A stretch of DNA of 64,000 nucleotides from Psococerastis gibbosa (lineage: Eukaryota; Arthropoda; Insecta; Psocodea; Psocidae). The DNA lies in the NCBI GenBank assembly GCA_963971405.1, contig OZ020485.1, positions 28,415,921 through 28,479,920 on the forward strand, given 5' to 3'. Positions 1 through 64,000 of the stretch are shown one piece after another. The notes beneath the pieces are model-generated. The model did no database searches and was not told the DNA's origin. It worked only from the letters and a program-made list of their open reading frames with translations. Position 1 is the first letter of the stretch. Every line of letters starts with the position of its first letter. The translations under genes were made by a program, and so were the position numbers.

Positions 1-794
1 ATCTCGGCCCTGTCGGTTTAGCCATTTAAATCTATTCTCGGTTATAATACTTTTATCTAATATCTGTCTAAGTTGCGTATTGTGTTGTGACAGGTTATAG
101 CATCCCTCCCTTAGTGCTGTGCTCCCTCACCATCTTCGCCGTGGGCCCTCGGAATCTACCAGAGTCAGGACCAGCCTAAGGTAAGACCATACCAACCCTT
201 ACGCAACTACCTATAAATAACTAACATTGTTAAGCAAGTTTGCACGAGTTTTTAATGCAATATTAAAACGATATGCTAAGCAAGTATTCAAAATCTGCTG
301 CAATACTATTTTTACAAAATCATATTCTTGTGGCTGATGTATATCGTACTATACATGGTATTTCGCATACTAGTAGTGCATACCGTAGCCTTCACGTTTT
401 TCACCCATCCAATGAAACACAATCGCAACAGTTTTGTCGCGACTTTCAAACTAAAATATGAAAACGCTAACCGTATATAAACAAAATGCTGCTCATCTTA
501 TATGTTTCCACTGTTGATAAATATAGTATATTTGTGCAGTTTTCACCTTTTTAGGCATATTGTAAGGTGCATTTTATTGCGTAAACTGAGAATACCTAAA
601 TAGGACTAGGCGTGGTGTATATATTGTATCTTGTTTCTCAGACTAGAGTAGTTTATTATTTAATTACCCTCTAACCATTCCCATATTATGTTGACTCACA
701 AACTATTATAAAGACAGGGGGGATTTTTATCCAGGCCTAATCGTTATAAAATAAGAAATATGTTTTAAATGTAATAATAAATAATAATACTGCA
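1..794. other. AT-rich background, no gene seen
   Basis: No repeat or gene recognised. The only frame is a 62-residue open stretch with no recognisable motif. Confidence 0.6.
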
Positions 795-1040
795 CTGAAG
801 GACGTTTTTATGAACCTAGGCCCACTTACAGTGGCCCATTGGTCCCTTGTCCAATGCCAAAGATTCCATAGATTTCGGACATTATTGATATTGTTTCCCT
901 ATAAGGGTTTTGAGCCATTGGCAAACTGGTATGCGTCCTCAATGTCAACACACACCGGCTACAAGCGATAATGGGCAAGCTGTGACAAACTTGCCATTGG
1001 CGCAGTATGACATACAGATACGAGTGTTTTATATGTAACA
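795..1040 (+). repeat. Interspersed repeat family A, copy 1
   Basis: This stretch of about 245 bp recurs at 9720-9935 (inverted) and 24440-24660. Shared landmarks, in order, are a GAAGGACGTTTT start, a run ending in CCATTGGCAAACTGGTAT, then CACCGGCTACAAGCGATAATGG. No coding potential or terminal structure could be seen, so its class (SINE or DNA element fragment) is open. Confidence 0.7.
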
Positions 1041-2442
1041 AATAGGCCCTGATTACACACTCTAATATTTATTAATTTGAAGAAATAGTAGTTAGTTTAT
1101 GATGAAGTATAGGTACTTGAATTATACGATTTGAACCTGAATTTACTGTAGAAATGAAACTTTCCAATTTCTTTTACACCCGTATTTACTAGGTCGAATA
1201 TTTGGACAATATTTGAGTGTGTAATAAGGGGATAGAAGCTATCATGAAAATCATTTTAAATTGGTGCATACTGTACATTGACCTGCATAGGGACGAGGGG
1301 GTTAAGCCCTTCTTAACCACATAATTAGTTTCTGTAATAGGAACAATGGCATTAATTGAGCTTTGATAGGTCACAATCAATACATCAATAAACGATAATT
1401 GGCTTCCCACAGTGAATCAGCGCTGGGTGTCACACGACTAATCTACGGTGCAATATCGCCAGTCAGCACATGAGGCAACGTTAAGGATTGGCCAAGTTTG
1501 ACCTGTCTTGTACGTACGTATCGTAGGTGTCCCGTATATGAGTATGGTACGAGTAAGCGTCCCAATAATAGAATGTCTGTGTTAAAGGGCACTTTCGAAG
1601 TCAGTACGATAAAGTACAAAGTTACAACATTGAGCGACAAGTTTGCTGTCGTCAGCAGTACACACATCAAATAAGTAGGCCATCAGGCACGGTTCATGAT
1701 GGTATTTCCCAAAAATATTCAACCCAACGATATCTAATAAAAGGCTAATTAGTCCGTAAGTCTTGTGTACAAAGTCAAAAGATCCCCTTTTTAAGGAAAT
1801 TCTGAAAAATTCTGAATGGAACTTAACGAAAGGAACAAGCTATGAGAGAGCAAAAAGAAAGGCGAAGGAAATATTCAGGAAATGTTAGGCACAAAGCGTC
1901 AAATTAAATGGTAATTAAGAGGTGGAGACTGGGGGCTGGAATGGTTATTTTCCATAGATAAGAAAAAGCTTCTTCAGTCAATTATGGTTTCACCCATCAA
2001 CCCTTCATAGGAATATCCATAGCAGATCAAAAAGACGTTTTGCTCCCCACCATCTTTTGTATTAAAAGATTTCAGTTTCCGTGGAAAAACCTCAAACTCC
2101 ATTTTCTTCTCATTTTCAATAAGCCCTATGATTAATGCGATCGCTATTGGTTCAATTTGCACGAATTTACTGCATACTGTGTGCGCATATAAAACTATAG
2201 TACTACGGAGGTATTGCATGCAAAATTTAATCCAAGAAAAATTTCCTAAGATCCGAATTATGGATTGCGATTTTTATATCTCATCATTCATCGAGCTACT
2301 AGCCTTGACACTTTATAAGAGGCAAACAAAGAGTCTTCTATTTAATTAAGAGATACTGAAAGTGAAACTGACAGTGTTCCTCTACATTTTGCTACATAGT
2401 ATACGTGGTCGTCACTAACACAGATTGATTGGCCAATAACCA
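1041..2442. other. No gene seen
   Basis: AT-rich sequence with only short open frames (73-81 residues) on both strands, none with a motif I recognise. No copy of any repeat family defined elsewhere in the window. Confidence 0.55.
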
Positions 2443-2623
2443 CAAGGCCGTAGCCAAGCAGGGGTTCATGGGGGGTTCAAACCCCCCCCCCTCCCGAAAT
2501 GAAATGGCTTGATACTAGATAGAATCTGATTTTGAGAGGAAAAATAAAAAACCACTGTGTGATATCCAATTAAATTTCTGAAACCCCCCCCCCCCCCCGA
2601 AAAAAGCCCTGGCTACGGCCTTG
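2443..2623. mobile_element. Miniature hAT-like element (GGCCGTAGCC family), copy 1
   Basis: This 181-bp element starts CAAGGCCGTAGCC and ends GGCTACGGCCTTG, a perfect 13-bp inverted repeat. It is flanked by AATAACCA (2435-2442) and AATGACCA (2624-2631), a 7-of-8 target duplication, which is the hAT length. The interior carries long C tracts on both sides of an AT-rich centre. Copies 2 and 4 are at 3326-3504 and 26847-27003. Confidence 0.85.
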
Positions 2624-3325
2624 AATGACCATAACCGTGGCAAATCAGTGTGTGTCAGTATACCGCAATCTATTGAATATGCAGTAGGACAAATTCAAAT
2701 ATAAATATAAAGGAACACTCCATCATTCTACTTATTTCCCAATGATAACATAATTAGATAATTATTAACATAATTCCCTGTTATCGATATTTCGTTTGAA
2801 TTTTTGAATTTAGATTTTGTACACCTGTAAGGTTGTTCCCCCCCCCCCCACAAGTCCCCTGAATCACAGTTGTTTGGAAAAGAATAATAATGCCAATAAA
2901 GTTAATGCGTTATTATATTTGCCTCAATGCTTTAAAGTAAAGAAAGCATTGTCTAGAATCAGCGATGGCGGGAGAAATCTCTTATTTGGGACTTGGCTCC
3001 TAATATCAGACAAAACGACCATGCAATTCATTAACTGAGAGTCACAACTTGACCTATTGCCAATTTAATTCTCTCTATCTTTCTCATTTTAATTACATTA
3101 TTATTCTCTTCATTTTGAGTGGAAATGTTGTAGCAATCCACAATCCTTACAATCCTTAGATGCCCAGCGTACAACTTGAATTATTCGGCGGGTGATTCAG
3201 TGCTTGAAATAATAAAAAATATATTATCGCGAATGAAAATAATAAATTGAAGCGCCTAGAAGCCAAAGGGTACAAGTGACATTTTCTGCGTTTTGGAGTT
3301 AAGTGCACCATCCAGTTATTTTAGC
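2624..3325. other. No gene seen
   Basis: AT-rich; contains a C tract near 2838-2849. The 73-residue open frame at 2817-3038 runs through that tract and has no motif. Confidence 0.55.
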
Positions 3326-3504
3326 CAAGGCCGTAGCCAGGATTTTTTTCGGGGGGGGGGGGGGGGGTTAGAAATTTCATTGGGTGTTACATAGTGGTTT
3401 TTTGGTTTTTATTTTTCCTCTCAAAATTCGATTCTATCTAGTATCAAGCCATTTCATTTCGGGGGAGTTAGAACCCTCATGAACCCCCCTCGGCTACGGC
3501 CTTG
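3326..3504. mobile_element. Miniature hAT-like element (GGCCGTAGCC family), copy 2
   Basis: This 179-bp copy lies in the opposite orientation to copy 1. Termini are CAAGGCCGTAGCC and GGCTACGGCCTTG. Flanks ATTTTAGC (3318-3325) and ATTCTAGC (3505-3512) match at 7 of 8 positions. A run of 17 G is at 3351-3367. Confidence 0.85.
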
Positions 3505-4245
3505 ATTCTAGCTGCTCTTCATCTTAGAAACCAACAGGAACATCGGGATCTGCCATTTTAACAATGTAAGAATTCATGGAAAAAAACCTGTACATTTTTA
3601 ATTGAGTTGCAAACATTTGCTCCAATGTTTATTTTTGTCACTTGCTCCCCTCGGCCCCTAGGCGTTTCAATTGGACTAAAGAAAAAGTTGTAAGGTAAAT
3701 AAGATTTAGAACTCCCATCTGTTGACCATAAAATGATTTGTTGTTGAGTTTACCAAAGAACACAAATAATTGTGTTGTCCAACAAATCAATTCTATGCAG
3801 GACTATTTAGTACATTTTTCTAAGTTTATTAGGAAATTTAGCTTTTTCTTATCCTTTCTATCAAAATCCAATGCCTCTTAAGCTATACATTGTAGTATTA
3901 CAATATATGGTATATATTAGGATCTAACTTATCTCGATTACCACAATTTATTCAAAAAATATTTTTTTCTTCAAAATCAAAACGTAGTTTGGGAAAGCAA
4001 CCTGCTCACTTTTGTTATTATATTTAGCACTTAATATATAATTTAAAGAATAATGCTTCGATAGAGATGTTCCGTAGAAAAAGTATTTTTAGTATTTTTT
4101 CATGAAAATCAAGTATTTTTTATTTATTTGCCCCCAGAACCAAAGTACTACAATAACAAGACGGAAGCAGCCTTGAGGGTTTTGTTCACATTGTTCACAA
4201 TTAATTCTTATACACGTATGTGCAGTTTTTAAAAAATATTTTTTT
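3505..4245. other. No gene seen
   Basis: AT-rich, no open frame of note and no recognised repeat. Confidence 0.55.
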
Positions 4246-4430
4246 TAGAAATTTTTTTTAGTTTTTGGGGGGTAGTTTGCCGTTTGCCCACTAATCGACG
4301 GACAGACCGACAGAAATTTCGTAAAAACCACTTTTTTGGGCTCATGAGTCCTCAAAACGTCTAAATCTATTGCAATTTTGAAATCGAAAATCACAAAGCT
4401 CTCCTTAACTTATACTACCTAACAAATAAA
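4246..4430 (-). repeat. Interspersed repeat R4, diverged copy
   Basis: Read on the minus strand this matches 20089-20545 (plus) and 36705-36985 (minus). Landmarks are ATTTCGTAAAAACCACTTTT at 4315-4335, then TTGAAATCGAAAATCACAAA and a terminal TTATACTAC block. No coding sequence. The family is defined by these copies only. Confidence 0.6.
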
Positions 4431-6018
4431 TATGAGAGCAATAACTACTGTATGTACTTTTTTCACATCCAGTAATAGTTCGTAAATAATTCTCTGAATA
4501 ATATACGGTATCTGCAGTAATCTGCACAATCTTAATTTGCAATAGATAACATGTAGGTTGTCTATGATAAAGTTATCAGTACCGGTGCGGAATTCAATTG
4601 AAGTTCAATTTAAATAGAGACGAGACCCGTCAAGAACAACCATTTAGTGAATGTGGTGCATTAATAACGACGTTAAATATTGTCATATTGGCTAATTAGA
4701 TATGATTTATAAGTTTTGGCCAGAGTCCACCTTCACTCCGCCGAACCGTAGCATTCAAACCCGAATGCGTTTGTGTTAGAGATCTATATGTTTTTATGGA
4801 CGTTACAACAGAATGATTAATTGAAAATGTTGTTGTCCTTCCTTATTTTATATGATTGTTGTCCCTGTAGCAGGTGTAAAATTTCACCAAACATTTCAGA
4901 AATGCTCATATAAAAGGTACGCCAATGTTCCGTATATTCCATGAATTTAAATAAGGGCCATTTTCATATGTGAGAGTGAAATTTACGATTTCCAGAAAGA
5001 TATTCGTCATCCATTTCCGCCTTAAAGAATCTGAATTTAAAATAAATATAGCAAATATAACAAATATGTGTGTATATATATATGCTATAGCTATACATAG
5101 GGCCTACACACATTTTTCTAGGTTTTGAAAATAATAATGGTCTCCATAAAAACTTTTGAAAAGCTTCCCCTAATCGTGCCCCTCAAAGAAAATTAAACGG
5201 AAAATGACTTTAAGACAAATCTATCTACAATTTGCGACCAGTCATTTCCATGTTAGCAAACAATCCGTCTACCCTTGTCTCAGAAGGACTTAAGCTTGGA
5301 CCGCTAAGGGGGATGTACCCCGTACCCAAGTCAACCCTTTTCTTGGCCGCTTTCATCTCCTCTCGCATCCCCCTTTCCCCCGGCTCCCCAACAAACGGCG
5401 ATGACAAATCCAAAGCTGCCCATCAGCAAAACGGCGTCACCATGGGAACCGCACGTGCCACCCGAAATATTAGGCTGCCACCCCTCTTCAAATTAAGATG
5501 CGGCTCAGATTTGCTCGACCGAGTGATTTTGTGACACGTATGATGGGGATGCGTACGAGCGTTATCACGAAGGAGCAGCTACCGCACCCGAGACAAGGGG
5601 AGGTGTTAGTCTTACTTCCTTAGACAATCGTAGAGGCTTTTCTCATAGTAAAATTCAGGAGAGATACAAATAATTCTGTCAATGTTCATTCCTTAATGCG
5701 GGCAATTATGATTCATTCCGGATGTTACAGCGCAATGTTAATTTAATGACATTCTCAAGATCGTTGCTATAGGATATCACCTGAAAAGACAGTACAGGAA
5801 GGAGATGAACAACATTTCGTAAGTATTGCAATATGGTAGTCTAATTATGCGAATCATTAGGGGCCGGAACCCATTCGGATACTTCGGATAATCAAATATA
5901 CGGATAATTGGAGCTCTAAGAGAGGTTATAATATTGACAAGAAAGAGTTTACTTTTGGTACCTGAATTATTTAAATTAGTATCAGCCCAGTAAAATAAAA
6001 TAAAGTTTAGGTCAGGAT
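4431..6018. other. No gene seen
   Basis: Holds a short TA microsatellite at about 5070-5083 and a locally GC-richer patch at 5230-5600. The 100-residue open frame at 5232-5534 and its antisense shadow show no family resemblance, and I do not call them genes. Confidence 0.5.
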
Positions 6019-6157
6019 CAAGGCCGTAGCCAGAAATGATTTTCGGGGGGGGGGGTCCATCTGACGTCACCGGAGGTGAGGTAACCTCAATATGCTTAAA
6101 ACTCCATTCTATCTACTGTATGCTGAAAATATTATGTCGGAGGGGGCTACGGCTGTG
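6019..6157. mobile_element. Miniature hAT-like element (GGCCGTAGCC family), copy 3
   Basis: Starts CAAGGCCGTAGCC; the far end GGCTACGGCTGTG has two changes. The interior (GACGTCACCGGAGGTGAGGT, then CTCCATTCTATCTA) matches, inverted, the element at 20833-20988, linking the two. No clear target duplication. Confidence 0.65.
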
Positions 6158-6477
6158 ATCACTATCAAAATAAGCAATTTTGGGGCAATTATGGTTTGAA
6201 AGCGATTCAGAAAATTGGGAGTTTTACTGTAATATAATAGTATTGCTGTCATTGTATTGTAATAGAGCAATATCGCAATTCAAAGTGACTAATAATAGTT
6301 TGAATATATTTTACTATATCGTTCCTACGCATTATCAGTAAATTTGTCTAGCTACGGTAGATTCGCTACATCAAAAGTTAAAATTCATCTTCAGCTTGTA
6401 GGTCTGAAATGCATAAATCAGCCTATAGGCTATTTTGTATGCATTGTTCCCAAGGTAAAATTTCACAGCGAATAATT

Positions 6478-6490
6478 ATTATTATTATTA

Positions 6491-6521
<31 letters not shown>

Positions 6522-7460
6522 GCGCGGGACTCTTTCGAGTATTTGCGCCGGTCGGTGTGTGTGTGTGTGCGGAAGTCATGGGTGTTTTAGAATGGTTTTG
6601 TCTACGGTCTACAGGTGGGGCATGACTCCGGTCTTGCTTAGAAAGCTTAACGTTGCCGTGACCGGCCCATGCTTGTCCCCTAATAAGTTTGGCAGGGTGT
6701 GTGGTTTCGGTAACGAAAATCTGCCCGCTGCGTATATAGGGCATTCGGTAATTATGTGTTCCACTGATTGTGGAACTCCGCACCTGCTGCATGTAGGGGG
6801 CTGGTCACCAGACATCAAATGTCGATGGGTAAGGCGGGTGTGCCCTATGCGCAATCTGGCAAGAGCAGTCTCTTCTGATCGATTTAGGCGATATGAGGTT
6901 TGCCAATCGCCAATAACTGGTTTGATGCTTCTTAACTTATTGTTAATGGTGTCTCGCCATGCAGCCTGCCAGGCATTTTTGGTTTCCCTTTGGATTATAT
7001 TGAATACATCTGGTAAAATGGTTGTGGCCCAAGGGGCGGCAGTCATGATTGCCGCCTCTTTAGCTGCCGCATCAGCTGTGCTGTTTCCTTGTATACCCAC
7101 GTGGGAGGGTATCCAATGGAAATGCACTTTGGAGTTGGATGGCAAGTCTTTTAACGTTGATAATATGGCATTCGCCAGCGGACACATAGTGCTTGTATTT
7201 TCGATGGTTTTTAAAGCACTAAGGCTGTCAGAAAAAATGACTGCTTGAGGCAACCTGTCCGCGACGATACGGAGAACGGCTTGATATAAAGCGAAGAGTT
7301 CTGCTGTGTAAACTGAGCAGTGCTGCAGCATTGGGAACATATGGATTGATCCATTTAGGCAGTAAGCAGCTCCGACACCCCCGCCCTTACCCATTTTGGC
7401 GCCGTCAGTGTAGATGTGATACCATGAGGCTCTTGGGTAGTTGAAGACCAAGTCCCTGAA
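6478..7460 (-). mobile_element. 5'-truncated LINE 3' end with RNase H
   Basis: On the minus strand this reads as the end of a non-LTR retrotransposon: an RNase H and Cys/His-motif coding tail, a short 3' untranslated stretch and a poly(A) tail (28 T on the plus strand at 6491-6518, then an ATT repeat). The upstream edge is abrupt, next to an AT microsatellite. Presence of an RNase H domain places it with the I/Nimb/Loa-like LINE groups rather than CR1 or RTE; the exact clade is not determined. Confidence 0.85.
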
Positions 7461-7463
7461 CAA
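6609..7463 (-). pseudogene. LINE ORF2 C-terminal fragment: RNase H domain
   Basis: A 284-residue open frame with a complete-looking RNase H catalytic set: D20 in IYTDGAKM, E55 in YTAELFAL, D79 in IFSDSLSAL, D131 in GNSTADAAAK, plus the WIPSHVG loop with H121. RNase H removes the RNA template during target-primed reverse transcription. The C-terminal part has a CxxC...H...C pattern near residues 230-246, as in many LINE and related proteins. The reverse transcriptase and endonuclease domains are missing because the copy is 5'-truncated, so it cannot function alone. The absence of stops in 284 codons suggests a fairly recent insertion. The 279-residue frame on the plus strand over the same bases is its shadow. 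Confidence 0.85.
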
Positions 7464-7467
7464 TTAT

Positions 7468-7477
7468 ATGTATTATG

Positions 7478-7508
<31 letters not shown>

Positions 7509-7515
7509 GTATATA
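7468..7515. repeat. AT/GTAT microsatellite
   Basis: Run of TA dinucleotides interspersed with GTAT directly at the truncated edge of the LINE fragment. Confidence 0.8.
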
Positions 7516-7520
7516 ATTAT

Positions 7521-9019
7521 GTACTAATTAACATATTATTACTGTGACCTTTTTCTTCTGGTAAAGTACACAGGCACCATGTTTTGCTAGAGTTCACCAT
7601 AGCGATCATATTGTAGGTGGATAGCTTTCATAGCTATTACTATGTTAAAAAAGGAGCACAGACTAAGTGGCGTCCACATTGAGGGCTGCAAGAAAGCCGC
7701 AAAATATGTTGGCAACGAGGAGCCCGCGCTTCCGGACAGGGGGGCCAACCAAACCGTACTTTACGACCTCCTAAAAGCACAGGCAATCCCTACTCTTGCG
7801 GTTTACCTTCGCCATACCCTAAGCTCCATCCTACCCCTTGAAAAATTTATCGTGTGTTTCTAGTTTAAGTGCCATGAAGAATGTTTTTACTTATTTATTG
7901 CTGTCTATTGTGTATAGTGACAAGTATTGTAGAACTTTCAAATTTATATCATAGTCCTCTAGTTCATAGGTATTAGGGACGATTTAGGGAGATTCATCTA
8001 CTTATTGAGACCAATGTTCGACTTTCGGAACATTTCTGCACAACTTATCATTTCATGACCCCCTGAGCATATCCCCCCCCCCCATTCAAAATGTTATATA
8101 TAATAATAATAGGTACCTATGCATGCATGTATGTACATTGTATATTGACTTTAGGAAACCATGTTACTTCCGTAGATATGATCCGATTTTGATCACACTT
8201 GGCACAAAAATTGTTCATACAATAATGTTTTCATCGAGTTCGTAAGCCAGCTAGATCCACCATTTTGTTTAAAGATGTGTTTCAATACCTTCATAATTCA
8301 TATCTTAGTTAATATTGGTCGCAGAGGAATGAAATAAAATCTGAATGAAAGCCCGAATTATTATCAATGATAATGGTTTTTTTTAGCACTTTTCACGACA
8401 AATCAACAATTTCAAGATGGCGTCCAGTCAAAGTGAAAATAATGTGATATTTAACTAAAAGTCCATATTCGTCATTGTGGTTCGAAAGTTGGAACACCCG
8501 AGTGCTTGTAAGTAGACGTTGCAGTCGGAAAAAGAATGAAGTATTTAAAAAAAAATATATATATATTACATACATAGCGTAGGTAGCATAGAGGAAAAGT
8601 GCAGTCTGCGCTTGCATAGAATCTCCCTGCACCTGATCGGACAGAGCCAAAAGGGATCTTTGGTATACTACCGTAATCTAATAATTTAAAGACATAATAT
8701 TGTTTAAAAAAATAATTAATGTGTTACTTACTGCAAATTTTCTTTAAGATTGTGTCATCAGTTGGGTCTACTACGTGTGAAAAAATCCATTAAAAACAAA
8801 GGAGAGAAATGGAAAGCGATATTGGAAACGAACGCGAAGAATCGAATAGAATTGCTGATAAAGTTCTTTTGAATTTGAACGCAAGCAAGACAAAATAACA
8901 TTTGAAAAAACAATCGAATAGGGCTATTGGCAATGGTTTGGTCTTGTAAGCCATGAAGGAAGATGTCGCTGTGTATTTGGGTCAGAGGGGGATGTTAACT
9001 GTTGGGAACATTTAGAAAA
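7521..9019. other. No gene seen
   Basis: Contains a C tract at about 8072-8083 and a short TA run near 8557-8566. The open frames of 73 and 85 residues lack motifs. Confidence 0.5.
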
Positions 9020-9160
9020 TAAGCTGGGGTTTCCACATACGTCAATGTTCAATGGTAAATTGACGTTTTAGGAGACATTAAAGACATACTAAAAATGTCT
9101 GCTACCACGTCAAAACCATATTTACCATTGACCATTGACGTATGTGGAAACCCCGCCTAA
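9020..9160. mobile_element. Foldback (palindromic) miniature element
   Basis: About 140-bp imperfect palindrome. The outer arm is GGGGTTTCCACATACGTCAA on the left with its inverse on the right; the centre is TGTCTGCTACCACGTC-type sequence. Ends resemble TAAGGCGGGG. It belongs to the family described at 10613, 11799, 22893, 38691, 42733 and 42879. Confidence 0.75.
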
Positions 9161-9719
9161 GCTGCTGCATACAATAATAATATACCTCGTTGGACAATAT
9201 TCTGACATTCCCCTATATCTGTTGGTTAATTGTTACAGAATAACAGAGTATCCAAAATGCGTTCCATGAAAATTAACGTCCTAGCTGTCGATAACACAAA
9301 ATTGTTAAGGCCTGGCATATTTGTATTTGTATACAGATTAAAAGTACACATTTACATCAAGAATTTTGGTGTTTTCCCAAAAAATACTTACTTTACTTTG
9401 CCGAATGCCCACTCTTGGCATTTTAACCATTCGTTGCGTCATCAGGAGATCCCAGCAACAGAAACTATATAATATATAATATAAAATATAATTAGTATAC
9501 CACGCATATCAAGATATTCATCTGATAAGTTTATCTTTAAGATATTTTGTTGTAATCATCTTTGGAGTCTTATTGTTTCATTGTGAATTAATTTAATTAT
9601 TGTATTACTTTGATTATACAATAATAGCCTTCGGCTATTCCCATGTTTTAATAATTTTAAATTAAATTTTCATTTCTTAATGAAAAGAAAAATTAATACC
9701 CATTTTGCCGACTCGTATT
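9161..9719. other. No gene seen
   Basis: AT-rich with a TATAATATA run near 9468-9490. The 80-residue frame at 9230-9472 has no motif. Confidence 0.5.
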
Positions 9720-9935
9720 TTTCACTTGGTTAAGTCATGCTTTCGCCTATTTCATTGTCTCAGTGGTAAACTTGTCTTAGCTTGTCCATTATCGCTTGTA
9801 GCCGGTGTAGGTTGACATGGAGGACGTATACCAGTTTGCCAATGGTCAGAAATTCATGCGGAGACAATATTGTTGGCATCGGACAAGGGCCACTATAAGT
9901 AGGCCTAGCTCCATAAAACGTCCTTGAGGACATTA
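9720..9935 (-). repeat. Interspersed repeat family A, copy 2
   Basis: Inverted copy of 795-1040, best conserved over the CCATTGGCAAACTGGTAT and CGCTTGTAGCCGGTG blocks. It carries a deletion in the middle relative to the other copies. Confidence 0.7.
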
Positions 9936-10612
9936 TTAAACAAAACTACTAGACCCATTTCGCCTACTTTCTCTAATGTGAAAATAGTCATGTATAGTTG
10001 GGGCACCGATGCATTGGACATCATCTAATATGGCTGAGGAAGGGGGAATTGGGGGTAACTAGGTCAGGAAATGGATTGTTACACTCGGTCTGATAATTGT
10101 GGACATATGGGAAATGGGATGGAACATGACGTGACTCCGCCGCATCCTATTACGGACAAGGGTGGTTTTGCACAGGACAACCAACCCTGCCTGACCCTGC
10201 GAGGACGTGAAGGACCGTGATCGATAACAAGTCAATTAGCATCGAAGCTTCATGAAAATACAATATTCATGTGTTATGTGAATACATTTATAGCAAATTT
10301 GAATGATACACAAAGCAAGAGTCGGCATTCAGTATATTGTAAAATCTGATGTGTACAGGCTCGATATGAAGCCATATATACGGTATATGATGGTCGATAT
10401 GATTTCCAGTAGGAATACTTTCGAAGAATGAATTGTTGTAGTTGCAGACTACCCACGGTGGAACTGTGGAAGACTTCCAGCTCATGAAACGATGAAACTA
10501 CCTTTATATCTGTGATTCTGTCTCGTTTGCATGTCCGAAATCGTCCTAGGCGTCCCCCGATCTCCATCAAAGTGATTAATGCGATGCTTGCTTCTAGGTG
10601 AATTCGTTATAC
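9936..10612. other. No gene seen
   Basis: Unique-looking sequence; 65- and 98-residue overlapping minus-strand frames lack motifs. Confidence 0.5.
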
Positions 10613-11069
10613 AAAGGCGCTTATTCCACCTACGTCAATAGTCAATAGTAAATGTGGTATTGAAGGACATTTCAATTTTACTCTATGCCATAGTTAAATT
10701 CAATCAATGATCATAGAGTAAAATCCCGCGCTGCTAACTATAACAAACTAAAATGGCGTCATAGAATATATGTTAAGTACAGACATTTTAATAGATTGTT
10801 TATAAAACAGTTTTCATCAATTAAACAGATCCGTGAAGGTCGATCTTACTTCGGATCTCCTACTATTATTAGGTTTTATTAAAAATAATAAGTGTGCGAA
10901 GAAAACAAATGCAAACAAATTTGAAAAAATTTAGCGCATACGTGTCAATAGAAGAAAACTGATGAATAGTTGAAAAAACAAGTGGAATGTAGTGTATCAA
11001 TAAAAAATTAAAATATCCGTCAATACCACATTTTCTATTGACTATTGACGTAGGTGGAATATGTGCCAA
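10613..11069. mobile_element. Foldback miniature element, 457 bp
   Basis: Outer arms are GGCGCTTATTCCACCTACGT on the left and its near inverse on the right. The interior (10676-10800) has the core shared with the 38691 element: TTTTACTCTATGCCATAGTT, TCAATGATCAT and AAAATGGCGTCAT. The loop region is AT-rich and unique. Confidence 0.75.
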
Positions 11070-11470
11070 ATTGATTGATCACAGCATATTGTGTTAGTAC
11101 TGGTACTAGTCCCGTGCAGTTGCCTCGTGTTGAAATTATCGCATGCAATATTGCCACACAATAAGTGGAAACAACATTATGGTATGGAAATTTGCAATAA
11201 GGCGGCAAGAAATCAGAAAAATCAACAACTCAGTTTACAACTAACTTCAAAGTTGGCGCCTTAACATCAAATAGGGGAAGGTTTTGTCAAAGGAGAATTA
11301 CAGAGCCAGTGTTAGAGCAATAGAGGGCATGGCAAGAGCGAGTATACTATATTATCGTATGATCAATATTTTCTTTTCTCTGCTCATCCAAGGGTAGACA
11401 CAGGCATGCCTTGCACTGAAAGCCGTAAACAAAATGCTTATATCAATTACTTGGCGAACCTAGTCCTTTT

Positions 11471-11572
11471 ATTTGGAAACGCTCGAAGAAACACATTCGA
11501 AGATTTCACTCATCCAGCAGCATTTGGAAACGCTCGAAGAAACATATTCGAAGATTTCACTCATCCAGCAGC
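11471..11572. repeat. 51-bp tandem duplication
   Basis: Two head-to-tail copies (11471-11521 and 11522-11572) differ at one position. The length is a multiple of 3, so the 62-residue frame through it repeats a 17-residue block. That frame is too short and isolated to call a gene. Confidence 0.9.
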
Positions 11573-11798
11573 ATCGTCTTAAAACACGACTTGCTGGAGA
11601 CAGTGACAGAGGTCTAGACGCTAATGGGAATCTTCAGCTTTTGAAAGGCGAGATTACTTGAGCTTACTGGTGGCGGGGGAGTATTGTATATGAACTGCAC
11701 TCTCTTGCATGCAATTTCTACTCTGTCCATGCACTTTTTTAAAAATTGCATGGCAATAAAGCAGACAAAAAAGACAAGAGGAAAATATCCGCATATTT

Positions 11799-11888
11799 TT
11801 AGGCGCTTATTACACCGACGTCAATAGTTCACTATTATTCAATATCAGCAATATTTTGACTATTGACGTCGGTGGAATAAGCGCCTAA
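11799..11888. mobile_element. Foldback miniature element, 90 bp
   Basis: Near-perfect palindrome with ends TTAGGCGCTTATT and its inverse; arms carry CCGACGTCAATAGT. It is the shortest member of the foldback family here, with almost no loop. Confidence 0.8.
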
Positions 11889-12713
11889 GGTTGGTTTTGA
11901 TTTCAATTATAGAAATAGATTTTGTAATAATCTGCTGAACTTATTAACATCAAACTCCATCATGAAACTGTTCAGCTCAACGAAGAAGACGACGCAACAT
12001 TGGGAAAGTCTGAAGAACAATAAATCGAAATTAGTGATAATCTGAGGACTACTAAATGGAGCAAGCTCTCAGTGTTTACAAAATTTAGAGTTTTGGTCGC
12101 TTGAATCTTCAGTCTCGAAATTCGCTCAGTCATCAAAGTAACTTCTTTTCATTTTCTTGAATATTTCATTTCCTTCTGTCACTAAAACTTGCTTAATATT
12201 TTAAGCAGCGCAATGAGTTTTAGTCAAAATGTATTGCAGTGTAGCTCCTATTGAAAAATACAGTAGAGCTTTCAGAAGTTCATTTACAGTAGTACAATAC
12301 AGTAGTACCTAATCTAAAACGGTCCGCAGACTAGTCACATAGTGTATAAACGGTAGCCTACATGGCTATATACATTTGTATATCAGTATAGTGCAGGGCA
12401 GTGCACCAAGTACGTGTAGGCATATGTATACTGATAATTTAATCATGAATAATGATGGGAATCATAAATAGAAGCGACTACCACCGTATATAGCTCATGA
12501 AAACGCCATTCACAGGTCAGCAACAGAGTCAACATATAAATAATCATACAAATAGTCCAAAAAATATCCAAATACGTAAAACCCAAATATTTTTTCAGGC
12601 CTATTTTTTTCAAACAGTTTCCCCGGGGGAAGCCCCTCCTGCAGTTATATGAATTTTCATTGGTAAAATCTTACCCTACCTATATGCTGTGGAAGTGCAC
12701 AGTACAGTCAAGA
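11889..12713. other. No gene seen
   Basis: AT-rich sequence without a notable frame or recognised repeat. Confidence 0.55.
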
Positions 12714-12918
12714 CATGTAGCGTAGTGGTACGGACTTTCACCCAAAGGTTGTTGGTTCGAGTCCCACACTGGCTACATTTTCTGGCCATGCTTCGGAGGG
12801 CATGTAAAGCTGGCGTTCCCGGGCCCTCTTAGTTGAGTGTAAGAGAGGGCTTTATAGCCCTAACTCCGCTAGGTTGGCTTAGTAATAGAAGCAATAAAAA
12901 GTCCTTATTTATTTATTT
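12714..12918 (+). mobile_element. tRNA-derived SINE (family S), best copy
   Basis: About 205 bp. The head has an A-box-like TAGCGTAGTGG (12718-12728) and a B box GGTTCGAGTCC (12754-12764), the internal RNA polymerase III promoter of tRNA genes. The body (TTCTGGCCATGCTTCGGAGG, then AGTTGAGTGTAAGAGAGGGC) and the 3' end with an ATTT-repeat tail recur in other copies at 14164, 15972, 19886, 26085 and 32745. Not a functional tRNA gene: no acceptor pairing. Confidence 0.85.
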
Positions 12919-14163
12919 CACCCCAATATTTCACAATTTCTCGCCTGTTTGTAGTTATATGAATCTTCATCGGTAAGATCTAAACCTTACTGCTACAAAC
13001 ATGCGTAAAAATCCCACTATTTTGGGCCTATTTTTCAAAAATTTTCCCCGGGGGAATGGCAGGGTATAACGTATCTTTAACTTACATTACTTAAACTTGG
13101 AAGTTGAATACATTTTACTATATTTCATACGAGTATTGACTGAAAACCTCTCGCTCAAAATTCTTGAGTACGGCCTTAGGACAGGACAAGGATGGACGCG
13201 GTCTTAGGCTGTAATAATATCGTAAAATGCATTGAAATAGCAATGGTAGCATTATTTGTTTAAAAAATTGCGTAGGCTAGTTGGCTATACTCGAAACAAT
13301 TTATGAATTCTAAAGTGAAATAACACAGAATTCTTTGTAAATTTTATATTAAACTTCATGTCATATGCACATAATACTCTCCTTATTAACGTTGAAAAAC
13401 GCTTCTAAATTATTTTTAATCACAATGAGTTCATGCCAGATGTATAGGTACCGTATTTTCCCTCCAATGTATTATAACAACCTCCAGGTCGCATTAACTT
13501 GGACCGAAGGGCGATATCAGAAACAACAACGTGACGACTCCAATCTCGTAATGGTGGCTTTAGTTCAGAAAGGGGGGGGGGGAGTCGGGGGAGAGGGAAC
13601 CATTTGCAATTGGATTGGAACGGGGAACGGGCTCAGGAGCCGCAGAATGGGAAATTGATCGGACCGGGTCAAATTGACCGAGTCAAACCTAATCATCGAC
13701 TGCTCGCCTCAAATGCGCAAATTAAATTAACAAAATAATATCCGTGTAAAGGGATTACCTACTCGACAATGCACTCACTGTTTCCCTCCGTATCCAGCTC
13801 AATATCGCCCATTCATGAGAGTTTGTATTGAAAGCCGTCATCAAATTCACAATCGGCTCCGCACCAGTGGATTGTCGTATTGTGTACCTATACCTCGCGT
13901 TAGGATGAAAAGGCTAGTTTACAATAATTAACTGCATAGACGGTACCCAACATCCGAACCCATTGAACAACAAAATTTAGGTAGCCGGTTTTGGAAGATC
14001 CTCTTCTAATTGCTGTAATATCCAAATTTTGGGAGGGGAGCATTATTGAGCGATATTTATAGGCGGGAACTTGTTCAATTAGGTGTTGTGTTGCGATACC
14101 TGCACATAAATGTAGTTTAAGTTTATAAGTTAATTATTTTTCAATATGGTAGGTACCGTTCCA
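12919..14163. other. No gene seen
   Basis: Includes two TTTTTCAAA...TTTCCCCGGGGGAA blocks (near 12605-12633 and 13030-13053) that look like a small dispersed duplication, and a G tract at about 13571-13581. The 97-residue frame at 13365-13658 crosses the G tract and has no motif. Confidence 0.5.
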
Positions 14164-14318
14164 CTACTATACTATAACCCTAACTCCGTTAGGTTGGCTT
14201 AGTAACAGAACAAGAAGGCATTATTTATTTATTTATAAAATGTAGCAAAAGTGGGGCTCGAACTATCAACCTTTCGGGTGAGAGTCCGTACCACTACTCT
14301 ACATGTATTAAATGATAT
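14164..14318. mobile_element. Two SINE S pieces in opposite orientation
   Basis: 14164-14236 is the 3' end of a plus-strand SINE S with its ATTT tail. Directly after it, 14237-14311 is the tRNA-like head of a minus-strand SINE S (B box inverse GGCTCGAAC...). The bodies are missing from both, so this is an inversion or recombination product, not two clean insertions. Confidence 0.7.
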
Positions 14319-15971
14319 TTGACTTCCTGCTAAGTTCATGTTTCCTATCCTAGCAATAAAAGTTATGATAGGTTTGTATAGTACAAGTTAGTCCTTGGAA
14401 GCCGACTAATCCATAAAGTTTAACTTATTTTAAAATAACACCCTCCAGACGGGTTAATAGTTAGTTCCCATGCTAAACTCAGGTTACCTTTTGAACCCCC
14501 TTTGAGTTATAAATCAGAGAAATTACTGCACTTTTGTCGTCGTCACCGGATATACCGTCACCACCCACACAACTCATGCAATCCCTCGAGGGCTAGTCAA
14601 AAAGTATCAACCATGTTAATAATTTTACAATATAAATCACTGGCGATTTTTAATTATGTTGTATTATGTTTAATTATGTTGTAGTTCTATTTTAAATTCT
14701 GATTAGTATTAAATGTAGCGTATGCATTGTAAATGTTTAATTAATACATACTGTATTATGCATTTGCCCCGCGGGTGAGTGGGTTAAAGAAAAAATTCAA
14801 TATGGCTACTCAAAAATTCATTTTGCACATTTTTAAACTTATTTTTCTTCAAGTAATGGATTTCATAGTCTTGCATATTATCTTTATTCTATTTTACAAC
14901 AATATTGCATATCTTTGTTCCATTGTGTTCGGTTATTCCCTGTAGACCACTTTTATACAACAGCATCAAACATTTAATGCACTTCATATAGTTCTTTAGT
15001 GACAGTAACGGGAGTCTCGTTTATACAAATAATAAAATATACATACACGAGTATTTAACAATAGCTGCAGGTAGGTAGCTTACCAAAGAGGCTACAATAA
15101 AATGACGCATCGTATAGCTGAATATGGGAAGAAATTTTTGAATACTTGTGCGTTTAATAGTCTAAGAACTTTTAATATAACTTGGTTCAAAAAATAAAAA
15201 GCCAGCATGAAACCGGAATTGAGCTTTCAAAAAACCATCAAAAGTGAAATCATTCTGTCGTTAAGACGTTCACGCACTATCCAAGGGAAATTTTCTCGAG
15301 CAAACCAGTAATTTTATAAAATCGCAAATTATTTGAAACAACCCTTTTCAGGCATAATGTTAACATTTTTCAGCGTTTCTAAATTTATTGCGCTGAATAG
15401 GCTGAATAGGTTGTATAGACTTTTGTGAAATCGTTCGAACCAAAGTGTGAAAACATTACCCGTTTGCAAGCACTGTGCAAACCTACCTTCTAATGTTTTT
15501 ACTATTGGTTAATATTTCTGTCATTTTTGCATTGGGAAGCATACTAAGTACTAAAATCCCATTTAAGTTAGACCGTTATACCTATCGATGTCGATGATGT
15601 CATGGAGGCATCTTGAACCTCAGTGGCGCTGCAAAAGCTATAAAACCTTACAGCATATAGTTCATACATGACCTGATCATTTTGTAAGGCAAGCATAGCG
15701 GCCAACAGCAATGAACTTTAGGCAGTTAGATGAAGCTTTCACAACAAATTAGAGTTCTTTGACACCACTCGTATGAACATAAAAATTTCACTGTTGTGAA
15801 TGTAATAGCATAAGTGAATATTGAAATGTTTTCAGTTTCTCATAAAAGTGGTCGTATCACAGTAATGCTATACTTATATGTATATTGTTATTCTACGGCC
15901 ATGATAATTCATTGTATCCTATATACATAAGTAAGTTTTCCATTTAATTTTTCTAATTAATCTAAGTAAAT
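14319..15971. other. No gene seen
   Basis: AT-rich with no notable frames or recognised repeats. Confidence 0.55.
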
Positions 15972-16175
15972 GTCAGGACATCGGGACTTTCACCCGAATG
16001 GTTGTTGGTTTGAATCCCACACTTGATACATTTTCTGGCCATGCTTCGGAGGGCATGTAAAGCAGGCGGTCCCGGGTTTTCCTAGTTGAGTGTAAGAGAG
16101 GGCTTATAGCCCTAACTCCACTAGGTTGGCTTAGTAATAGAACAAAAAGTCGATATTAATTTATTAATTTATTTA
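15972..16175 (+). mobile_element. tRNA-derived SINE (family S)
   Basis: Plus-strand copy with a diverged B box GGTTTGAATCCC, the conserved body and an ATTT-type tail. The A-box region is degraded. Confidence 0.8.
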
Positions 16176-17261
16176 AATGTAAGCGTATTCAATCCCGATA
16201 AATGTATAGGCCTACCAGAAGGTGGTATTTGTTCGTACAGCTTCCCCTACTTTAAACATCACGAGTCACCTGTGTGTACTAATGTTTGTGTTCAATTCAA
16301 TTTTGCGCACTTTGTTTTCCTTATTTGCTGGGGGCAGACAGTTTATACAGTAGGACTGTTTTCATACTATGTTGTTATAAGTATACAGCTTCATCATACT
16401 GCAGCATTTGTTGATGCCCTAGGCTTTAAATTGGATACGGCCCCAAATTAGTAAAGCTAATCAAGAGGGCAACTAACAATGGCAGCAGTACCAGTGAACC
16501 GCACAACGTTCGATACATACAGTCTATTCAAAATAGTTGTTAGAAATGTTCCCCATCATATTGCGAAGTGCACTACGTTTTCATTATTGGCCTCCCTTAT
16601 AGGCCTAGATACCTAAGACTACGTGTGAAGAAATGAAGTGAAATTAAATATCATACTGCAAAATTAGTACTGGACGCAACTGATGCATTTTAATTATTTG
16701 AACAATTTTGTTGTTTGAAATTTTATTGGATAGGTACACAGGGATGGAATGACAAAGCATCTGCACGTCTGCGTTTAGTGAATTTGCGGAGCCTTTGGAG
16801 CAAATCAAATGAAAAAGCACTGCAAAATACGATAGCCCCAGCGAATTTCAATAAGAGACCTCGCGGACTTCATTTAGAAAATTGAATTTAATGATGTAAT
16901 GGGCATACATACAGCTCATGACCGCGGGGCTAAACACGATATGTTTTCCCTCTCATACAAAAATAACAGCAACGTGTTTTTGCTCGTCACTAAAGCCTGA
17001 AAATAAAAAGAAGTCATTACTTGAAGGTGGGCACTCTGCTCATAAACAGGGACAAAACCAATTTTCAGGCAAAAAAAACTGAGCACTTCGAGGTTGTCTG
17101 TGATTTTTGTAGTATTTTCGTCTTCATTCGAAGGGGCAAGGTTCATAGTTGATTCTGCGCAGTAAACTACATGTGGCCTACAGGTGTCTGCATATGTAAA
17201 TCCGCCGAGCAATTTTCATTCCTGAATAAAATGCCTGATTTGGACACCATATTCTTTTTTT
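16176..17261. other. No gene seen
   Basis: No recognised repeat; the 98-residue minus-strand frame at 16916-17212 has no motif. Confidence 0.5.
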
Positions 17262-17445
17262 TCTATCTCTTTTATTTTTATAAAAAGATTAATCGCGTAC
17301 AAACAATTTAATGGATGTATCCAATTGACCTCTTCAGTCACCTCTGTAGGTTAGTACCCGTGTTGAGTTACGACATGTCTCCGATCACAAGGCGTGTAAA
17401 GACTCGCACAAGTGTAAGCACGTTCCCACCTGGCCATCAAAGTAG
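17262..17445 (-). mobile_element. SINE-like repeat (family B), copy 1
   Basis: Matches 24695-24885 in the same orientation. Read on the minus strand, the head contains a tRNA A-box-like TGGCATAGTGGTAGC (in the other copy) and the tail is AT-rich, so it is probably a second tRNA-derived SINE family. The B box is less clear. Confidence 0.6.
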
Positions 17446-19885
17446 ATAGATAGATTATATTGAGAATAATCCAATCTACATGTGATATAAGGAAAATGTA
17501 CCTACATTCGTCACCTTATGTTTAATAACTATGTCAATGATTATAATTACGGATTTTTAGGCCGCCTATTACCTACAGTATTATTGGTTTTAAATGGTAA
17601 ACTATGTATGCATCTAGATTCTAGATAATTATCCGTGAATTTTCATATGGGTAATTGGAGCCATTTACCCGCTTTAATGCTAAAAACAGTTCAAGGTACC
17701 AGCAAGACGCGAGTTAACACTGCCAGAGTCACCGCGACAAATGCAAATGCAACAGCACCGGTGCTCACCAATGATTTATCATAGTGTTATAAATCCGTCA
17801 GCAAACTCAAATTTTGTAAAATAAAAGTGGGAGCAGACGGTAGGCGATCGGTCATACAGCAGTAATGAAGATGCAGTTGGCTGGGATGGGCGGCTAATTG
17901 CTGACCGCCATCACTTCCGAGCTCACACTTCTTAATGGCTCTGCACGCCGCACATTCCCACCATCTGCCAACAACATACCGCTCAACCTGAACACTCTTC
18001 GTGTATAAAATCACGAAAATCCATTCGGGATGCCAATCGGCCAAGGTGGATTTCAGATTTACCTTTTTGCGCTGTATGAAAAAAATTAGGTACATAAATA
18101 GGTGCGGTAAAGATAACGTAAAGAGCTTTAACTCTCCCATTACTGCTTTGGATGGAAATGGGTTCATGGTGACCGGGTCTATTTCTTTTACGTTTTTTTA
18201 TTAATTCAACCAAAATGTCGGTAATGTTTAGCGCACGATACATTTTAGTGGCTGCGTACCCAAATACAATATTTAAGGCACCTACTGCCTAGATAGCCAA
18301 CATCTAGAAACAATGATTATCGTCAGGAAAGCATTGAAACTACACTTATTGCACAGCCTGAGCACAGCTTGTTATTGCACTAGCCGACCACAATACGAAG
18401 ACACTTGCCGAGGCTTATTTTTTAATGCAAAAAAGGTGTATTAGTCATACTAAGGATAAGAATAATTTCATTAGAAGTATTACAAGTATCATTTAACACT
18501 TTACATTAAAACACATTATAAAATTGTCTGACATTACGTTATTAGTCAGCAGCATGTTTGGAGAATAAGTTATCTGTATATTGCTTGTCATCATCTCTAC
18601 AAAGGTTTCAAGTCCAGAGAACTAGCTAGACCATGAAATAACGAAGATTGGCGATCACGATGGCACTTTGGACCTTTGGAAGCTGCTGCTCTGAAAAGGG
18701 AAGTAGTACTCCAGCCAGGTTTTTCAACCAGGATTGTGTCGGGACCCCGGGAGCTCTCAGTCCTTCCAGCTTCCCTTAGATTATTACATGCAGAAGGTGG
18801 TACTTTTCGTTCCTCATCACAAAGCCCAAATTTGATTCACCCAACCTAATGGGTATTTTGCCTTTACCAATAGGGAGGAGCGTTGCTTCTGGGAATGACG
18901 CTGCCCTCAATATTCCAAATAGAGCCGAGGCTGGGGAAAAAACAGCCTCTACCAGTCCTACCTTAATCCTCAATGCGTAGCATTTTGTCTGCGTTAAGGT
19001 AGCCCAGCGACGTATCCAGCCCATTTACTTACAATCTACTTTCTAAATGGGGCAGCTACCCAGCGTCCTTGAGGTAGCCCACCATTTATATCACCATATA
19101 TTGTTCTCCGTAGCTTATTACTGAAACTACACATGTATAGGGATCTGACTTCCCTTATGGCCAATGATCCCCACCGCACCGTCTAGAAAATGTCAGTGAG
19201 TTATTGTGCGGAATTTAAAAAAAAAAAGTAAAATGAAACAATGAAGCAGCATTCTGATAAATATTACGTGGTCTTAAGTCACACAAAGGCTTTTAACAAT
19301 AAAATGTGAATATTTTTTTCAAAAAATGTTCTCTGAACACCTTTAATTTCATAAATTCCCAACTGAATGGAGTTGGAAAATGGTTACAATAGAGAGGAGA
19401 AAAAACTTGAAAAATGCACAAATGCACCCAGACAGGAGAGAAGTCAGTTGGATTTTGTAATTGGGATTGACGTTTTTTGTCTTCGCTTCGCGCATTCCAT
19501 TACATATGCAGCATACCAAATTTTCAATCTCGTATGATGTGATATCTGACATGTCAAGTCAATGTGGATAGCGATAGTGGGACACGTCCGAAAATAAAAA
19601 TGGAAACTTTGCATTTTCTCCAATGTGTGCCAAGTCATATTTATTGTCTCTCTACTGTCGAGTTCCGTTCAGGGGGCCAGGAAAGGAATCGCTTAGGCCT
19701 TCCAGCTTTAGCCACGCCAAAACGTGGCTCATTAACAATGTGAACAAATATGAACAATTCAAAATTGGCAGAATTATATAGCCTACCTACGATTGCATTG
19801 AATAGGTACCCAATCTGTTTTATTAGCTCAACTTTTTTTTTATATTTTAATGTAAAGCAATCAGATGCGTCTACCCAGGACACTT
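17446..19885. other. No gene seen
   Basis: Mixed composition. Overlapping frames of 67-126 residues at 17787-18243 lie on both strands, show no motif and are not supported as genes. A palindromic hint at 18660-19060 was not pursued. Confidence 0.45.
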
Positions 19886-20086
19886 AGAGTAGAACAGACT
19901 CCGACTTTCACCCAAAAGGTTGTTGGTTAGAGTCCCACTCTTGCTACATGTCCTAGCCAGGCTTTGGTGGGCATGTAAAGCAGGCGGCCCCAGGCGTTTT
20001 TAGTTGAGTGTAAGAGAGGGCTTCGTAGCCCTAACGCCACTAGATTGGCTTAGTAATAGAAAGAAATCAATGTTTATTTATTTATT
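19886..20086 (+). mobile_element. tRNA-derived SINE (family S)
   Basis: Copy with B box GGTTAGAGTCCC, full body and an ATTT-repeat tail. It is directly followed by repeat R4. Confidence 0.8.
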
Positions 20087-20088
20087 GC

Positions 20089-20545
20089 TTTCCAATTTAC
20101 ACGTAGTATAAGGAAAGCTTTGTGACGGTCAACTTTTCGATTCCGAGATTTCAACGGATTCTCACGTTTTGAGGTCCCAGGAACCCAAAAAAGTGGTTTT
20201 TACGAAATGTCAGTCTGTCTGTCGGTCTGTCGGTCTGGTCTGTCTGTCTGTTCATCTATTTCCGGGAAACTACCCGGCCGATTTTGATGAAATTTTGCAT
20301 GTAGGTTCACAAAAATCATACCTCGGGAAACATTTTTATTTTGGGCTAACTCAATTTGGGGGGGTTTATTCTCAAAAATACTTCGAAAAAACGTCTAAAA
20401 AAAATTATTTCTCAGAAACGGCTCCAACGATTTCTTTAAAATTCACATATATTGTAGCCCTTATTAATGTTAATAAAATGCAGAGGGTCGCTTGTCCCTT
20501 GATAGTTTGCTTCGGGGGTAAAAAAAAAACTAAATTTTAATGAAA
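20089..20545 (+). repeat. Interspersed repeat R4, longest copy
   Basis: Begins GCTTTCCAATTTACACGTAG, then TATAAGGAAAGCTTTGTGAC, a CCCAAAAAAGTGGTTTTTAC block and a CTGTCTGTCGGT microsatellite. The inverse appears at 36705-36985 and 4246-4430, and its first 50 bp at 63294-63345. The 123-residue frame inside it reads through repeat sequence and is not a gene. Confidence 0.75.
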
Positions 20546-20832
20546 AATGACTAAAAAATCATAATTCTGCTAAATCTTTCTTTCGATGATTTCTACCTTC
20601 TGGCATGTTTTAGTTGTGTAAACGAGTAACGAAACCTGACAGGTTGCTTTCCCAAAAAAGTATTTGGTTTTGGTCGCAAAAAATGTTTTTTTGAAAAAAT
20701 GGTATAGAAAAGTCACGCTCAAATGCATTGCGTGCCCTGCCATTATTACTGTGTGGTAATGAGTTGGTCTGACCGGTCTAGAATGTGCAATGCCATCGAT
20801 TAATTCAGTGCTTTGGGATAGGTGATATCCTA

Positions 20833-20988
20833 GGCGATTTCCAGAGGTGGTCCTTGGGTTCCAGACCCCCCTCCCTTCCCAAATGGTTACAGCGTACACT
20901 AGATAGAATGGAGTTTTAAAGATTTTTAAATTTATTGAGGTTACCTCACCTCTAGTGACGTCAGGTGGACACCCCCCCCCCCCCAGAG
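20833..20988. mobile_element. Miniature element with 8-bp target duplication
   Basis: Flanked by identical ATATCCTA at 20825-20832 and 20989-20996. The 156-bp interior matches, inverted, the 6019-6157 element (CTCACCTCTAGTGACGTCA, CATTCTATCTAG). The termini differ from the CAAGGCCGTAGCC ends, so it is an edge-variant of that hAT-like family. Confidence 0.75.
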
Positions 20989-20996
20989 ATATCCTA

Positions 20997-22892
20997 AATT
21001 AAACCATAGGAAAATTATTTACCATGAAATTAATTATTTTCTCTAATTTTCTACTAATTCATAAATTGGAAAGCATGTTCGAGTAAACTCGGACCGGTTC
21101 TTTATTATAGTATAATATATCGGATACCATTAAAAGTAATTGAAATCGTTTATCGCCCATCAGCGCAGTATCGTTCAAGAGCTCAAACTTGATTTTATAA
21201 AATAACTCGGTGTTGTAAGACAAAAGCCAGTAAAACTGCATCTTTATGGGATGTCATAAATGTCAGTTATTGCAAAACTTTGGCATGCATGTCAGAATAA
21301 TGCTGACGTCAGATGTATGAAAAGGAAAGCCAAAGGAGTCGTTAAAGAATGAGCTATGGTGCAGACTACAACAAGGAACAAGATGGGGACAAAAATGGAA
21401 AGAAAATGTTGAATAAAAGTAGCATTAAAACTAAAGTAGTCCAGGCCCCAGCTGCTGGGGAATCGAACAATAAAGACAGGAAGGTTAGAGTTCGATCCCC
21501 GACTGGACAAAGAAATAGATAGACATTCATTGTTTTCAGATAACGTTGAATATCCAGCGTTCCTATCAAGATAGGAATCATCCTGTATTAACGTGAATAA
21601 AAAGGAATCGTTTGGTAGTGCGTTTTGCATTTCGAACCCCGAATGCCGAATTTTTTTTATAACAAGCCATGAATTATCCTAGCGAGTAATGTTATTAATT
21701 TCAAACCAATAGAAAATACACTTCATTTTGAGCTTGCTATAACCCAATATTTATTGCCAAGTAGAAGTAAAAATGAAGACGGTAGTTGAAGTTAAAGTTA
21801 TCATGAGGTGATTATCAAGTCGTTAGAGTTATGAGGACCATCAGAGAGTTCCTCCTCCCTATTACCCCCCCCCCCACCCGCCTTTCTACAAGATGGCCTA
21901 TTCGACCTTCCACCGTTTTATCTTGACTTTCTTTTCCTCGGTTCTCGTCTTACTAGGGTAATAGCCGTGCTTGTTATCTTATACCACATTGCTTTGTACC
22001 ACGCGATATTACCATTGCTTTTCATGACGTTTGTTTTTCTCAGTCTTTTTATAGAAAAAAAAAACTAGAGTTTTATTCTTAAGCTCCCTGCTAGCACGTA
22101 AGGATTCAAATAAAAATATGCTGAAACTTTGCAAAAGTTTTTAATAAAAATTTTATGAGGTCAACCATTTTTTTTTTTTGTGCATTGTAGAGATATGTAG
22201 CATTTTATCACGTTTCCTGTCTTGTTGGAGAACATATTTTATCGAAAACAAAATATTATTGTGTCTAGGACAGATATATTGTATTTCTGAAAAAAAATTG
22301 TACTTCTTACAAAGTTTTTAAATCAACTCCAAATGCAATCTTTTTGAGACAGTGCACGGTTACGGTACTAGTATGTAGGTATAATACATGATATGTCTTT
22401 CTACCGGGTGATTGAGTGTGGAATTCAGTTACAATGTAAGTACATGAATATAGACAAATCTCCGAGTCAGCCTGCCATTAAGTATGGACAGTAAAATGTC
22501 CATATGGTATTTTTAGTTCGCAGCAATTCGAAGAAAAAAAACGGCACCTGAACTACGAAGATATGCGTGTACCTATGCATGCGAGCACTTTTAAAATATA
22601 ATTTTACACCAGAGTAGGACGTATTTACTCAACATTTTGCTACTTACTCTATAAGCTTTCATCTTATTAAGTATTGAAATGCACGGTACTGATGGTAGTT
22701 ATTATATATTTCTTTCTTTCCTTTTGATCAGTAAACAATACAACTGGTATTTAATTTTTTACACAACTCCAGCATGCCTTATGTAGTGCTACTTGCTACT
22801 TAATGTGTTTTATTCAAATATAAAAGAAACATTAAGTCAGTTATAAACATACTCAAAAGAAAGTCTACTGTAAGTAATTCCTGACAATAGGC
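20997..22892. other. No gene seen
   Basis: Holds a C tract near 21866-21875 and AT-rich sequence. The minus-strand frames of 60-112 residues at 21059-21630 lack motifs. Confidence 0.5.
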
Positions 22893-23280
22893 TAAGGCGC
22901 CCATTCCATTGACCGGCTAGGGCTATTTCCAAAACGGTGACGTGGTAGCAGACACTCAAGACTTAGGTAGCGTCTCCATCGACCTCGCATTGCAGATTGC
23001 AAGTGACATTGACGGAAATGTTTGTTTTTCTTTTTATAGAAATCTATTAAAATGTTTGTAATTAACTTATCCCATGAAGCCATTTTTTAATATTAGTTTG
23101 TTTGTTTGTGATTTTATTGTATGATCATTGATCAATTTTAACTATGGCATAGAGGAAAATAAACATTTCCGTCAATTCTGCAATGCGAGGTTGGTGGAAA
23201 CGCCACCTAAGTCTTGAGTGTCTGCTACCACGTCACCGTTTTGGAAATAGCCCTAGCCGGTCAATGGAATGGGCACCTTA
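22893..23280. mobile_element. Foldback miniature element, 388 bp, copy 1
   Basis: Long nested palindrome. Outer arms run from TAAGGCGCCCATTCCATTGA inward through GACGTGGTAGCAGACACTCA; inner arms hold GACCTCGCATTGCAGATTGC; the loop contains TGATCATTGATCAATT. The same 388-bp structure, nearly identical, is at 42879-43266. The 63-residue frame starting MASWDKL on the minus strand lies entirely in the arm and is not called a gene. Confidence 0.85.
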
Positions 23281-24439
23281 TACGGTGATACTGCTACAAT
23301 TTTAAATGGAGTCCAACAATTCGAAAGGTTTGTCCTTCTTAAAACATCACGTACGTTCAATAATAGCTTACAAACAAGCGAGTAAATATGAACTTGATAA
23401 AAGATGGAACTTCCAGTTAATGTCAAGAGAGGGAGTATTTAATGTAACAAATCTGGAAAGGTTGCCAAAATCCGTGACGGGATATGGGACGTAACCCATG
23501 CAAACAACAATGTAACTATCTCTCATACCAACCCTTTCCTCACCTTCGCATCGCTCTTCTCCACAAAACTAATGTCCTCCCTCCCAGATTTGGTCCCACC
23601 CCCATTTATTATTCCCAAACATAGCTTTAAAAAAATCTCATGGAATAATCGAATTTTTTAATCACGTCGTTGATTTTCTCGTTTGACATCTTTTGAGTCT
23701 GAAGAATATTTACACAAAATCATGTATTTGATAAAAGTATCAAAAAATATGTACGAGTAGAGAATTTTAATAAGCGTGCTGGATGTAGACAGCTGTGCCA
23801 TTGTAAACCTCCACAGCTACATTTTCTTCGGAGGGCATGAAAAGCAGGTGGTCCCAGGTTCCCAGTTGAACCAAGTTGGACAGCTTGGTTTGCCCAATTT
23901 CAGTCAGATTTACTGACAGAAACGATAACACCAAATTGGCCTACTGATATTTTTTTTATTTTCGTTGTATCTTCTGCTATGTTATTATAATTTTTCATGT
24001 AACAATGGATGAGAGGCTAAATACATTGCTGATTATCGTGTATTTGTACTTAAACAAGAAGAAAGATACACATTAGAGGCAAAAAGCCGCTCCAGTAATT
24101 GTTTCAATAGTGCTATTGTATTGAAAAAATCTAAACAAAAGAAAAAATTATCTTGTCATGGCAACAGAGAGCTAGAGGTAGATCCTGAACATCTACACCC
24201 CAAGTCTGCGGTAGACCAAATCTGCCGCTCCATGTTTTCTACTGGGATAGAAAACTTACAGGGCTGTACAACCTTGCACATACACGTTCCAATCTGGTAT
24301 GAGGCAGACAACAACCAAGTTGGATCGTGTTTTTGGAGTTTAAGAGAGGGCTTTATAGCATTAACTAGTAGATTTTTTATGTACAGTATAGCCGACATAG
24401 TAAGCAGGTCTAATGCATGTAATAATAATAATAATAACC
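23281..24439. other. Mostly unique; SINE S fragments
   Basis: A fragment of the SINE S body (TTCTTCGGAGGGCATG) is at about 23808-23875 and another short one (TTAAGAGAGGGCTTTATAGC) near 24340-24360. The 174-residue frame at 24121-24645 runs through these and family A, so it is a chance frame. Confidence 0.5.
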
Positions 24440-24660
24440 TGAAGGACTTTTTATGGACCTTTTTTTTATTTTCCAATGCCGATGACACCATGGATTTCGG
24501 ATTATTTATATTGTTTCCGTATGAATTTTTGGCCATTGGCAAACTGGTATACGTCCTCGATGTCAACCTACACCGGTTACAAGCGATAATGGACAAGCTC
24601 AGGCAAGCTTACCAATGCAATGTAACAGGCGAAAGCATGACTTAACCAAGTACAGATGCG
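24440..24660 (+). repeat. Interspersed repeat family A, copy 3
   Basis: Third copy of the 795-1040 repeat, with GCCATTGGCAAACTGGTATA and CACCGGTTACAAGCGATAAT conserved. Confidence 0.75.
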
Positions 24661-24694
24661 AGCAAATGCATGTACCTATTGTGTGTATATGCTT

Positions 24695-24885
24695 TTATTT
24701 TATTTTATATTTGAAAAAGATTATTCGCATACAAACAATTCAATGAATGTATCCGAATAACCTCTTCAGTTGCCTCTGCAGGTAATACCTGTGTTGGGTT
24801 ACGACAGGTCACCGATCGCATGATGTGTAGAGAGTAGAGACTCGCACAAGTACGAACAAGCTACCACTATGCCATCGAAGTCCTT
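24695..24885 (-). mobile_element. SINE-like repeat (family B), copy 2
   Basis: Second copy of 17262-17445. On the minus strand the head includes GATGGCATAGTGGTAGCTTG, close to a tRNA A box. Confidence 0.6.
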
Positions 24886-25453
24886 GTATTTTCCATTGCA
24901 TATTCAAACAGGCTATAGCCTGTAGGTAGGCTAATGTATTTTTCGAAGCATGAGAGTAATTTGGCATTGTTCTACCAAAAACTAATTGGGCAGAATCTAA
25001 TCAAAGTTCTATAATTGAGGTAGAACCCTAGTAGAATGAAGAGCTACAGCTACAGCTTACCTAGTTCCTCCAATTCATTAGACGGCGGTTTTATAGCTTA
25101 TTGACAGTCATTTATTGGCATGAAAAGGTAAAGACTCTCATTAGTTTTAACTTTGAGCAAAACCATTGGAATTAAAGATTAACTCGACTCTAAGATCAAA
25201 TTCCAACTTCCAAGTTACCTACTTTCTCTCGGCTACTTCGTCAGCTCGTCTAACTCTCTTTCCATTTAATTAACGGTGAAATCTGTGTGTGGGGCTTCAG
25301 ACTTTCCGTCAGCCTTGTGCATAGGGTTTCGCCTTTAATGAGTTTAATGGTAGGTGTTTACTGATGAGAGAGGCCTCCGTGTGAAACAACGTTGTTTAGC
25401 GCGCTAAGAGAGCTAAAAAACATTTTATAAGAGTAAATGGCATTTTTAGTTCG
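24886..25453. other. No gene seen
   Basis: AT-rich; no repeat recognised. Confidence 0.5.
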
Positions 25454-25461
25454 GAGATGCA

Positions 25462-25731
25462 CAGGGCCAGATTAACCTTCTCTGGGCCCCTAGGCAATGC
25501 AATTGGTGCCCCCCCCCCCCATGGGCTCTATGTCTATAGTCTTACTAGGTAAGATGACTGACATTGCAACTAAGAACCAATAGTACTAATACAAAATGCA
25601 TCATTATTTTAATGCATGAAAGATGTTGTGGGCCCTTAGGCAGCTCTGGGCCCTTAGGCAGCTCTGGGCCCTCAGGCAGCTCCGGGCCCTTAGGCAGTTG
25701 CCTAGTGAACCTAGTTGGTGATCCAGCACCG
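25462..25731. mobile_element. Miniature hAT element (CAGTGCC family) with internal minisatellite
   Basis: A 270-bp element with ends CAGGGCCAGATTAACC and GGTGATCCAGCACCG, flanked by a perfect 8-bp target duplication GAGATGCA (25454-25461 and 25732-25739). Inside, GGGCCCTTAGGCAGCTCT is repeated about four times in tandem (25628-25700). The ends match those of the 2.17-kb element at 39232-41397. Confidence 0.85.
25628..25700. repeat. 18-bp minisatellite, about 4 units
   Basis: Tandem units of GGGCCCTTAGGCAGCTCT with single-base changes, lying inside the miniature hAT element. Confidence 0.85.
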
Positions 25732-25739
25732 GAGATGCA

Positions 25740-26084
25740 ACGGGCAGCTGTTTTTACGGATTTGGTGTAGTGCCTATCATTTTAAATAGCTTCAAGAGAT
25801 TCAAGAGGGGGAAAATTGCAGTCAGCAGAGTGACCATGGCCGTGGGGATGTTAGCTCTGACGTCGGCCACGGCCGAATAAAAGGCGAACTCAGTTTAAAA
25901 AGAAGCCAAAGGTGAACAAGAAAAAGAAAGCCCTCCAACTATTTAAAATAAATCGACACTACACCTAACCCTTAGTGTTTCTCTTACTGTTGTCGGTTAT
26001 CTACCGGAAAGTTGAATCCTACGAACACACGCATCAGCTGCCACGTTTTTCACTATGCCTAAGCGTGGACAAATGCCAAAAAAA
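25740..26084. other. No gene seen
   Basis: Short stretch of unique-looking sequence. Confidence 0.5.
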
Positions 26085-26265
26085 ATATTGACTTTTTGTT
26101 CTATTACAAAGCCAATCTAGTGGAGTTAGGGCTATAAAGCTCTCTTACACTCAACTAGGAAAGCCCGGGACCGCCTGCTTTACATGCCCTCCGAAGCATG
26201 GCCAGAAAATGTGGCAAGTGTGGGACTCAAGCCAACAACCTTTCGGTAGACTACTATCTTAACTA
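26085..26265 (-). mobile_element. tRNA-derived SINE (family S)
   Basis: Minus-strand copy with complete body and diverged B box (inverse reads GGCTTGAGTCCC). The A-box part is degraded. Confidence 0.8.
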
Positions 26266-26838
26266 TAAAAGAATCGTCTGATAGTGAACGTAAATTGTCA
26301 GATCCAAACCATGTCGGAACACTCGAAGTTTTTTTGTGAACCTATTTAGAAGCAATAGACATAGCCTGATATATAATGTCTTTTACGAAAATATTATTCA
26401 TTTTGGAAGCCACCAAATGCAACTTAAGAAATTGTTAAAGAGTACCCATTGCAAGGAAAGTGTAAAATGCTGGTTTAACCACTAACGAAGTATTCGCAGA
26501 GTACATACTGAACAGTAAACCACTTGGGTTTTATAACCAATAAATTTTTAATGAAAGTCATAACCCTACACCTCAAAATAACCAAAGGCCACCAAGGTAG
26601 GCCTACTTACACTGACAACATTTGCGACGCAACGGTTAATATGCAGCAGGTTACACAATGAAAAAGAAATTACCTTACATGACGCGTTGCATTCAATCTC
26701 GCATGTTCAGGCTGCAACATAAATAGGTGAGAGTTCCAAGACTCTTTGAAACTTTGATGCATTTAACTATTGTAATATTTTGTTGCAAAAGACCTAACGA
26801 GCTCAAACAAGTCGAAGAGTCCCACTCACAACCGTTCG
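26266..26838. other. No gene seen
   Basis: Unique-looking AT-rich sequence; a short SINE-head-like piece (CCCACTCACAACCGTTCGGG) abuts the next element. Confidence 0.5.
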
Positions 26839-26846
26839 GGTGGGTA

Positions 26847-27003
26847 CAGGCCGTAACCAGGGGGGGGGGGCTGAGAGGCTGAAGCCCACTCCGAAATTAT
26901 TTGACATTGCACTAGATAGAATAGAACTATCCTGAAGTGCTAAATTTTAACTACATTCTATAGAATCGCAGCCCTCCCCGAAAAAATCCTGGTTACCGGC
27001 CTG
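26847..27003. mobile_element. Miniature hAT-like element (GGCCGTAGCC family), copy 4
   Basis: Ends CAGGCCGTAACCAGG and CCTGGTTACCGGCCTG. Flanks GGTGGGTA (26839-26846) and GGTGGATA (27004-27011) match at 7 of 8. The CACTAGATAGAAT interior block is shared with the other copies. Confidence 0.85.
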
Positions 27004-27011
27004 GGTGGATA

Positions 27012-27733
27012 TGTGTATTAAAAATCGTACCACTTGTCCATAATATGTCCTGATGCACTGATGATGACGTCGTGATGATGGTAGAGATGGTGTGCTTTCG
27101 AGCTGAGCGAATGTTGTGTGAAGCATAGGGTTGGAGGGGGGGGGGGCGGCCTATATTCGGGACACATGATGCCTCTCAAGTTTAATTAATTAATTATGCC
27201 TCGAATATCCGCTGCCGTACCTCATACTCAGTCTATTTCATTCACGAAATGTAAGTAGTACGAGGGGCATCACAGGTAATATTTTACCTCTAGTCACATT
27301 TTACACATATGTCACAAAACTACCAGAAATTCATTGTAGGCTACAGTTATTTTATGTTTGTAGATGCTTTGGGGCATATATTTAGACGTAATACAATCGG
27401 CTTACTAATATGCCACCGAAATTCAATTGTTTACAGGCGGGATGGAGCCACCAGTGCTTCCAGAGCGATCTTCGACAAGTATAACTACTGTTATATAAAA
27501 ATGACTTCCTTTTGCAAGCTGATATACGAGTATATCACGCAAAACCAAGCCCACACTTGTTCAACTGTCACGTGTAGCAATTCTTTTCAAACGGAATGGA
27601 TGCCGACTTAGTGAGATACAAGTATTTAGCTGGTTACAGGCGAGTTCAAGCGCAAGTTGAACGTGAAATTTGAAAAGGAAAGGAAAATGTCCAACAGGAA
27701 ATAAAAGAACTAACTAAAGCCTTGTAACTGCAA
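27012..27733. other. No gene seen
   Basis: G tract at about 27137-27146. The 100-residue frame at 27309-27611 has no motif. Confidence 0.5.
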
Positions 27734-27905
27734 AGGCTTTCACAGCCGGAGTCGAATGAAGAACCAGTAGAATTCGGGCTGATGGGCCGTGGTCGAAATT
27801 AAAGTGAACTTCCGAACGTTTCGTCAACATCTGCGGTCGACATCTTCAGTGGCACTGCGTAGACTTTGAAGGTTGTACCTCGGTGGCTCCGTAGCGGGTT
27901 GTAGC
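27734..27905 (+). repeat. Single arm of palindromic repeat P
   Basis: Matches one arm of the inverted structure at 41409-41872: GAAGAACCAGTAGAATTCGG, GGGCTGATGGGCCGTGGTCG, AACGTTTCGTCAACATCTGC, GTCGACATCTTCAGTGGC. Only one arm is present. Confidence 0.75.
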
Positions 27906-28969
27906 CTAATTTATACACCGTATTATAAGGTGTTTTTCATTTTATTTTTTATCATTTTTTGATGAATTTTATAATTCAATTAATTTTTGTCGCCTATCAG
28001 CTTTACGGAAACCCCCCTGCAAAAAAACTAAAACAAATGCTCGTGGTACAATTTAGGCTATGAAATAGTCCTTTACCAATTGACGAAACCAAATCTTTTT
28101 AGCCGAAGTATTAAATTATTTTTTTAAATATAAAACAGCCTGTTTTGAGGTGACCCAGGGGTGGTCAATGTCAGTGGTCAGCTTCCTCATAAAGCACCCA
28201 ACGGTACTACAATCCGGTAAATTACACAAGCACTCCTGAGACCACAGTAAATTTTGGTTGCTGGTGAGGTTATAAGACTATGGGGGGGGGGGGATAGGGG
28301 CAGCTCTGGAAGCCACCAAAGTGCGGGCAGTCATAAATATAAGCATTATTCGAACACAAGTACGATAAGCAGGCCAGCAACTTCTAAGGGTTCCATCCGT
28401 TGCGTTCAGACCCCTATATTGAAAGAGAAATTTTAATGGGATTTGGTGAACCTATGGTGTAATAAATTGTATTATAAATTTTCCTTGTTATGATAATGTT
28501 GTGGGATGTAGCCAATGTAATGTATGGTACTGTTGTTATTGTATTTCTTTTGTTCTTTCGTTGCTACTAGCCTATTTTTAGGTATACTAGTACTAATTAT
28601 ATACAATAGATGCATTAGGTTTGAAATAAATATAACATAATTCTATAGGGCTCAGGCATTCAAGCACCCAAGATTTTCAAAAGATGAGGGCTCAGCCTCC
28701 TTAAATATCTTACAAGCTAAATTCAATCAAATTCATACCGCGACAACTTAATACTGTAAGTGCTCCAAAATTTCCCCACAGCAATAACATACGAAAATAA
28801 ATTATGATGATAAACGTTATAAACATTTTAATCTACAGCTTCGATGAAAGTTCGTATATTTCGCACTAAGAGATTATATGGACTAGAACTCATGTCCGTT
28901 TGGAAACTGGTATACTAATCAAACCAACTAAAGTCTGCGGACTGTATATTCTTCCACAAGTTAATAAAC
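27906..28969. other. No gene seen
   Basis: G tract at about 28281-28292; AT-rich elsewhere; no repeat recognised. Confidence 0.5.
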
Positions 28970-29313
28970 AGTATGCTAGATGCCCCAACTATACTTGAAA
29001 GGGTTCAGCTCAGAGTCAATGTGAGGAACACAAGATTAAGAACTCTGTTTGTGGCTGATTCACTATCCAAGGCCCCACTGTCTAGAATTTTAAAAACAAT
29101 CAACGAACACGGTGATCTAGACCCGTGTTGCGGCCTACCCCTGTTTAAAATTTGTTTACGGGTTTTTTTTAAATTGACGATTAATATACTGTATATTATA
29201 TTTCTGTGTTGTAAATTGTTATTTGCTATGTTTTTATTGTAAATGCCTTCGGTATTGGATCGATTTATTTCTGTTGTTGGCATTTGATAAATATTCTATT
29301 CTATTCTATTCTA
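28970..29313 (+). mobile_element. CR1-like LINE 3' end
   Basis: A coding tail (28973-29242, about 60 sensible codons) reads VRNTRLRTLFVADSLSK followed by PLSRILKTINEHGDLD, which resembles the C-terminus of CR1/Jockey-type reverse transcriptases. The untranslated region ends in an ATTCT repeat (29293-29313), as CR1-type elements do. It is 5'-truncated and non-functional. Confidence 0.75.
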
Positions 29314-30239
29314 AACAGACTCATCCAAATACGATACCATTATTATTGGATAGACCCCTTAGCTAAAATAATTGTCCCCTCAAAGGTTCTGCCATGTCAG
29401 CGCCAATGCATAAATATAGTATAAATAGGAAGTATCAAATTTTCAAGTCAATTGGTGACAGTGAGACAAGTCAGTCCTTTTCACTAAACGGGATATTGTC
29501 GATAATCGTTCAACAAAGCAAAAAAAAAAAAAAACTTTCTGCTTCTGCTTGTTCGAATTATGTCCAATTAACCCTCAAGTAGGTCATACAGCACTAACGA
29601 GAATCAGTGTTAATTATCCCAAATAAACAGCAATGAATCAAATTTGAATTGAAAATCAAAAAATCTTCTGCTTTGTTTTTAAACCTGCGAGTTCATTGTA
29701 ACGCCGTGTAAAAATGGTTTTAAATAATCCTGCAGGTAAGTTATTAATTTGGGTTGGTGCTAGACTTGCCGGTAGACTCAAGCGAAACCATGGCTATGTT
29801 TATCAGCTAGTTACACTACAAGACGAATTATCTTTGAATAATCAGCAGTCTCTCCCCAGAGAACATTCTCCCTCGAACAATCTGCCGTATTGCAACTCGT
29901 AAACTCCTTACCATAGTCACTAGCCCCTACATGCAGAAGCAGTAATCCACGTTTGAAAACACAAGCAGCTTTTTAGATAGCCGCAACACCCGCGAGATTG
30001 GCGACAGCAACGAACCTCACGACAGCGGGGGTAAGCACTGACTGAGTCGGTTCTTCGGTTGTGTAAGCTTTCGGCAACGTGGATCCCCACGCACGCGTTC
30101 TTTCCTCTGTCAAATCAATGCTAGCTTTTTATTCCCTTTTATTGCTCAAGTGTGATTTGATGTGCGGTTTGTAGGTATGGAGGCCTTTAATCAGTTTTTC
30201 GGCACTATGTCACATTGAGATTTTAATATGTAGGATAAT
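29314..30239. other. No gene seen
   Basis: Poly(A) run near 29520-29533; no recognised repeat; short frames only. Confidence 0.5.
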
Positions 30240-30250
30240 TAGGGTTCATT

Positions 30251-30491
30251 AGCCGGCCGCCATACCAAGTAGAATCCAGCGGACCAGAGCAGGTTCAAAG
30301 CTGCAGATAAATTGGTCGTGTGCACAGTGCCGGTAGGGAGACATGGTAGGACTTGTCCTGGTCACCTCCGAACTAATCGTGTGACTTCACTGTGTTTCCC
30401 AAGTGGTTCGGAATCCACTATAATCAGGAGGTCCACTGGAGTCCTATGGGCCCACACCGTGGCCTGGGACTGTGTCAAACCATACGACTAC
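30251..30491. mobile_element. Retroposon-like insertion with 11-bp target duplication
   Basis: The 241-bp insert is flanked by identical TAGGGTTCATT (30240-30250 and 30492-30502). Its right half (AGTGGTTCGGAATCCACTAT, then AATCAGGAGGTCCAC) recurs at 30990-31035. An 11-bp duplication fits target-primed insertion of a SINE-like element. No poly(A) tail is visible. Confidence 0.7.
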
Positions 30492-30677
30492 TAGGGTTCA
30501 TTGGATGTAACGTAATAAGGTAATTTTTTTAATTTAAAAGAAAAAATTGGCGTGCTTGTGACCACACAATAGAAGTGTAGCTTGACGTCACAATTGCTAC
30601 CAATATCTTGCTGATTAATTAATTATTAATTTTCTTTAGTTATATTTTTTAATCACATAACTTTAAAACACTTTTGC

Positions 30678-31110
30678 CAGCGGCCATACCATGTTTGATG
30701 TTGAATCCATAAGAGCAGAGCATAACTGAAATTAGAGGATAGATAAAAACTGGACTTGACTTCAACCAAAGTTAATTTAAAAAGTCAGTGTTATATACTC
30801 CATATAATACTGCAATATAATGTATAAGAGCAGAGCATGTTTCAAACTGCGGCAAACTTGGTAGTGGGCCCAGAGTTGGCACTTACCAGGGGACCATGGT
30901 GGGGCATGATAACGCGCTGTGACTATATCAGTCAGTCTACGTGCTTGTCGAGTCCCGGTCACCTACGATTTAATCGTGTGGCTCAACCATGTTCCCCGAG
31001 TGGTTCGGAATTCACTATAATCAGGAGGTCCACCCTGTCAGTCAACTCCCCTATCCCCGAGGTGAAAGCCTCAGGGTGCCTCAAGTTAAACACACACACA
31101 ACACAACAAA
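30678..31110. repeat. Second copy of the 30251 repeat, interrupted
   Basis: Shares GCGGCCATACCA, GAGCAGAGCA(TG) and AGTGGTTCGGAATTCACTAT blocks with the 30251-30491 copy. A direct repeat of AATCCATAAGAGCAGAGCAT-type sequence at 30705-30840 suggests an internal insertion or duplication. Ends in a CACACACAACACAAC tail. Confidence 0.6.
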
Positions 31111-32744
31111 ACTTAGAGCTCACATTATTGATTTTTTTTCTACGAAGATGAATTACTCATAAAATATTGATAAAGAAGATGCCATAAAATAGAAGAAATA
31201 CTCCTGGTATGAACCCAGCACTATTACACCATTTGGCCATAGTTTCTGAAGCTGTGAGCCAAACCTAACATTGCATTTTTTCGCGCCTTTCAAAACTGTG
31301 ACGAACGGATTTAGTGCCGGCATACTATGAATTAAAATGAAGAGGAGCATTTATTCTACTTTATAGCAACTCTTATATTATCGATATTTCATGAAACATT
31401 TGACATTTGTGCAAAGAGGTGTCGTGGGGTGTCAGATTTGCTCTTAAGTAAAATCCCGCCCCACTAGAGTCCTGTGCTGAAACACAATGTTAGATGCGCC
31501 ACCCATGTTACAATTTTAAAATTTAATATTGTACCATTGTAATTTGTACGACGTTCACAGAAAAGAGGAAAGAAATAATGTTTAGTTGTTCTTAATGCAT
31601 TCCACATTGCACAGTTTAACAATAGAGAATTAAAGTGTAAATCTACTTTTTGCAATTAAAATGATGCATGTCACGCGGAAGTCTGAAACAGAGGTCTGTA
31701 ATTGCAGCCATTCCCATAATCCGAGCAGAACCTCGTTCGGTTCCAATAATTATTGTGACCCAGCTGCAGCTGCTGCTGCCCATTACTATTTCTACATCCT
31801 TGACTTGATCCTTAAGGCTTGGGTTCTATACTCAAATACCCATTCAGCTAGCTCGATAAGTTAAATTAATTAATGAATGAATTATGTATTTTCAATCTTA
31901 ACAAGACAATATGCATTACAAAAAAAAGAACAATTTAGCTCTAGGCCCATTTTTGGGGGAAAATTTGAAATTAGACAATAATTAAGGTTAACTGATTTAA
32001 AGCAACTTATCTTTTATTAGAATTTTGCTGCATTTACTTAAATACAATAGTAGCTACAACGGAATAGATTATGGTAAACCTGTGGAAAAATTTAATTAAT
32101 GAAAAATGTCAATGAAATAAATGAATTTGCAAAACGCAAAACACCGATAAATGTGATCAGCTATTGTATATAGGTCCATTTCCAGCAAAATTGTTATAAT
32201 ATTCAATGCTCAAACATATCACCAAGTCGACATATGAAGAAAATAACGATTAGTTAACTTATATTTGAATGAAATGCTGGGAATCTATTATTAATTATTA
32301 TAAATGCCAGTACCGATGTCAGCCTATTCAGAGTGTAAACTATAATAACAATAATTGCCTTGAATGTTATTAAGCTCCAAGTAGCTTGAAAATCTACGAG
32401 TAAATGGCTGCTGGGGCTTAACTGATAAACTTTGATGGTGCTTGCTTGCATTTTAAAGAAAAAAGTGAGAGAGAAGAGCGAGGCAGAGTGGAAGGTTATC
32501 CTATGGCGAGCAATTTAGGATCAGCACGAGAAGGAAATTGGAGACAAATCCCTCCAGGACTTGTTAGGATTTTATAAGACGAGACATCATTGCGAAATCA
32601 GGAGGAGCCTAAACAACCCTTTTTTTACCTTCATCAAATTAAGTTTTATAAGGATTATTATAGACAGCTAATTTATTACATAATTGTTTGCGGGCCATTG
32701 TACACATATATTGACTCTCAGCATTGATTATACAATGTACATAT
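31111..32744. other. No gene seen
   Basis: AT-rich, with short frames (63-67 residues) that have no motif. Confidence 0.5.
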
Positions 32745-32952
32745 TAAATAAATAAATTTTGACTTTTTGTTCTATTACTAAGCCAACCTAGCGGAGTTAG
32801 GGCTATAAAGTCCTCCCTTACACTCAACTAGGGAATCCCGGGACCGCCTGCTTTATATGCCCTCCGAAGCAAGAAAATGTAGCAAGTGTGGGACTCGAAC
32901 TAACAACCTTTCGGGTGAACGACTGAGTTTGTACCACTACTCTACTTGTCTT
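32745..32952 (-). mobile_element. tRNA-derived SINE (family S)
   Basis: Minus-strand copy: AAATAAATAAA tail at the left, then the body, then the tRNA-like head whose inverse reads GTTCGAGTCCCACAC and TAGTGGTACAAAC. A short deletion removes the GGCCATGCTTC block. Confidence 0.8.
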
Positions 32953-34254
32953 GACTTATTAGTATTAATGTAAAGCGTGCATTTGCGTTATTATAATGAC
33001 GCAATATGATGCTGAATTCAGCGTATAACTTTAGCTTTTAAAGGTAGGTACCGAACGGAACAAATTATAGCAACGGAGCTTGTTATAAAATTCAATTTAA
33101 AAAATCCTACTACAATTTAAATCATATATGTTACGATGAAGACTGCATTTTGTATGCACTTTGCAATACATAGAGTATTTAATGGTTAATAAACCTATCA
33201 TAGTTATTTTAGCCGTTTGAAAGAAAAAAAGAAAGAAAGAAAATTGTCGGTGTTTTCCATATGGGCGAATTTTGGGCCCACTCTTACGTGTACAATTAAC
33301 CGTTTGGGACAATATGTTGCTTTTTTTACATTGCAGTGTTGAAATAAACCATCAATCATTATTTGAAACATTTTTGGAAATTGAAGAAATGTGTTCAGAG
33401 CAGTTATTCCAAAATCTGATACATTTCAGTTTTTTTTTTTTTTTTTTTTTTAATTTAATTCGAAAGTTTATCAAAAGTTAAGTCCGTCACCTAAGTTGTA
33501 CTAGTATGCCACTATTTTATGGGCTACATTGAACGATAATACCTAAATAAGAGTTTTTATTTTTTGGCGAAGTGACTATTTCGTAAACAAACGTTTATAA
33601 TATAATTTATTAGTCATTTATGTATGAATGCTTGACACAGCTGCCTACAAATGAGGCACCTAACATTTTTGATGCTTATGTAGTAAATTAAAATTCTATA
33701 ATATGACATCAAACTCTTCTCTAAAAGTTTAAATTACCAGCAGCTGGCTGGAGTATCATGCGAAAGATCATCAACATAAGCAGTATTGAAAAATATAATT
33801 TTACTTCTATATAACTGCATAGAGCCTAGTACGAGGTATATTTACCCTAGTTGTCAGACCTATTGCTCGATAAGCGATCTGGAATTCAACGGAGAAAGTT
33901 GTTTTCTGGTTTATACCCAACGAAAACATCATCTAAAAAATAATAGAAAGTCGAGATTGAAACACCTATCGAACGACGTGCCCATTACTCACGTGGTACA
34001 CTTTTCAACGTTTCTGCAAACAACTTCGTTTTTCATTCTAGTTTTCTTCCTATTTGATAAATGACGAATGTACGACCGAGTTCGATTTTGCAATTTTCGC
34101 ATTGATATTTGCCATTTGGGATCAAGTTTTAACATATTTTGTGTCCTCACAGTACATTTCAGCAGTGGGATGACATGCATGTCTTGTAACAAATTGTTCG
34201 ATGGAGAAGAGTTGAAGGTCTTCTATCATTGAAAAGAATGAAATTATTTAATTC
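32953..34254. other. No gene seen
   Basis: AT-rich; a poly(T) run of about 22 is at 33429-33451. Frames of 67-92 residues have no motif. Confidence 0.5.
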
Positions 34255-34335
34255 TAAGGCGGGGTTTCCACCGACCTCTCATTGCAGAATGCACATACGT
34301 TGACGTGGTAGCAGATATCATTAAGAGGATATAAT
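34255..34335. mobile_element. Foldback element fragment, one arm
   Basis: TAAGGCGGGGTTTCCACCGA followed by CCTCTCATTGCAGAATGCAC and GACGTGGTAGCAGA: one arm only of the foldback family. Its ATTAAGAGGATAT end is the inverse of sequence flanking the 38691 element (38678-38690). Confidence 0.65.
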
Positions 34336-35499
34336 ACGTAGGAAAAATTTCGGACAGACCACAGATGAAAATATGAAGAAAAAAAAACGAAATATTTTTC
34401 TTCACTATTTAAGTTTCTAGTTTAAATTAAATGTATATTATTTAAAAATAATAGAGGCAATATAAAAATATTTAACAAAAACATTAATAATGTTCTGCTA
34501 ATAAATAGTTAATTCTAGTGACACTATCTGGCAAAACAAAGATGACCCTGAGCCAACGGCTCACGGCTGTAAAGTGTAAACTGTAAAGGTAGGGGAGGCA
34601 TCACCCCCTGCTGCTTCGCTGAATGGTCTTTATACCTGCGACCCGCAGGCTGCTAGACCCAGCCCAAGGAAGTAGGAACTCGGAAGATTTTATTCGAATC
34701 TCAGGATTGATTTTTGCTCCAGCAGTGGCGGGTGCACTGTTTCATACTACCAGTGGCGACTAAGTCATAATAACCAACTTTCTAAAATTTGTTGTTGCCT
34801 ATTTTCGATAGACGTACTCAGCTAGATTGCTATACATTGGCGTAGTTAGGGGGGCATAGCGACCCCCAGGTACTTGTCAAGCCCCCCCCCCCCAGGATGT
34901 TTGAGTAAATATAACAATTTAAAAAACTTAATAAATAAATAAACGAATAATTGAAAATCCGAAAAAAAAATTATCAGAGCATATCAATAACGTTTAAAAA
35001 ATCACTGTAGCGCAAATATTCGACCATTTTAATGCATTGTGTTGGCTATTTTCCATTCGAAAACGAAGTCAAGTATGTAGAGTATCGAGTGTACTTTGAC
35101 ATGCCTTCTAACAGTGGTTTTTCGTTGCCTTCTGCATTTTTATGCCGTTGACTCTTCATTGAGTTCATTCACCTTCGGGGCCAACCCCATGACAAATGAG
35201 TACCTTAGTAGTGGTTGCTTATTTAGTGGCGGCAACTATTCGCCCCGTCACAAAGTCTACGTCGGGTTCTAGTGGCTTTCCCTAGACAAGCCTGCACCAC
35301 CAGACTTGTTACCACACCCTCTGATTATGCCGCTGCTTGGTCGGGGACTGCTTATGCGTTATATTCGCTATCTGCCACCTGTGACCCCACTAGTAGCCTG
35401 CAGCTCAGCCCTAGCACTAATAGACTATACACAAATGAACTAAATAGAATAAATACAATTTACGAGGCAGTACGATAGGTTACAGAGAAATTAATTCAA
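34336..35499. other. No gene seen
   Basis: Contains a C tract at about 34887-34897 near a GGCGTAGTTAGGGGGG block that may be a diverged miniature hAT end. No coding support. Confidence 0.45.
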
Positions 35500-36695
35500 A
35501 ACAACATGACAGTAGGTACTATGCGTGGAACATTAGGCCACAACAAAGTAACTTACAATAAAAAGACGCCAGATGGGCGAAAGGGCGATGTGCAAGACTG
35601 TGGCAACCACCGACCTATAAAACTGCACTGCCATGCAATGAGGTGGATGGAAAGGGTGGTTGAGAGAAGACTCAGAGTTCTAATAAATGAGACCATCTCC
35701 AAAAACCAACTAGGATTCATGCCAGGTCGAGGAACTACAGATGGAATATACGACACATTGCAAGGACTCTGCTAGAAAAACATCGAGAAAAGAAAAAACC
35801 TGTTCATTGTGTTCGTGGACGTGGAAAAAGCCTATGATAGAATACCGAGAAGTTTAATCTGGGATGTGTTGGAAGAGAGACGAGTTCCGCAAAGCTATAT
35901 AAGGCTAATAAAGAATATGTACGAGTGCGTAGTGCGGCAGGGGTCGGTTACACCTTCCCAGTAACTTATGGGTTGCATCAGGGGTCAACCTTGAACCGCT
36001 GTTGTTCGTTCTCATAATGGACGTAGTGACCAGGCAGATGCAAGGGCAAGCGCCAGAAAGCCTTCTCTTCGTTGATGATATCCTCCTGGTAGGAGACTCG
36101 CGAGGAGATGTCGAGAGTACTCTCAGACTGTGGGTGGAAACGGTGGAGCGCCAGGGGCTTAAAGTGAATCGCAAGAAAACAGAGTACATGGAATGCATAA
36201 GCCAGGAACCTGGATCGATAAAAGTAGATAACCAAAACCTAGAGAAGGCCAAGACATTCAAATATCTACGAGCAACGTTACGCGAGAATGGCGGCTGTGA
36301 AGACGATGTAAAAGTACGGGTAACCTCAGGTTGGGCCAAGTGGCGAGATATGGCGGAGATCTTGAAGGATAGGAGAATGCCGAAAAATTCAAATCAAATT
36401 CCGCATATACGTACAAGCAAGTGGTGAGACCGTGTATGACCTACCGAGCGGAGTGCTGGCCATTGCGGAGGAGAAAGAGCAATTGCTGCATGTGGCTGGG
36501 ATACGCATGTTGCGTTAATATCTGGGTTACAAATTAACAGGCAGGAGGAGAAACGAGGGCATCCGGGCGGAGATGCAAGTAGCACCGATCACCGATAAAG
36601 TCAGGGAACGAAGACTGGCGTGGTGGGGCCATACGTTAAGAAGAGAAGATGGACACCTGCAACAACGTGTAAGGGACTGCAAGGTAGAGGGCCCA
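35500..36695 (+). pseudogene. Broken LINE reverse transcriptase, relic 1
   Basis: Pieces of a non-LTR reverse transcriptase occur in order but in shifting frames with stops: KGDVQDCGNHRPIKL and NQLGFMPGRGTTDGIYDTL (35570-35770), [19 protein letters not shown] (35800-35880), the catalytic box as LLFVDDILLVGD (36065-36100, the usual FADD reads FVDD), KTFKYL, then a C-terminal TYRAECWPL (36435-36460) and VRERRLAWWGHTLRREDG-like sequence (36600-36660). The order matches RTE-like or related LINEs. It encoded the enzyme that copies element RNA into the genome and is dead here through multiple frameshifts. It stops abruptly at repeat R4. Confidence 0.8.
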
Positions 36696-36704
36696 AGACT
36701 TTGA

Positions 36705-36985
36705 TTTTGTTAACATTAATAACGTTTTTGAGAATACCCCCCCAAATAAAGTTAGCCCAAAATAGAAATGAAAATCATCTCGAGGTATTATTTTTGTAAG
36801 CCTACGTGCCAAATTTCACCAAAATCGACGGAATAGTTTGCCCGGAAATCGACAGATAGCCAGACATTTCGTAAAACCCACTTTTTGGGTTCCTGGGACA
36901 TCAAAACGCTTAAATCCGCTGAAATGTTGACCGTCACAAAGCTTTCCTTATACTACGTATAAATTGGATAGCAAAAATTAAAATG
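36705..36985 (-). repeat. Interspersed repeat R4, minus-strand copy
   Basis: Inverse of 20089-20545; well-conserved blocks include ATTTCGTAAAACCCACTTTT and CACAAAGCTTTCCTTATACT. It sits directly against the truncated end of LINE relic 1. Confidence 0.75.
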
Positions 36986-37079
36986 CACGGTCATAGCCTA
37001 ATATTTAACATACAGAATCATATTTTTTGGCTTGCCTCACTGTGCCCCACAAAAGGCCGCGTGTTAATACCCAAGACTG

Positions 37080-37900
37080 CGGTGAAGTTCAAGGAAGTAA
37101 AATCAGACCATTACTGTTTGTTCTCTTTATCAATGACCTGTTCTTGCTGATATGCTGATCTACTTGGCGGGAAAAAACCTAGTAGAATTAACTTCGAAGA
37201 TGAATGCGGAACTGAATTTCATTACTAGATGGTGTTTAATATTAAAAATCGAAGGCGATGGTTATTAGTTCGAGAGCTATGGAGTGTTTGGAAAAGTTGG
37301 TTCTTGGTGGTGATAGAATGGGTCAAATCCTTCAAGTATCTTGGAATACTCATTGATTCTCGCCTTACCTTAAATTTGAACTATGAGACGGTCACAAGTA
37401 AAACAAAATGCAAAATGTCGCTCCTTCGTAAGGTGTAATTCCTTCTACCATGTACCACTAAAGTCACTTTGTTCAACTCCTTAATTCGGCCGCACTACAG
37501 CTACTGTATAACAGTGTTTTATCCGGCAAACTGCTCCGTGCTTGACGCTCTACAGAAGCTATGCCTATGCGTATTATCCTAAATAAACCTAGAGATGCCA
37601 GAAGGAACCGGGATGCAGAGGTGGCAGTCATGAGTCGAGGAATCTATTTTCTTCGAAGGCATGACATTTGTTTAAAATAGCCAAGGGTTTGCTTCCATCA
37701 TATTTAAATTCCCTTGTCCACTCGGACGTCCATCAACACGCTACAAGATATTTTACAGGATTTGCACAAGTTTCGGCCACTGGCTCATACCCAAAGTAAT
37801 TTTTTTGCAAATGGTGTAGTATACAATCGACTGAATCAAGCTATACGTGAGTGTGGAACAGTGTAGTCTTTTAAAAAGAAGGTAGGCGAAGAGCCGAAGA
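37080..37900 (+). pseudogene. Broken LINE reverse transcriptase, relic 2
   Basis: A second, different reverse transcriptase relic. Readable pieces: IRPLLFVLFINDL (37107-37143), a degraded active-site region (YADD-like codons near 37150), SFKYLGILIDSRLTLNLNYE (37330-37388), LFNSLIRPHYSYCITVF (37470-37520), NKPRDARRNRDAEVAVMSRG (37584-37640) and GLLPSYLNSLVH (37690-37725). The IRPHYSYC and NKPRDARRN-type blocks are typical of CR1/Jockey-like LINE C-termini. Several stops and frame changes make it non-functional. Confidence 0.75.
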
Positions 37901-38690
37901 AGGTCGAGTGTATAACTTGAGCTGCAGTACAGCGGGAGCAGACATTTATTCGAGACATTAGGACCGAATTCAAATCAGCCTTTTGCTACCAAGCAACAAC
38001 ACAACAACCTGGCACGATTAGTAATTTCATGGCTTGAAATGCCACAGAACACTTTTTTAAATTCATTTTACTCTTCTTGTTGTACTCCGTTTTAGTCTTT
38101 CGTTTTGCCATGATGCTCACAACAGTAATTTAATCAAAATCGAACTTACAATTCACAGAACAAGATAATATTTGATTCAATTCACGCACAAAAAGTATTT
38201 GTTTATTATTTACATTCGTGGCAGTATACTCGTTCACATTCGTGGCAGCAACAAGAGCGCTGCAAATGCGGCGGAATATCTCGGAACTACTGCGATACAT
38301 TTTGGGGTGCAAAATATTATTTGGTTTCAGGTCCAATTGTAAACAAAAATAACAAATTTTTAAATATCATGGTTTTTATGGCAAAATCGTGGAAAATAGC
38401 ACACTAATAATGTAGATATAGACCATTAGCTAATATTAACATGCAAAACATCTCTCTTCCACTGAAGGTAAGATTGCATTTTCCAGAACCCTTTCTGAAT
38501 ATTGCGCTATTTTGTAATTTTTTAATAAAATTCTGAGCCTTAAAATTAAAATTCCATCGCATGGAAAATCTATATTGATGTTTCATGCTTCCAAGGAAGA
38601 GTGGCCGTTACAATTAACATAATTCTGGTGGGTCAAAACTCCAGAACCAAAGAGGTCTGAACAGCGATTTCGATAGCATATCCTCTTAAT
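37901..38690. other. No gene seen
   Basis: AT-rich sequence with no recognised repeat; 60-68-residue minus-strand frames lack motifs. Confidence 0.5.
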
Positions 38691-38938
38691 AAAGGCGGGG
38701 TTTCCACCGACCTCTTATTGCAGAATGCAAATGACATTGACGGAAATGTTTGTTTTACTCTATGCCATAGTTAAAATTGATCAATGATCATACAGTAAAA
38801 TCACAAACAAACTGAAATTAAAAATGGCGTCATGGGATATGTTAAGTACAAACATAGATTTCTATAAAAAGAAAAATTCAAATTTCCGTCAATGTCACTT
38901 GCATTCTGCAATGAGAGGTCGGTGGAAACCCGGCCTAA
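38691..38938. mobile_element. Foldback miniature element, 248 bp
   Basis: Arms AAAGGCGGGGTTTCCACCGA / inverse, then TTGCAGAATGCAAATGACAT / inverse. The central core TTTTACTCTATGCCATAGTT...AAAAATGGCGTCATGGGATA is shared with the 10613 and 388-bp elements. The 91-residue frame starting MASWDML lies within it and is a by-product of the repeat. Confidence 0.85.
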
Positions 38939-39477
38939 GTCTTGAAGTCTTAGAATGCTGTAGGCATTCTATTGTTCAGTTGATGATAGGGGCATTCACT
39001 ATCCCGTGGAAAATTGGAAAACTCAGTTATGTTTCATTTCAGCGTAAGGGGACGCTTCTGACCCAGTTCTTTGACTCCACTCAGTCGGCTAGCGTGTGAA
39101 GCTCCGGGATAGACTAAGAGTCTTTTCTCGACTATCTGTCCTATTTTTCCTTCTGAGTTACAATGGGCTACCGATCGGCAGGAACATTACGATATAACAT
39201 GAGTAACATAACAAACCACTGTAACTTTCACCAGTGCCGAATTAACCACTGGGGGGGCCGGGGGCACAAGATATGGGGGGGGGGGGCGTGGGTGCAAACC
39301 AGAGGCGGACGAGGCGGTCCCAGACAGAGGCGGTCCCAGACCACATAAAAGGGGGAGGCACTTGTCAGTGCCGTAACGATAGGTGTATAAACTGGCACCT
39401 CTCCACCCATTTTCATAGAAGTTGCTCAGGAGACAGAGGGCAGAAATATTGGGGGTTTCCACAATTCGGGAGCAAGA

Positions 39478-41240
39478 AGGCTTATATATTACAAGGAATT
39501 AATATAATTATGGACAAGGGGGGCCCGGGGGTCTCCCCCGTGAGAATTTTTTTGAAAAATAGAGCTGAAATGGTGAAGTGTTACGCATTTTGAGAGCAAT
39601 AAGGCTTTGTCACACTCCAAATACCACTAATTGGGACCTTCTATAGATTAGAGTATTCAGAGTGGACTTATGAGAGGGGAATTATATATAAGCTTATAGG
39701 ATGGTACCAAATACCTTATATTATATTAATACACTTAACATTAATACCACATAATAACTTAGGGACAACTTAAGCACTTAAGGGACAAGGGACAACATAA
39801 TGAATTGGGGGGGGGGGGCAACTTAGTTACATAAGGGCTACATGATAACGTACTTACTCCATCCATAGGAGCTTACTCCTACTTGCACCGTGTATCAACT
39901 CACATGGTGAATCAGTTCTGTCTCACTAGGCTCTATAGACTCTATCTATAGTCTCTAACTATAGTCTCTATAACTCTCTCATTCTTCGAACCCACGGTTC
40001 GTGATTTATACATTATGGCTAAGGACATACGTGACGACCGATATAACATTTACACAACAGAGGTTTGCCGTCTGTCCTCAGCCCTGAGCCTAGGCCAAGA
40101 AGAGCGTATGCTCTTGTGTTAGGCCTGGAGCGTAACACCCACCACCCTCACAGAGTTGAAAAAACTCATCGTGATGGGGTTTTTTCATAAAGACAGATTA
40201 GACCTGTATTAAAACACAAAACAGTAAGTTATTATGGGACACAATATTAGCAGATCATAAAAAATAGAGGGGCAAACAACATTATAAAATTGGGACAACA
40301 ATAACAACAACACATAACATAATGAGATAGATGTGCGTGTGTGTGTGCCCGAGATGGCTGGGAAGTGAGGAAGTGAAGTGTAGACTTGTAGGGGGCTCGA
40401 CGTGTAGTAGGCGACTTCAAAACATCCTAAAAAAAAAAAAAAAAAAAAACTTGTCACACTCCAAATACCACTAATTGAGACCTTCTATAGATTAGGCCTG
40501 GAGCGTAACAGGCTTATATATTAGAATGAATCTATATAAATGTGATGGACAATGGACTCAGGGGTCTCCCCCGGGAGAAAAGTTTTGAAAAATAGGGCTG
40601 AAATAGTGAGGTCTTGCGCATTTTGAGTGCTGTAACACTTAGATTTTAGAGGCAATGAATATAACTGCTGTCCAAAGGGAGGGGGGGCCGGGGGGCGCAA
40701 TTGCCCGCAGTACCGGTCGCTGCGTCCGCCTCTGGTCCCACCAGACCTCATAAAAGGGGGAGGCACTTGTCAGTGGCGTAACGATAGGTTTTCGAAGAGG
40801 GCAGTGTATAATTTGGTACCCCTTCACCCATTTCGATAAAAGTGTATAAAATGGGGAAAACCGTTCTCATGGATGTATGCAGCTTTTAAATTAATGACCT
40901 TAGTTCGGTTCGGAGGATATGAAGAGGGACCCGGGGGTCTCCCACGGGTGAAATGTTTTGAAAAATAAGGCTGAAATATTGAGGTTTTACACATTTTGAA
41001 AGCAATAAATTTAAGGTTTATCAGGGAATTAATATAATTGTGAACTAATGGGGCCGGGAGGTCTCATTCGCGTAAAAGTTTTTTAAAAATAGGTCTGAAA
41101 TATTGGGATTCTACGCATTTGAGAGGAATAAGGTTTATAAATCACAGGGAATTAATATATGTAATTGGGAACAGGGAGGTCGGGGGTCTCCCCCGGGAGA
41201 AAATGTTCGAAAAATAGGGCTGAAATAGTGGGGTTTTACT
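39478..41240 (+). repeat. About 125-bp tandem units inside the hAT element
   Basis: Units lie at about 39478-39602, 40511-40630, 40907-41014, 41015-41127 and 41128-41240. The first two are separated by the LTR-like insertion and the second and third by other repeat sequence. Shared unit order: AAGGTTTATAxA, GGAATTAATATA, GGGTCTCCCCCGGGAGAA, AAAAATAGGGCTGAAATA, GGGTTTTACGCATTTTGA. Confidence 0.7.
39608..40510 (+). mobile_element. LTR-retrotransposon-like insertion, non-autonomous
   Basis: A 903-bp insert with TGTCACACTCC...GGAGCGTAACA ends (TG...CA), flanked by a 5-bp duplication GGCTT (39603-39607 and 40511-40515). A left LTR-like copy is 39608-40137 (530 bp, with TATATATAAG at 39683-39692). 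A right copy, 40452-40510, retains only the first 44 bp and the last 15 bp. Between them are about 314 bp with no coding sequence, ending in 20-odd A directly before the right copy, where a polypurine tract would sit. No tRNA primer-binding site was recognised. It may be a miniature LTR element; the right LTR has suffered an internal deletion. Confidence 0.65.
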
Positions 41241-41408
41241 TTCAATTTTTACTTTTAATTTCAAAACTTTTAATTTCTAATTTTTTATATTTTAATATAC
41301 AATAGAAATATCTCATTCTGGGGGGGGGCGGAATTTTAGGTATTTCTGGGGGGCCGGGGGCCTGTGCCCCAAGGGCCCATGGGTTAGTCCGGCACTGACT
41401 TTCACGGC

Positions 41409-41872
41409 CGGAGTCAATTGAAGAACCAGTCGAATCCGGGCTGATGGGCCGTGGTTGAATTGAAAGAGAACTTCCTAACGTTAGCGGTCGACATCTTCAG
41501 TGGCGCTGCATAGTGCGTAGACTTCGAAGGTTGTACATCAGTGGCTCCATAGCGAGTGACTGGGTAGGGGGCTGCGCACTGACCTGGACCTGGACGTTGT
41601 TGTTGTGTTTTTCACAAAACAAGGAAAACCAAGGTAATGGAAATTCCCCAGAGGAACATGAGGAACAAAACAGCAACAACAACGACCAGGTATAAAGGTC
41701 AGTGCGCAGCCCCCCTAAAAAGTCACTCCCTACGGAGCCACCGAGGTCCAACCTTCGAAGTCTACACAGCGCCACTGAAGATGTCGACCGCAGATGTTGA
41801 CGAAACGTTTGGAAGTTCACTTTCAATTCGACCACGGCCCATCAGCCCGGATTCTACTGGTTCTTCAATTAA
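41409..41872. repeat. Palindromic repeat P
   Basis: Two inverted arms of about 180 bp (41409-41592 and 41693-41872) around a 100-bp centre. Arms share AATTGAAGAACCAGT, GGGCTGATGGGCCGTGGT, GTCGACATCTTCAGTGGCGC and GGGGGCTGCGCACTGACCT. The left arm lacks the TTTCGTCAACATCTGCG block that the right arm and the single arm at 27734 retain. The open frames of 112-115 residues on both strands are products of the arms. Confidence 0.8.
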
Positions 41873-42732
41873 GAAACCACTATTACTTTTATGGTCGTTT
41901 TATATTGTACTAGTGGGCCTTTGCGCACGAAGGACAAGAGGAAATTTGAAAAAAATATATATAATTTTGAAAGACTGCTTTTGAATAGTTTATTATACCT
42001 GCTTGGTATCTTGCGTTCTATATATATATCTTATTCTCCCTTATTCAAACATTCTTGTTTATAGACTATCTAAGTTAACATTATAGGTGTACTTACTAAT
42101 TTGTGGTAAAGTGGAAATAGTCGGGGAACATCTAAATTTTAATAATAAAAAGATAATGAATAATCGTATAATACATTGAAAATTTTGTATCTTTATTTAA
42201 TTTTAAAATCTTATTTATATTTTCCATTGCTATTCCCACTTTAAGCTATACCACAGGTAAGTCAGCACACTAGTGTAGGCAGGTAATCATGTGCGATATT
42301 TATTAATATATTGAAGTATGGAATAAATCTTGAATAAATAATAGTGGACAGTATAGTGTCAGTGCTGTCGTTGTCAGAGCTATAAACAGCAGTCAAAGTT
42401 CTCTGGGGAAAAAAAATGGTTAAGTCATCGTATTGAATCGTGATAAATAAAGCCGGTGGATTGGACAGAGAGCAAACAAAAGTGTCAAGCTAGCGGGAGA
42501 GGGGGGGGGGGGAGGAGCCCTAATGTGAATTCAAAACATGAAACAAGGAAATAATTCGCAACGAGTTCGATAATCGATTTCTCGAATTGAGCTCACCTCG
42601 TGAATCTCCTGCGATTTCGCTAGAATTTGTTATCGTTTGCTAGGGATTCATGGGCTGTTATGGTGTCGGGACGTCTTCAGAATTTCTCGGGATAATCATT
42701 TTACTGGTGCTGTCACACAAATGCTGTATTCC
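41873..42732. other. No gene seen
   Basis: AT-rich; G tract at about 42499-42512. Confidence 0.5.
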
Positions 42733-42880
42733 TAAGGTGCCCATTCCACATACGTACAACGTCAATGAAAATTATGAAATTGAAGGTGGTAGCAGACATT
42801 AAAGACATACTAAAAATTCTGCTACCACCTTCAAATTCATAATTTTCATTGACGTTGTACGTATGTGGAATGGGCGCCTA
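42733..42880. mobile_element. Foldback miniature element, 148 bp
   Basis: Near-perfect palindrome: TAAGGTGCCCATTCCACATA, GTACAACGTCAATGAAAATT, GAAGGTGGTAGCAGA and their inverses. It directly abuts, sharing the TA at 42879-42880, the 388-bp foldback element to the right. Confidence 0.85.
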
Positions 42881-43266
42881 AGGCGCCCATTCCATTGACC
42901 GGCTAGGGCTATTTCCAAAACGGTGACGTGGTAGCAGACACTCAAGACTTAGGTAGCGTCTCCATCGACCTCGCATTGCAGATTGCAAGTGACATTGACG
43001 GAAATGTTTGTTTTTCTTTTTATAGAAATCTATTAAAATGTTTGTAATTAACATGTCCCATGAAGCCATTTTTTAATTTTAGTTTGTTTGTTTGTGATGT
43101 TATTGTATGATCATTGATCAATTGTAACTATGGCATAGAGGAAAATAAACATTTCCGTCAATTCTGCAATGCGAGGTCGGTGGAAACGCCACCTAAGTCT
43201 TGAGTGTCTGCTACCACGTCACCGTTTTGGAAATAGCCCTAGCCGGTCAATGGAATGGGCACCTTA
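42879..43266. mobile_element. Foldback miniature element, 388 bp, copy 2
   Basis: Same length and almost the same sequence as 22893-23280 (few substitutions, e.g. in the loop TTGTAACTATGG). The close identity of two copies 20 kb apart points to recent mobility. Confidence 0.9.
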
Positions 43267-43385
43267 GTGGATTGCCGTGTTGATTGTGATTATGTACGCA
43301 ATAATGTTTACTGGAGTTGCATCGGTCATTATGTAACACATACCAAAAACAAGGCCCTGCGGGAACTAAACTACTTACATGGGGT

Positions 43386-43646
43386 CAATGGCGTAACGAT
43401 AGGTTTTCGAAAGGGGCGGTGTTTCATTTGGCACCCCCCCCCCCATTTTCATAAAAGTGTATAGAAGTGGAGGGCCGTTCTTATAGACTTACGCAGCTTT
43501 TAAATTAATGACATTGGTTTTATGTTATACTATTTTGTTGTATAATATGCATGATGACTATATTTTGTCCAATTTGGCGCCCCTAGGGGATGTGACGCCC
43601 GGGCGGACCGCCCCTTCCGTCCCCCCCCCCACTCGTTACGCTACTG
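43386..43646. mobile_element. Miniature hAT-like element (GGCGTAACGA family)
   Basis: Ends CAATGGCGTAACGA and TCGTTACGCTACTG. Flanks CATGGGGT and CTTGGGGA match at 6 of 8. The left half (CGTAACGATAGGTTTTCGAA, CTTTTAAATTAATGAC) recurs at 40772-40905 and its start at 39371-39383. Confidence 0.65.
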
Positions 43647-43654
43647 CTTGGGGA

Positions 43655-44520
43655 CCTATGCTATCCTTAGAACCCCAGAAATACTCCAAAGATACACATG
43701 TCCTATTTAATTCCTTCAGATTTAGCTAAATTGTTCTCGAATTTATGAAGTATAAACCAGGAATTAAAAAAAATATATATATATATGTGTTTTTAAGAGG
43801 ATTACTGTGTGTTGTTCGTAGGTACTATGCGTCAAGCACCAAGTTTAAAGAGCTTCACAATAACTACGGGTTAATTAATTAAGTCACATCATGTATTAAA
43901 TCGAAAATGGCTTAAACACTAACTGTAAGTAACGCTATAACCTCAGAAACTTCCACACTTAAGGAGTCAGACTTAAATCTTCTCTTAGATATACTAACGG
44001 AAATAAAGCTTAATAGCAAAGTTAACAGCAATCATGGGCTGTAAACTGTAAGTATTAATGGCGGGGGAGGAGGGTGGATGGGGACGGGGGGTAGAAACGG
44101 GCATCTTATACGGTTACTATGAACTATGTGAGCTCAATCTCTAATTCAGTTCAAGAAAACTATGTATAGTAAGTTGTGTGTGTGAACTTGTGAGATTTTG
44201 AGCCCTTTGGCTCACTCTTACAATTATATAACCGAGTCAGGTGTCTATGACGATCTTTTTAAAAAGGTTATAACTGTTACAGTCTATTTGTAATATTGTA
44301 ATATGATATCGTAAAACAATCGCGCTAGTGATCACCCCAATATTGAAAAAAAAATCCAATAGTGTAAGCCTAGTTTAAAATGATATGATTAAAAAATATT
44401 CAACTGGGACTTAATACCTATTTATAGATGTTTGCAAGGTTACTTACAAGCGCCAAAATTAAAATAAATAAATGGAAATGTGTGGCTTTCGAAGGTGAAT
44501 TTCTTTATTGCCTAGGCCAA
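43655..44520. other. No gene seen
   Basis: TA run near 43770-43785 and G-rich patch at 44053-44096. No coding support. Confidence 0.5.
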
Positions 44521-45010
44521 GGCAGTACCCAGAAATTCTGAGTGGGGGGGGGGGGGTTCAGTCAAAAGTAGCCTAGTAATGAATAGAAATGTAGGGAAAT
44601 TATAGCTTATGTAACGGCCAAGTATGTGTAACTTGTACACATGTTATGCAAATAGACGAGCAGGAGTCCTCCCCCCCCCCCTGGGGGAACTATTTTGATA
44701 ACATATGAAATAGTGGGGTTTTTCGCATTTTGAATTATTTTAGTAGCAGTGAATTTAAGATTTTATTGTACAAGATTGTGGTCTCTACCTATAGGAACGT
44801 ATTTGATCAACTAATAAAATAATGCTCGAGATAATAGGGTTTTACGCATTTCAATAGCATTTAAGTTTAGTTTTTACCGACGAAGATGGCTATCTATGGG
44901 TATCTAGGCTACAAAAAATTTGGGTAACATAAATGCAAATTTACAAATTTACATTTCTCGGGTCTCTCCCGGAGAAAGTAGGCCTATTTCAACAAATAGG
45001 CGCGAAATAG
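44521..45010. repeat. Diverged pieces related to the hAT interior units
   Basis: GTAGTGGGGTTTTTCGCATTTTG-like (44710-44735), a second TAGGGTTTTACGCATTTC (44836-44853) and GGGTCTCTCCCGGAGAAAG (44960-44978) resemble the 125-bp units at 39478-41240. A G tract is at 44544-44557 and a C tract at 44670-44680. Confidence 0.5.
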
Positions 45011-47217
45011 AGGGGTTGATAGCAGTGATGTTTAGATGATACCAACTGAAATTCTTATATCTACAATCAGATGGGAGCATATGATGAGCTTATTTTAATA
45101 TTGTAAATGTTGTTGTTTAATTTGATTTAATAAATTTGATTTGATTTCAATAATTTGAAATAAATTTATCTCATAAATACAAATCACACATTCTCATACG
45201 TATATAGGCTAGATAATAAATAATAAATAAATGATATAAAAAAAACTGACTAAAAGTGAAACTGCAGTTTTATAGATGGAACTCTGTCTGGATTGCACAC
45301 GAACATACTGTATATGCAGCATATTCCGTGTAACCCCATTTGGATCAGATGGTTTTGCGCGAGATGTTTTAAAAATGTAAAAAAGGCTAGCTAGCTATTT
45401 TCCGCTAAATTTTCAAACACCACTCGAGGATTCAGTTCTTTTCCAGCTAAATTGAACGGCCTTTTCTCATTTTACATTATAAAAATCGCAGTTAATTGAA
45501 TTTAATTTGACGAACTGAAGGTTGAATTTGAAGGGTAACACAAGACGGGTGACTCTCAAGGAATCGGAGATTTCCTGGCTGAGATGGGATGAGACTTAAG
45601 GGGTGAATTTTCCTGGAAAATTATTTTTTCCAGCAGTTGACTTTATGAAATCCATTCTCAAAATTTCTATCAGCATATAATAATAGTAATATAATAATAA
45701 TAAACCATTGCAGTTTTTACATAATCCTGACTGAATATGCCTTAGGAGCATTATTAAACATTTAAAATATGACATATATTATTGCATATTAGAGAACTAG
45801 CCTCTCTCGTCACTCAGTTCATGCTGGCTTGGAGTTTGAGTTGGTACTTCCTCAAAGTGACTATATTTTCAGCTATCGGGTACACAATGAGTAGGAGCTA
45901 CTGCTGTTTTCAATATTTTATTCATGGGTTTTTAGAAACTATGCAAACAATAAAAAAATCCTGGGGTAATAGTTTTTCTTTACAGTAGCACTATAATTGT
46001 CCAAACCGGGAGTATCCTAATCACTTTCAGCCAAAAATAAATTGTGATGATACACCATGTGGCTGACCGCAAACGGGCTATGACAGTCAAACAGCTTCCT
46101 TCGGCGAATATGAAGATTTTCATTTATATACAAGTACTACAATACGACCAATTTAATTAATTAAAAAAACCTTACAGTACCGAAGGTCGAAATGCCGGAG
46201 GTGCATAACAAATCCCAAACGCATTACTTCCAATATTTTTCCTGCAGCTTCAGAAACTTCAAATTTTAAATAGCCCTATTCTTATTATTTTCAATTCATT
46301 TCTTAACCTTATGGGGCTTAAAATCATCATCATTACAAAAATATATCACATGATCATCCTGTATTGCTAAGAGAATAATTGAAGTTGAAGAAGGGAATGA
46401 ATGATTTTGCATTTTCCATTATTGTAATTGGAAAGGCAGAGCAGAGCAGGTGTCAGGCTCGTCAAGCTTTTTAAATCCAGAACTCAGTGTCATTTGAATG
46501 AGTGCCCCGCCGTGCACTGCAAGTCCCATTACAAATGAAAACCTTTCATAGTGATTAAAATTTGCCCAAAATTTTGCTACACATATATAAGCTGTATATA
46601 AGGCCTATTGTTGCATATTCTTCGAAATGTCGAAAATGAGTGCTAACTCATTTTTATTTTCAGTATTTCCGAGTTTATTTAATTAGTGTTGGTTTTTTAA
46701 TTCAGGAATGACTCACTGAATTGCTTACTGCAACTGCTTAGTATGGTCCGGTCCCACCATCGCATCGCTTGAAAAGGACGACAATAATTCATGGCGGGAC
46801 AGTGGTGCCACCGTTTAGTGTTAGTAATAGTACCTAGGTACTATCGAGACGTAACACGGGAAGATAGGAGCCACCCTCTCTTCTTCAATGTCAATGACTC
46901 AACTCATTTCGGAAATTAAAGGCAATAAAGCTTAGAAGTGGTCAGTGTTTTTATCGATTTTCTTGGCTATTAAAAAAGAGGATCTGAGCAGTTGTATCAA
47001 ATATTTTGTATAGAAATAAAATCAAGCGTTCCGTTATCTTCCAAATCAAAACAATTGCACTTATTGAGTGTATCCAGAGCAATAAAAGGAAGATTAAATG
47101 CTTCTCCCAGAAGGCTGTGAAGCGGCCAAACTGGAACATCTCTCTGGACGGCTTAATAACACCACATTATACTGTACTTATACTATATTATTACATTATA
47201 CTGTACGTACAAAGCTA
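45011..47217. other. No gene seen
   Basis: AT-rich. A TTTGATTTGATTTC run near 45120-45150 resembles the simple-repeat tail of a LINE. The frames of 62-70 residues at 45782 and 46951-47218 have no motif. Confidence 0.45.
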
Positions 47218-47332
47218 GCATGACAGGAAGACGTATTGAAAACGCTGGAAGGATAAGTTAGAAACTGACCTTCGCGAGTTGATGGAACATTGTTCAAAAC
47301 CGAGATAACTGGAGGAGTGTTGTCGAGCAGAC
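47218..47332 (+). pseudogene. LINE C-terminal relic interrupted by the Polinton
   Basis: Reads KRWKDKLETDLREL (47250-47292) and, one frame over, NWRSVVEQTK (47307-47336), continuing as AHQGL plus stop after the Polinton at 62456-62472. It is followed there by a GAAGAA-rich tail (62476-62501). This pattern resembles the C-terminus of some LINE polyproteins. Removing the Polinton and one CAAAGC copy restores the junction. Confidence 0.65.
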
Positions 47333-47338
47333 CAAAGC
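47333..47338 (+). repeat. Polinton target site duplication, left
   Basis: CAAAGC, identical to 62453-62458. Six base pairs is the standard Polinton duplication. Confidence 0.95.
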
Positions 47339-47360
47339 AGTAGTATAGAAAGGGGGGTTC

Positions 47361-47800
47361 TGGGACTTATCCCACCCCCCGTCGAGCTATCCCATCTATC
47401 CCACCCCGTCGTGCTATCCCCCGCGGGTGGTCTATCTATTTTTGCGTGTTATCCCTCGTGGGCGGTCTGAGGTGCTGGGACTTATCCCACCCCCCCGTCG
47501 AGCTATCCCATCTACCCCTCGTGGATGGTCTGAGGTTCTGGCGCTTATCCCCCCCCCGTCGAGACCCGTGGGTGGTCTTTCTATGGCACTATGATTGTTT
47601 TTTTTTTTTTTTTTTTTTTTTTTTGTATAATTACTAATTTGTGAGACACAGAGTTATATTTTGATTTTTTTTTTATTTTTTTAATGGTGTTAATTGAATT
47701 AAAACATTTCTTTCTTCTTCTTTCTTCTTCGTGGGTGGTCTTTGTACCCCGCCGTGCTTATCCCGTTGTCTATCTATCTCTGTACCAGGTGGGTGGTCTA
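47361..47800 (+). repeat. Terminal GTGGGTGGTC / TATCCC motif cluster
   Basis: The motif GTGGGTGGTC or a one-base variant occurs about six times (near 47424, 47460, 47522, 47568, 47731, 47789), commonly alternating with GACTTATCCCACCCCCCGTCGAGCTATCCC-type sequence. It also occurs once at 60485-60494 (inverted) next to the polymerase promoter block. A protein-binding role is possible but only inferred. Confidence 0.7.
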
Positions 47801-47859
47801 TGACGCACCCCCCCCCCTCCCCGTACAGCGTACATCTAGAATGTTCCAAATGTGTCGTT

Positions 47860-47912
47860 ACAAAAGGCATCGCCTTGGGTTGAGGAGCTTAGTTGAAGCC
47901 AAACCTTCATTC
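47860..47912 (+). promoter_or_regulatory. Shared 53-bp upstream block of the TIR gene, left
   Basis: From ACAAAAGGCATCGCCTTGGG to AACCTTCATTC. It is identical to 61884-61936 and matches 60428-60480, upstream of the polymerase gene, at 51 of 53 positions. It contains the small inverted repeat AAGGCATCGCCTT. It ends 49 bases before the start codon; a TATAAG sequence follows at 47934-47939. Confidence 0.75.
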
Positions 47913-47961
47913 AAGACTCAAGTAATACCACTTTATAAGTAAAATTGTATAATCTTACAAC

Positions 47962-48267
47962 ATGACATCTCTATTCAATAAAGTTAATGCCATCAACCAA
48001 GTAGCCGGGCCTACCATACCAATGCGAAAACTAGTGATTGGAGTTAAATACCTAATATTGAAAATAGTGCAAATCGAAAAAACAGAATATGGACCAGCTG
48101 TAAAAGTCATACTGCGAGGATTGGAAAAAGAAGTCGTGGAATGTTTTGTGCCTCAACAATATCTGCCAGCCTTTCAACAAAGTGAAGTTACTCCAGGAGC
48201 TGAGATGTATCTTATCGTTTCAAGCCATCGGGGAAAAAATAGTGTCAACCTACAGATCATAGAATGA
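47962..48267 (+). CDS. TIR-encoded 101-aa protein, left copy
   Basis: A 101-residue protein encoded wholly inside the terminal repeat, so the element has two identical copies (the other is at 61529-61834, minus strand). It starts MTSLFNKVNAINQ, carries PTIPMRKLVIG, then a beta-rich middle (KYLILKIVQIEKTEYGPAVK) and ends in LQIIE. There is no signal peptide or membrane segment. The alternating hydrophobic/charged pattern and size would suit a small OB-fold-like nucleic-acid-binding protein, and I recall similar small arthropod proteins, but this is inference. The 53-bp shared block and a TATA-like TATAAG lie upstream; AATATATG-rich sequence follows. Double dosage and the polymerase-type promoter suggest an early, abundant replication factor. 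Confidence 0.8.
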   Translation: MTSLFNKVNAINQVAGPTIPMRKLVIGVKYLILKIVQIEKTEYGPAVKVILRGLEKEVVECFVPQQYLPAFQQSEVTPGAEMYLIVSSHRGKNSVNLQIIE

Positions 48268-48540
48268 ATATTTCATGATGTATTATTATTGTAAACTACA
48301 GAAATAATGTAAATATATGAATAATTTCTATATATATTTTGTTCTTGTTTTATTAATTTCATAACTAGTTTTAAGCTTACAGTTAGATGATGATGAATAT
48401 TAAAAACTAATGTTTGAAAGAAACAAGCTATTGCTTCAGTCATAATCGAGTACTTGAACTGTGAAGGGTTATCATAATCATAGACTATGAAATGATGTAA
48501 ATCAAATAATTAAACGAGTACATTAGCTAATTAATTTTAA

Positions 48541-49360
48541 TAAATCTATCCGAAGCATAGGTTTATGGGAAGTATTGATTTGGTAAATAGTTAACCGTGT
48601 GCAGGTTCAAACCTGTTGTGAATCACCAGGTGCATATAACTCTGTACAGCCGTCTAATGGTTCAGACAAACAACACATTAATAAATCTACCCCTCGCGGA
48701 CAGTCCATTGTAAGCTAATGTGATTTTTGTTTTCGTAAATCTATCCAACACTTATATTGAAGGGAAGTATTGATTTGGTAAACAGAGTGCAGGTTCAAAC
48801 CTGTTGTGAATCACCAGGTGCATATAACTCTGTACAGCCGTCTAATGGTTCAAACAAACAAGCCATTAATAAATCTACCCCTCGCTGACAGTCCATTGTA
48901 AGCTAAAGTGATTTTTGTTTTCGTAAATCTATCCAACACTTAGGTTGAAGGGAAGTATTGATTTGGTAAACAAATAACAGGGTGCAGGTTCAAACCTGTT
49001 GTGAATCACCAGGTGCATATACTCTGTACAGCCATCTAATGGTTCAAACAAACAAGCCATTAATAAATCTACCCCTCGCTGACAGTCCATTGTAAGCTAA
49101 AGTGATTTTTGTTTTCGTAGATCTATCCAACACTTAGGTTGAAGGGAAGTATTGATTTGGTAAACAGAGTGCAGGTTCAAACCTGTTGTGAATCACCAGG
49201 TGCATATAACTCAGTACACCCATCACACCAGGTGGTCCATTGTAAGCTAAGTGATTTTACAAATGGTGCTTACCCCCCCCCCCCCCCCTCCGCACCGTAC
49301 AAACACCTTCCCCTCGCCGACAGTCCATTGTAAGCTAAAGTAATTTTTGTTTTTGCATCA
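48541..49360 (+). repeat. About 190-bp subrepeats in the left TIR, 4 units
   Basis: Units begin at 48541, 48736, 48924 and 49118 with TAAATCTATCC or TAGATCTATCC. Each holds GGGAAGTATTGATTTGGTAA, GTGCAGGTTCAAACCTGTTG, AATCACCAGGTGCATATA and, in most units, CAGTCCATTGTAAGCTAA. The fourth unit is interrupted by a C tract (49268-49282). The GGTTCAAACC block equals a tRNA B-box-like sequence and can form a 5-bp stem with a 6-base loop, like a T arm. Confidence 0.85.
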
Positions 49361-49381
49361 GTTGCAATCGGTCGTTAGAAA

Positions 49382-50083
49382 ATGAAGGGTGTCTTTACCA
49401 CATATTATCCGCTTCGTGATGGACAAAGTGTTATTGTTGGATTACAATTCAAAACATCAGAATTCGAAGTATACGTCGTAGTTGTTGATAAAGATCAGGA
49501 AATTGCATTCAATATGATTGAATGGGAGTTCTGGTGTGCAACATTACCATTATTTCGATTATATCTCCGTAAGAAAACAGTGTGCTACAACGGAAATATA
49601 CTATGGACACCTAATTTCATCAATACAAACCTGACGATGATGTTAACGAATGATAATGAATTGGAAATGAAGTCTCCATCATCACACATTAAGCTATCTA
49701 GAGTAAATATTGAGAACATACAAGCATTGAAAGCTATTCTTCATATTGTATGCTGTGAGTTGGAGGAGAAGAAGATGCAGGCTAACTTCCACTTAAAAAA
49801 TATCTTGAAAGACGTATACATGGACTTGGAAACAGATGACGTTTCAATGGAAGCTTTTTTACAGTTTGTGCAATCACCAACTCCAATAGTAGCAACTATC
49901 GAGGATGTTCGTTGTAAACTAGTGTCGAAGAAGTATCGAAATCAATCAAATCGTATATATTTAGAAATTATAACCATCTATGAAAATGAATTGTGCTCTG
50001 TGATACTTAAGCACTGGTTGGAGCGACCTCAAGTCAGTATGAACCAGACTGTTGAACATGATGAAACCGCTGGGAATAGTTGA
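49382..50083 (+). CDS. ORF A, Polinton protein of unknown function, 233 aa
   Basis: Open frame of 233 residues starting MKGVFTTYYPLRDGQS. I do not recognise a family. It has no signal peptide and no clear membrane segment; composition is mixed, with a hydrophobic first 70 residues (YVVVVDKDQEIAFNMIEWEF) and a charged C-terminus. The first 45 bases lie within the left terminal repeat, so the right repeat carries a broken copy of its start (60528-60573). The 3' end overlaps ORF B by 26 bases in another frame. It is the first non-repeat gene on the left and shares direction with ORF B, which suggests joint expression. It is uninterrupted in an element whose other genes are intact, supporting it as real. 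Confidence 0.7.
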   Translation: MKGVFTTYYPLRDGQSVIVGLQFKTSEFEVYVVVVDKDQEIAFNMIEWEFWCATLPLFRLYLRKKTVCYNGNILWTPNFINTNLTMMLTNDNELEMKSPSSHIKLSRVNIENIQALKAILHIVCCELEEKKMQANFHLKNILKDVYMDLETDDVSMEAFLQFVQSPTPIVATIEDVRCKLVSKKYRNQSNRIYLEIITIYENELCSVILKHWLERPQVSMNQTVEHDETAGNS

Positions 50084-50555
50084 GTTTCAAGGTTTCAAAG
50101 ATAATGAAAACAATTTCATCATCAAAGAATTGGCTATGGGCCCTGCATACGATGACCAGTATGAGCATTGGTTTTTCCGTCCACCCTTTCCATTCGCCAA
50201 TCTTACAGCTCAAGTAAAAAGCAGCAACACATGGAGCACAAGTAATCTCCATAAACTTCGTTGGGAAGAGGGGAACGTGAACTACATTTGGCTAAAGAAC
50301 ATTTTACTTGAGTTTGCTAATCAGTATACTAGAATTGCTACTAAAGGAGGAGAGAAGCAAGTATGGCTTGCAGGAATACTAGAACGTGTTGTATATGACT
50401 TGGACTCTGTGGTTCTGGCAAGTTTTCAGAAGTTACCACCTGTAGAAGCTAAACAATGCATTCACACGGGAAACTGCGCGTTGATAAATTTGAAGAAACT
50501 ACAGAAATGGTTTCAAGATGTCTATTGTTTCATTGATCATGATGAGGTTGATTAA
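50058..50555 (+). CDS. ORF B, conserved unknown protein, 165 aa
   Basis: Starts at the ATG at 50058 (MMKPLGIVEFQGF), overlapping ORF A by 26 bases in a different frame. Landmarks are NNFIIKELAMG (about 18-28), EHWFFRPPFPFANL (about 35-48), LRWEEGNVNYIWLKNILLEF (about 67-86), KQVWLAGILE and a late C...H...C.L segment (IHTGNCALINLKKLQKW). The pattern F-I-V-K-E-L-A, then HWFF-PPFPF, then a C/H-containing end is one I recall from uncharacterised arthropod and Polinton-associated proteins, possibly nuclease-like; that assignment is inference. A poly(A) signal AATAAA overlaps the stop region (50556-50561), and the integrase gene ends convergently just beyond. Confidence 0.75.
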   Translation: MMKPLGIVEFQGFKDNENNFIIKELAMGPAYDDQYEHWFFRPPFPFANLTAQVKSSNTWSTSNLHKLRWEEGNVNYIWLKNILLEFANQYTRIATKGGEKQVWLAGILERVVYDLDSVVLASFQKLPPVEAKQCIHTGNCALINLKKLQKWFQDVYCFIDHDEVD

Positions 50556-50561
50556 AATAAA
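50556..50561 (+). terminator. Poly(A) signal after ORF B
   Basis: AATAAA immediately following the ORF B stop codon. Confidence 0.55.
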
Positions 50562-50568
50562 GTTATAT

Positions 50569-51483
50569 TTATAAAATATCAGTTTTATTAATCCATGTAG
50601 GTTTCGGGAAACCAAGCCATTTCACATATAATTTATCCTTAGACTTTTTCAAAACTTTCTCCACCAAATATACATCTGGATGCTTGGTTTTCTGCAACTC
50701 TTCCATATACCATGAGCCCAAAATGGGTTCGCCATCCATAGCCTCAAGGAGATAGGTGGTAGGTCGAGTAGGTTGTACTAGACGCACGCGAAATACTTCT
50801 GTAGACCAGTTCGGTTGGTAACCCTTCTCAAATAAGGCTTTTTGCTTGCTGATTCTGACAGGATCACCCTCTTGAAATTTCTGTTTGATAGTACCTTTCA
50901 CATCAACAGCATTATACATGGATAATAATTTTGCTTCATGTTCTTCTCGCACATCAGCAGGACACATGTTAATCGTCCTATGCTTGGTAGTGTTATATTG
51001 TTGCACTAGACGAGGTAGTAAATGCAACCACTTATAATTTCCCTGCAAGCTGAATTCCTTCCACATTCGATTTTTCAGAGTGCGATTCCAGCGTTCAATA
51101 ATTGAAGCTTTCAGTGTAGAATACGTAGCATAATGATTAATGCTATATTGTTTTAGAAGACTTTTCATTCGCATGTTGAAAAATTCTAGTCCCATATCTG
51201 ACTGGAGGTGAGCAGGAGCTTGTGGAGCTCTATTGAGAATTTTTATGAAAGCTTCAGTAACATTCTTCATAGATTTAGTTTTTACTGCTTCTGCATAACC
51301 GAATTTTGTGAATGCATTTATCACTGTTAGAATATATTTATATCCTTTATTAATCCTTGAATATGGAATCATTTCCACTAGATCTGCTTGCCATAAATCA
51401 TGCATTCCTTTAAGAGTCACATGACGTCGAGGATAATTCCGTCGAGCAGGCCGATGAATTTCATCAACCAAAGCTTGCTTCAT
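50569..51483 (-). CDS. INT: Polinton integrase (retroviral type, chromodomain)
   Basis: A 304-residue DDE integrase that inserts the element's DNA ends, producing the 6-bp target duplication seen at the flanks. Catalytic acidic residues are D34 (WQADLVEM), D96 (LQSDMGLEF) and E130 (IIERWNRTLK), spacing D-61-D-33-E. The N-terminal HRPARRNYPRRHV stretch is typical of Polinton integrases. The C-terminus (about 270-304) is a chromodomain: VYLVEKVLKK, then YVKWLGFPKPTWINK. Chromodomains can direct integration to particular chromatin, as known for chromoviral integrases. The start ATG overlaps the stop of the 232-aa frame upstream (ATGA), so the two are probably translated from one transcript or by reinitiation. 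All catalytic residues are present. Confidence 0.95.
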   Translation of the reverse strand: MKQALVDEIHRPARRNYPRRHVTLKGMHDLWQADLVEMIPYSRINKGYKYILTVINAFTKFGYAEAVKTKSMKNVTEAFIKILNRAPQAPAHLQSDMGLEFFNMRMKSLLKQYSINHYATYSTLKASIIERWNRTLKNRMWKEFSLQGNYKWLHLLPRLVQQYNTTKHRTINMCPADVREEHEAKLLSMYNAVDVKGTIKQKFQEGDPVRISKQKALFEKGYQPNWSTEVFRVRLVQPTRPTTYLLEAMDGEPILGSWYMEELQKTKHPDVYLVEKVLKKSKDKLYVKWLGFPKPTWINKTDIL

Positions 51484-52178
51484 TGAATAATATTTGCTTC
51501 TCGCAATTCGCTTATAATATCAATGATTTCGTTTTGATGACTTGTATGTCCTGCAGCATGTGATGCATTAAGTAAGCGTAATCGTTCTACCAGTTCATTT
51601 GGATCGTTCCAATACCGGTATTCACCACCAGATTTTATCCCAAATAGCTGTTTAATAATCTTTTGATATTTATAACGTTGACTGCCCCTCAGACGACCAC
51701 TAGTGGTTAAATGAGCTCCAGTTCTTTCCAGCATATCTTTATAAGCTTGTAAATCTTCCGGAGTATAGTTTTCAGGCTTGTTCAAGGTTAATAATTCATA
51801 TAAGCCCAATGTACCTTGCCATGTTTTATCTTCGATTGTGATTGAATCATCTTCATCATTGAAATGTACAGGGTATGAACCCAGCCTAAATATACCTTCA
51901 TTACTTCGTGTTAGTCCATAGTATGTATCAATGGTTTTCCTATTATAATGATCAGGTATAAATAAGTCTAAATATTTGCTAACTCCGGGTTTATTTATTG
52001 TTTTTTCTGGTGCTGTCTGTTTGTTCAACTCAATTAATTCTTGTAGTGGTTTCGAGACAGGTTTTAACTTTCGCTCTTGCTGAGCAGCCTCATTGTGTAG
52101 ATCACGTTTAAGATTAAGGTACTTTTGCTGCAGAGCTTTGCGTATGTTGACAATATTCTTGATAACTTTAGTATCCAT
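51480..52178 (-). CDS. Conserved Polinton protein of unknown function, 232 aa
   Basis: Lies directly upstream of the integrase on the same strand and overlaps it by four bases (ATGA). N-terminal third is lysine-rich and helical (residues 1-60), with probable coiled-coil character. A central block KTWQGTLGLYELLTLNKPEN, then YTPEDLQAYKDML, and a C-terminal YWNDPNELVERLRLLNASHA with NEIIDIISELREANII are conserved-looking; I recall this arrangement in uncharacterised proteins of many animal Polintons. No enzymatic motif is visible. The late HAAGHTSHQN string could be mistaken for an integrase zinc-binding part, but the cysteines are missing. Role unknown; position suggests an integration or virion accessory role. 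Confidence 0.85.
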   Translation of the reverse strand: MDTKVIKNIVNIRKALQQKYLNLKRDLHNEAAQQERKLKPVSKPLQELIELNKQTAPEKTINKPGVSKYLDLFIPDHYNRKTIDTYYGLTRSNEGIFRLGSYPVHFNDEDDSITIEDKTWQGTLGLYELLTLNKPENYTPEDLQAYKDMLERTGAHLTTSGRLRGSQRYKYQKIIKQLFGIKSGGEYRYWNDPNELVERLRLLNASHAAGHTSHQNEIIDIISELREANIIQ

Positions 52179-52225
52179 ATCTACCTCACCGAGTCACAGT
52201 TGAATGAATAATGATGAGTTGAGTG

Positions 52226-52921
52226 TTAAGCAGAGTTATTTATATCTTTGAAGTAGTGATCGAATCCCTGCCGATATCGTCCATCGTTTAATCCAAAATC
52301 TTTTGCAATAACTAGGAATGCATGTGACTCTTTCCATGCTTCGGCGCAGAGTTTCATGAATGTCGCTAAATCCATATCCCCCGCAACATGGTCTCTATAC
52401 ACATTCTTTATATTAAGTAAATCCTGTTTGAATAGCACGATAAAATTCAAATTGTCTCGCAACAAATGTTTTGGAATAGAGGTATAGGTCTGAGTGAGAT
52501 AGAAGCAATCAATCCCTTTATGACGACCCATACAGTAGACATTTCGAATTTCCGTTTGTGATTCACATGAAACATCGTCGAATATTAGCACAGAGTTAGG
52601 TTTGATGTCAGAGAGTGGTGTAACCGAATCGCTTGACCCCGTAAAAGTCATCCCACGAATAGAATTTACATTTTTCTCAAGCTGCTGGTATTTATGTTGA
52701 AACAATGTTTTGCAGAATAAGTATACATTTTCAAATCGTAGCCCAAACGGATGATATACCATACTGCATAGTAGGCTTGTTTTACCACAACCTGATGGGC
52801 CGCAGATTGCACCACGAATCGATCCGGGGAGTAAAGGTCCATGCTTTCTATTACTCCGTACATCTTCATCTTCTTGACTTAGAATCACACTGAACTTGTG
52901 TCTCTGTGGTACGAGCTTCAT
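52226..52921 (-). CDS. ATP: DNA-packaging-type ATPase (FtsK/HerA-like, Polinton ATP)
   Basis: A 231-residue P-loop ATPase. Walker A is GPSGCGKTS at residues 41-49 and Walker B is SVLIFDDV at about 110-117; a downstream CMGRHKGID and YLTQTYTSIP region (about 130-148) carries the sensor-type polar residues. Polinton ATPases are related to genome-packaging ATPases of adenovirus-like and NCLDV lineages and are thought to pump DNA into the capsid. The length is normal for the family. The gene is divergently arranged with the PLA2-protein gene; the 65-bp gap between their starts contains TATAAATA (52941-52948). Confidence 0.95.
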   Translation of the reverse strand: MKLVPQRHKFSVILSQEDEDVRSNRKHGPLLPGSIRGAICGPSGCGKTSLLCSMVYHPFGLRFENVYLFCKTLFQHKYQQLEKNVNSIRGMTFTGSSDSVTPLSDIKPNSVLIFDDVSCESQTEIRNVYCMGRHKGIDCFYLTQTYTSIPKHLLRDNLNFIVLFKQDLLNIKNVYRDHVAGDMDLATFMKLCAEAWKESHAFLVIAKDFGLNDGRYRQGFDHYFKDINNSA

Positions 52922-52940
52922 TATATGACTGATAAAAAGT

Positions 52941-52948
52941 TATAAATA
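52941..52948 (+). promoter_or_regulatory. TATA box of the capsid-gene cluster
   Basis: TATAAATA between the divergent ATPase and PLA2-protein genes. Transcription about 30 bases downstream would start near 52971, which skips the ATG at 52960 and favours the one at 52987. Confidence 0.6.
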
Positions 52949-52986
52949 CCACTGTATATATGTATTTTACTCATTCACATTTGAGA

Positions 52987-53712
52987 ATGTCTATGGTGAA
53001 CAGCATAATTAATAAGTTACCATTTGAAGCACATATCCCCGGCTATCAATTCTGCGGACCAGGCACCAAGTTAGAAAAACGATTAATTCGAGGAGATCGA
53101 GGGAGAAACAAACTTGATCAAGCTTGCCGTGAACACGATATAGCTTATTCGCAATCATCAGATATAACTAATCGACACGTAGCGGATATAAAATTAGCAG
53201 ATCAAGCGTGGCAACGTGTTAAGGCAAAAGATTCATCTATAGGGGAAAAAATTGTCGCTTTAGGTGTGACAGCTGCAATGAAAGTTAAACGAAAGCTGGG
53301 ATTTGGGCTGAAGCGGAAAGTATCCTTCAGATCACTATTGACTTCAGCGAAGAAAGCGATAAAGCTTGCAAAACCACCCACTGTGGCGGATACAATCAAG
53401 ATTGCTTATAAATCTGTGAAGAAATCAAAGGGAAATAAGGTGAAACTTCCCCGAATCATACCTATTGCCAAGACAGGTGGTATATTACCACTTATCCCGA
53501 TATTTGCGGGGCTTTCTGCACTAGGCGCTCTCTCTGGCGGTGCTGCAGGAATTACATCAGCTGTTAATAAAGTCCATAGTGCACAGAAAAAGTATGAAGA
53601 AATGAAACGTCATAATCAAACTATGGAATCTATAGCTATTGGGAAAGGCTTGTATTTAGCGCCACATAAGAAGGGGAGTGGACTCTACTTGCATCCTTAT
53701 TCAAAAAACTAA
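52987..53712 (+). CDS. Virion protein with phospholipase A2 domain
   Basis: A 241-residue product from the ATG at 52987; an ATG 27 bases upstream is in frame but probably lies before the transcription start (TATA at 52941). Residues 17-65 form a PLA2 domain of the parvovirus VP1 type: calcium-loop YQFCGPGT (20-27) and catalytic EHDIAY (H50, D51, Y54). PLA2 hydrolyses the sn-2 ester of phospholipids; in parvoviruses it breaches the endosome during entry. The rest is very basic (KSKGNKVKLP region), then hydrophobic glycine/alanine-rich (LIPIFAGLSALGALSGGAAG, about 165-190), then a GLYLAPHKKGSGLYLHPY end, resembling small DNA-associated virion core proteins of adenovirus-like lineages. It precedes the protease by 5 bases. 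Confidence 0.88.
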   Translation: MSMVNSIINKLPFEAHIPGYQFCGPGTKLEKRLIRGDRGRNKLDQACREHDIAYSQSSDITNRHVADIKLADQAWQRVKAKDSSIGEKIVALGVTAAMKVKRKLGFGLKRKVSFRSLLTSAKKAIKLAKPPTVADTIKIAYKSVKKSKGNKVKLPRIIPIAKTGGILPLIPIFAGLSALGALSGGAAGITSAVNKVHSAQKKYEEMKRHNQTMESIAIGKGLYLAPHKKGSGLYLHPYSKN

Positions 53713-53717
53713 GTTGC

Positions 53718-54098
53718 ATGCCTCGGAACCGTCCAATGACTAATGTGGAACTTATAAAATTCACCGCTAACGTTCCTCATTTTCGCGGTGTGTTCATGCG
53801 AAATGCATTGCCTCGCATACCATGGAAACATAATGAAGCTGGAATAATTAATTTAGATGATGCTATAGGACCTGGTACACATTGGGTTGCTTACCGCAAG
53901 ATTAGAAACCGAGTTATATACTTCGATAGCTTCGGGGACTTACAACCACCATTGGAATTGAAACAATATTTCCACAACTGTACAATATACTACAACCATC
54001 AATCGTATCAAACCTATTCAACATCAAATTGTGGGCAGTTATGTTTAAAATTTCTCTACATGAAAGATCCATTTTCCATACTATTAAAAGTTATATAA
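53718..54098 (+). CDS. PRO: Adenain-like cysteine protease (Polinton PRO)
   Basis: A 126-residue protease related to adenovirus adenain and the ULP1 clan. Catalytic residues: H55 in GTHWVAY, D70 in YFDSFG, Q98 (in HQSYQTYS, oxyanion) and C105 in SNCGQLC. Adenain-like enzymes mature capsid proteins in the particle. The frame is shorter than adenovirus adenain but typical for Polintons. It follows the PLA2 gene by 5 bases and is followed by a TATA box and the minor capsid gene. All key residues are present. Confidence 0.93.
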   Translation: MPRNRPMTNVELIKFTANVPHFRGVFMRNALPRIPWKHNEAGIINLDDAIGPGTHWVAYRKIRNRVIYFDSFGDLQPPLELKQYFHNCTIYYNHQSYQTYSTSNCGQLCLKFLYMKDPFSILLKVI

Positions 54099-54099
54099 G
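54091..54099 (+). promoter_or_regulatory. TATA box before the minor capsid gene
   Basis: TTATATAAG overlapping the protease stop. A start site about 30 bases on falls near 54121, just before the ATG at 54127. Confidence 0.6.
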
Positions 54100-54126
54100 T
54101 TATGAATATGTTTGATTTATTGCATT

Positions 54127-54822
54127 ATGTCGCTAGCATTGACATTGAGCGGTAACGACTCATTGCTAAGTAGCAACTACTTCCCACCGATTGTACTTGA
54201 GGGTGCATGGGAAATCGGCTTGCTTGACCTCGAAACATACAATTCAATTCCTAATCTCTCAAATGGTGTCGTTAAAATTGTAAACAATTCAATTCCTCCG
54301 AAGACTAGAATAATTGAAATACCAACTGGATCCTATGAATTGTTAGATGTAGTCAAGTATATTAATCAAGTGTGGGGTTCTGAAATCATACGGATACGCG
54401 CAAATCGGAACACCCTACATTCGGAAGTTATGATAATACATGAAGACTTTGAAATTGAAGTAAATGAAGAACTAGGATACCTGCTAGGCTTTGGTTATGA
54501 TGTGATGACATTTTTCCCTGGGGAAAGATATGAATCACCACATAGCATTAAAATATCCAAAGTCAATGCAATTCGAATTAATTGTAATATTACAAGTGGA
54601 TCATATTTGAATGGTAGACCATCACATGCCGTTCATGAATTTTATCCTAATGTACCACCTGGCTATCGGATTGTTGAAGCACCAAATACAATCATCTACC
54701 ATGCTATAAATACGAATGTACTTACAAGTCTAACGTTAGACATTGTCGATCAAGACAACGAGACGGTTAATTTCCGAGGAGAAACTATTACTTTACGTCT
54801 TCATTTACGTAAACAACAATGA
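54127..54822 (+). CDS. Minor capsid protein (penton-like, Polinton PX)
   Basis: A 231-residue protein beginning MSLALTLSGNDSLL at the first ATG after the TATA box at 54091. The C-terminal third has the hallmark Polinton minor capsid sequence: YPNVPPGYRIVEAP (about 182-195), TLDIVDQDN and VNFRGETITLRLHL at the end. These single jelly-roll proteins occupy the capsid vertices. Length is normal. The stop overlaps the start of a 57-residue frame (ATGA). Confidence 0.9.
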   Translation: MSLALTLSGNDSLLSSNYFPPIVLEGAWEIGLLDLETYNSIPNLSNGVVKIVNNSIPPKTRIIEIPTGSYELLDVVKYINQVWGSEIIRIRANRNTLHSEVMIIHEDFEIEVNEELGYLLGFGYDVMTFFPGERYESPHSIKISKVNAIRINCNITSGSYLNGRPSHAVHEFYPNVPPGYRIVEAPNTIIYHAINTNVLTSLTLDIVDQDNETVNFRGETITLRLHLRKQQ

Positions 54823-54992
54823 GAGTATATATTGCACAGCGGTATGCACCATACATCATTCCACATCGGACTTCCACGCAAGCACGTTATATTCGGCTCA
54901 CTAACGAGAACAAGCAATATTTACAATCAATAGGTTTTAAAATCCACGATGACATCAATACTAAACGTGAAGGAGTCCATTCTCGTGGATGA
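54819..54992 (+). CDS. Small 57-aa frame between capsid genes
   Basis: Starts at the ATG that overlaps the minor capsid stop (ATGA at 54819-54822) and ends at 54992, overlapping the first 44 bases of the major capsid gene. The product is small and basic (MRVYIAQRYAPYIIPHRTS start, then RYIRLTNENKQYLQSIGF). No hydrophobic segment. The stop-start coupling and tight fit in the capsid operon argue that it is translated; its function is unknown. It could be a minor virion component or a leftover upstream frame that tunes capsid expression. Confidence 0.5.
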   Translation: MRVYIAQRYAPYIIPHRTSTQARYIRLTNENKQYLQSIGFKIHDDINTKREGVHSRG

Positions 54993-56163
54993 GAGTTTAA
55001 CGCGTTATGAATACCATAAGATTGCACCCTATTCATCAAGTAGTCTAAATAATAATGATGAAATTCGCATACCAATCCATCAACAAGATATACTTACTCT
55101 ACCATGTGAAAGCCGACTGTATATTGAAGGGGTGCTAGAAAAAGGTGTGACAACAATTGCTTATGAAGATGAAGACGGGCTTAGCGCTAATGCTATGGCA
55201 CACTTATTCTCTGAAATACGCTATGAACTCAATGGGATAACTGTTGATCATGTGCGAAACCCTGGTATTGCTACTCAGCTTAAAGGGTTAGTATCATTCA
55301 CCGCTCAAGATGCACAACGTCTTACAAACAGCTCATTTTATACCGATGCCAATAAAACAGAGAGGAACTTTAATTTTTGCGTGCCATTGAAAATGCTGTT
55401 TGGATTTTGCGAGGATTTTCGACGAGTTCTACTCAACGTTAAACAAGAACTTGTGTTAGTGCGATCACGTAGCAATCTGAATGCCATGCGGGATCTTTCA
55501 AACACTAAAGACTTAACATTGAAACTAACTACTGTGCTGTGGGAAATACCTTTCGTAAGTGTGAGTGATAGCCAACGTCTTGAATTGCTGAGTGTACTAA
55601 GGGAAAACGTGCGGTTGCCTATTGGCTTTCGAACATGGCAACTGTATGAATATCCAAACATTCCCTCATCAACATCATCAATTAATTGGCCTGTGCGCAT
55701 GATTTCTTCAAGTGAAAAACCACGGTTTGCTATTATTGGCTTCCAAGCTGCCCGAGCGGATGATATTACGAAAGACGCTAGTGCCTTCGATCAATGTGCT
55801 ATACAACAAATGCAACTATTCCTCGGCTCAGAATGCTATCCATACCATCCGCTACAGGCGAACTTCAACAAAAAGGCTGTCGCTGTGTTGTATGAAAATT
55901 TTGTCAATTTCCGAAAACACTACTACATGCAGGATGAAGCAGCCCCAAACGTTTCCCGTAGTGAATTTCTAAATTCATACCCGATTTGGATTATTGACTG
56001 CTCGCGACAGAATGAGCTCATTAAAACAGGTGGTGTTGATATACGTTTGGAAATTCATGGCCAAACTAATTTCCCTAATAAAATGAATGCCTACTGTCTA
56101 CTCATCAGCGACTGCTTATATGAATATGTACCTTTAACTGGTATTGTACATCAACTATTGTAA
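54949..56163 (+). CDS. Major capsid protein (double jelly-roll, Polinton PY)
   Basis: A 404-residue protein forming the hexon-like shell. Characteristic stretches: MAHLFSEIRYELNGI (about 84-98), LFGFCEDFRRVLLNVKQELV (about 149-168), GFRTWQLYEYPNIP (about 224-237), KPRFAIIGFQAAR (about 256-268), YPIWIIDCSRQNE (about 344-356) and LISDCLYEYVPLTG near the end. These match the double jelly-roll capsid protein of Polintons and adintoviruses as I know it. It begins at 54949 in the order minor capsid, small frame, major capsid. Full length and no stops. Confidence 0.93.
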   Translation: MTSILNVKESILVDESLTRYEYHKIAPYSSSSLNNNDEIRIPIHQQDILTLPCESRLYIEGVLEKGVTTIAYEDEDGLSANAMAHLFSEIRYELNGITVDHVRNPGIATQLKGLVSFTAQDAQRLTNSSFYTDANKTERNFNFCVPLKMLFGFCEDFRRVLLNVKQELVLVRSRSNLNAMRDLSNTKDLTLKLTTVLWEIPFVSVSDSQRLELLSVLRENVRLPIGFRTWQLYEYPNIPSSTSSINWPVRMISSSEKPRFAIIGFQAARADDITKDASAFDQCAIQQMQLFLGSECYPYHPLQANFNKKAVAVLYENFVNFRKHYYMQDEAAPNVSRSEFLNSYPIWIIDCSRQNELIKTGGVDIRLEIHGQTNFPNKMNAYCLLISDCLYEYVPLTGIVHQLL

Positions 56164-56165
56164 AT

Positions 56166-56443
56166 GAATGTAAACCATTTTATGATATAATAATTTTATA
56201 ATACACATATTTTAAAAGAAATCAATGTCTTTTCATATAATCACTTAAAACAAGCTTTTAAGCCTAAGACTTATCTATAATACAATAATGACCATGAGCT
56301 AAACGAATGTAAACCATTTTATGATATACAAATTTTATAATACACATATTTTAAAAGAAATCAATGTCTTTACATACAATCACTTAAAACAAACTTTTAA
56401 ACCTAAGACATATCTATAATGCGATAATGACCATGAGCTAAAC
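56166..56443. repeat. 139-bp tandem duplication at the polymerase 3' end
   Basis: Copies 56166-56304 and 56305-56443, both starting GAATGTAAACCATTTTATGA. The second contains the real 3' end of the polymerase gene; the first repeats its last 13 codons (reads SLAHGHYCIIDKS on the minus strand) as an unused extra copy. Confidence 0.9.
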
Positions 56444-59400
56444 TATCAATTCCATTACGACACACATACCGTTTATCATCATAAGGACTAAGAGTGACTT
56501 TTTGCTGTTTAATTGTAAAAAGCTTATGATCTCTACTTTGAATACGGAACATTGGTTTACGTGAGTCTTTTGCTATGCAAGGCTTAAATAAGGTATTGTA
56601 ATAGTCTTGATGGTTAATATGATGTTTAAGGGTTGAACGAACTATACCTTTGCCCACTTTCTTCTCCTTTCCCTCCTCTAAAAGGGAATACAATTTTGGG
56701 CGTAAAGCAACACATTGTAAAATGTGAGATTGAGCATTTTCATCTTTGAACGTTCCCACTTTCTTTTTATTTTCAATATTGTATAAGAGATGGTTCGGAG
56801 GATATACTGAGTTATCAAATAAATGGGGATATGGTTTTAAATCAGTGTACAAATCATCACTCTCAACCTCATAAACGAGCGAATCTGTATCTGTTAAAAT
56901 CAGTGCAGCTTTATCACCATACATTTGTTTTACAAAGTTATAATGAAATTCATACATAACTACCTTGGATAGTTCGAGAACGGTTAGGCCAATAAATATT
57001 GGCTTGTTTAGCAAAATATTAGTTTTTTTTGACCGGACTGCTATTAAATCGTTGGAAAAAATCTTAAAATCTTTAAATGCAGGGGATGAGATAAGTTTAC
57101 GAGCTCGTTTGGCAGTGTTAACTAACTCTAATTTTGCGTGATTTCTAACATTCTCCATTGTCTTCCCATACATACTATTAATTTTCAATTTATAAAAATC
57201 CTTCTCGAAATCATTACAAGCTAATTTCCGTTTTTCTGTGTTAAAATCGATAAAGGGTCGCATCCAAGCGCTTTGCTTAAAAGCTAAAATTTTATGTATA
57301 CATTTTAATTTTAATCCCAATTCTAAACATTGCTTCAAATTTCGATAATGTATTATATAGTTGTGTTTATCGTTTAAGTTGGGAATAAGCTTTGAGATGT
57401 TGGATGTTAAAGATATATCATTTTCAGCGAGAAATTCCTTACAATAGGGGGAAATCATGTCTGATGTTACAACACAATGTTCAGCTGCTAATGGGTATTC
57501 ATTATGTAAATCATGTAATTTTTGTGGATATTCCAAGTCCACCTGTAATATGAACCCATCATCGCCCTCATCAGGTGCGAGCATTACATTAAAGTTTTTG
57601 ATTTCTTCCTCCTCCATCCAGCGAAACCCACTAATAGGTAAAAATTGACGCATCGCATGTCCGTATAAGTTAGTGCAATCCCAATATACTATAAATTTGG
57701 ATGGCTTATTTGAGTCAAATTTTTTTAAGTATTTATTGTTGCTTTCCGCAAATCTTTTTGAAATCATACTTATACCCCCGCGAATCCCAGCCTCACAAAA
57801 CAAATACATATCAGGGTCGCTCAATAGCTCAAGTTCTACTCCTGTCATTTTCAGACAGCTCTGAAGAGCTAGCCCTGGTGCTGTGTACATGTGACAAATT
57901 TCGAGGTTATCGTTTTCAAAACATAAGGCTCTGAAGGCTTCAAAAACATCGCAAAGGAGAAGGGTGTCTGTTAATACATACAAGTCTTGGTATTCTCCTA
58001 AATTCTTTATACCAAAAGCATTCCACACCTTTTGAGCATGTTCATATTTTTCTTGTGAAATCCCCTCTTGAGTTAATTGACTAAAAAATGCATCGATTGG
58101 AGGTAAGTGTTCCTCATTAAATTTTGACTCGTGCGTTATATATTCATAGGGGAAGACACCCTTCCTCAACATCAAGTCTAATTTTTCACCCTCAAAACAT
58201 GTTTTCATAATTTTAAATTTATTTTTATCCGCATCAACAAGATTTTTAACTAATGAATCTAATGAGGAGGCCATAAATTGATAAGTGTCTAAAAAGCGTA
58301 ACTCTCCAATACTAAAGGCTATATATTCCTCCATAGTTTTAGCTATACAAGTAATATTCATATTTTTTAGTTTCCCAACCCCTTCCATGATAAGATGGCC
58401 ATCATAACGTTTTAAGTTATGCATAAAAACGGGGATATGTTTTGGAGTTCGAAAATTGCTCATATTACAGACATTATGTAATGCTTGTCTATATTTCCCC
58501 GTTATATGGCAGTGGTCTATTACACGATCAGTTCCTAGTGGTTTTTGACAAACATTACAAATGACAGAGTTTTTAAAATTTTCTCTATCCTCGTCAGTCA
58601 TAATTACTGCTTTAATATTTTTATAAATTTTTAAAATTTCATCCTTAACATTTAATAATGATTTCAAAAACACATCAACAGCATTGGCTCCCCTGTAAAC
58701 TACCGGTTCTTTAAACTTATTCCCATTGATATCTACAACAACATAACAAAACCCTGATGGTATATGTGCAGATAATTTTTCAGTGTTACAAATAGTCCCT
58801 TCAACGGGACTGAGAATGCTCTCGAAATCGGCATATATTCTATATGCTACAGGGATCATATATTGTGGCTTATCAAATTTCATAGTGCTTTTCTCCTTAA
58901 TTGGAAATGTGGTTTTTTGAGGATCATGTCTTGAGCAGAGTGGCTTATGTTCATGTAAGCGTTCAGCACTACTAAAGGCGTGTATGCACCAACGGCAATA
59001 AAACTTTTGTTCCTTATGTTTAGTGATTGAGAAATTAAGTTTGTTGAAATTTTTAATAAGACAATAATGTGAATTTTCGTCTTCCGTTATGTAAAGCAGA
59101 TCCACCTGCTTATTATAATGGTGACTTTGTGATAAATATAATGGGTACAGTCTGTGATCATAACCAAACACATTTACTCCAATATTATTATTTTTTTCAA
59201 ATTTTGAAATGACTTGCAAAGATACTGGGTAAGTTATACCACTCATATCTAACTCTTTCTCATACTTTTTATAATTATAAACTCGCTCAGCGTGTATCTT
59301 TACTGGATGCAAGTATGCTAAAATTGACCATATAAAACATTTGAGATCGTCGTTTTTAATATTGATTACTGCTTTAGTGTTATATATTTTTTGGGGTAAA

Positions 59401-60383
59401 GGGATGTAACTACTACCACTGCATGGATTATATTCAGCAATAAAAATAACAAAACGTTTTAAAGATTTCAACACCCACCCGCTTCCCATTGCTTGAAATT
59501 TATCTATTTTTATTAAAATTTGTTCAATCATTTGTTGATATGTTATCGTGGAGTCATCATTGAGGAGAAGTTGTTCGTTTTTAGCACGAAACCATGCTTC
59601 AGTATAGTTTTTATTATTGTCGGGTCCGCGTTCAAATTTAATGTGTAAGGCTACATACCATTTAATCGCTTTAAAAAGTTTAATGTTTTCAGTTGTAATA
59701 GAATCAACCTCACCTTCCATATTATTTAAATATACAACGGGATCATGTATGGTTATGTTTTTATAATTGTATTGTTTTACTACACCATCTAGAGCTATAG
59801 ATGTTTTGCATAAAAAGTTCTCCTCGTTGGATAGTGCTCCCCCGCTCATAATTGTGCAATTATTCTTATGATTAGTAAAATCTTCCCTCATAAACAATTT
59901 CTTGCAATTCAAACAATTAATAATATGTATGCTTAATATGTGGACTTTCAAACTATACTTCCGAGCAAAAGGGACCGAACAGAATTCACAAATATATTTA
60001 CACTCAAGGGTTTCAACAGATACAGGATTCTCATACTTACACGAAAAGATAGATGAACATTCTTTACACAGAACTGTAAGTGGACTGGAGTTGTTGATTT
60101 TGCCCCCGCATGCCTTGCAGTCCTCTCCATTCCCAGCAGATGTCAGTTTTGGGCGAGTTTGTACAATTTCCATCCCGTGATTTGCTGATGTATGCCGCTG
60201 CAATATATGATGAGATAGGTCCTCTCTGCATGTGAATGTGGCTTTACATTTTTTGCATGGTATAATACTAACTCCATGTTTGTTTATGACATGTCTTTTT
60301 AAATTGCAATTTAGTGTGAAACTCACAGCACATATTCTACACACATATTCCCTCGCGTTCAGTTTCCTTTTCTTCGATTCCAT
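56403..60383 (-). CDS. POLB: Protein-primed family B DNA polymerase (Polinton pPolB)
   Basis: A full-length 1326-residue polymerase that copies the element from a protein primer. N-terminus: C2H2 zinc fingers at C15/C18/H31/H36 and C43/C46/H59/H64, a C-x2-C...C-x2-C ribbon (C89-C109), another C2H2-like unit from C132. A CxxC...H...C unit (FYCRWCIHAF) and a VCNVCQ/DHCHITGKYR HNH-like motif precede the exonuclease. Exonuclease I is YADFES (D519, E521), Exo II HNLKRYDGHL. Polymerase A is WDCTNLYG (D902), B is KINSMYGKT (1067-1075), C is DTDS (D1165, D1167). The 53-bp block shared with the TIR gene lies upstream of the start. All catalytic motifs are intact. Confidence 0.97.
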   Translation of the reverse strand: MESKKRKLNAREYVCRICAVSFTLNCNLKRHVINKHGVSIIPCKKCKATFTCREDLSHHILQRHTSANHGMEIVQTRPKLTSAGNGEDCKACGGKINNSSPLTVLCKECSSIFSCKYENPVSVETLECKYICEFCSVPFARKYSLKVHILSIHIINCLNCKKLFMREDFTNHKNNCTIMSGGALSNEENFLCKTSIALDGVVKQYNYKNITIHDPVVYLNNMEGEVDSITTENIKLFKAIKWYVALHIKFERGPDNNKNYTEAWFRAKNEQLLLNDDSTITYQQMIEQILIKIDKFQAMGSGWVLKSLKRFVIFIAEYNPCSGSSYIPLPQKIYNTKAVINIKNDDLKCFIWSILAYLHPVKIHAERVYNYKKYEKELDMSGITYPVSLQVISKFEKNNNIGVNVFGYDHRLYPLYLSQSHHYNKQVDLLYITEDENSHYCLIKNFNKLNFSITKHKEQKFYCRWCIHAFSSAERLHEHKPLCSRHDPQKTTFPIKEKSTMKFDKPQYMIPVAYRIYADFESILSPVEGTICNTEKLSAHIPSGFCYVVVDINGNKFKEPVVYRGANAVDVFLKSLLNVKDEILKIYKNIKAVIMTDEDRENFKNSVICNVCQKPLGTDRVIDHCHITGKYRQALHNVCNMSNFRTPKHIPVFMHNLKRYDGHLIMEGVGKLKNMNITCIAKTMEEYIAFSIGELRFLDTYQFMASSLDSLVKNLVDADKNKFKIMKTCFEGEKLDLMLRKGVFPYEYITHESKFNEEHLPPIDAFFSQLTQEGISQEKYEHAQKVWNAFGIKNLGEYQDLYVLTDTLLLCDVFEAFRALCFENDNLEICHMYTAPGLALQSCLKMTGVELELLSDPDMYLFCEAGIRGGISMISKRFAESNNKYLKKFDSNKPSKFIVYWDCTNLYGHAMRQFLPISGFRWMEEEEIKNFNVMLAPDEGDDGFILQVDLEYPQKLHDLHNEYPLAAEHCVVTSDMISPYCKEFLAENDISLTSNISKLIPNLNDKHNYIIHYRNLKQCLELGLKLKCIHKILAFKQSAWMRPFIDFNTEKRKLACNDFEKDFYKLKINSMYGKTMENVRNHAKLELVNTAKRARKLISSPAFKDFKIFSNDLIAVRSKKTNILLNKPIFIGLTVLELSKVVMYEFHYNFVKQMYGDKAALILTDTDSLVYEVESDDLYTDLKPYPHLFDNSVYPPNHLLYNIENKKKVGTFKDENAQSHILQCVALRPKLYSLLEEGKEKKVGKGIVRSTLKHHINHQDYYNTLFKPCIAKDSRKPMFRIQSRDHKLFTIKQQKVTLSPYDDKRYVCRNGIDSLAHGHYRIIDMS

Positions 60384-60427
60384 GGTGTACGATTACACAA
60401 ATTCACTACACTGAAGTGGTATTACGC

Positions 60428-60480
60428 GAATGAAGGTTCGGTTTCAACTAAGCTCCTCAACCCAAGGCGATGCCTTTTGT
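60428..60480 (-). promoter_or_regulatory. Shared 53-bp upstream block of the polymerase gene
   Basis: Reads, on the minus strand, ACAAAAGGCATCGCCTTGGG to AACCTTCATTC; 51 of 53 bases equal the block in front of the TIR gene. It ends 44 bases before the polymerase ATG, nearly the same distance as for the TIR gene. No TATA box at the corresponding site; an inverted GTGGGTGGTC lies just upstream. Confidence 0.75.
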
Positions 60481-60527
60481 AGCGACGACCACCCACGAAG
60501 GATAGACGGTAAGGGTACAGGGATAGA

Positions 60528-60573
60528 TTGTCCATCACGAAGCGGATAATATGTTGTTAAGACACCATTCATT
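60528..60573 (-). pseudogene. Broken 5' copy of ORF A
   Basis: On the minus strand from 60573 the sequence repeats the first 15 codons of ORF A (MNGVLTTYYPL...). A one-base insertion after codon 11 gives a stop. After this the sequence switches to the GTGGGTGGTC and 53-bp promoter block of the polymerase gene. Confidence 0.8.
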
Positions 60574-60599
60574 TTCTAACGATCGATTGCAACTAATGC

Positions 60600-61260
60600 A
60601 AAAACAAAAATCACTTTAGCTTACAATGGACTGTCAGCGAGGGGTAGACTTATTAATGGCTTGTTTGTTTGAGCCATAAGACGGCTGTACAGAGTTATAT
60701 GCACCTGGTGATTCACAACAGGTTTGAACCTGCACTCTGTTTACCAAATCAATACTTCCCTTCAACCTAAGTGTTGGATGCACCTGGTGATTCACAACAG
60801 GTTTGAACCTGCACCCTGTTATTTGTTTACCAAATCAATACTTCCCTTCAACCTAAGTGTTGGATAGATTTACGAAAACAAAAATCACTTTAGCTTACAA
60901 TGGACTGTCAGCGAGGGGTAGATTTATTAATGGCTTGTTTGTTTGAACCATTAGACGGCTGTACAGAGTTATATGCACCTGGTGATTCACAACAGGTTTG
61001 AACCTGCACTCTGTTTACCAAATCAATACTTCCCTTCAATATAAGTGTTGGATAGATTTACGAAAACAAAAATCACATTAGCTTACAATGGACTGTCCGC
61101 GAGGGGTAGATTTATTAATGTGTTGTTTGTCTGAACCATTAGACGGCTGTACAGAGTTATATGCACCTGGTGATTCACAACAGGTTTGAACCTGCACACG
61201 GTTAACTATTTACCAAATCAATACTTCCCATAAACCTATGCTTCGGATAGATTTATTAAA
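60600..61260 (-). repeat. About 190-bp subrepeats in the right TIR
   Basis: Inverted counterparts of 48541-49360; unit edges (GGATAGATTTA) at about 61246, 61051 and 60863, with a truncated junction at 60773 where GTTGGATGCACCTGG skips half a unit. Confidence 0.8.
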
Positions 61261-61528
61261 ATTAATTAGCTAATGTACTCGTTTAATTATTTGATTTACA
61301 TCATTTCATAGTCTATGATTATGATAACCCTTCACAGTTCAAGTACTCGATTATGACTGAAGCAATAGCTTGTTTCTTTCAAACATTAGTTTTTAATATT
61401 CATCATCATCTAACTGTAAGCTTAAAACTAGTTATGAAATTAATAAAACAAGAACAAAATATATATAGAAATTATTCATATATTTACATTATTTCTGTAG
61501 TTTACAATAATAATACATCATGAAATAT

Positions 61529-61834
61529 TCATTCTATGATCTGTAGGTTGACACTATTTTTTCCCCGATGGCTTGAAACGATAAGATACATCTCAGCTCC
61601 TGGAGTAACTTCACTTTGTTGAAAGGCTGGCAGATATTGTTGAGGCACAAAACATTCCACGACTTCTTTTTCCAATCCTCGCAGTATGACTTTTACAGCT
61701 GGTCCATATTCTGTTTTTTCGATTTGCACTATTTTCAATATTAGGTATTTAACTCCAATCACTAGTTTTCGCATTGGTATGGTAGGCCCGGCTACTTGGT
61801 TGATGGCATTAACTTTATTGAATAGAGATGTCAT
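61529..61834 (-). CDS. TIR-encoded 101-aa protein, right copy
   Basis: Product identical over all 101 residues to that at 47962-48267; same upstream block and spacing. As both copies lie in the terminal repeats they are kept alike by replication through the repeats. See the left copy for what can be said of its structure. Function unknown. Confidence 0.8.
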   Translation of the reverse strand: MTSLFNKVNAINQVAGPTIPMRKLVIGVKYLILKIVQIEKTEYGPAVKVILRGLEKEVVECFVPQQYLPAFQQSEVTPGAEMYLIVSSHRGKNSVNLQIIE

Positions 61835-61883
61835 GTTGTAAGATTATACAATTTTACTTATAAAGTGGTATTACTTGAGTCTT

Positions 61884-61936
61884 GAATGAAGGTTTGGCTT
61901 CAACTAAGCTCCTCAACCCAAGGCGATGCCTTTTGT
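61884..61936 (-). promoter_or_regulatory. Shared 53-bp upstream block of the TIR gene, right
   Basis: Identical to 47860-47912 in the inverse orientation. Confidence 0.75.
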
Positions 61937-62452
61937 AACGACACATTTGGAACATTCTAGATGTACGCTGTACGGGGAGGGGGGGGGGTGCGTCATAGAC
62001 CACCCACCTGGTACAGAGATAGATAGACAACGGGATAAGCACGGCGGGGTACAAAGACCACCCACGAAGAAGAAAGAAGAAGAAAGAAATGTTTTAATTC
62101 AATTAACACCATTAAAAAAATAAAAAAAAAAAAAATAAAATCAAAATATAACTCTGTGTCTCACAAATTAGTAATTATACAAAAAAAAAAAAAAAACAAT
62201 CATAGTGCCATAGAAAGACCACCCACGGGTCTCGACGGGGGGGATAAGCGCCAGAACCTCAGACCATCCACGAGGGGTAGATGGGATAGCTCGATGGGGG
62301 GTGGGATAAGTCCCAGCACCTCAGACCACCCACGAGGGATAACACGCAAAAATAGATAGACCACCCGCGGGGGATAGCACGACGGGGTGGGATAGATGGG
62401 ATAGCTCGACGGGGGGTGGGATAAGTCCCAGAACCCCCCTTTCTATACTACT

Positions 62453-62458
62453 CAAAGC
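62453..62458 (+). repeat. Polinton target site duplication, right
   Basis: CAAAGC, perfect copy of 47333-47338. Confidence 0.95.
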
Positions 62459-62510
62459 TCATCAAGGGCTGTAGAGGCAGAAGAAGAAAGAAGAAGAAGG
62501 TACTGTACTT
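62459..62510 (+). pseudogene. LINE relic, part beyond the Polinton
   Basis: Completes the interrupted frame (AHQGL, stop at 62470-62472) and runs into a GAAGAAGAAAGAAGAAGAAG tail, which resembles a LINE 3' simple-repeat tail. Confidence 0.6.
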
Positions 62511-63293
62511 ACAAACAATTACGGTACAGGCATATTATGGTGTAGCCTACCCGCGCATTGGTAACGAGTACGAGAGTGACGTTTTGCAGCATATTCCGGC
62601 ACCGTCAAAATTTTTAGGTAACCAGCATGAAATAAATTCGAAATGTAGACTCGTGATATTTTCATAGCCGGAAAAACGGCGCTGAAATATCCCATCTGAT
62701 TGAGTTATGAAATGTTTCTACATCTTGTTTTCCGTTGCGAAATTCGTTATATCCTTCCTTAAATCGGTTTTAAGCTCGACACCTCTTCGAGAGCGCTGAA
62801 TAGCTGAAAGTTTTCTCGCCTCGCTTCGATCAATTGTGATTGAGTACCTTTTTATCAATAGGCCCCACCTCTCCAAAAAAACCCTCCCGGAATTTCTGAT
62901 TGACGGCCCTGACTGGGAACATATAGGAATCTGGAAAATTTATTTTTTGATTTAAGGCGCAGGAGATACGACATTAAAAATCTACAATATTCTCCAAATA
63001 GTGTATTGCATTGTATGCGTCTCAAATAAATGACTAAACAAATTACAGGTGTAACTATAATTTAATCAGAAACTTTGACGATCAAGAGTTTGAAATAAAC
63101 ATGCACATTCGTGACTAGTGATACAGAATTTCACGCCCTGAACATTGTATTCTCAATCATAACAAAAACATACACATTATTACACCATAAATACTTTTGA
63201 AAGCATCAATAAATATACTAGCGGCTATGCCTACCAATTCAACTCATTGCTGAACGAAGACTGAAACCGAAAGACTGCATGTGTGCTTATTTT
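62511..63293. other. No gene seen
   Basis: AT-rich; no repeat or motif recognised. Confidence 0.5.
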
Positions 63294-63350
63294 TGCTTTC
63301 CAATTTATACGTAGTATAAGGAAAGCTTTGTGATGCTCCAAATTTTTTTG
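63294..63350 (+). repeat. Interspersed repeat R4, first 50 bp
   Basis: TTTGCTTTCCAATTTATACG then TAGTATAAGGAAAGCTTTGT, matching 20089-20130; homology then stops. Confidence 0.65.
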
Positions 63351-63459
63351 TTTTTATGTGGTACATCAATTTTTCATTTGAAAACAACCTAATAAGTGTG
63401 TTTTTAACGATAATGAAATTACCTTAATTAATAAAATACATAATACATACATACAAAAT

Positions 63460-63698
63460 ACACAAAGTACATTTTGCCGACAATATGACCACCCGGAGAA
63501 TGGCGGAAGCAAGACCACAAAGTAGAAGACCCATCGGCAGAGCGAGGACAACCCTCGAGGAAGGAATTGAATAACTCGCCGGACCAAGAAGAAAAACCAT
63601 GGCCGAGCTCAAGGTGTTAGCGTGCGACCAGGTCGAGTACTAGAAATGGGTCCGGGACGACCCCCTCTCGCTGCGCTTGCCGCGTTAAGAGAGTAGAG

Positions 63699-63733
<35 letters not shown>

Positions 63734-63790
63734 AGAAGAAGAAGTAGAAGAATAAGAAGAAGGAGGAGAAGAAGAAGAAGCAGTAGAAGA
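63460..63790 (+). pseudogene. LINE C-terminal relic with GAA tail
   Basis: Reads SRRPIGRARTTLEEGIE, stop, LAGPRRKTMAELKVLACDQV, stop, KWVRDDPLSLRLPR, stop, followed by a GAAGAAGAGGAAGAA tail (63698-63785). The coding pattern resembles the C-terminus of LINE polyproteins. Two in-frame stops make it dead. The GAA tail resembles that of the relic hit by the Polinton, suggesting related families. Confidence 0.7.
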
Positions 63791-64000
63791 ATGTACATTT
63801 TGCCATTAAACTTACAATATGATTCAACATTTTTCACAAATCAGTTGCGTTCTGTGATTTGGAATTTGATTTGCCATTTTTAATAAATTAAGGGATTGTT
63901 TTTGCCTTCTACGACTTGGCTAATAATGAGCCTTGGATATACGTTGTTCCCTAAAAAGCTTGCATTGTATGTGCTATAAAATCATCATAATCATTCTCAT

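What the first reader, a model, noticed from the sequence alone, without database searches (positions are those of the whole stretch)
47333..62458. Complete, apparently intact Polinton/Maverick with perfect target duplication
Seen directly: AG...CT ends, 2-kb inverted repeats, CAAAGC on both sides, and every core gene (pPolB, integrase, ATPase, protease, minor and major capsid) as a long open frame with catalytic residues present. Established: Polintons with capsid, protease and ATPase genes are thought to form virions (Krupovic and colleagues; adintovirus proposal). Inference: young insertion, possibly able to move or to form particles.
Basis: partly seen in the sequence, partly recalled or inferred. 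Interest (0 to 1): 0.9.

Follow-up and report, generated by a model that had tools for sequence, protein, structure and literature searches.

The report
Young insect Polinton with palindromic relatives
An intact virus-like jumping element sits in a barklouse genome, one of a large and very recent family whose virus-particle genes have been kept in working order, and many relatives, some of them mirror-image and seemingly carrying little more than its DNA-copying gene, share its ends.

Summary
Window 47339-62452 is a structurally complete Polinton/Maverick with an exact 6-bp target duplication and terminal repeats differing by 2 substitutions in about 1.66 kb. Integrase, ATPase, PLA2-like and major capsid genes match profiles; polymerase, protease and minor-capsid names rest on motifs or position. 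The host is a barklouse (Psocidae). The genome holds 126 full-length copies of the ATPase gene in two lineages (84 A, 42 B; 3 with a stop) and 89 sites of an A-lineage capsid tag. Of 17 sampled A copies with both ends found, 15 have exact 6-bp duplications. The window copy has no substitution over 3.8 kb against a copy on another chromosome. Between A and B the eight genes compared have dN/dS 0.11-0.47. So 'young, recently mobile family' is well supported; particles are inferred only. Unexpected: 30 of 47 examined terminal-repeat pairs lack the ATPase; at three loci two uninterrupted polymerase genes face each other around a shared centre, and a marker of this kind occurs 438 times. Snap-back products of protein-primed replication would look like this, but 0 of 4 tested had a target duplication, so their origin, or the assembly there, stays open.

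The parts
47333..47338 (.). left copy of 6-bp target site duplication (caaagc)
62453..62458 (.). right copy of 6-bp target site duplication (caaagc)
47339..49018 (+). left terminal inverted repeat, near-identical outer part
60778..62452 (-). right terminal inverted repeat, near-identical outer part
48541..49218 (+). 188-bp tandem array inside left repeat (3.5 copies)
60778..61255 (-). 188-bp tandem array inside right repeat (2.5 copies)
47854..47912 (+). 59-nt promoter-like block upstream of the terminal-repeat gene; 56 of 59 match upstream of the polymerase gene
   Evidence: promoter role inferred
60428..60486 (-). copy of the 59-nt block upstream of the polymerase gene
47962..48267 (+). 101-aa gene in left terminal repeat, function unknown
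61529..61834 (-). 101-aa gene in right terminal repeat, identical protein
49382..50083 (+). 233-aa gene, unknown
50058..50555 (+). 165-aa gene, unknown; one database relative at 33%
50569..51483 (-). rve integrase, 304 aa
51480..52178 (-). 232-aa gene next to integrase, unknown
52226..52921 (-). A32-like packaging ATPase, 231 aa
52960..53712 (+). PLA2-like protein, 250 aa
53718..54098 (+). adenain-like cysteine protease, 126 aa
   Evidence: sub-threshold; motifs by eye
54127..54822 (+). putative minor capsid protein, 231 aa
   Evidence: position only; no relevant profile hit
54949..56163 (+). double jelly-roll major capsid protein, 404 aa
56403..60383 (-). family B DNA polymerase of the protein-primed type by motifs, with N-terminal C2H2 motifs and a sub-threshold endonuclease VII-like segment, 1326 aa
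   Evidence: no polymerase profile or PDB match

Best explanation
The window element is a structurally complete insect Polinton (adintovirus-like provirus) that inserted recently, most likely through its family's integrase. It belongs to a family that multiplied in this barklouse lineage very recently, as two sister lineages, A (this copy) and B. Shown: structure, target duplications in A, copy number, open frames, low divergence, dN/dS below 1. Inferred: the DNA is copied as a linear molecule by the element's protein-primed polymerase and inserted by the integrase, and the capsid set is kept because lineages that pass through particles persist.
For: Ends, terminal repeats and 6-bp duplication; gene set. 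Family: 126 full-length ATPase copies, 84 at 98-100% and 42 at 94-96%, 3 of 126 with a stop (grouped); 103 capsid copies scored of 878 candidates, 1 with a stop; 35 polymerase copies scored of 1324 candidates, all 35 full length without stops; capsid 40-mer at 89 sites, reversed control 0. Exact 6-bp duplication in 15 of 17 A copies with both ends found, 20 sampled. Median 11 substitutions in 3,801 nt among 27 capsid-region rows, taken from the 30 best-scoring places and so biased to close copies; 0 between the window and C1:32370406. dN/dS A against B, one copy each: ATPase 0.11, major capsid 0.14, protease 0.18, PLA2-like 0.19, putative minor capsid 0.47; integrase 0.125, 232-aa gene 0.23, polymerase residues 83-783 0.235.
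Against: No transcript, particle or polymorphic site was examined. dN/dS comes from single A and B copies and reflects the past; inside the putative minor capsid gene one window has dN above dS (0.223 against 0.167). 21 of 147 ATPase matches are partial, so decay occurs. Neither Pfam, NCBIfam nor a PDB sequence search recognised the polymerase domain. Two of 17 sampled copies lacked a duplication and 3 of 20 had no pol-side end in the fetched stretch. Ends of B copies were not examined.
Confidence: 0.9

Rival explanations
1. Pure transposon: the family moves only inside germline nuclei, and the capsid genes are passengers kept by recent common descent of the burst.
For: No particle evidence. 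Low divergence among copies by itself keeps frames open.
Against: A and B differ at dS about 0.22-0.30, yet major capsid, protease, ATPase and PLA2-like genes have dN/dS 0.11-0.19, so these genes were selected before the burst.
Confidence: 0.15
2. Part of the apparent burst is an assembly or segmental-duplication artefact.
For: Some copies have no substitution between them over 3.8 kb; the four tested ATPase-less elements lack target duplications.
Against: Sampled A copies have different flanks and their own exact 6-bp duplications (15 of 17); copies follow contig length.
Confidence: 0.05
3. For the ATPase-less relatives: they are inverted dimers (snap-back genomes) of the polymerase end, made when the protein-primed polymerase turns back on its own strand, then copied and captured into chromosomes.
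For: Two uninterrupted polymerase genes face each other at three loci (C1:5878331/5885260, C1:25645554/25651439, C2:41909704/41916464). The arm begins exactly 456 bp after the polymerase stop in 10 of 12 cases. In L085 the centre is a perfect palindrome, 881-nt arms with a 1-nt spacer. Among 100 listed arm sites, neighbours under 4 kb apart make 24 convergent, 0 divergent and 3 same-strand pairs; arms lie in 18 of the 22 ATPase-less terminal-repeat pairs tested (of 30) and in 0 of 16 ATPase-bearing ones. 438 arm sites in all, reversed control 0.
Against: 0 of 4 tested have the 6-bp duplication, against 15 of 17 for A. Of 8 palindromic pairs inside terminal-repeat pairs, 3 lie within 70 bp of the midpoint and 5 are off by 184 to 2548 bp. 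52 of the 100 listed sites are in no convergent pair. Only one centre was read.
Confidence: 0.4
4. For the ATPase-less relatives: palindromes formed in the chromosomes by recombination or fold-back at existing insertions, or were misassembled from identical repeats.
For: No target duplication in 4 of 4. A 208-base arm piece is identical in 40 of 40 scored places of 527 candidates, which makes misassembly possible.
Against: Centres sit near the midpoint of paired intact ends in several elements, and arm spacing differs between loci.
Confidence: 0.45

Closest known systems
Insect Mavericks/Polintons, e.g. Sf Maverick 1 and 2 of Spodoptera cells (PMC5803895, passages seen)
   Same: INT, ATP, PRO, POLB and a capsid-like protein with a PLA2 domain; a weak endonuclease VII-like match in POLB; apparently intact; two lineages in one genome
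   Different: Here 84 + 42 full-length ATPase copies, a gene inside the terminal repeats, and ATPase-less palindromic relatives; no direct sequence comparison was run
Vertebrate Mavericks (PMC8097293, passages seen)
   Same: Terminal inverted repeats, 6-bp target duplications, intronless genes, purifying selection
   Different: That survey reports at most 38 intact copies in one genome; here 81 of 84 A copies have an uninterrupted ATPase and 82 of 83 scored A copies an uninterrupted major capsid, but intactness of all genes per copy was not checked
Adintoviruses (PMC11071296, passages seen)
   Same: Adenovirus-like capsid set, PolB and rve integrase together
   Different: Chromodomain and OTU-like domain not confirmed here; no comparison with the reference genomes
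AAV snapback genomes (PMC8235507, passages seen), as an analogy for the palindromic relatives
   Same: Self-complementary subgenomes made from one end of a linear viral genome
   Different: AAV is a parvovirus and not protein-primed (recalled); those are packaged genomes, these lie in chromosomes and keep a full polymerase gene

Membership tests
Polinton/Maverick | Terminal inverted repeats with AG...CT ends | tested here: met
Polinton/Maverick | 6-bp target site duplication | tested here: met
   window; 15 of 17 sibling copies:
[quoted passage not shown]
   motifs recalled, read by eye and located; no polymerase match in Pfam, NCBIfam or PDB; terminal-protein domain not tested
Polinton/Maverick | Retrovirus-like (rve) integrase | tested here: met
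Polinton/Maverick | A32/FtsK-type packaging ATPase | tested here: met
   Pox_A32 above cut-off; motifs
Polinton/Maverick | Adenovirus-type cysteine protease | tested here: inconclusive
   H, D, Q, C motifs by eye; Peptidase_C5 E=0.0047, below cut-off
Polinton/Maverick | Double jelly-roll major capsid protein | tested here: met
   PF21738 E=1.1e-90
Polinton/Maverick | Minor (penton) capsid protein | tested here: inconclusive
   231-aa gene in the expected place, no relevant profile hit
Adintovirus | Integrase with C-terminal chromodomain | tested here: inconclusive
   chromo-like by eye; no Pfam chromodomain hit at E<=1
Adintovirus | PolB with N-terminal OTU-like domain | not tested
Adintovirus | Hexon recognisable by BLASTp from reference adintoviruses | not tested
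   reference sequences were not compared
Virus (forms particles) | Virions | not testable with these tools
   only indirect: dN/dS of capsid genes

The most novel reading that the evidence does not exclude
Beside the intact Polinton family, this animal genome holds a comparable or larger number of polymerase-only derivatives, many of them palindromic: inverted dimers of the polymerase end, with both polymerase genes uninterrupted at the three loci where both were seen. They would be chromosomal captures of snap-back genomes from protein-primed replication, that is, a satellite of an animal Polinton and physical evidence of its free linear replication stage.
Probability: 0.4. Interest if true: 0.8.

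Novelty: new member of a known kind. Interest (0 to 1): 0.6.

Why it matters
Whether animal Polintons are living viruses is an open question; their particles had not been observed as of PMC8097293 (passage). A host with dozens of near-identical copies whose capsid genes show purifying selection is a good place to look for transcripts and particles. If the palindromic relatives are real, they would be the first sign known to me of snap-back (defective) Polinton genomes and would support a free, protein-primed replication stage. Searches for this in the held library: one search listed 14 papers, of which I saw titles and abstract starts and none is about it; (six phrases such as 'nonautonomous Polinton') found 0; one search listed 8 of 15, none of those 8 naming Polintons. 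Most subscription journals are not held.

Tried and rejected
Viral contig scans with the capsid protein, the C-terminal half of the polymerase and an 18-row capsid alignment confirmed no relatives. The capsid had 1263 homologues, best 66%; most of the 120 listed carry no name. The 165-aa gene had one, at 33%. The 101-aa protein had no PDB match and no match above cut-off in PHROGs, NCBIfam or Pfam; a single-sequence model was too poor to use (mean pLDDT 47). PDB searches: the whole polymerase matched only zinc-finger proteins; the capsid profile nothing; the ATPase and the 232-aa protein only weak, unrelated-looking hits (E of 0.04 and 0.2 or worse). Counting palindromes that share L085's centre by a 27-mer did not complete, nor was an empty-site search with joined host flanks; inside the window those flanks match only two short stretches. 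I first took the ATPase-less elements to be non-coding, because the one centre read has no frame of 60 aa; the polymerase search overturned that. Dropped or limited rows: L014 (the window itself) and L017, L024, L032 (neighbouring sequence disrupted) before the divergence count; 14 of 21 copies could be used for the within-copy repeat comparison; one 47.7-kb terminal-repeat pair, probably two elements, is counted among the 30 ATPase-less pairs; arms were looked for in the 22 of those 30 pairs that lie on C1, C2, C3 and C12. Of 39 terminal repeats, 34 hold the 101-aa gene uninterrupted; 1 has a stop, 1 lacks it, 3 are incomplete, two of those at a stretch end. Papers looked at by passages but not used: PMC8363768, PMC4028283, PMC11071308. 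A date in years is left out of the verdict: with a recalled insect mutation rate near 3e-9 per site per generation, 2 differences in 1.66 kb would mean roughly 200,000 generations.
Full report
OBSERVATION. The stretch 47339-62452 is bounded by caaagc on both sides and begins and ends with the same inverted sequence, AGTAGTATAG...CTATACTACT. The outer terminal repeats, 47339-49018 and 60778-62452, align with 2 substitutions and 4 indels in about 1.66 kb. Inside them lies a 188-bp tandem array with 3.5 copies on the left and 2.5 on the right. So the repeats are near-identical outside and diverge inward.

GENES. Left to right: a 101-aa gene in the left repeat; 233-aa and 165-aa genes of unknown function; on the minus strand integrase, a 232-aa gene and the ATPase; on the plus strand a PLA2-like protein, protease, putative minor capsid and major capsid; on the minus strand the polymerase; then the second copy of the 101-aa gene. 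Profile matches: rve, Pox_A32, Phospholip_A2_4 and DJR-like_dom above cut-off; Peptidase_C5 and Endonuclease_7 below it. Motifs recalled by me, read by eye in the proteins and then located by script: Walker A and B, D...D-33-E, PLA2 calcium loop and HD, protease H/D/Q/C, and polymerase exonuclease, A, B and C motifs. No polymerase match came from Pfam, even on half-length pieces, from NCBIfam for the C-terminal half, or from the PDB sequences, so that name rests on motifs, length and place. The minor capsid name rests on position.

A SHARED UPSTREAM BLOCK. A 59-nt block upstream of the 101-aa gene is repeated (56 of 59) at a similar distance upstream of the polymerase gene. Its 36-nt core is exact in 30 of 39 terminal repeats examined, one change away in 8 and absent in 1. 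I infer a common promoter; nothing tests it.

HOST. The window lies in a 409-Mb genome of 68 contigs, at C2:28415921-28479920. Its mitochondrial COX1 is 99% identical to Psococerastis albimaculata and 98% to another Psocidae entry: a barklouse of the family Psocidae.

FAMILY. The ATPase protein has 147 matches, of which 126 are full length: 84 at 98-100% (lineage A, with the window) and 42 at 94-96% (lineage B); 3 of the 84 and 0 of the 42 contain a stop; the other 21 are partial, one of them a 47% relative (grouped). For the capsid, 103 of 878 candidates were scored: 83 A (1 with a stop) and 20 B (0). A 40-base capsid tag of lineage A occurs 89 times, its reversed control 0 times. On ten large contigs 123 of the 126 ATPase copies lie, in proportion to contig length (chi-square p=0.46). 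Of 20 A copies drawn at random for their ends, both ends were found in 17, and 15 of those have exact 6-bp duplications with different flanks. So these are separate insertions.

AGE. In 27 rows covering 3,801 nt around the capsid gene the median pairwise difference is 11 substitutions; the window has none against the copy at C1:32370406, and seven other copies have an identical neighbour in the set (the loci are the 30 best-scoring of 103, so biased to close copies; gaps not counted). Within-copy terminal-repeat differences in an 840-nt block range from 0 to 11 over 14 copies, the window having 0; the nearest terminal repeat was the copy's own other end, or tied, in 19 of 28 tests. Some siblings have more diverged or mixed repeats, so the repeats are partly mosaic.

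SELECTION. The window copy was compared with one B copy per gene. dN/dS: ATPase 0.111, PLA2-like 0.186, protease 0.184, putative minor capsid 0.470, major capsid 0.138; integrase 0.125, 232-aa gene 0.227, polymerase residues 83-783 0.235. dS is 0.22-0.30. The aligned B stretches contain no stop. The putative minor capsid gene is uneven: dS is 0.38-0.52 in the four 60-codon windows starting at codons 1 to 61 and 0.10-0.17 in those starting from codon 81 on, and in the window 81-140 dN (0.223) exceeds dS (0.167); this suggests recombination or fast change there.

ATPASE-LESS RELATIVES. Of 47 terminal-repeat pairs examined (34 from the first 100 of 230 exact end 17-mers, 13 picked from a 260-base repeat search), 16 hold a full ATPase, 1 a fragment and 30 none. 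The centre of one ATPase-less pair (L085) is a perfect palindrome with 881-nt arms and a 1-nt spacer. A 208-base piece of its arm is 100% identical in all 40 scored places of 527 candidates. A 40-base arm tag occurs 438 times at up to 2 mismatches, control 0. Among the 100 listed sites, all exact, neighbours under 4 kb apart make 24 convergent, 0 divergent and 3 same-strand pairs; 52 sites are in no convergent pair, which may be because partners with mismatches are not listed. Arms lie in 18 of 22 ATPase-less pairs tested (of 30) and 0 of 16 ATPase-bearing pairs. The polymerase search scored 35 of 1324 candidates, all 35 full length without stops: 18 lie in elements with an ATPase, 5 with an ATPase fragment, 11 beside a palindrome arm, and 1 had no listed arm, though later lists one beside it. 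The arm starts 456 bp after the polymerase stop in 10 of the 12. At three loci two polymerase genes face each other around the centre. One further end (L071) carries polymerase fragments at 76-87% and terminal-repeat pieces, so not all such elements are intact.

WHAT THE PALINDROMES MAY BE. Their arm length fits terminal repeat plus polymerase plus spacer, leaving little room for other genes; that is inference, since no whole element was read. A turn-back of the protein-primed polymerase would make such inverted dimers with two identical ends. Against it, 0 of 4 tested have a 6-bp duplication, while 15 of 17 A copies do. Insertion without integrase, later rearrangement, or misassembly of identical repeats remain possible. 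I give the snap-back reading 0.4.

COMPARISON. The window element fits the Polinton plan in every structural test that gave a clear answer; polymerase profile, protease, minor capsid, chromodomain and OTU domain are inconclusive or untested. Two intact lineages in one insect genome and a PLA2 domain are reported from Spodoptera cells (PMC5803895, passages). The vertebrate survey reports at most 38 intact copies per genome (PMC8097293, passages), and more than a thousand complete Polinton-like viruses are reported in cryptophytes (PMC12220804, passages). The window element itself is therefore ordinary in kind; the size and youth of its family and its palindromic relatives are what is unusual.

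Noticed in passing
G000 C2:26388616-26402681 and other ATPase-less terminal-repeat pairs; L085: Palindromic, polymerase-carrying relatives sharing the Polinton ends; no target duplication in 4 of 4 tested.
   Followed up: partly
window 47854-47912 and 60428-60486: A shared 59-nt block upstream of the terminal-repeat gene and of the polymerase gene.
   Followed up: partly
window 47962-48267 and 61529-61834: A 101-aa gene of unknown function in each terminal repeat, uninterrupted in 34 of 39 repeats examined.
   Followed up: partly
window 54127-54822 against L082: The putative minor capsid gene has higher dS and more amino-acid change in its first part than in its last part between lineages A and B.
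   Followed up: no
L071 (C13:14222673-14225873): A terminal-repeat end with palindrome-arm sequence, inner repeat units and polymerase fragments near an A copy without a target duplication.
   Followed up: partly
G000 C12:3805683-3838523: Two A copies in inverted orientation with ATPase genes 17 kb apart.
   Followed up: no
window 6609-7463 and 35479-36427: Reading frames that look like parts of LINE retrotransposons (by eye only).
   Followed up: no
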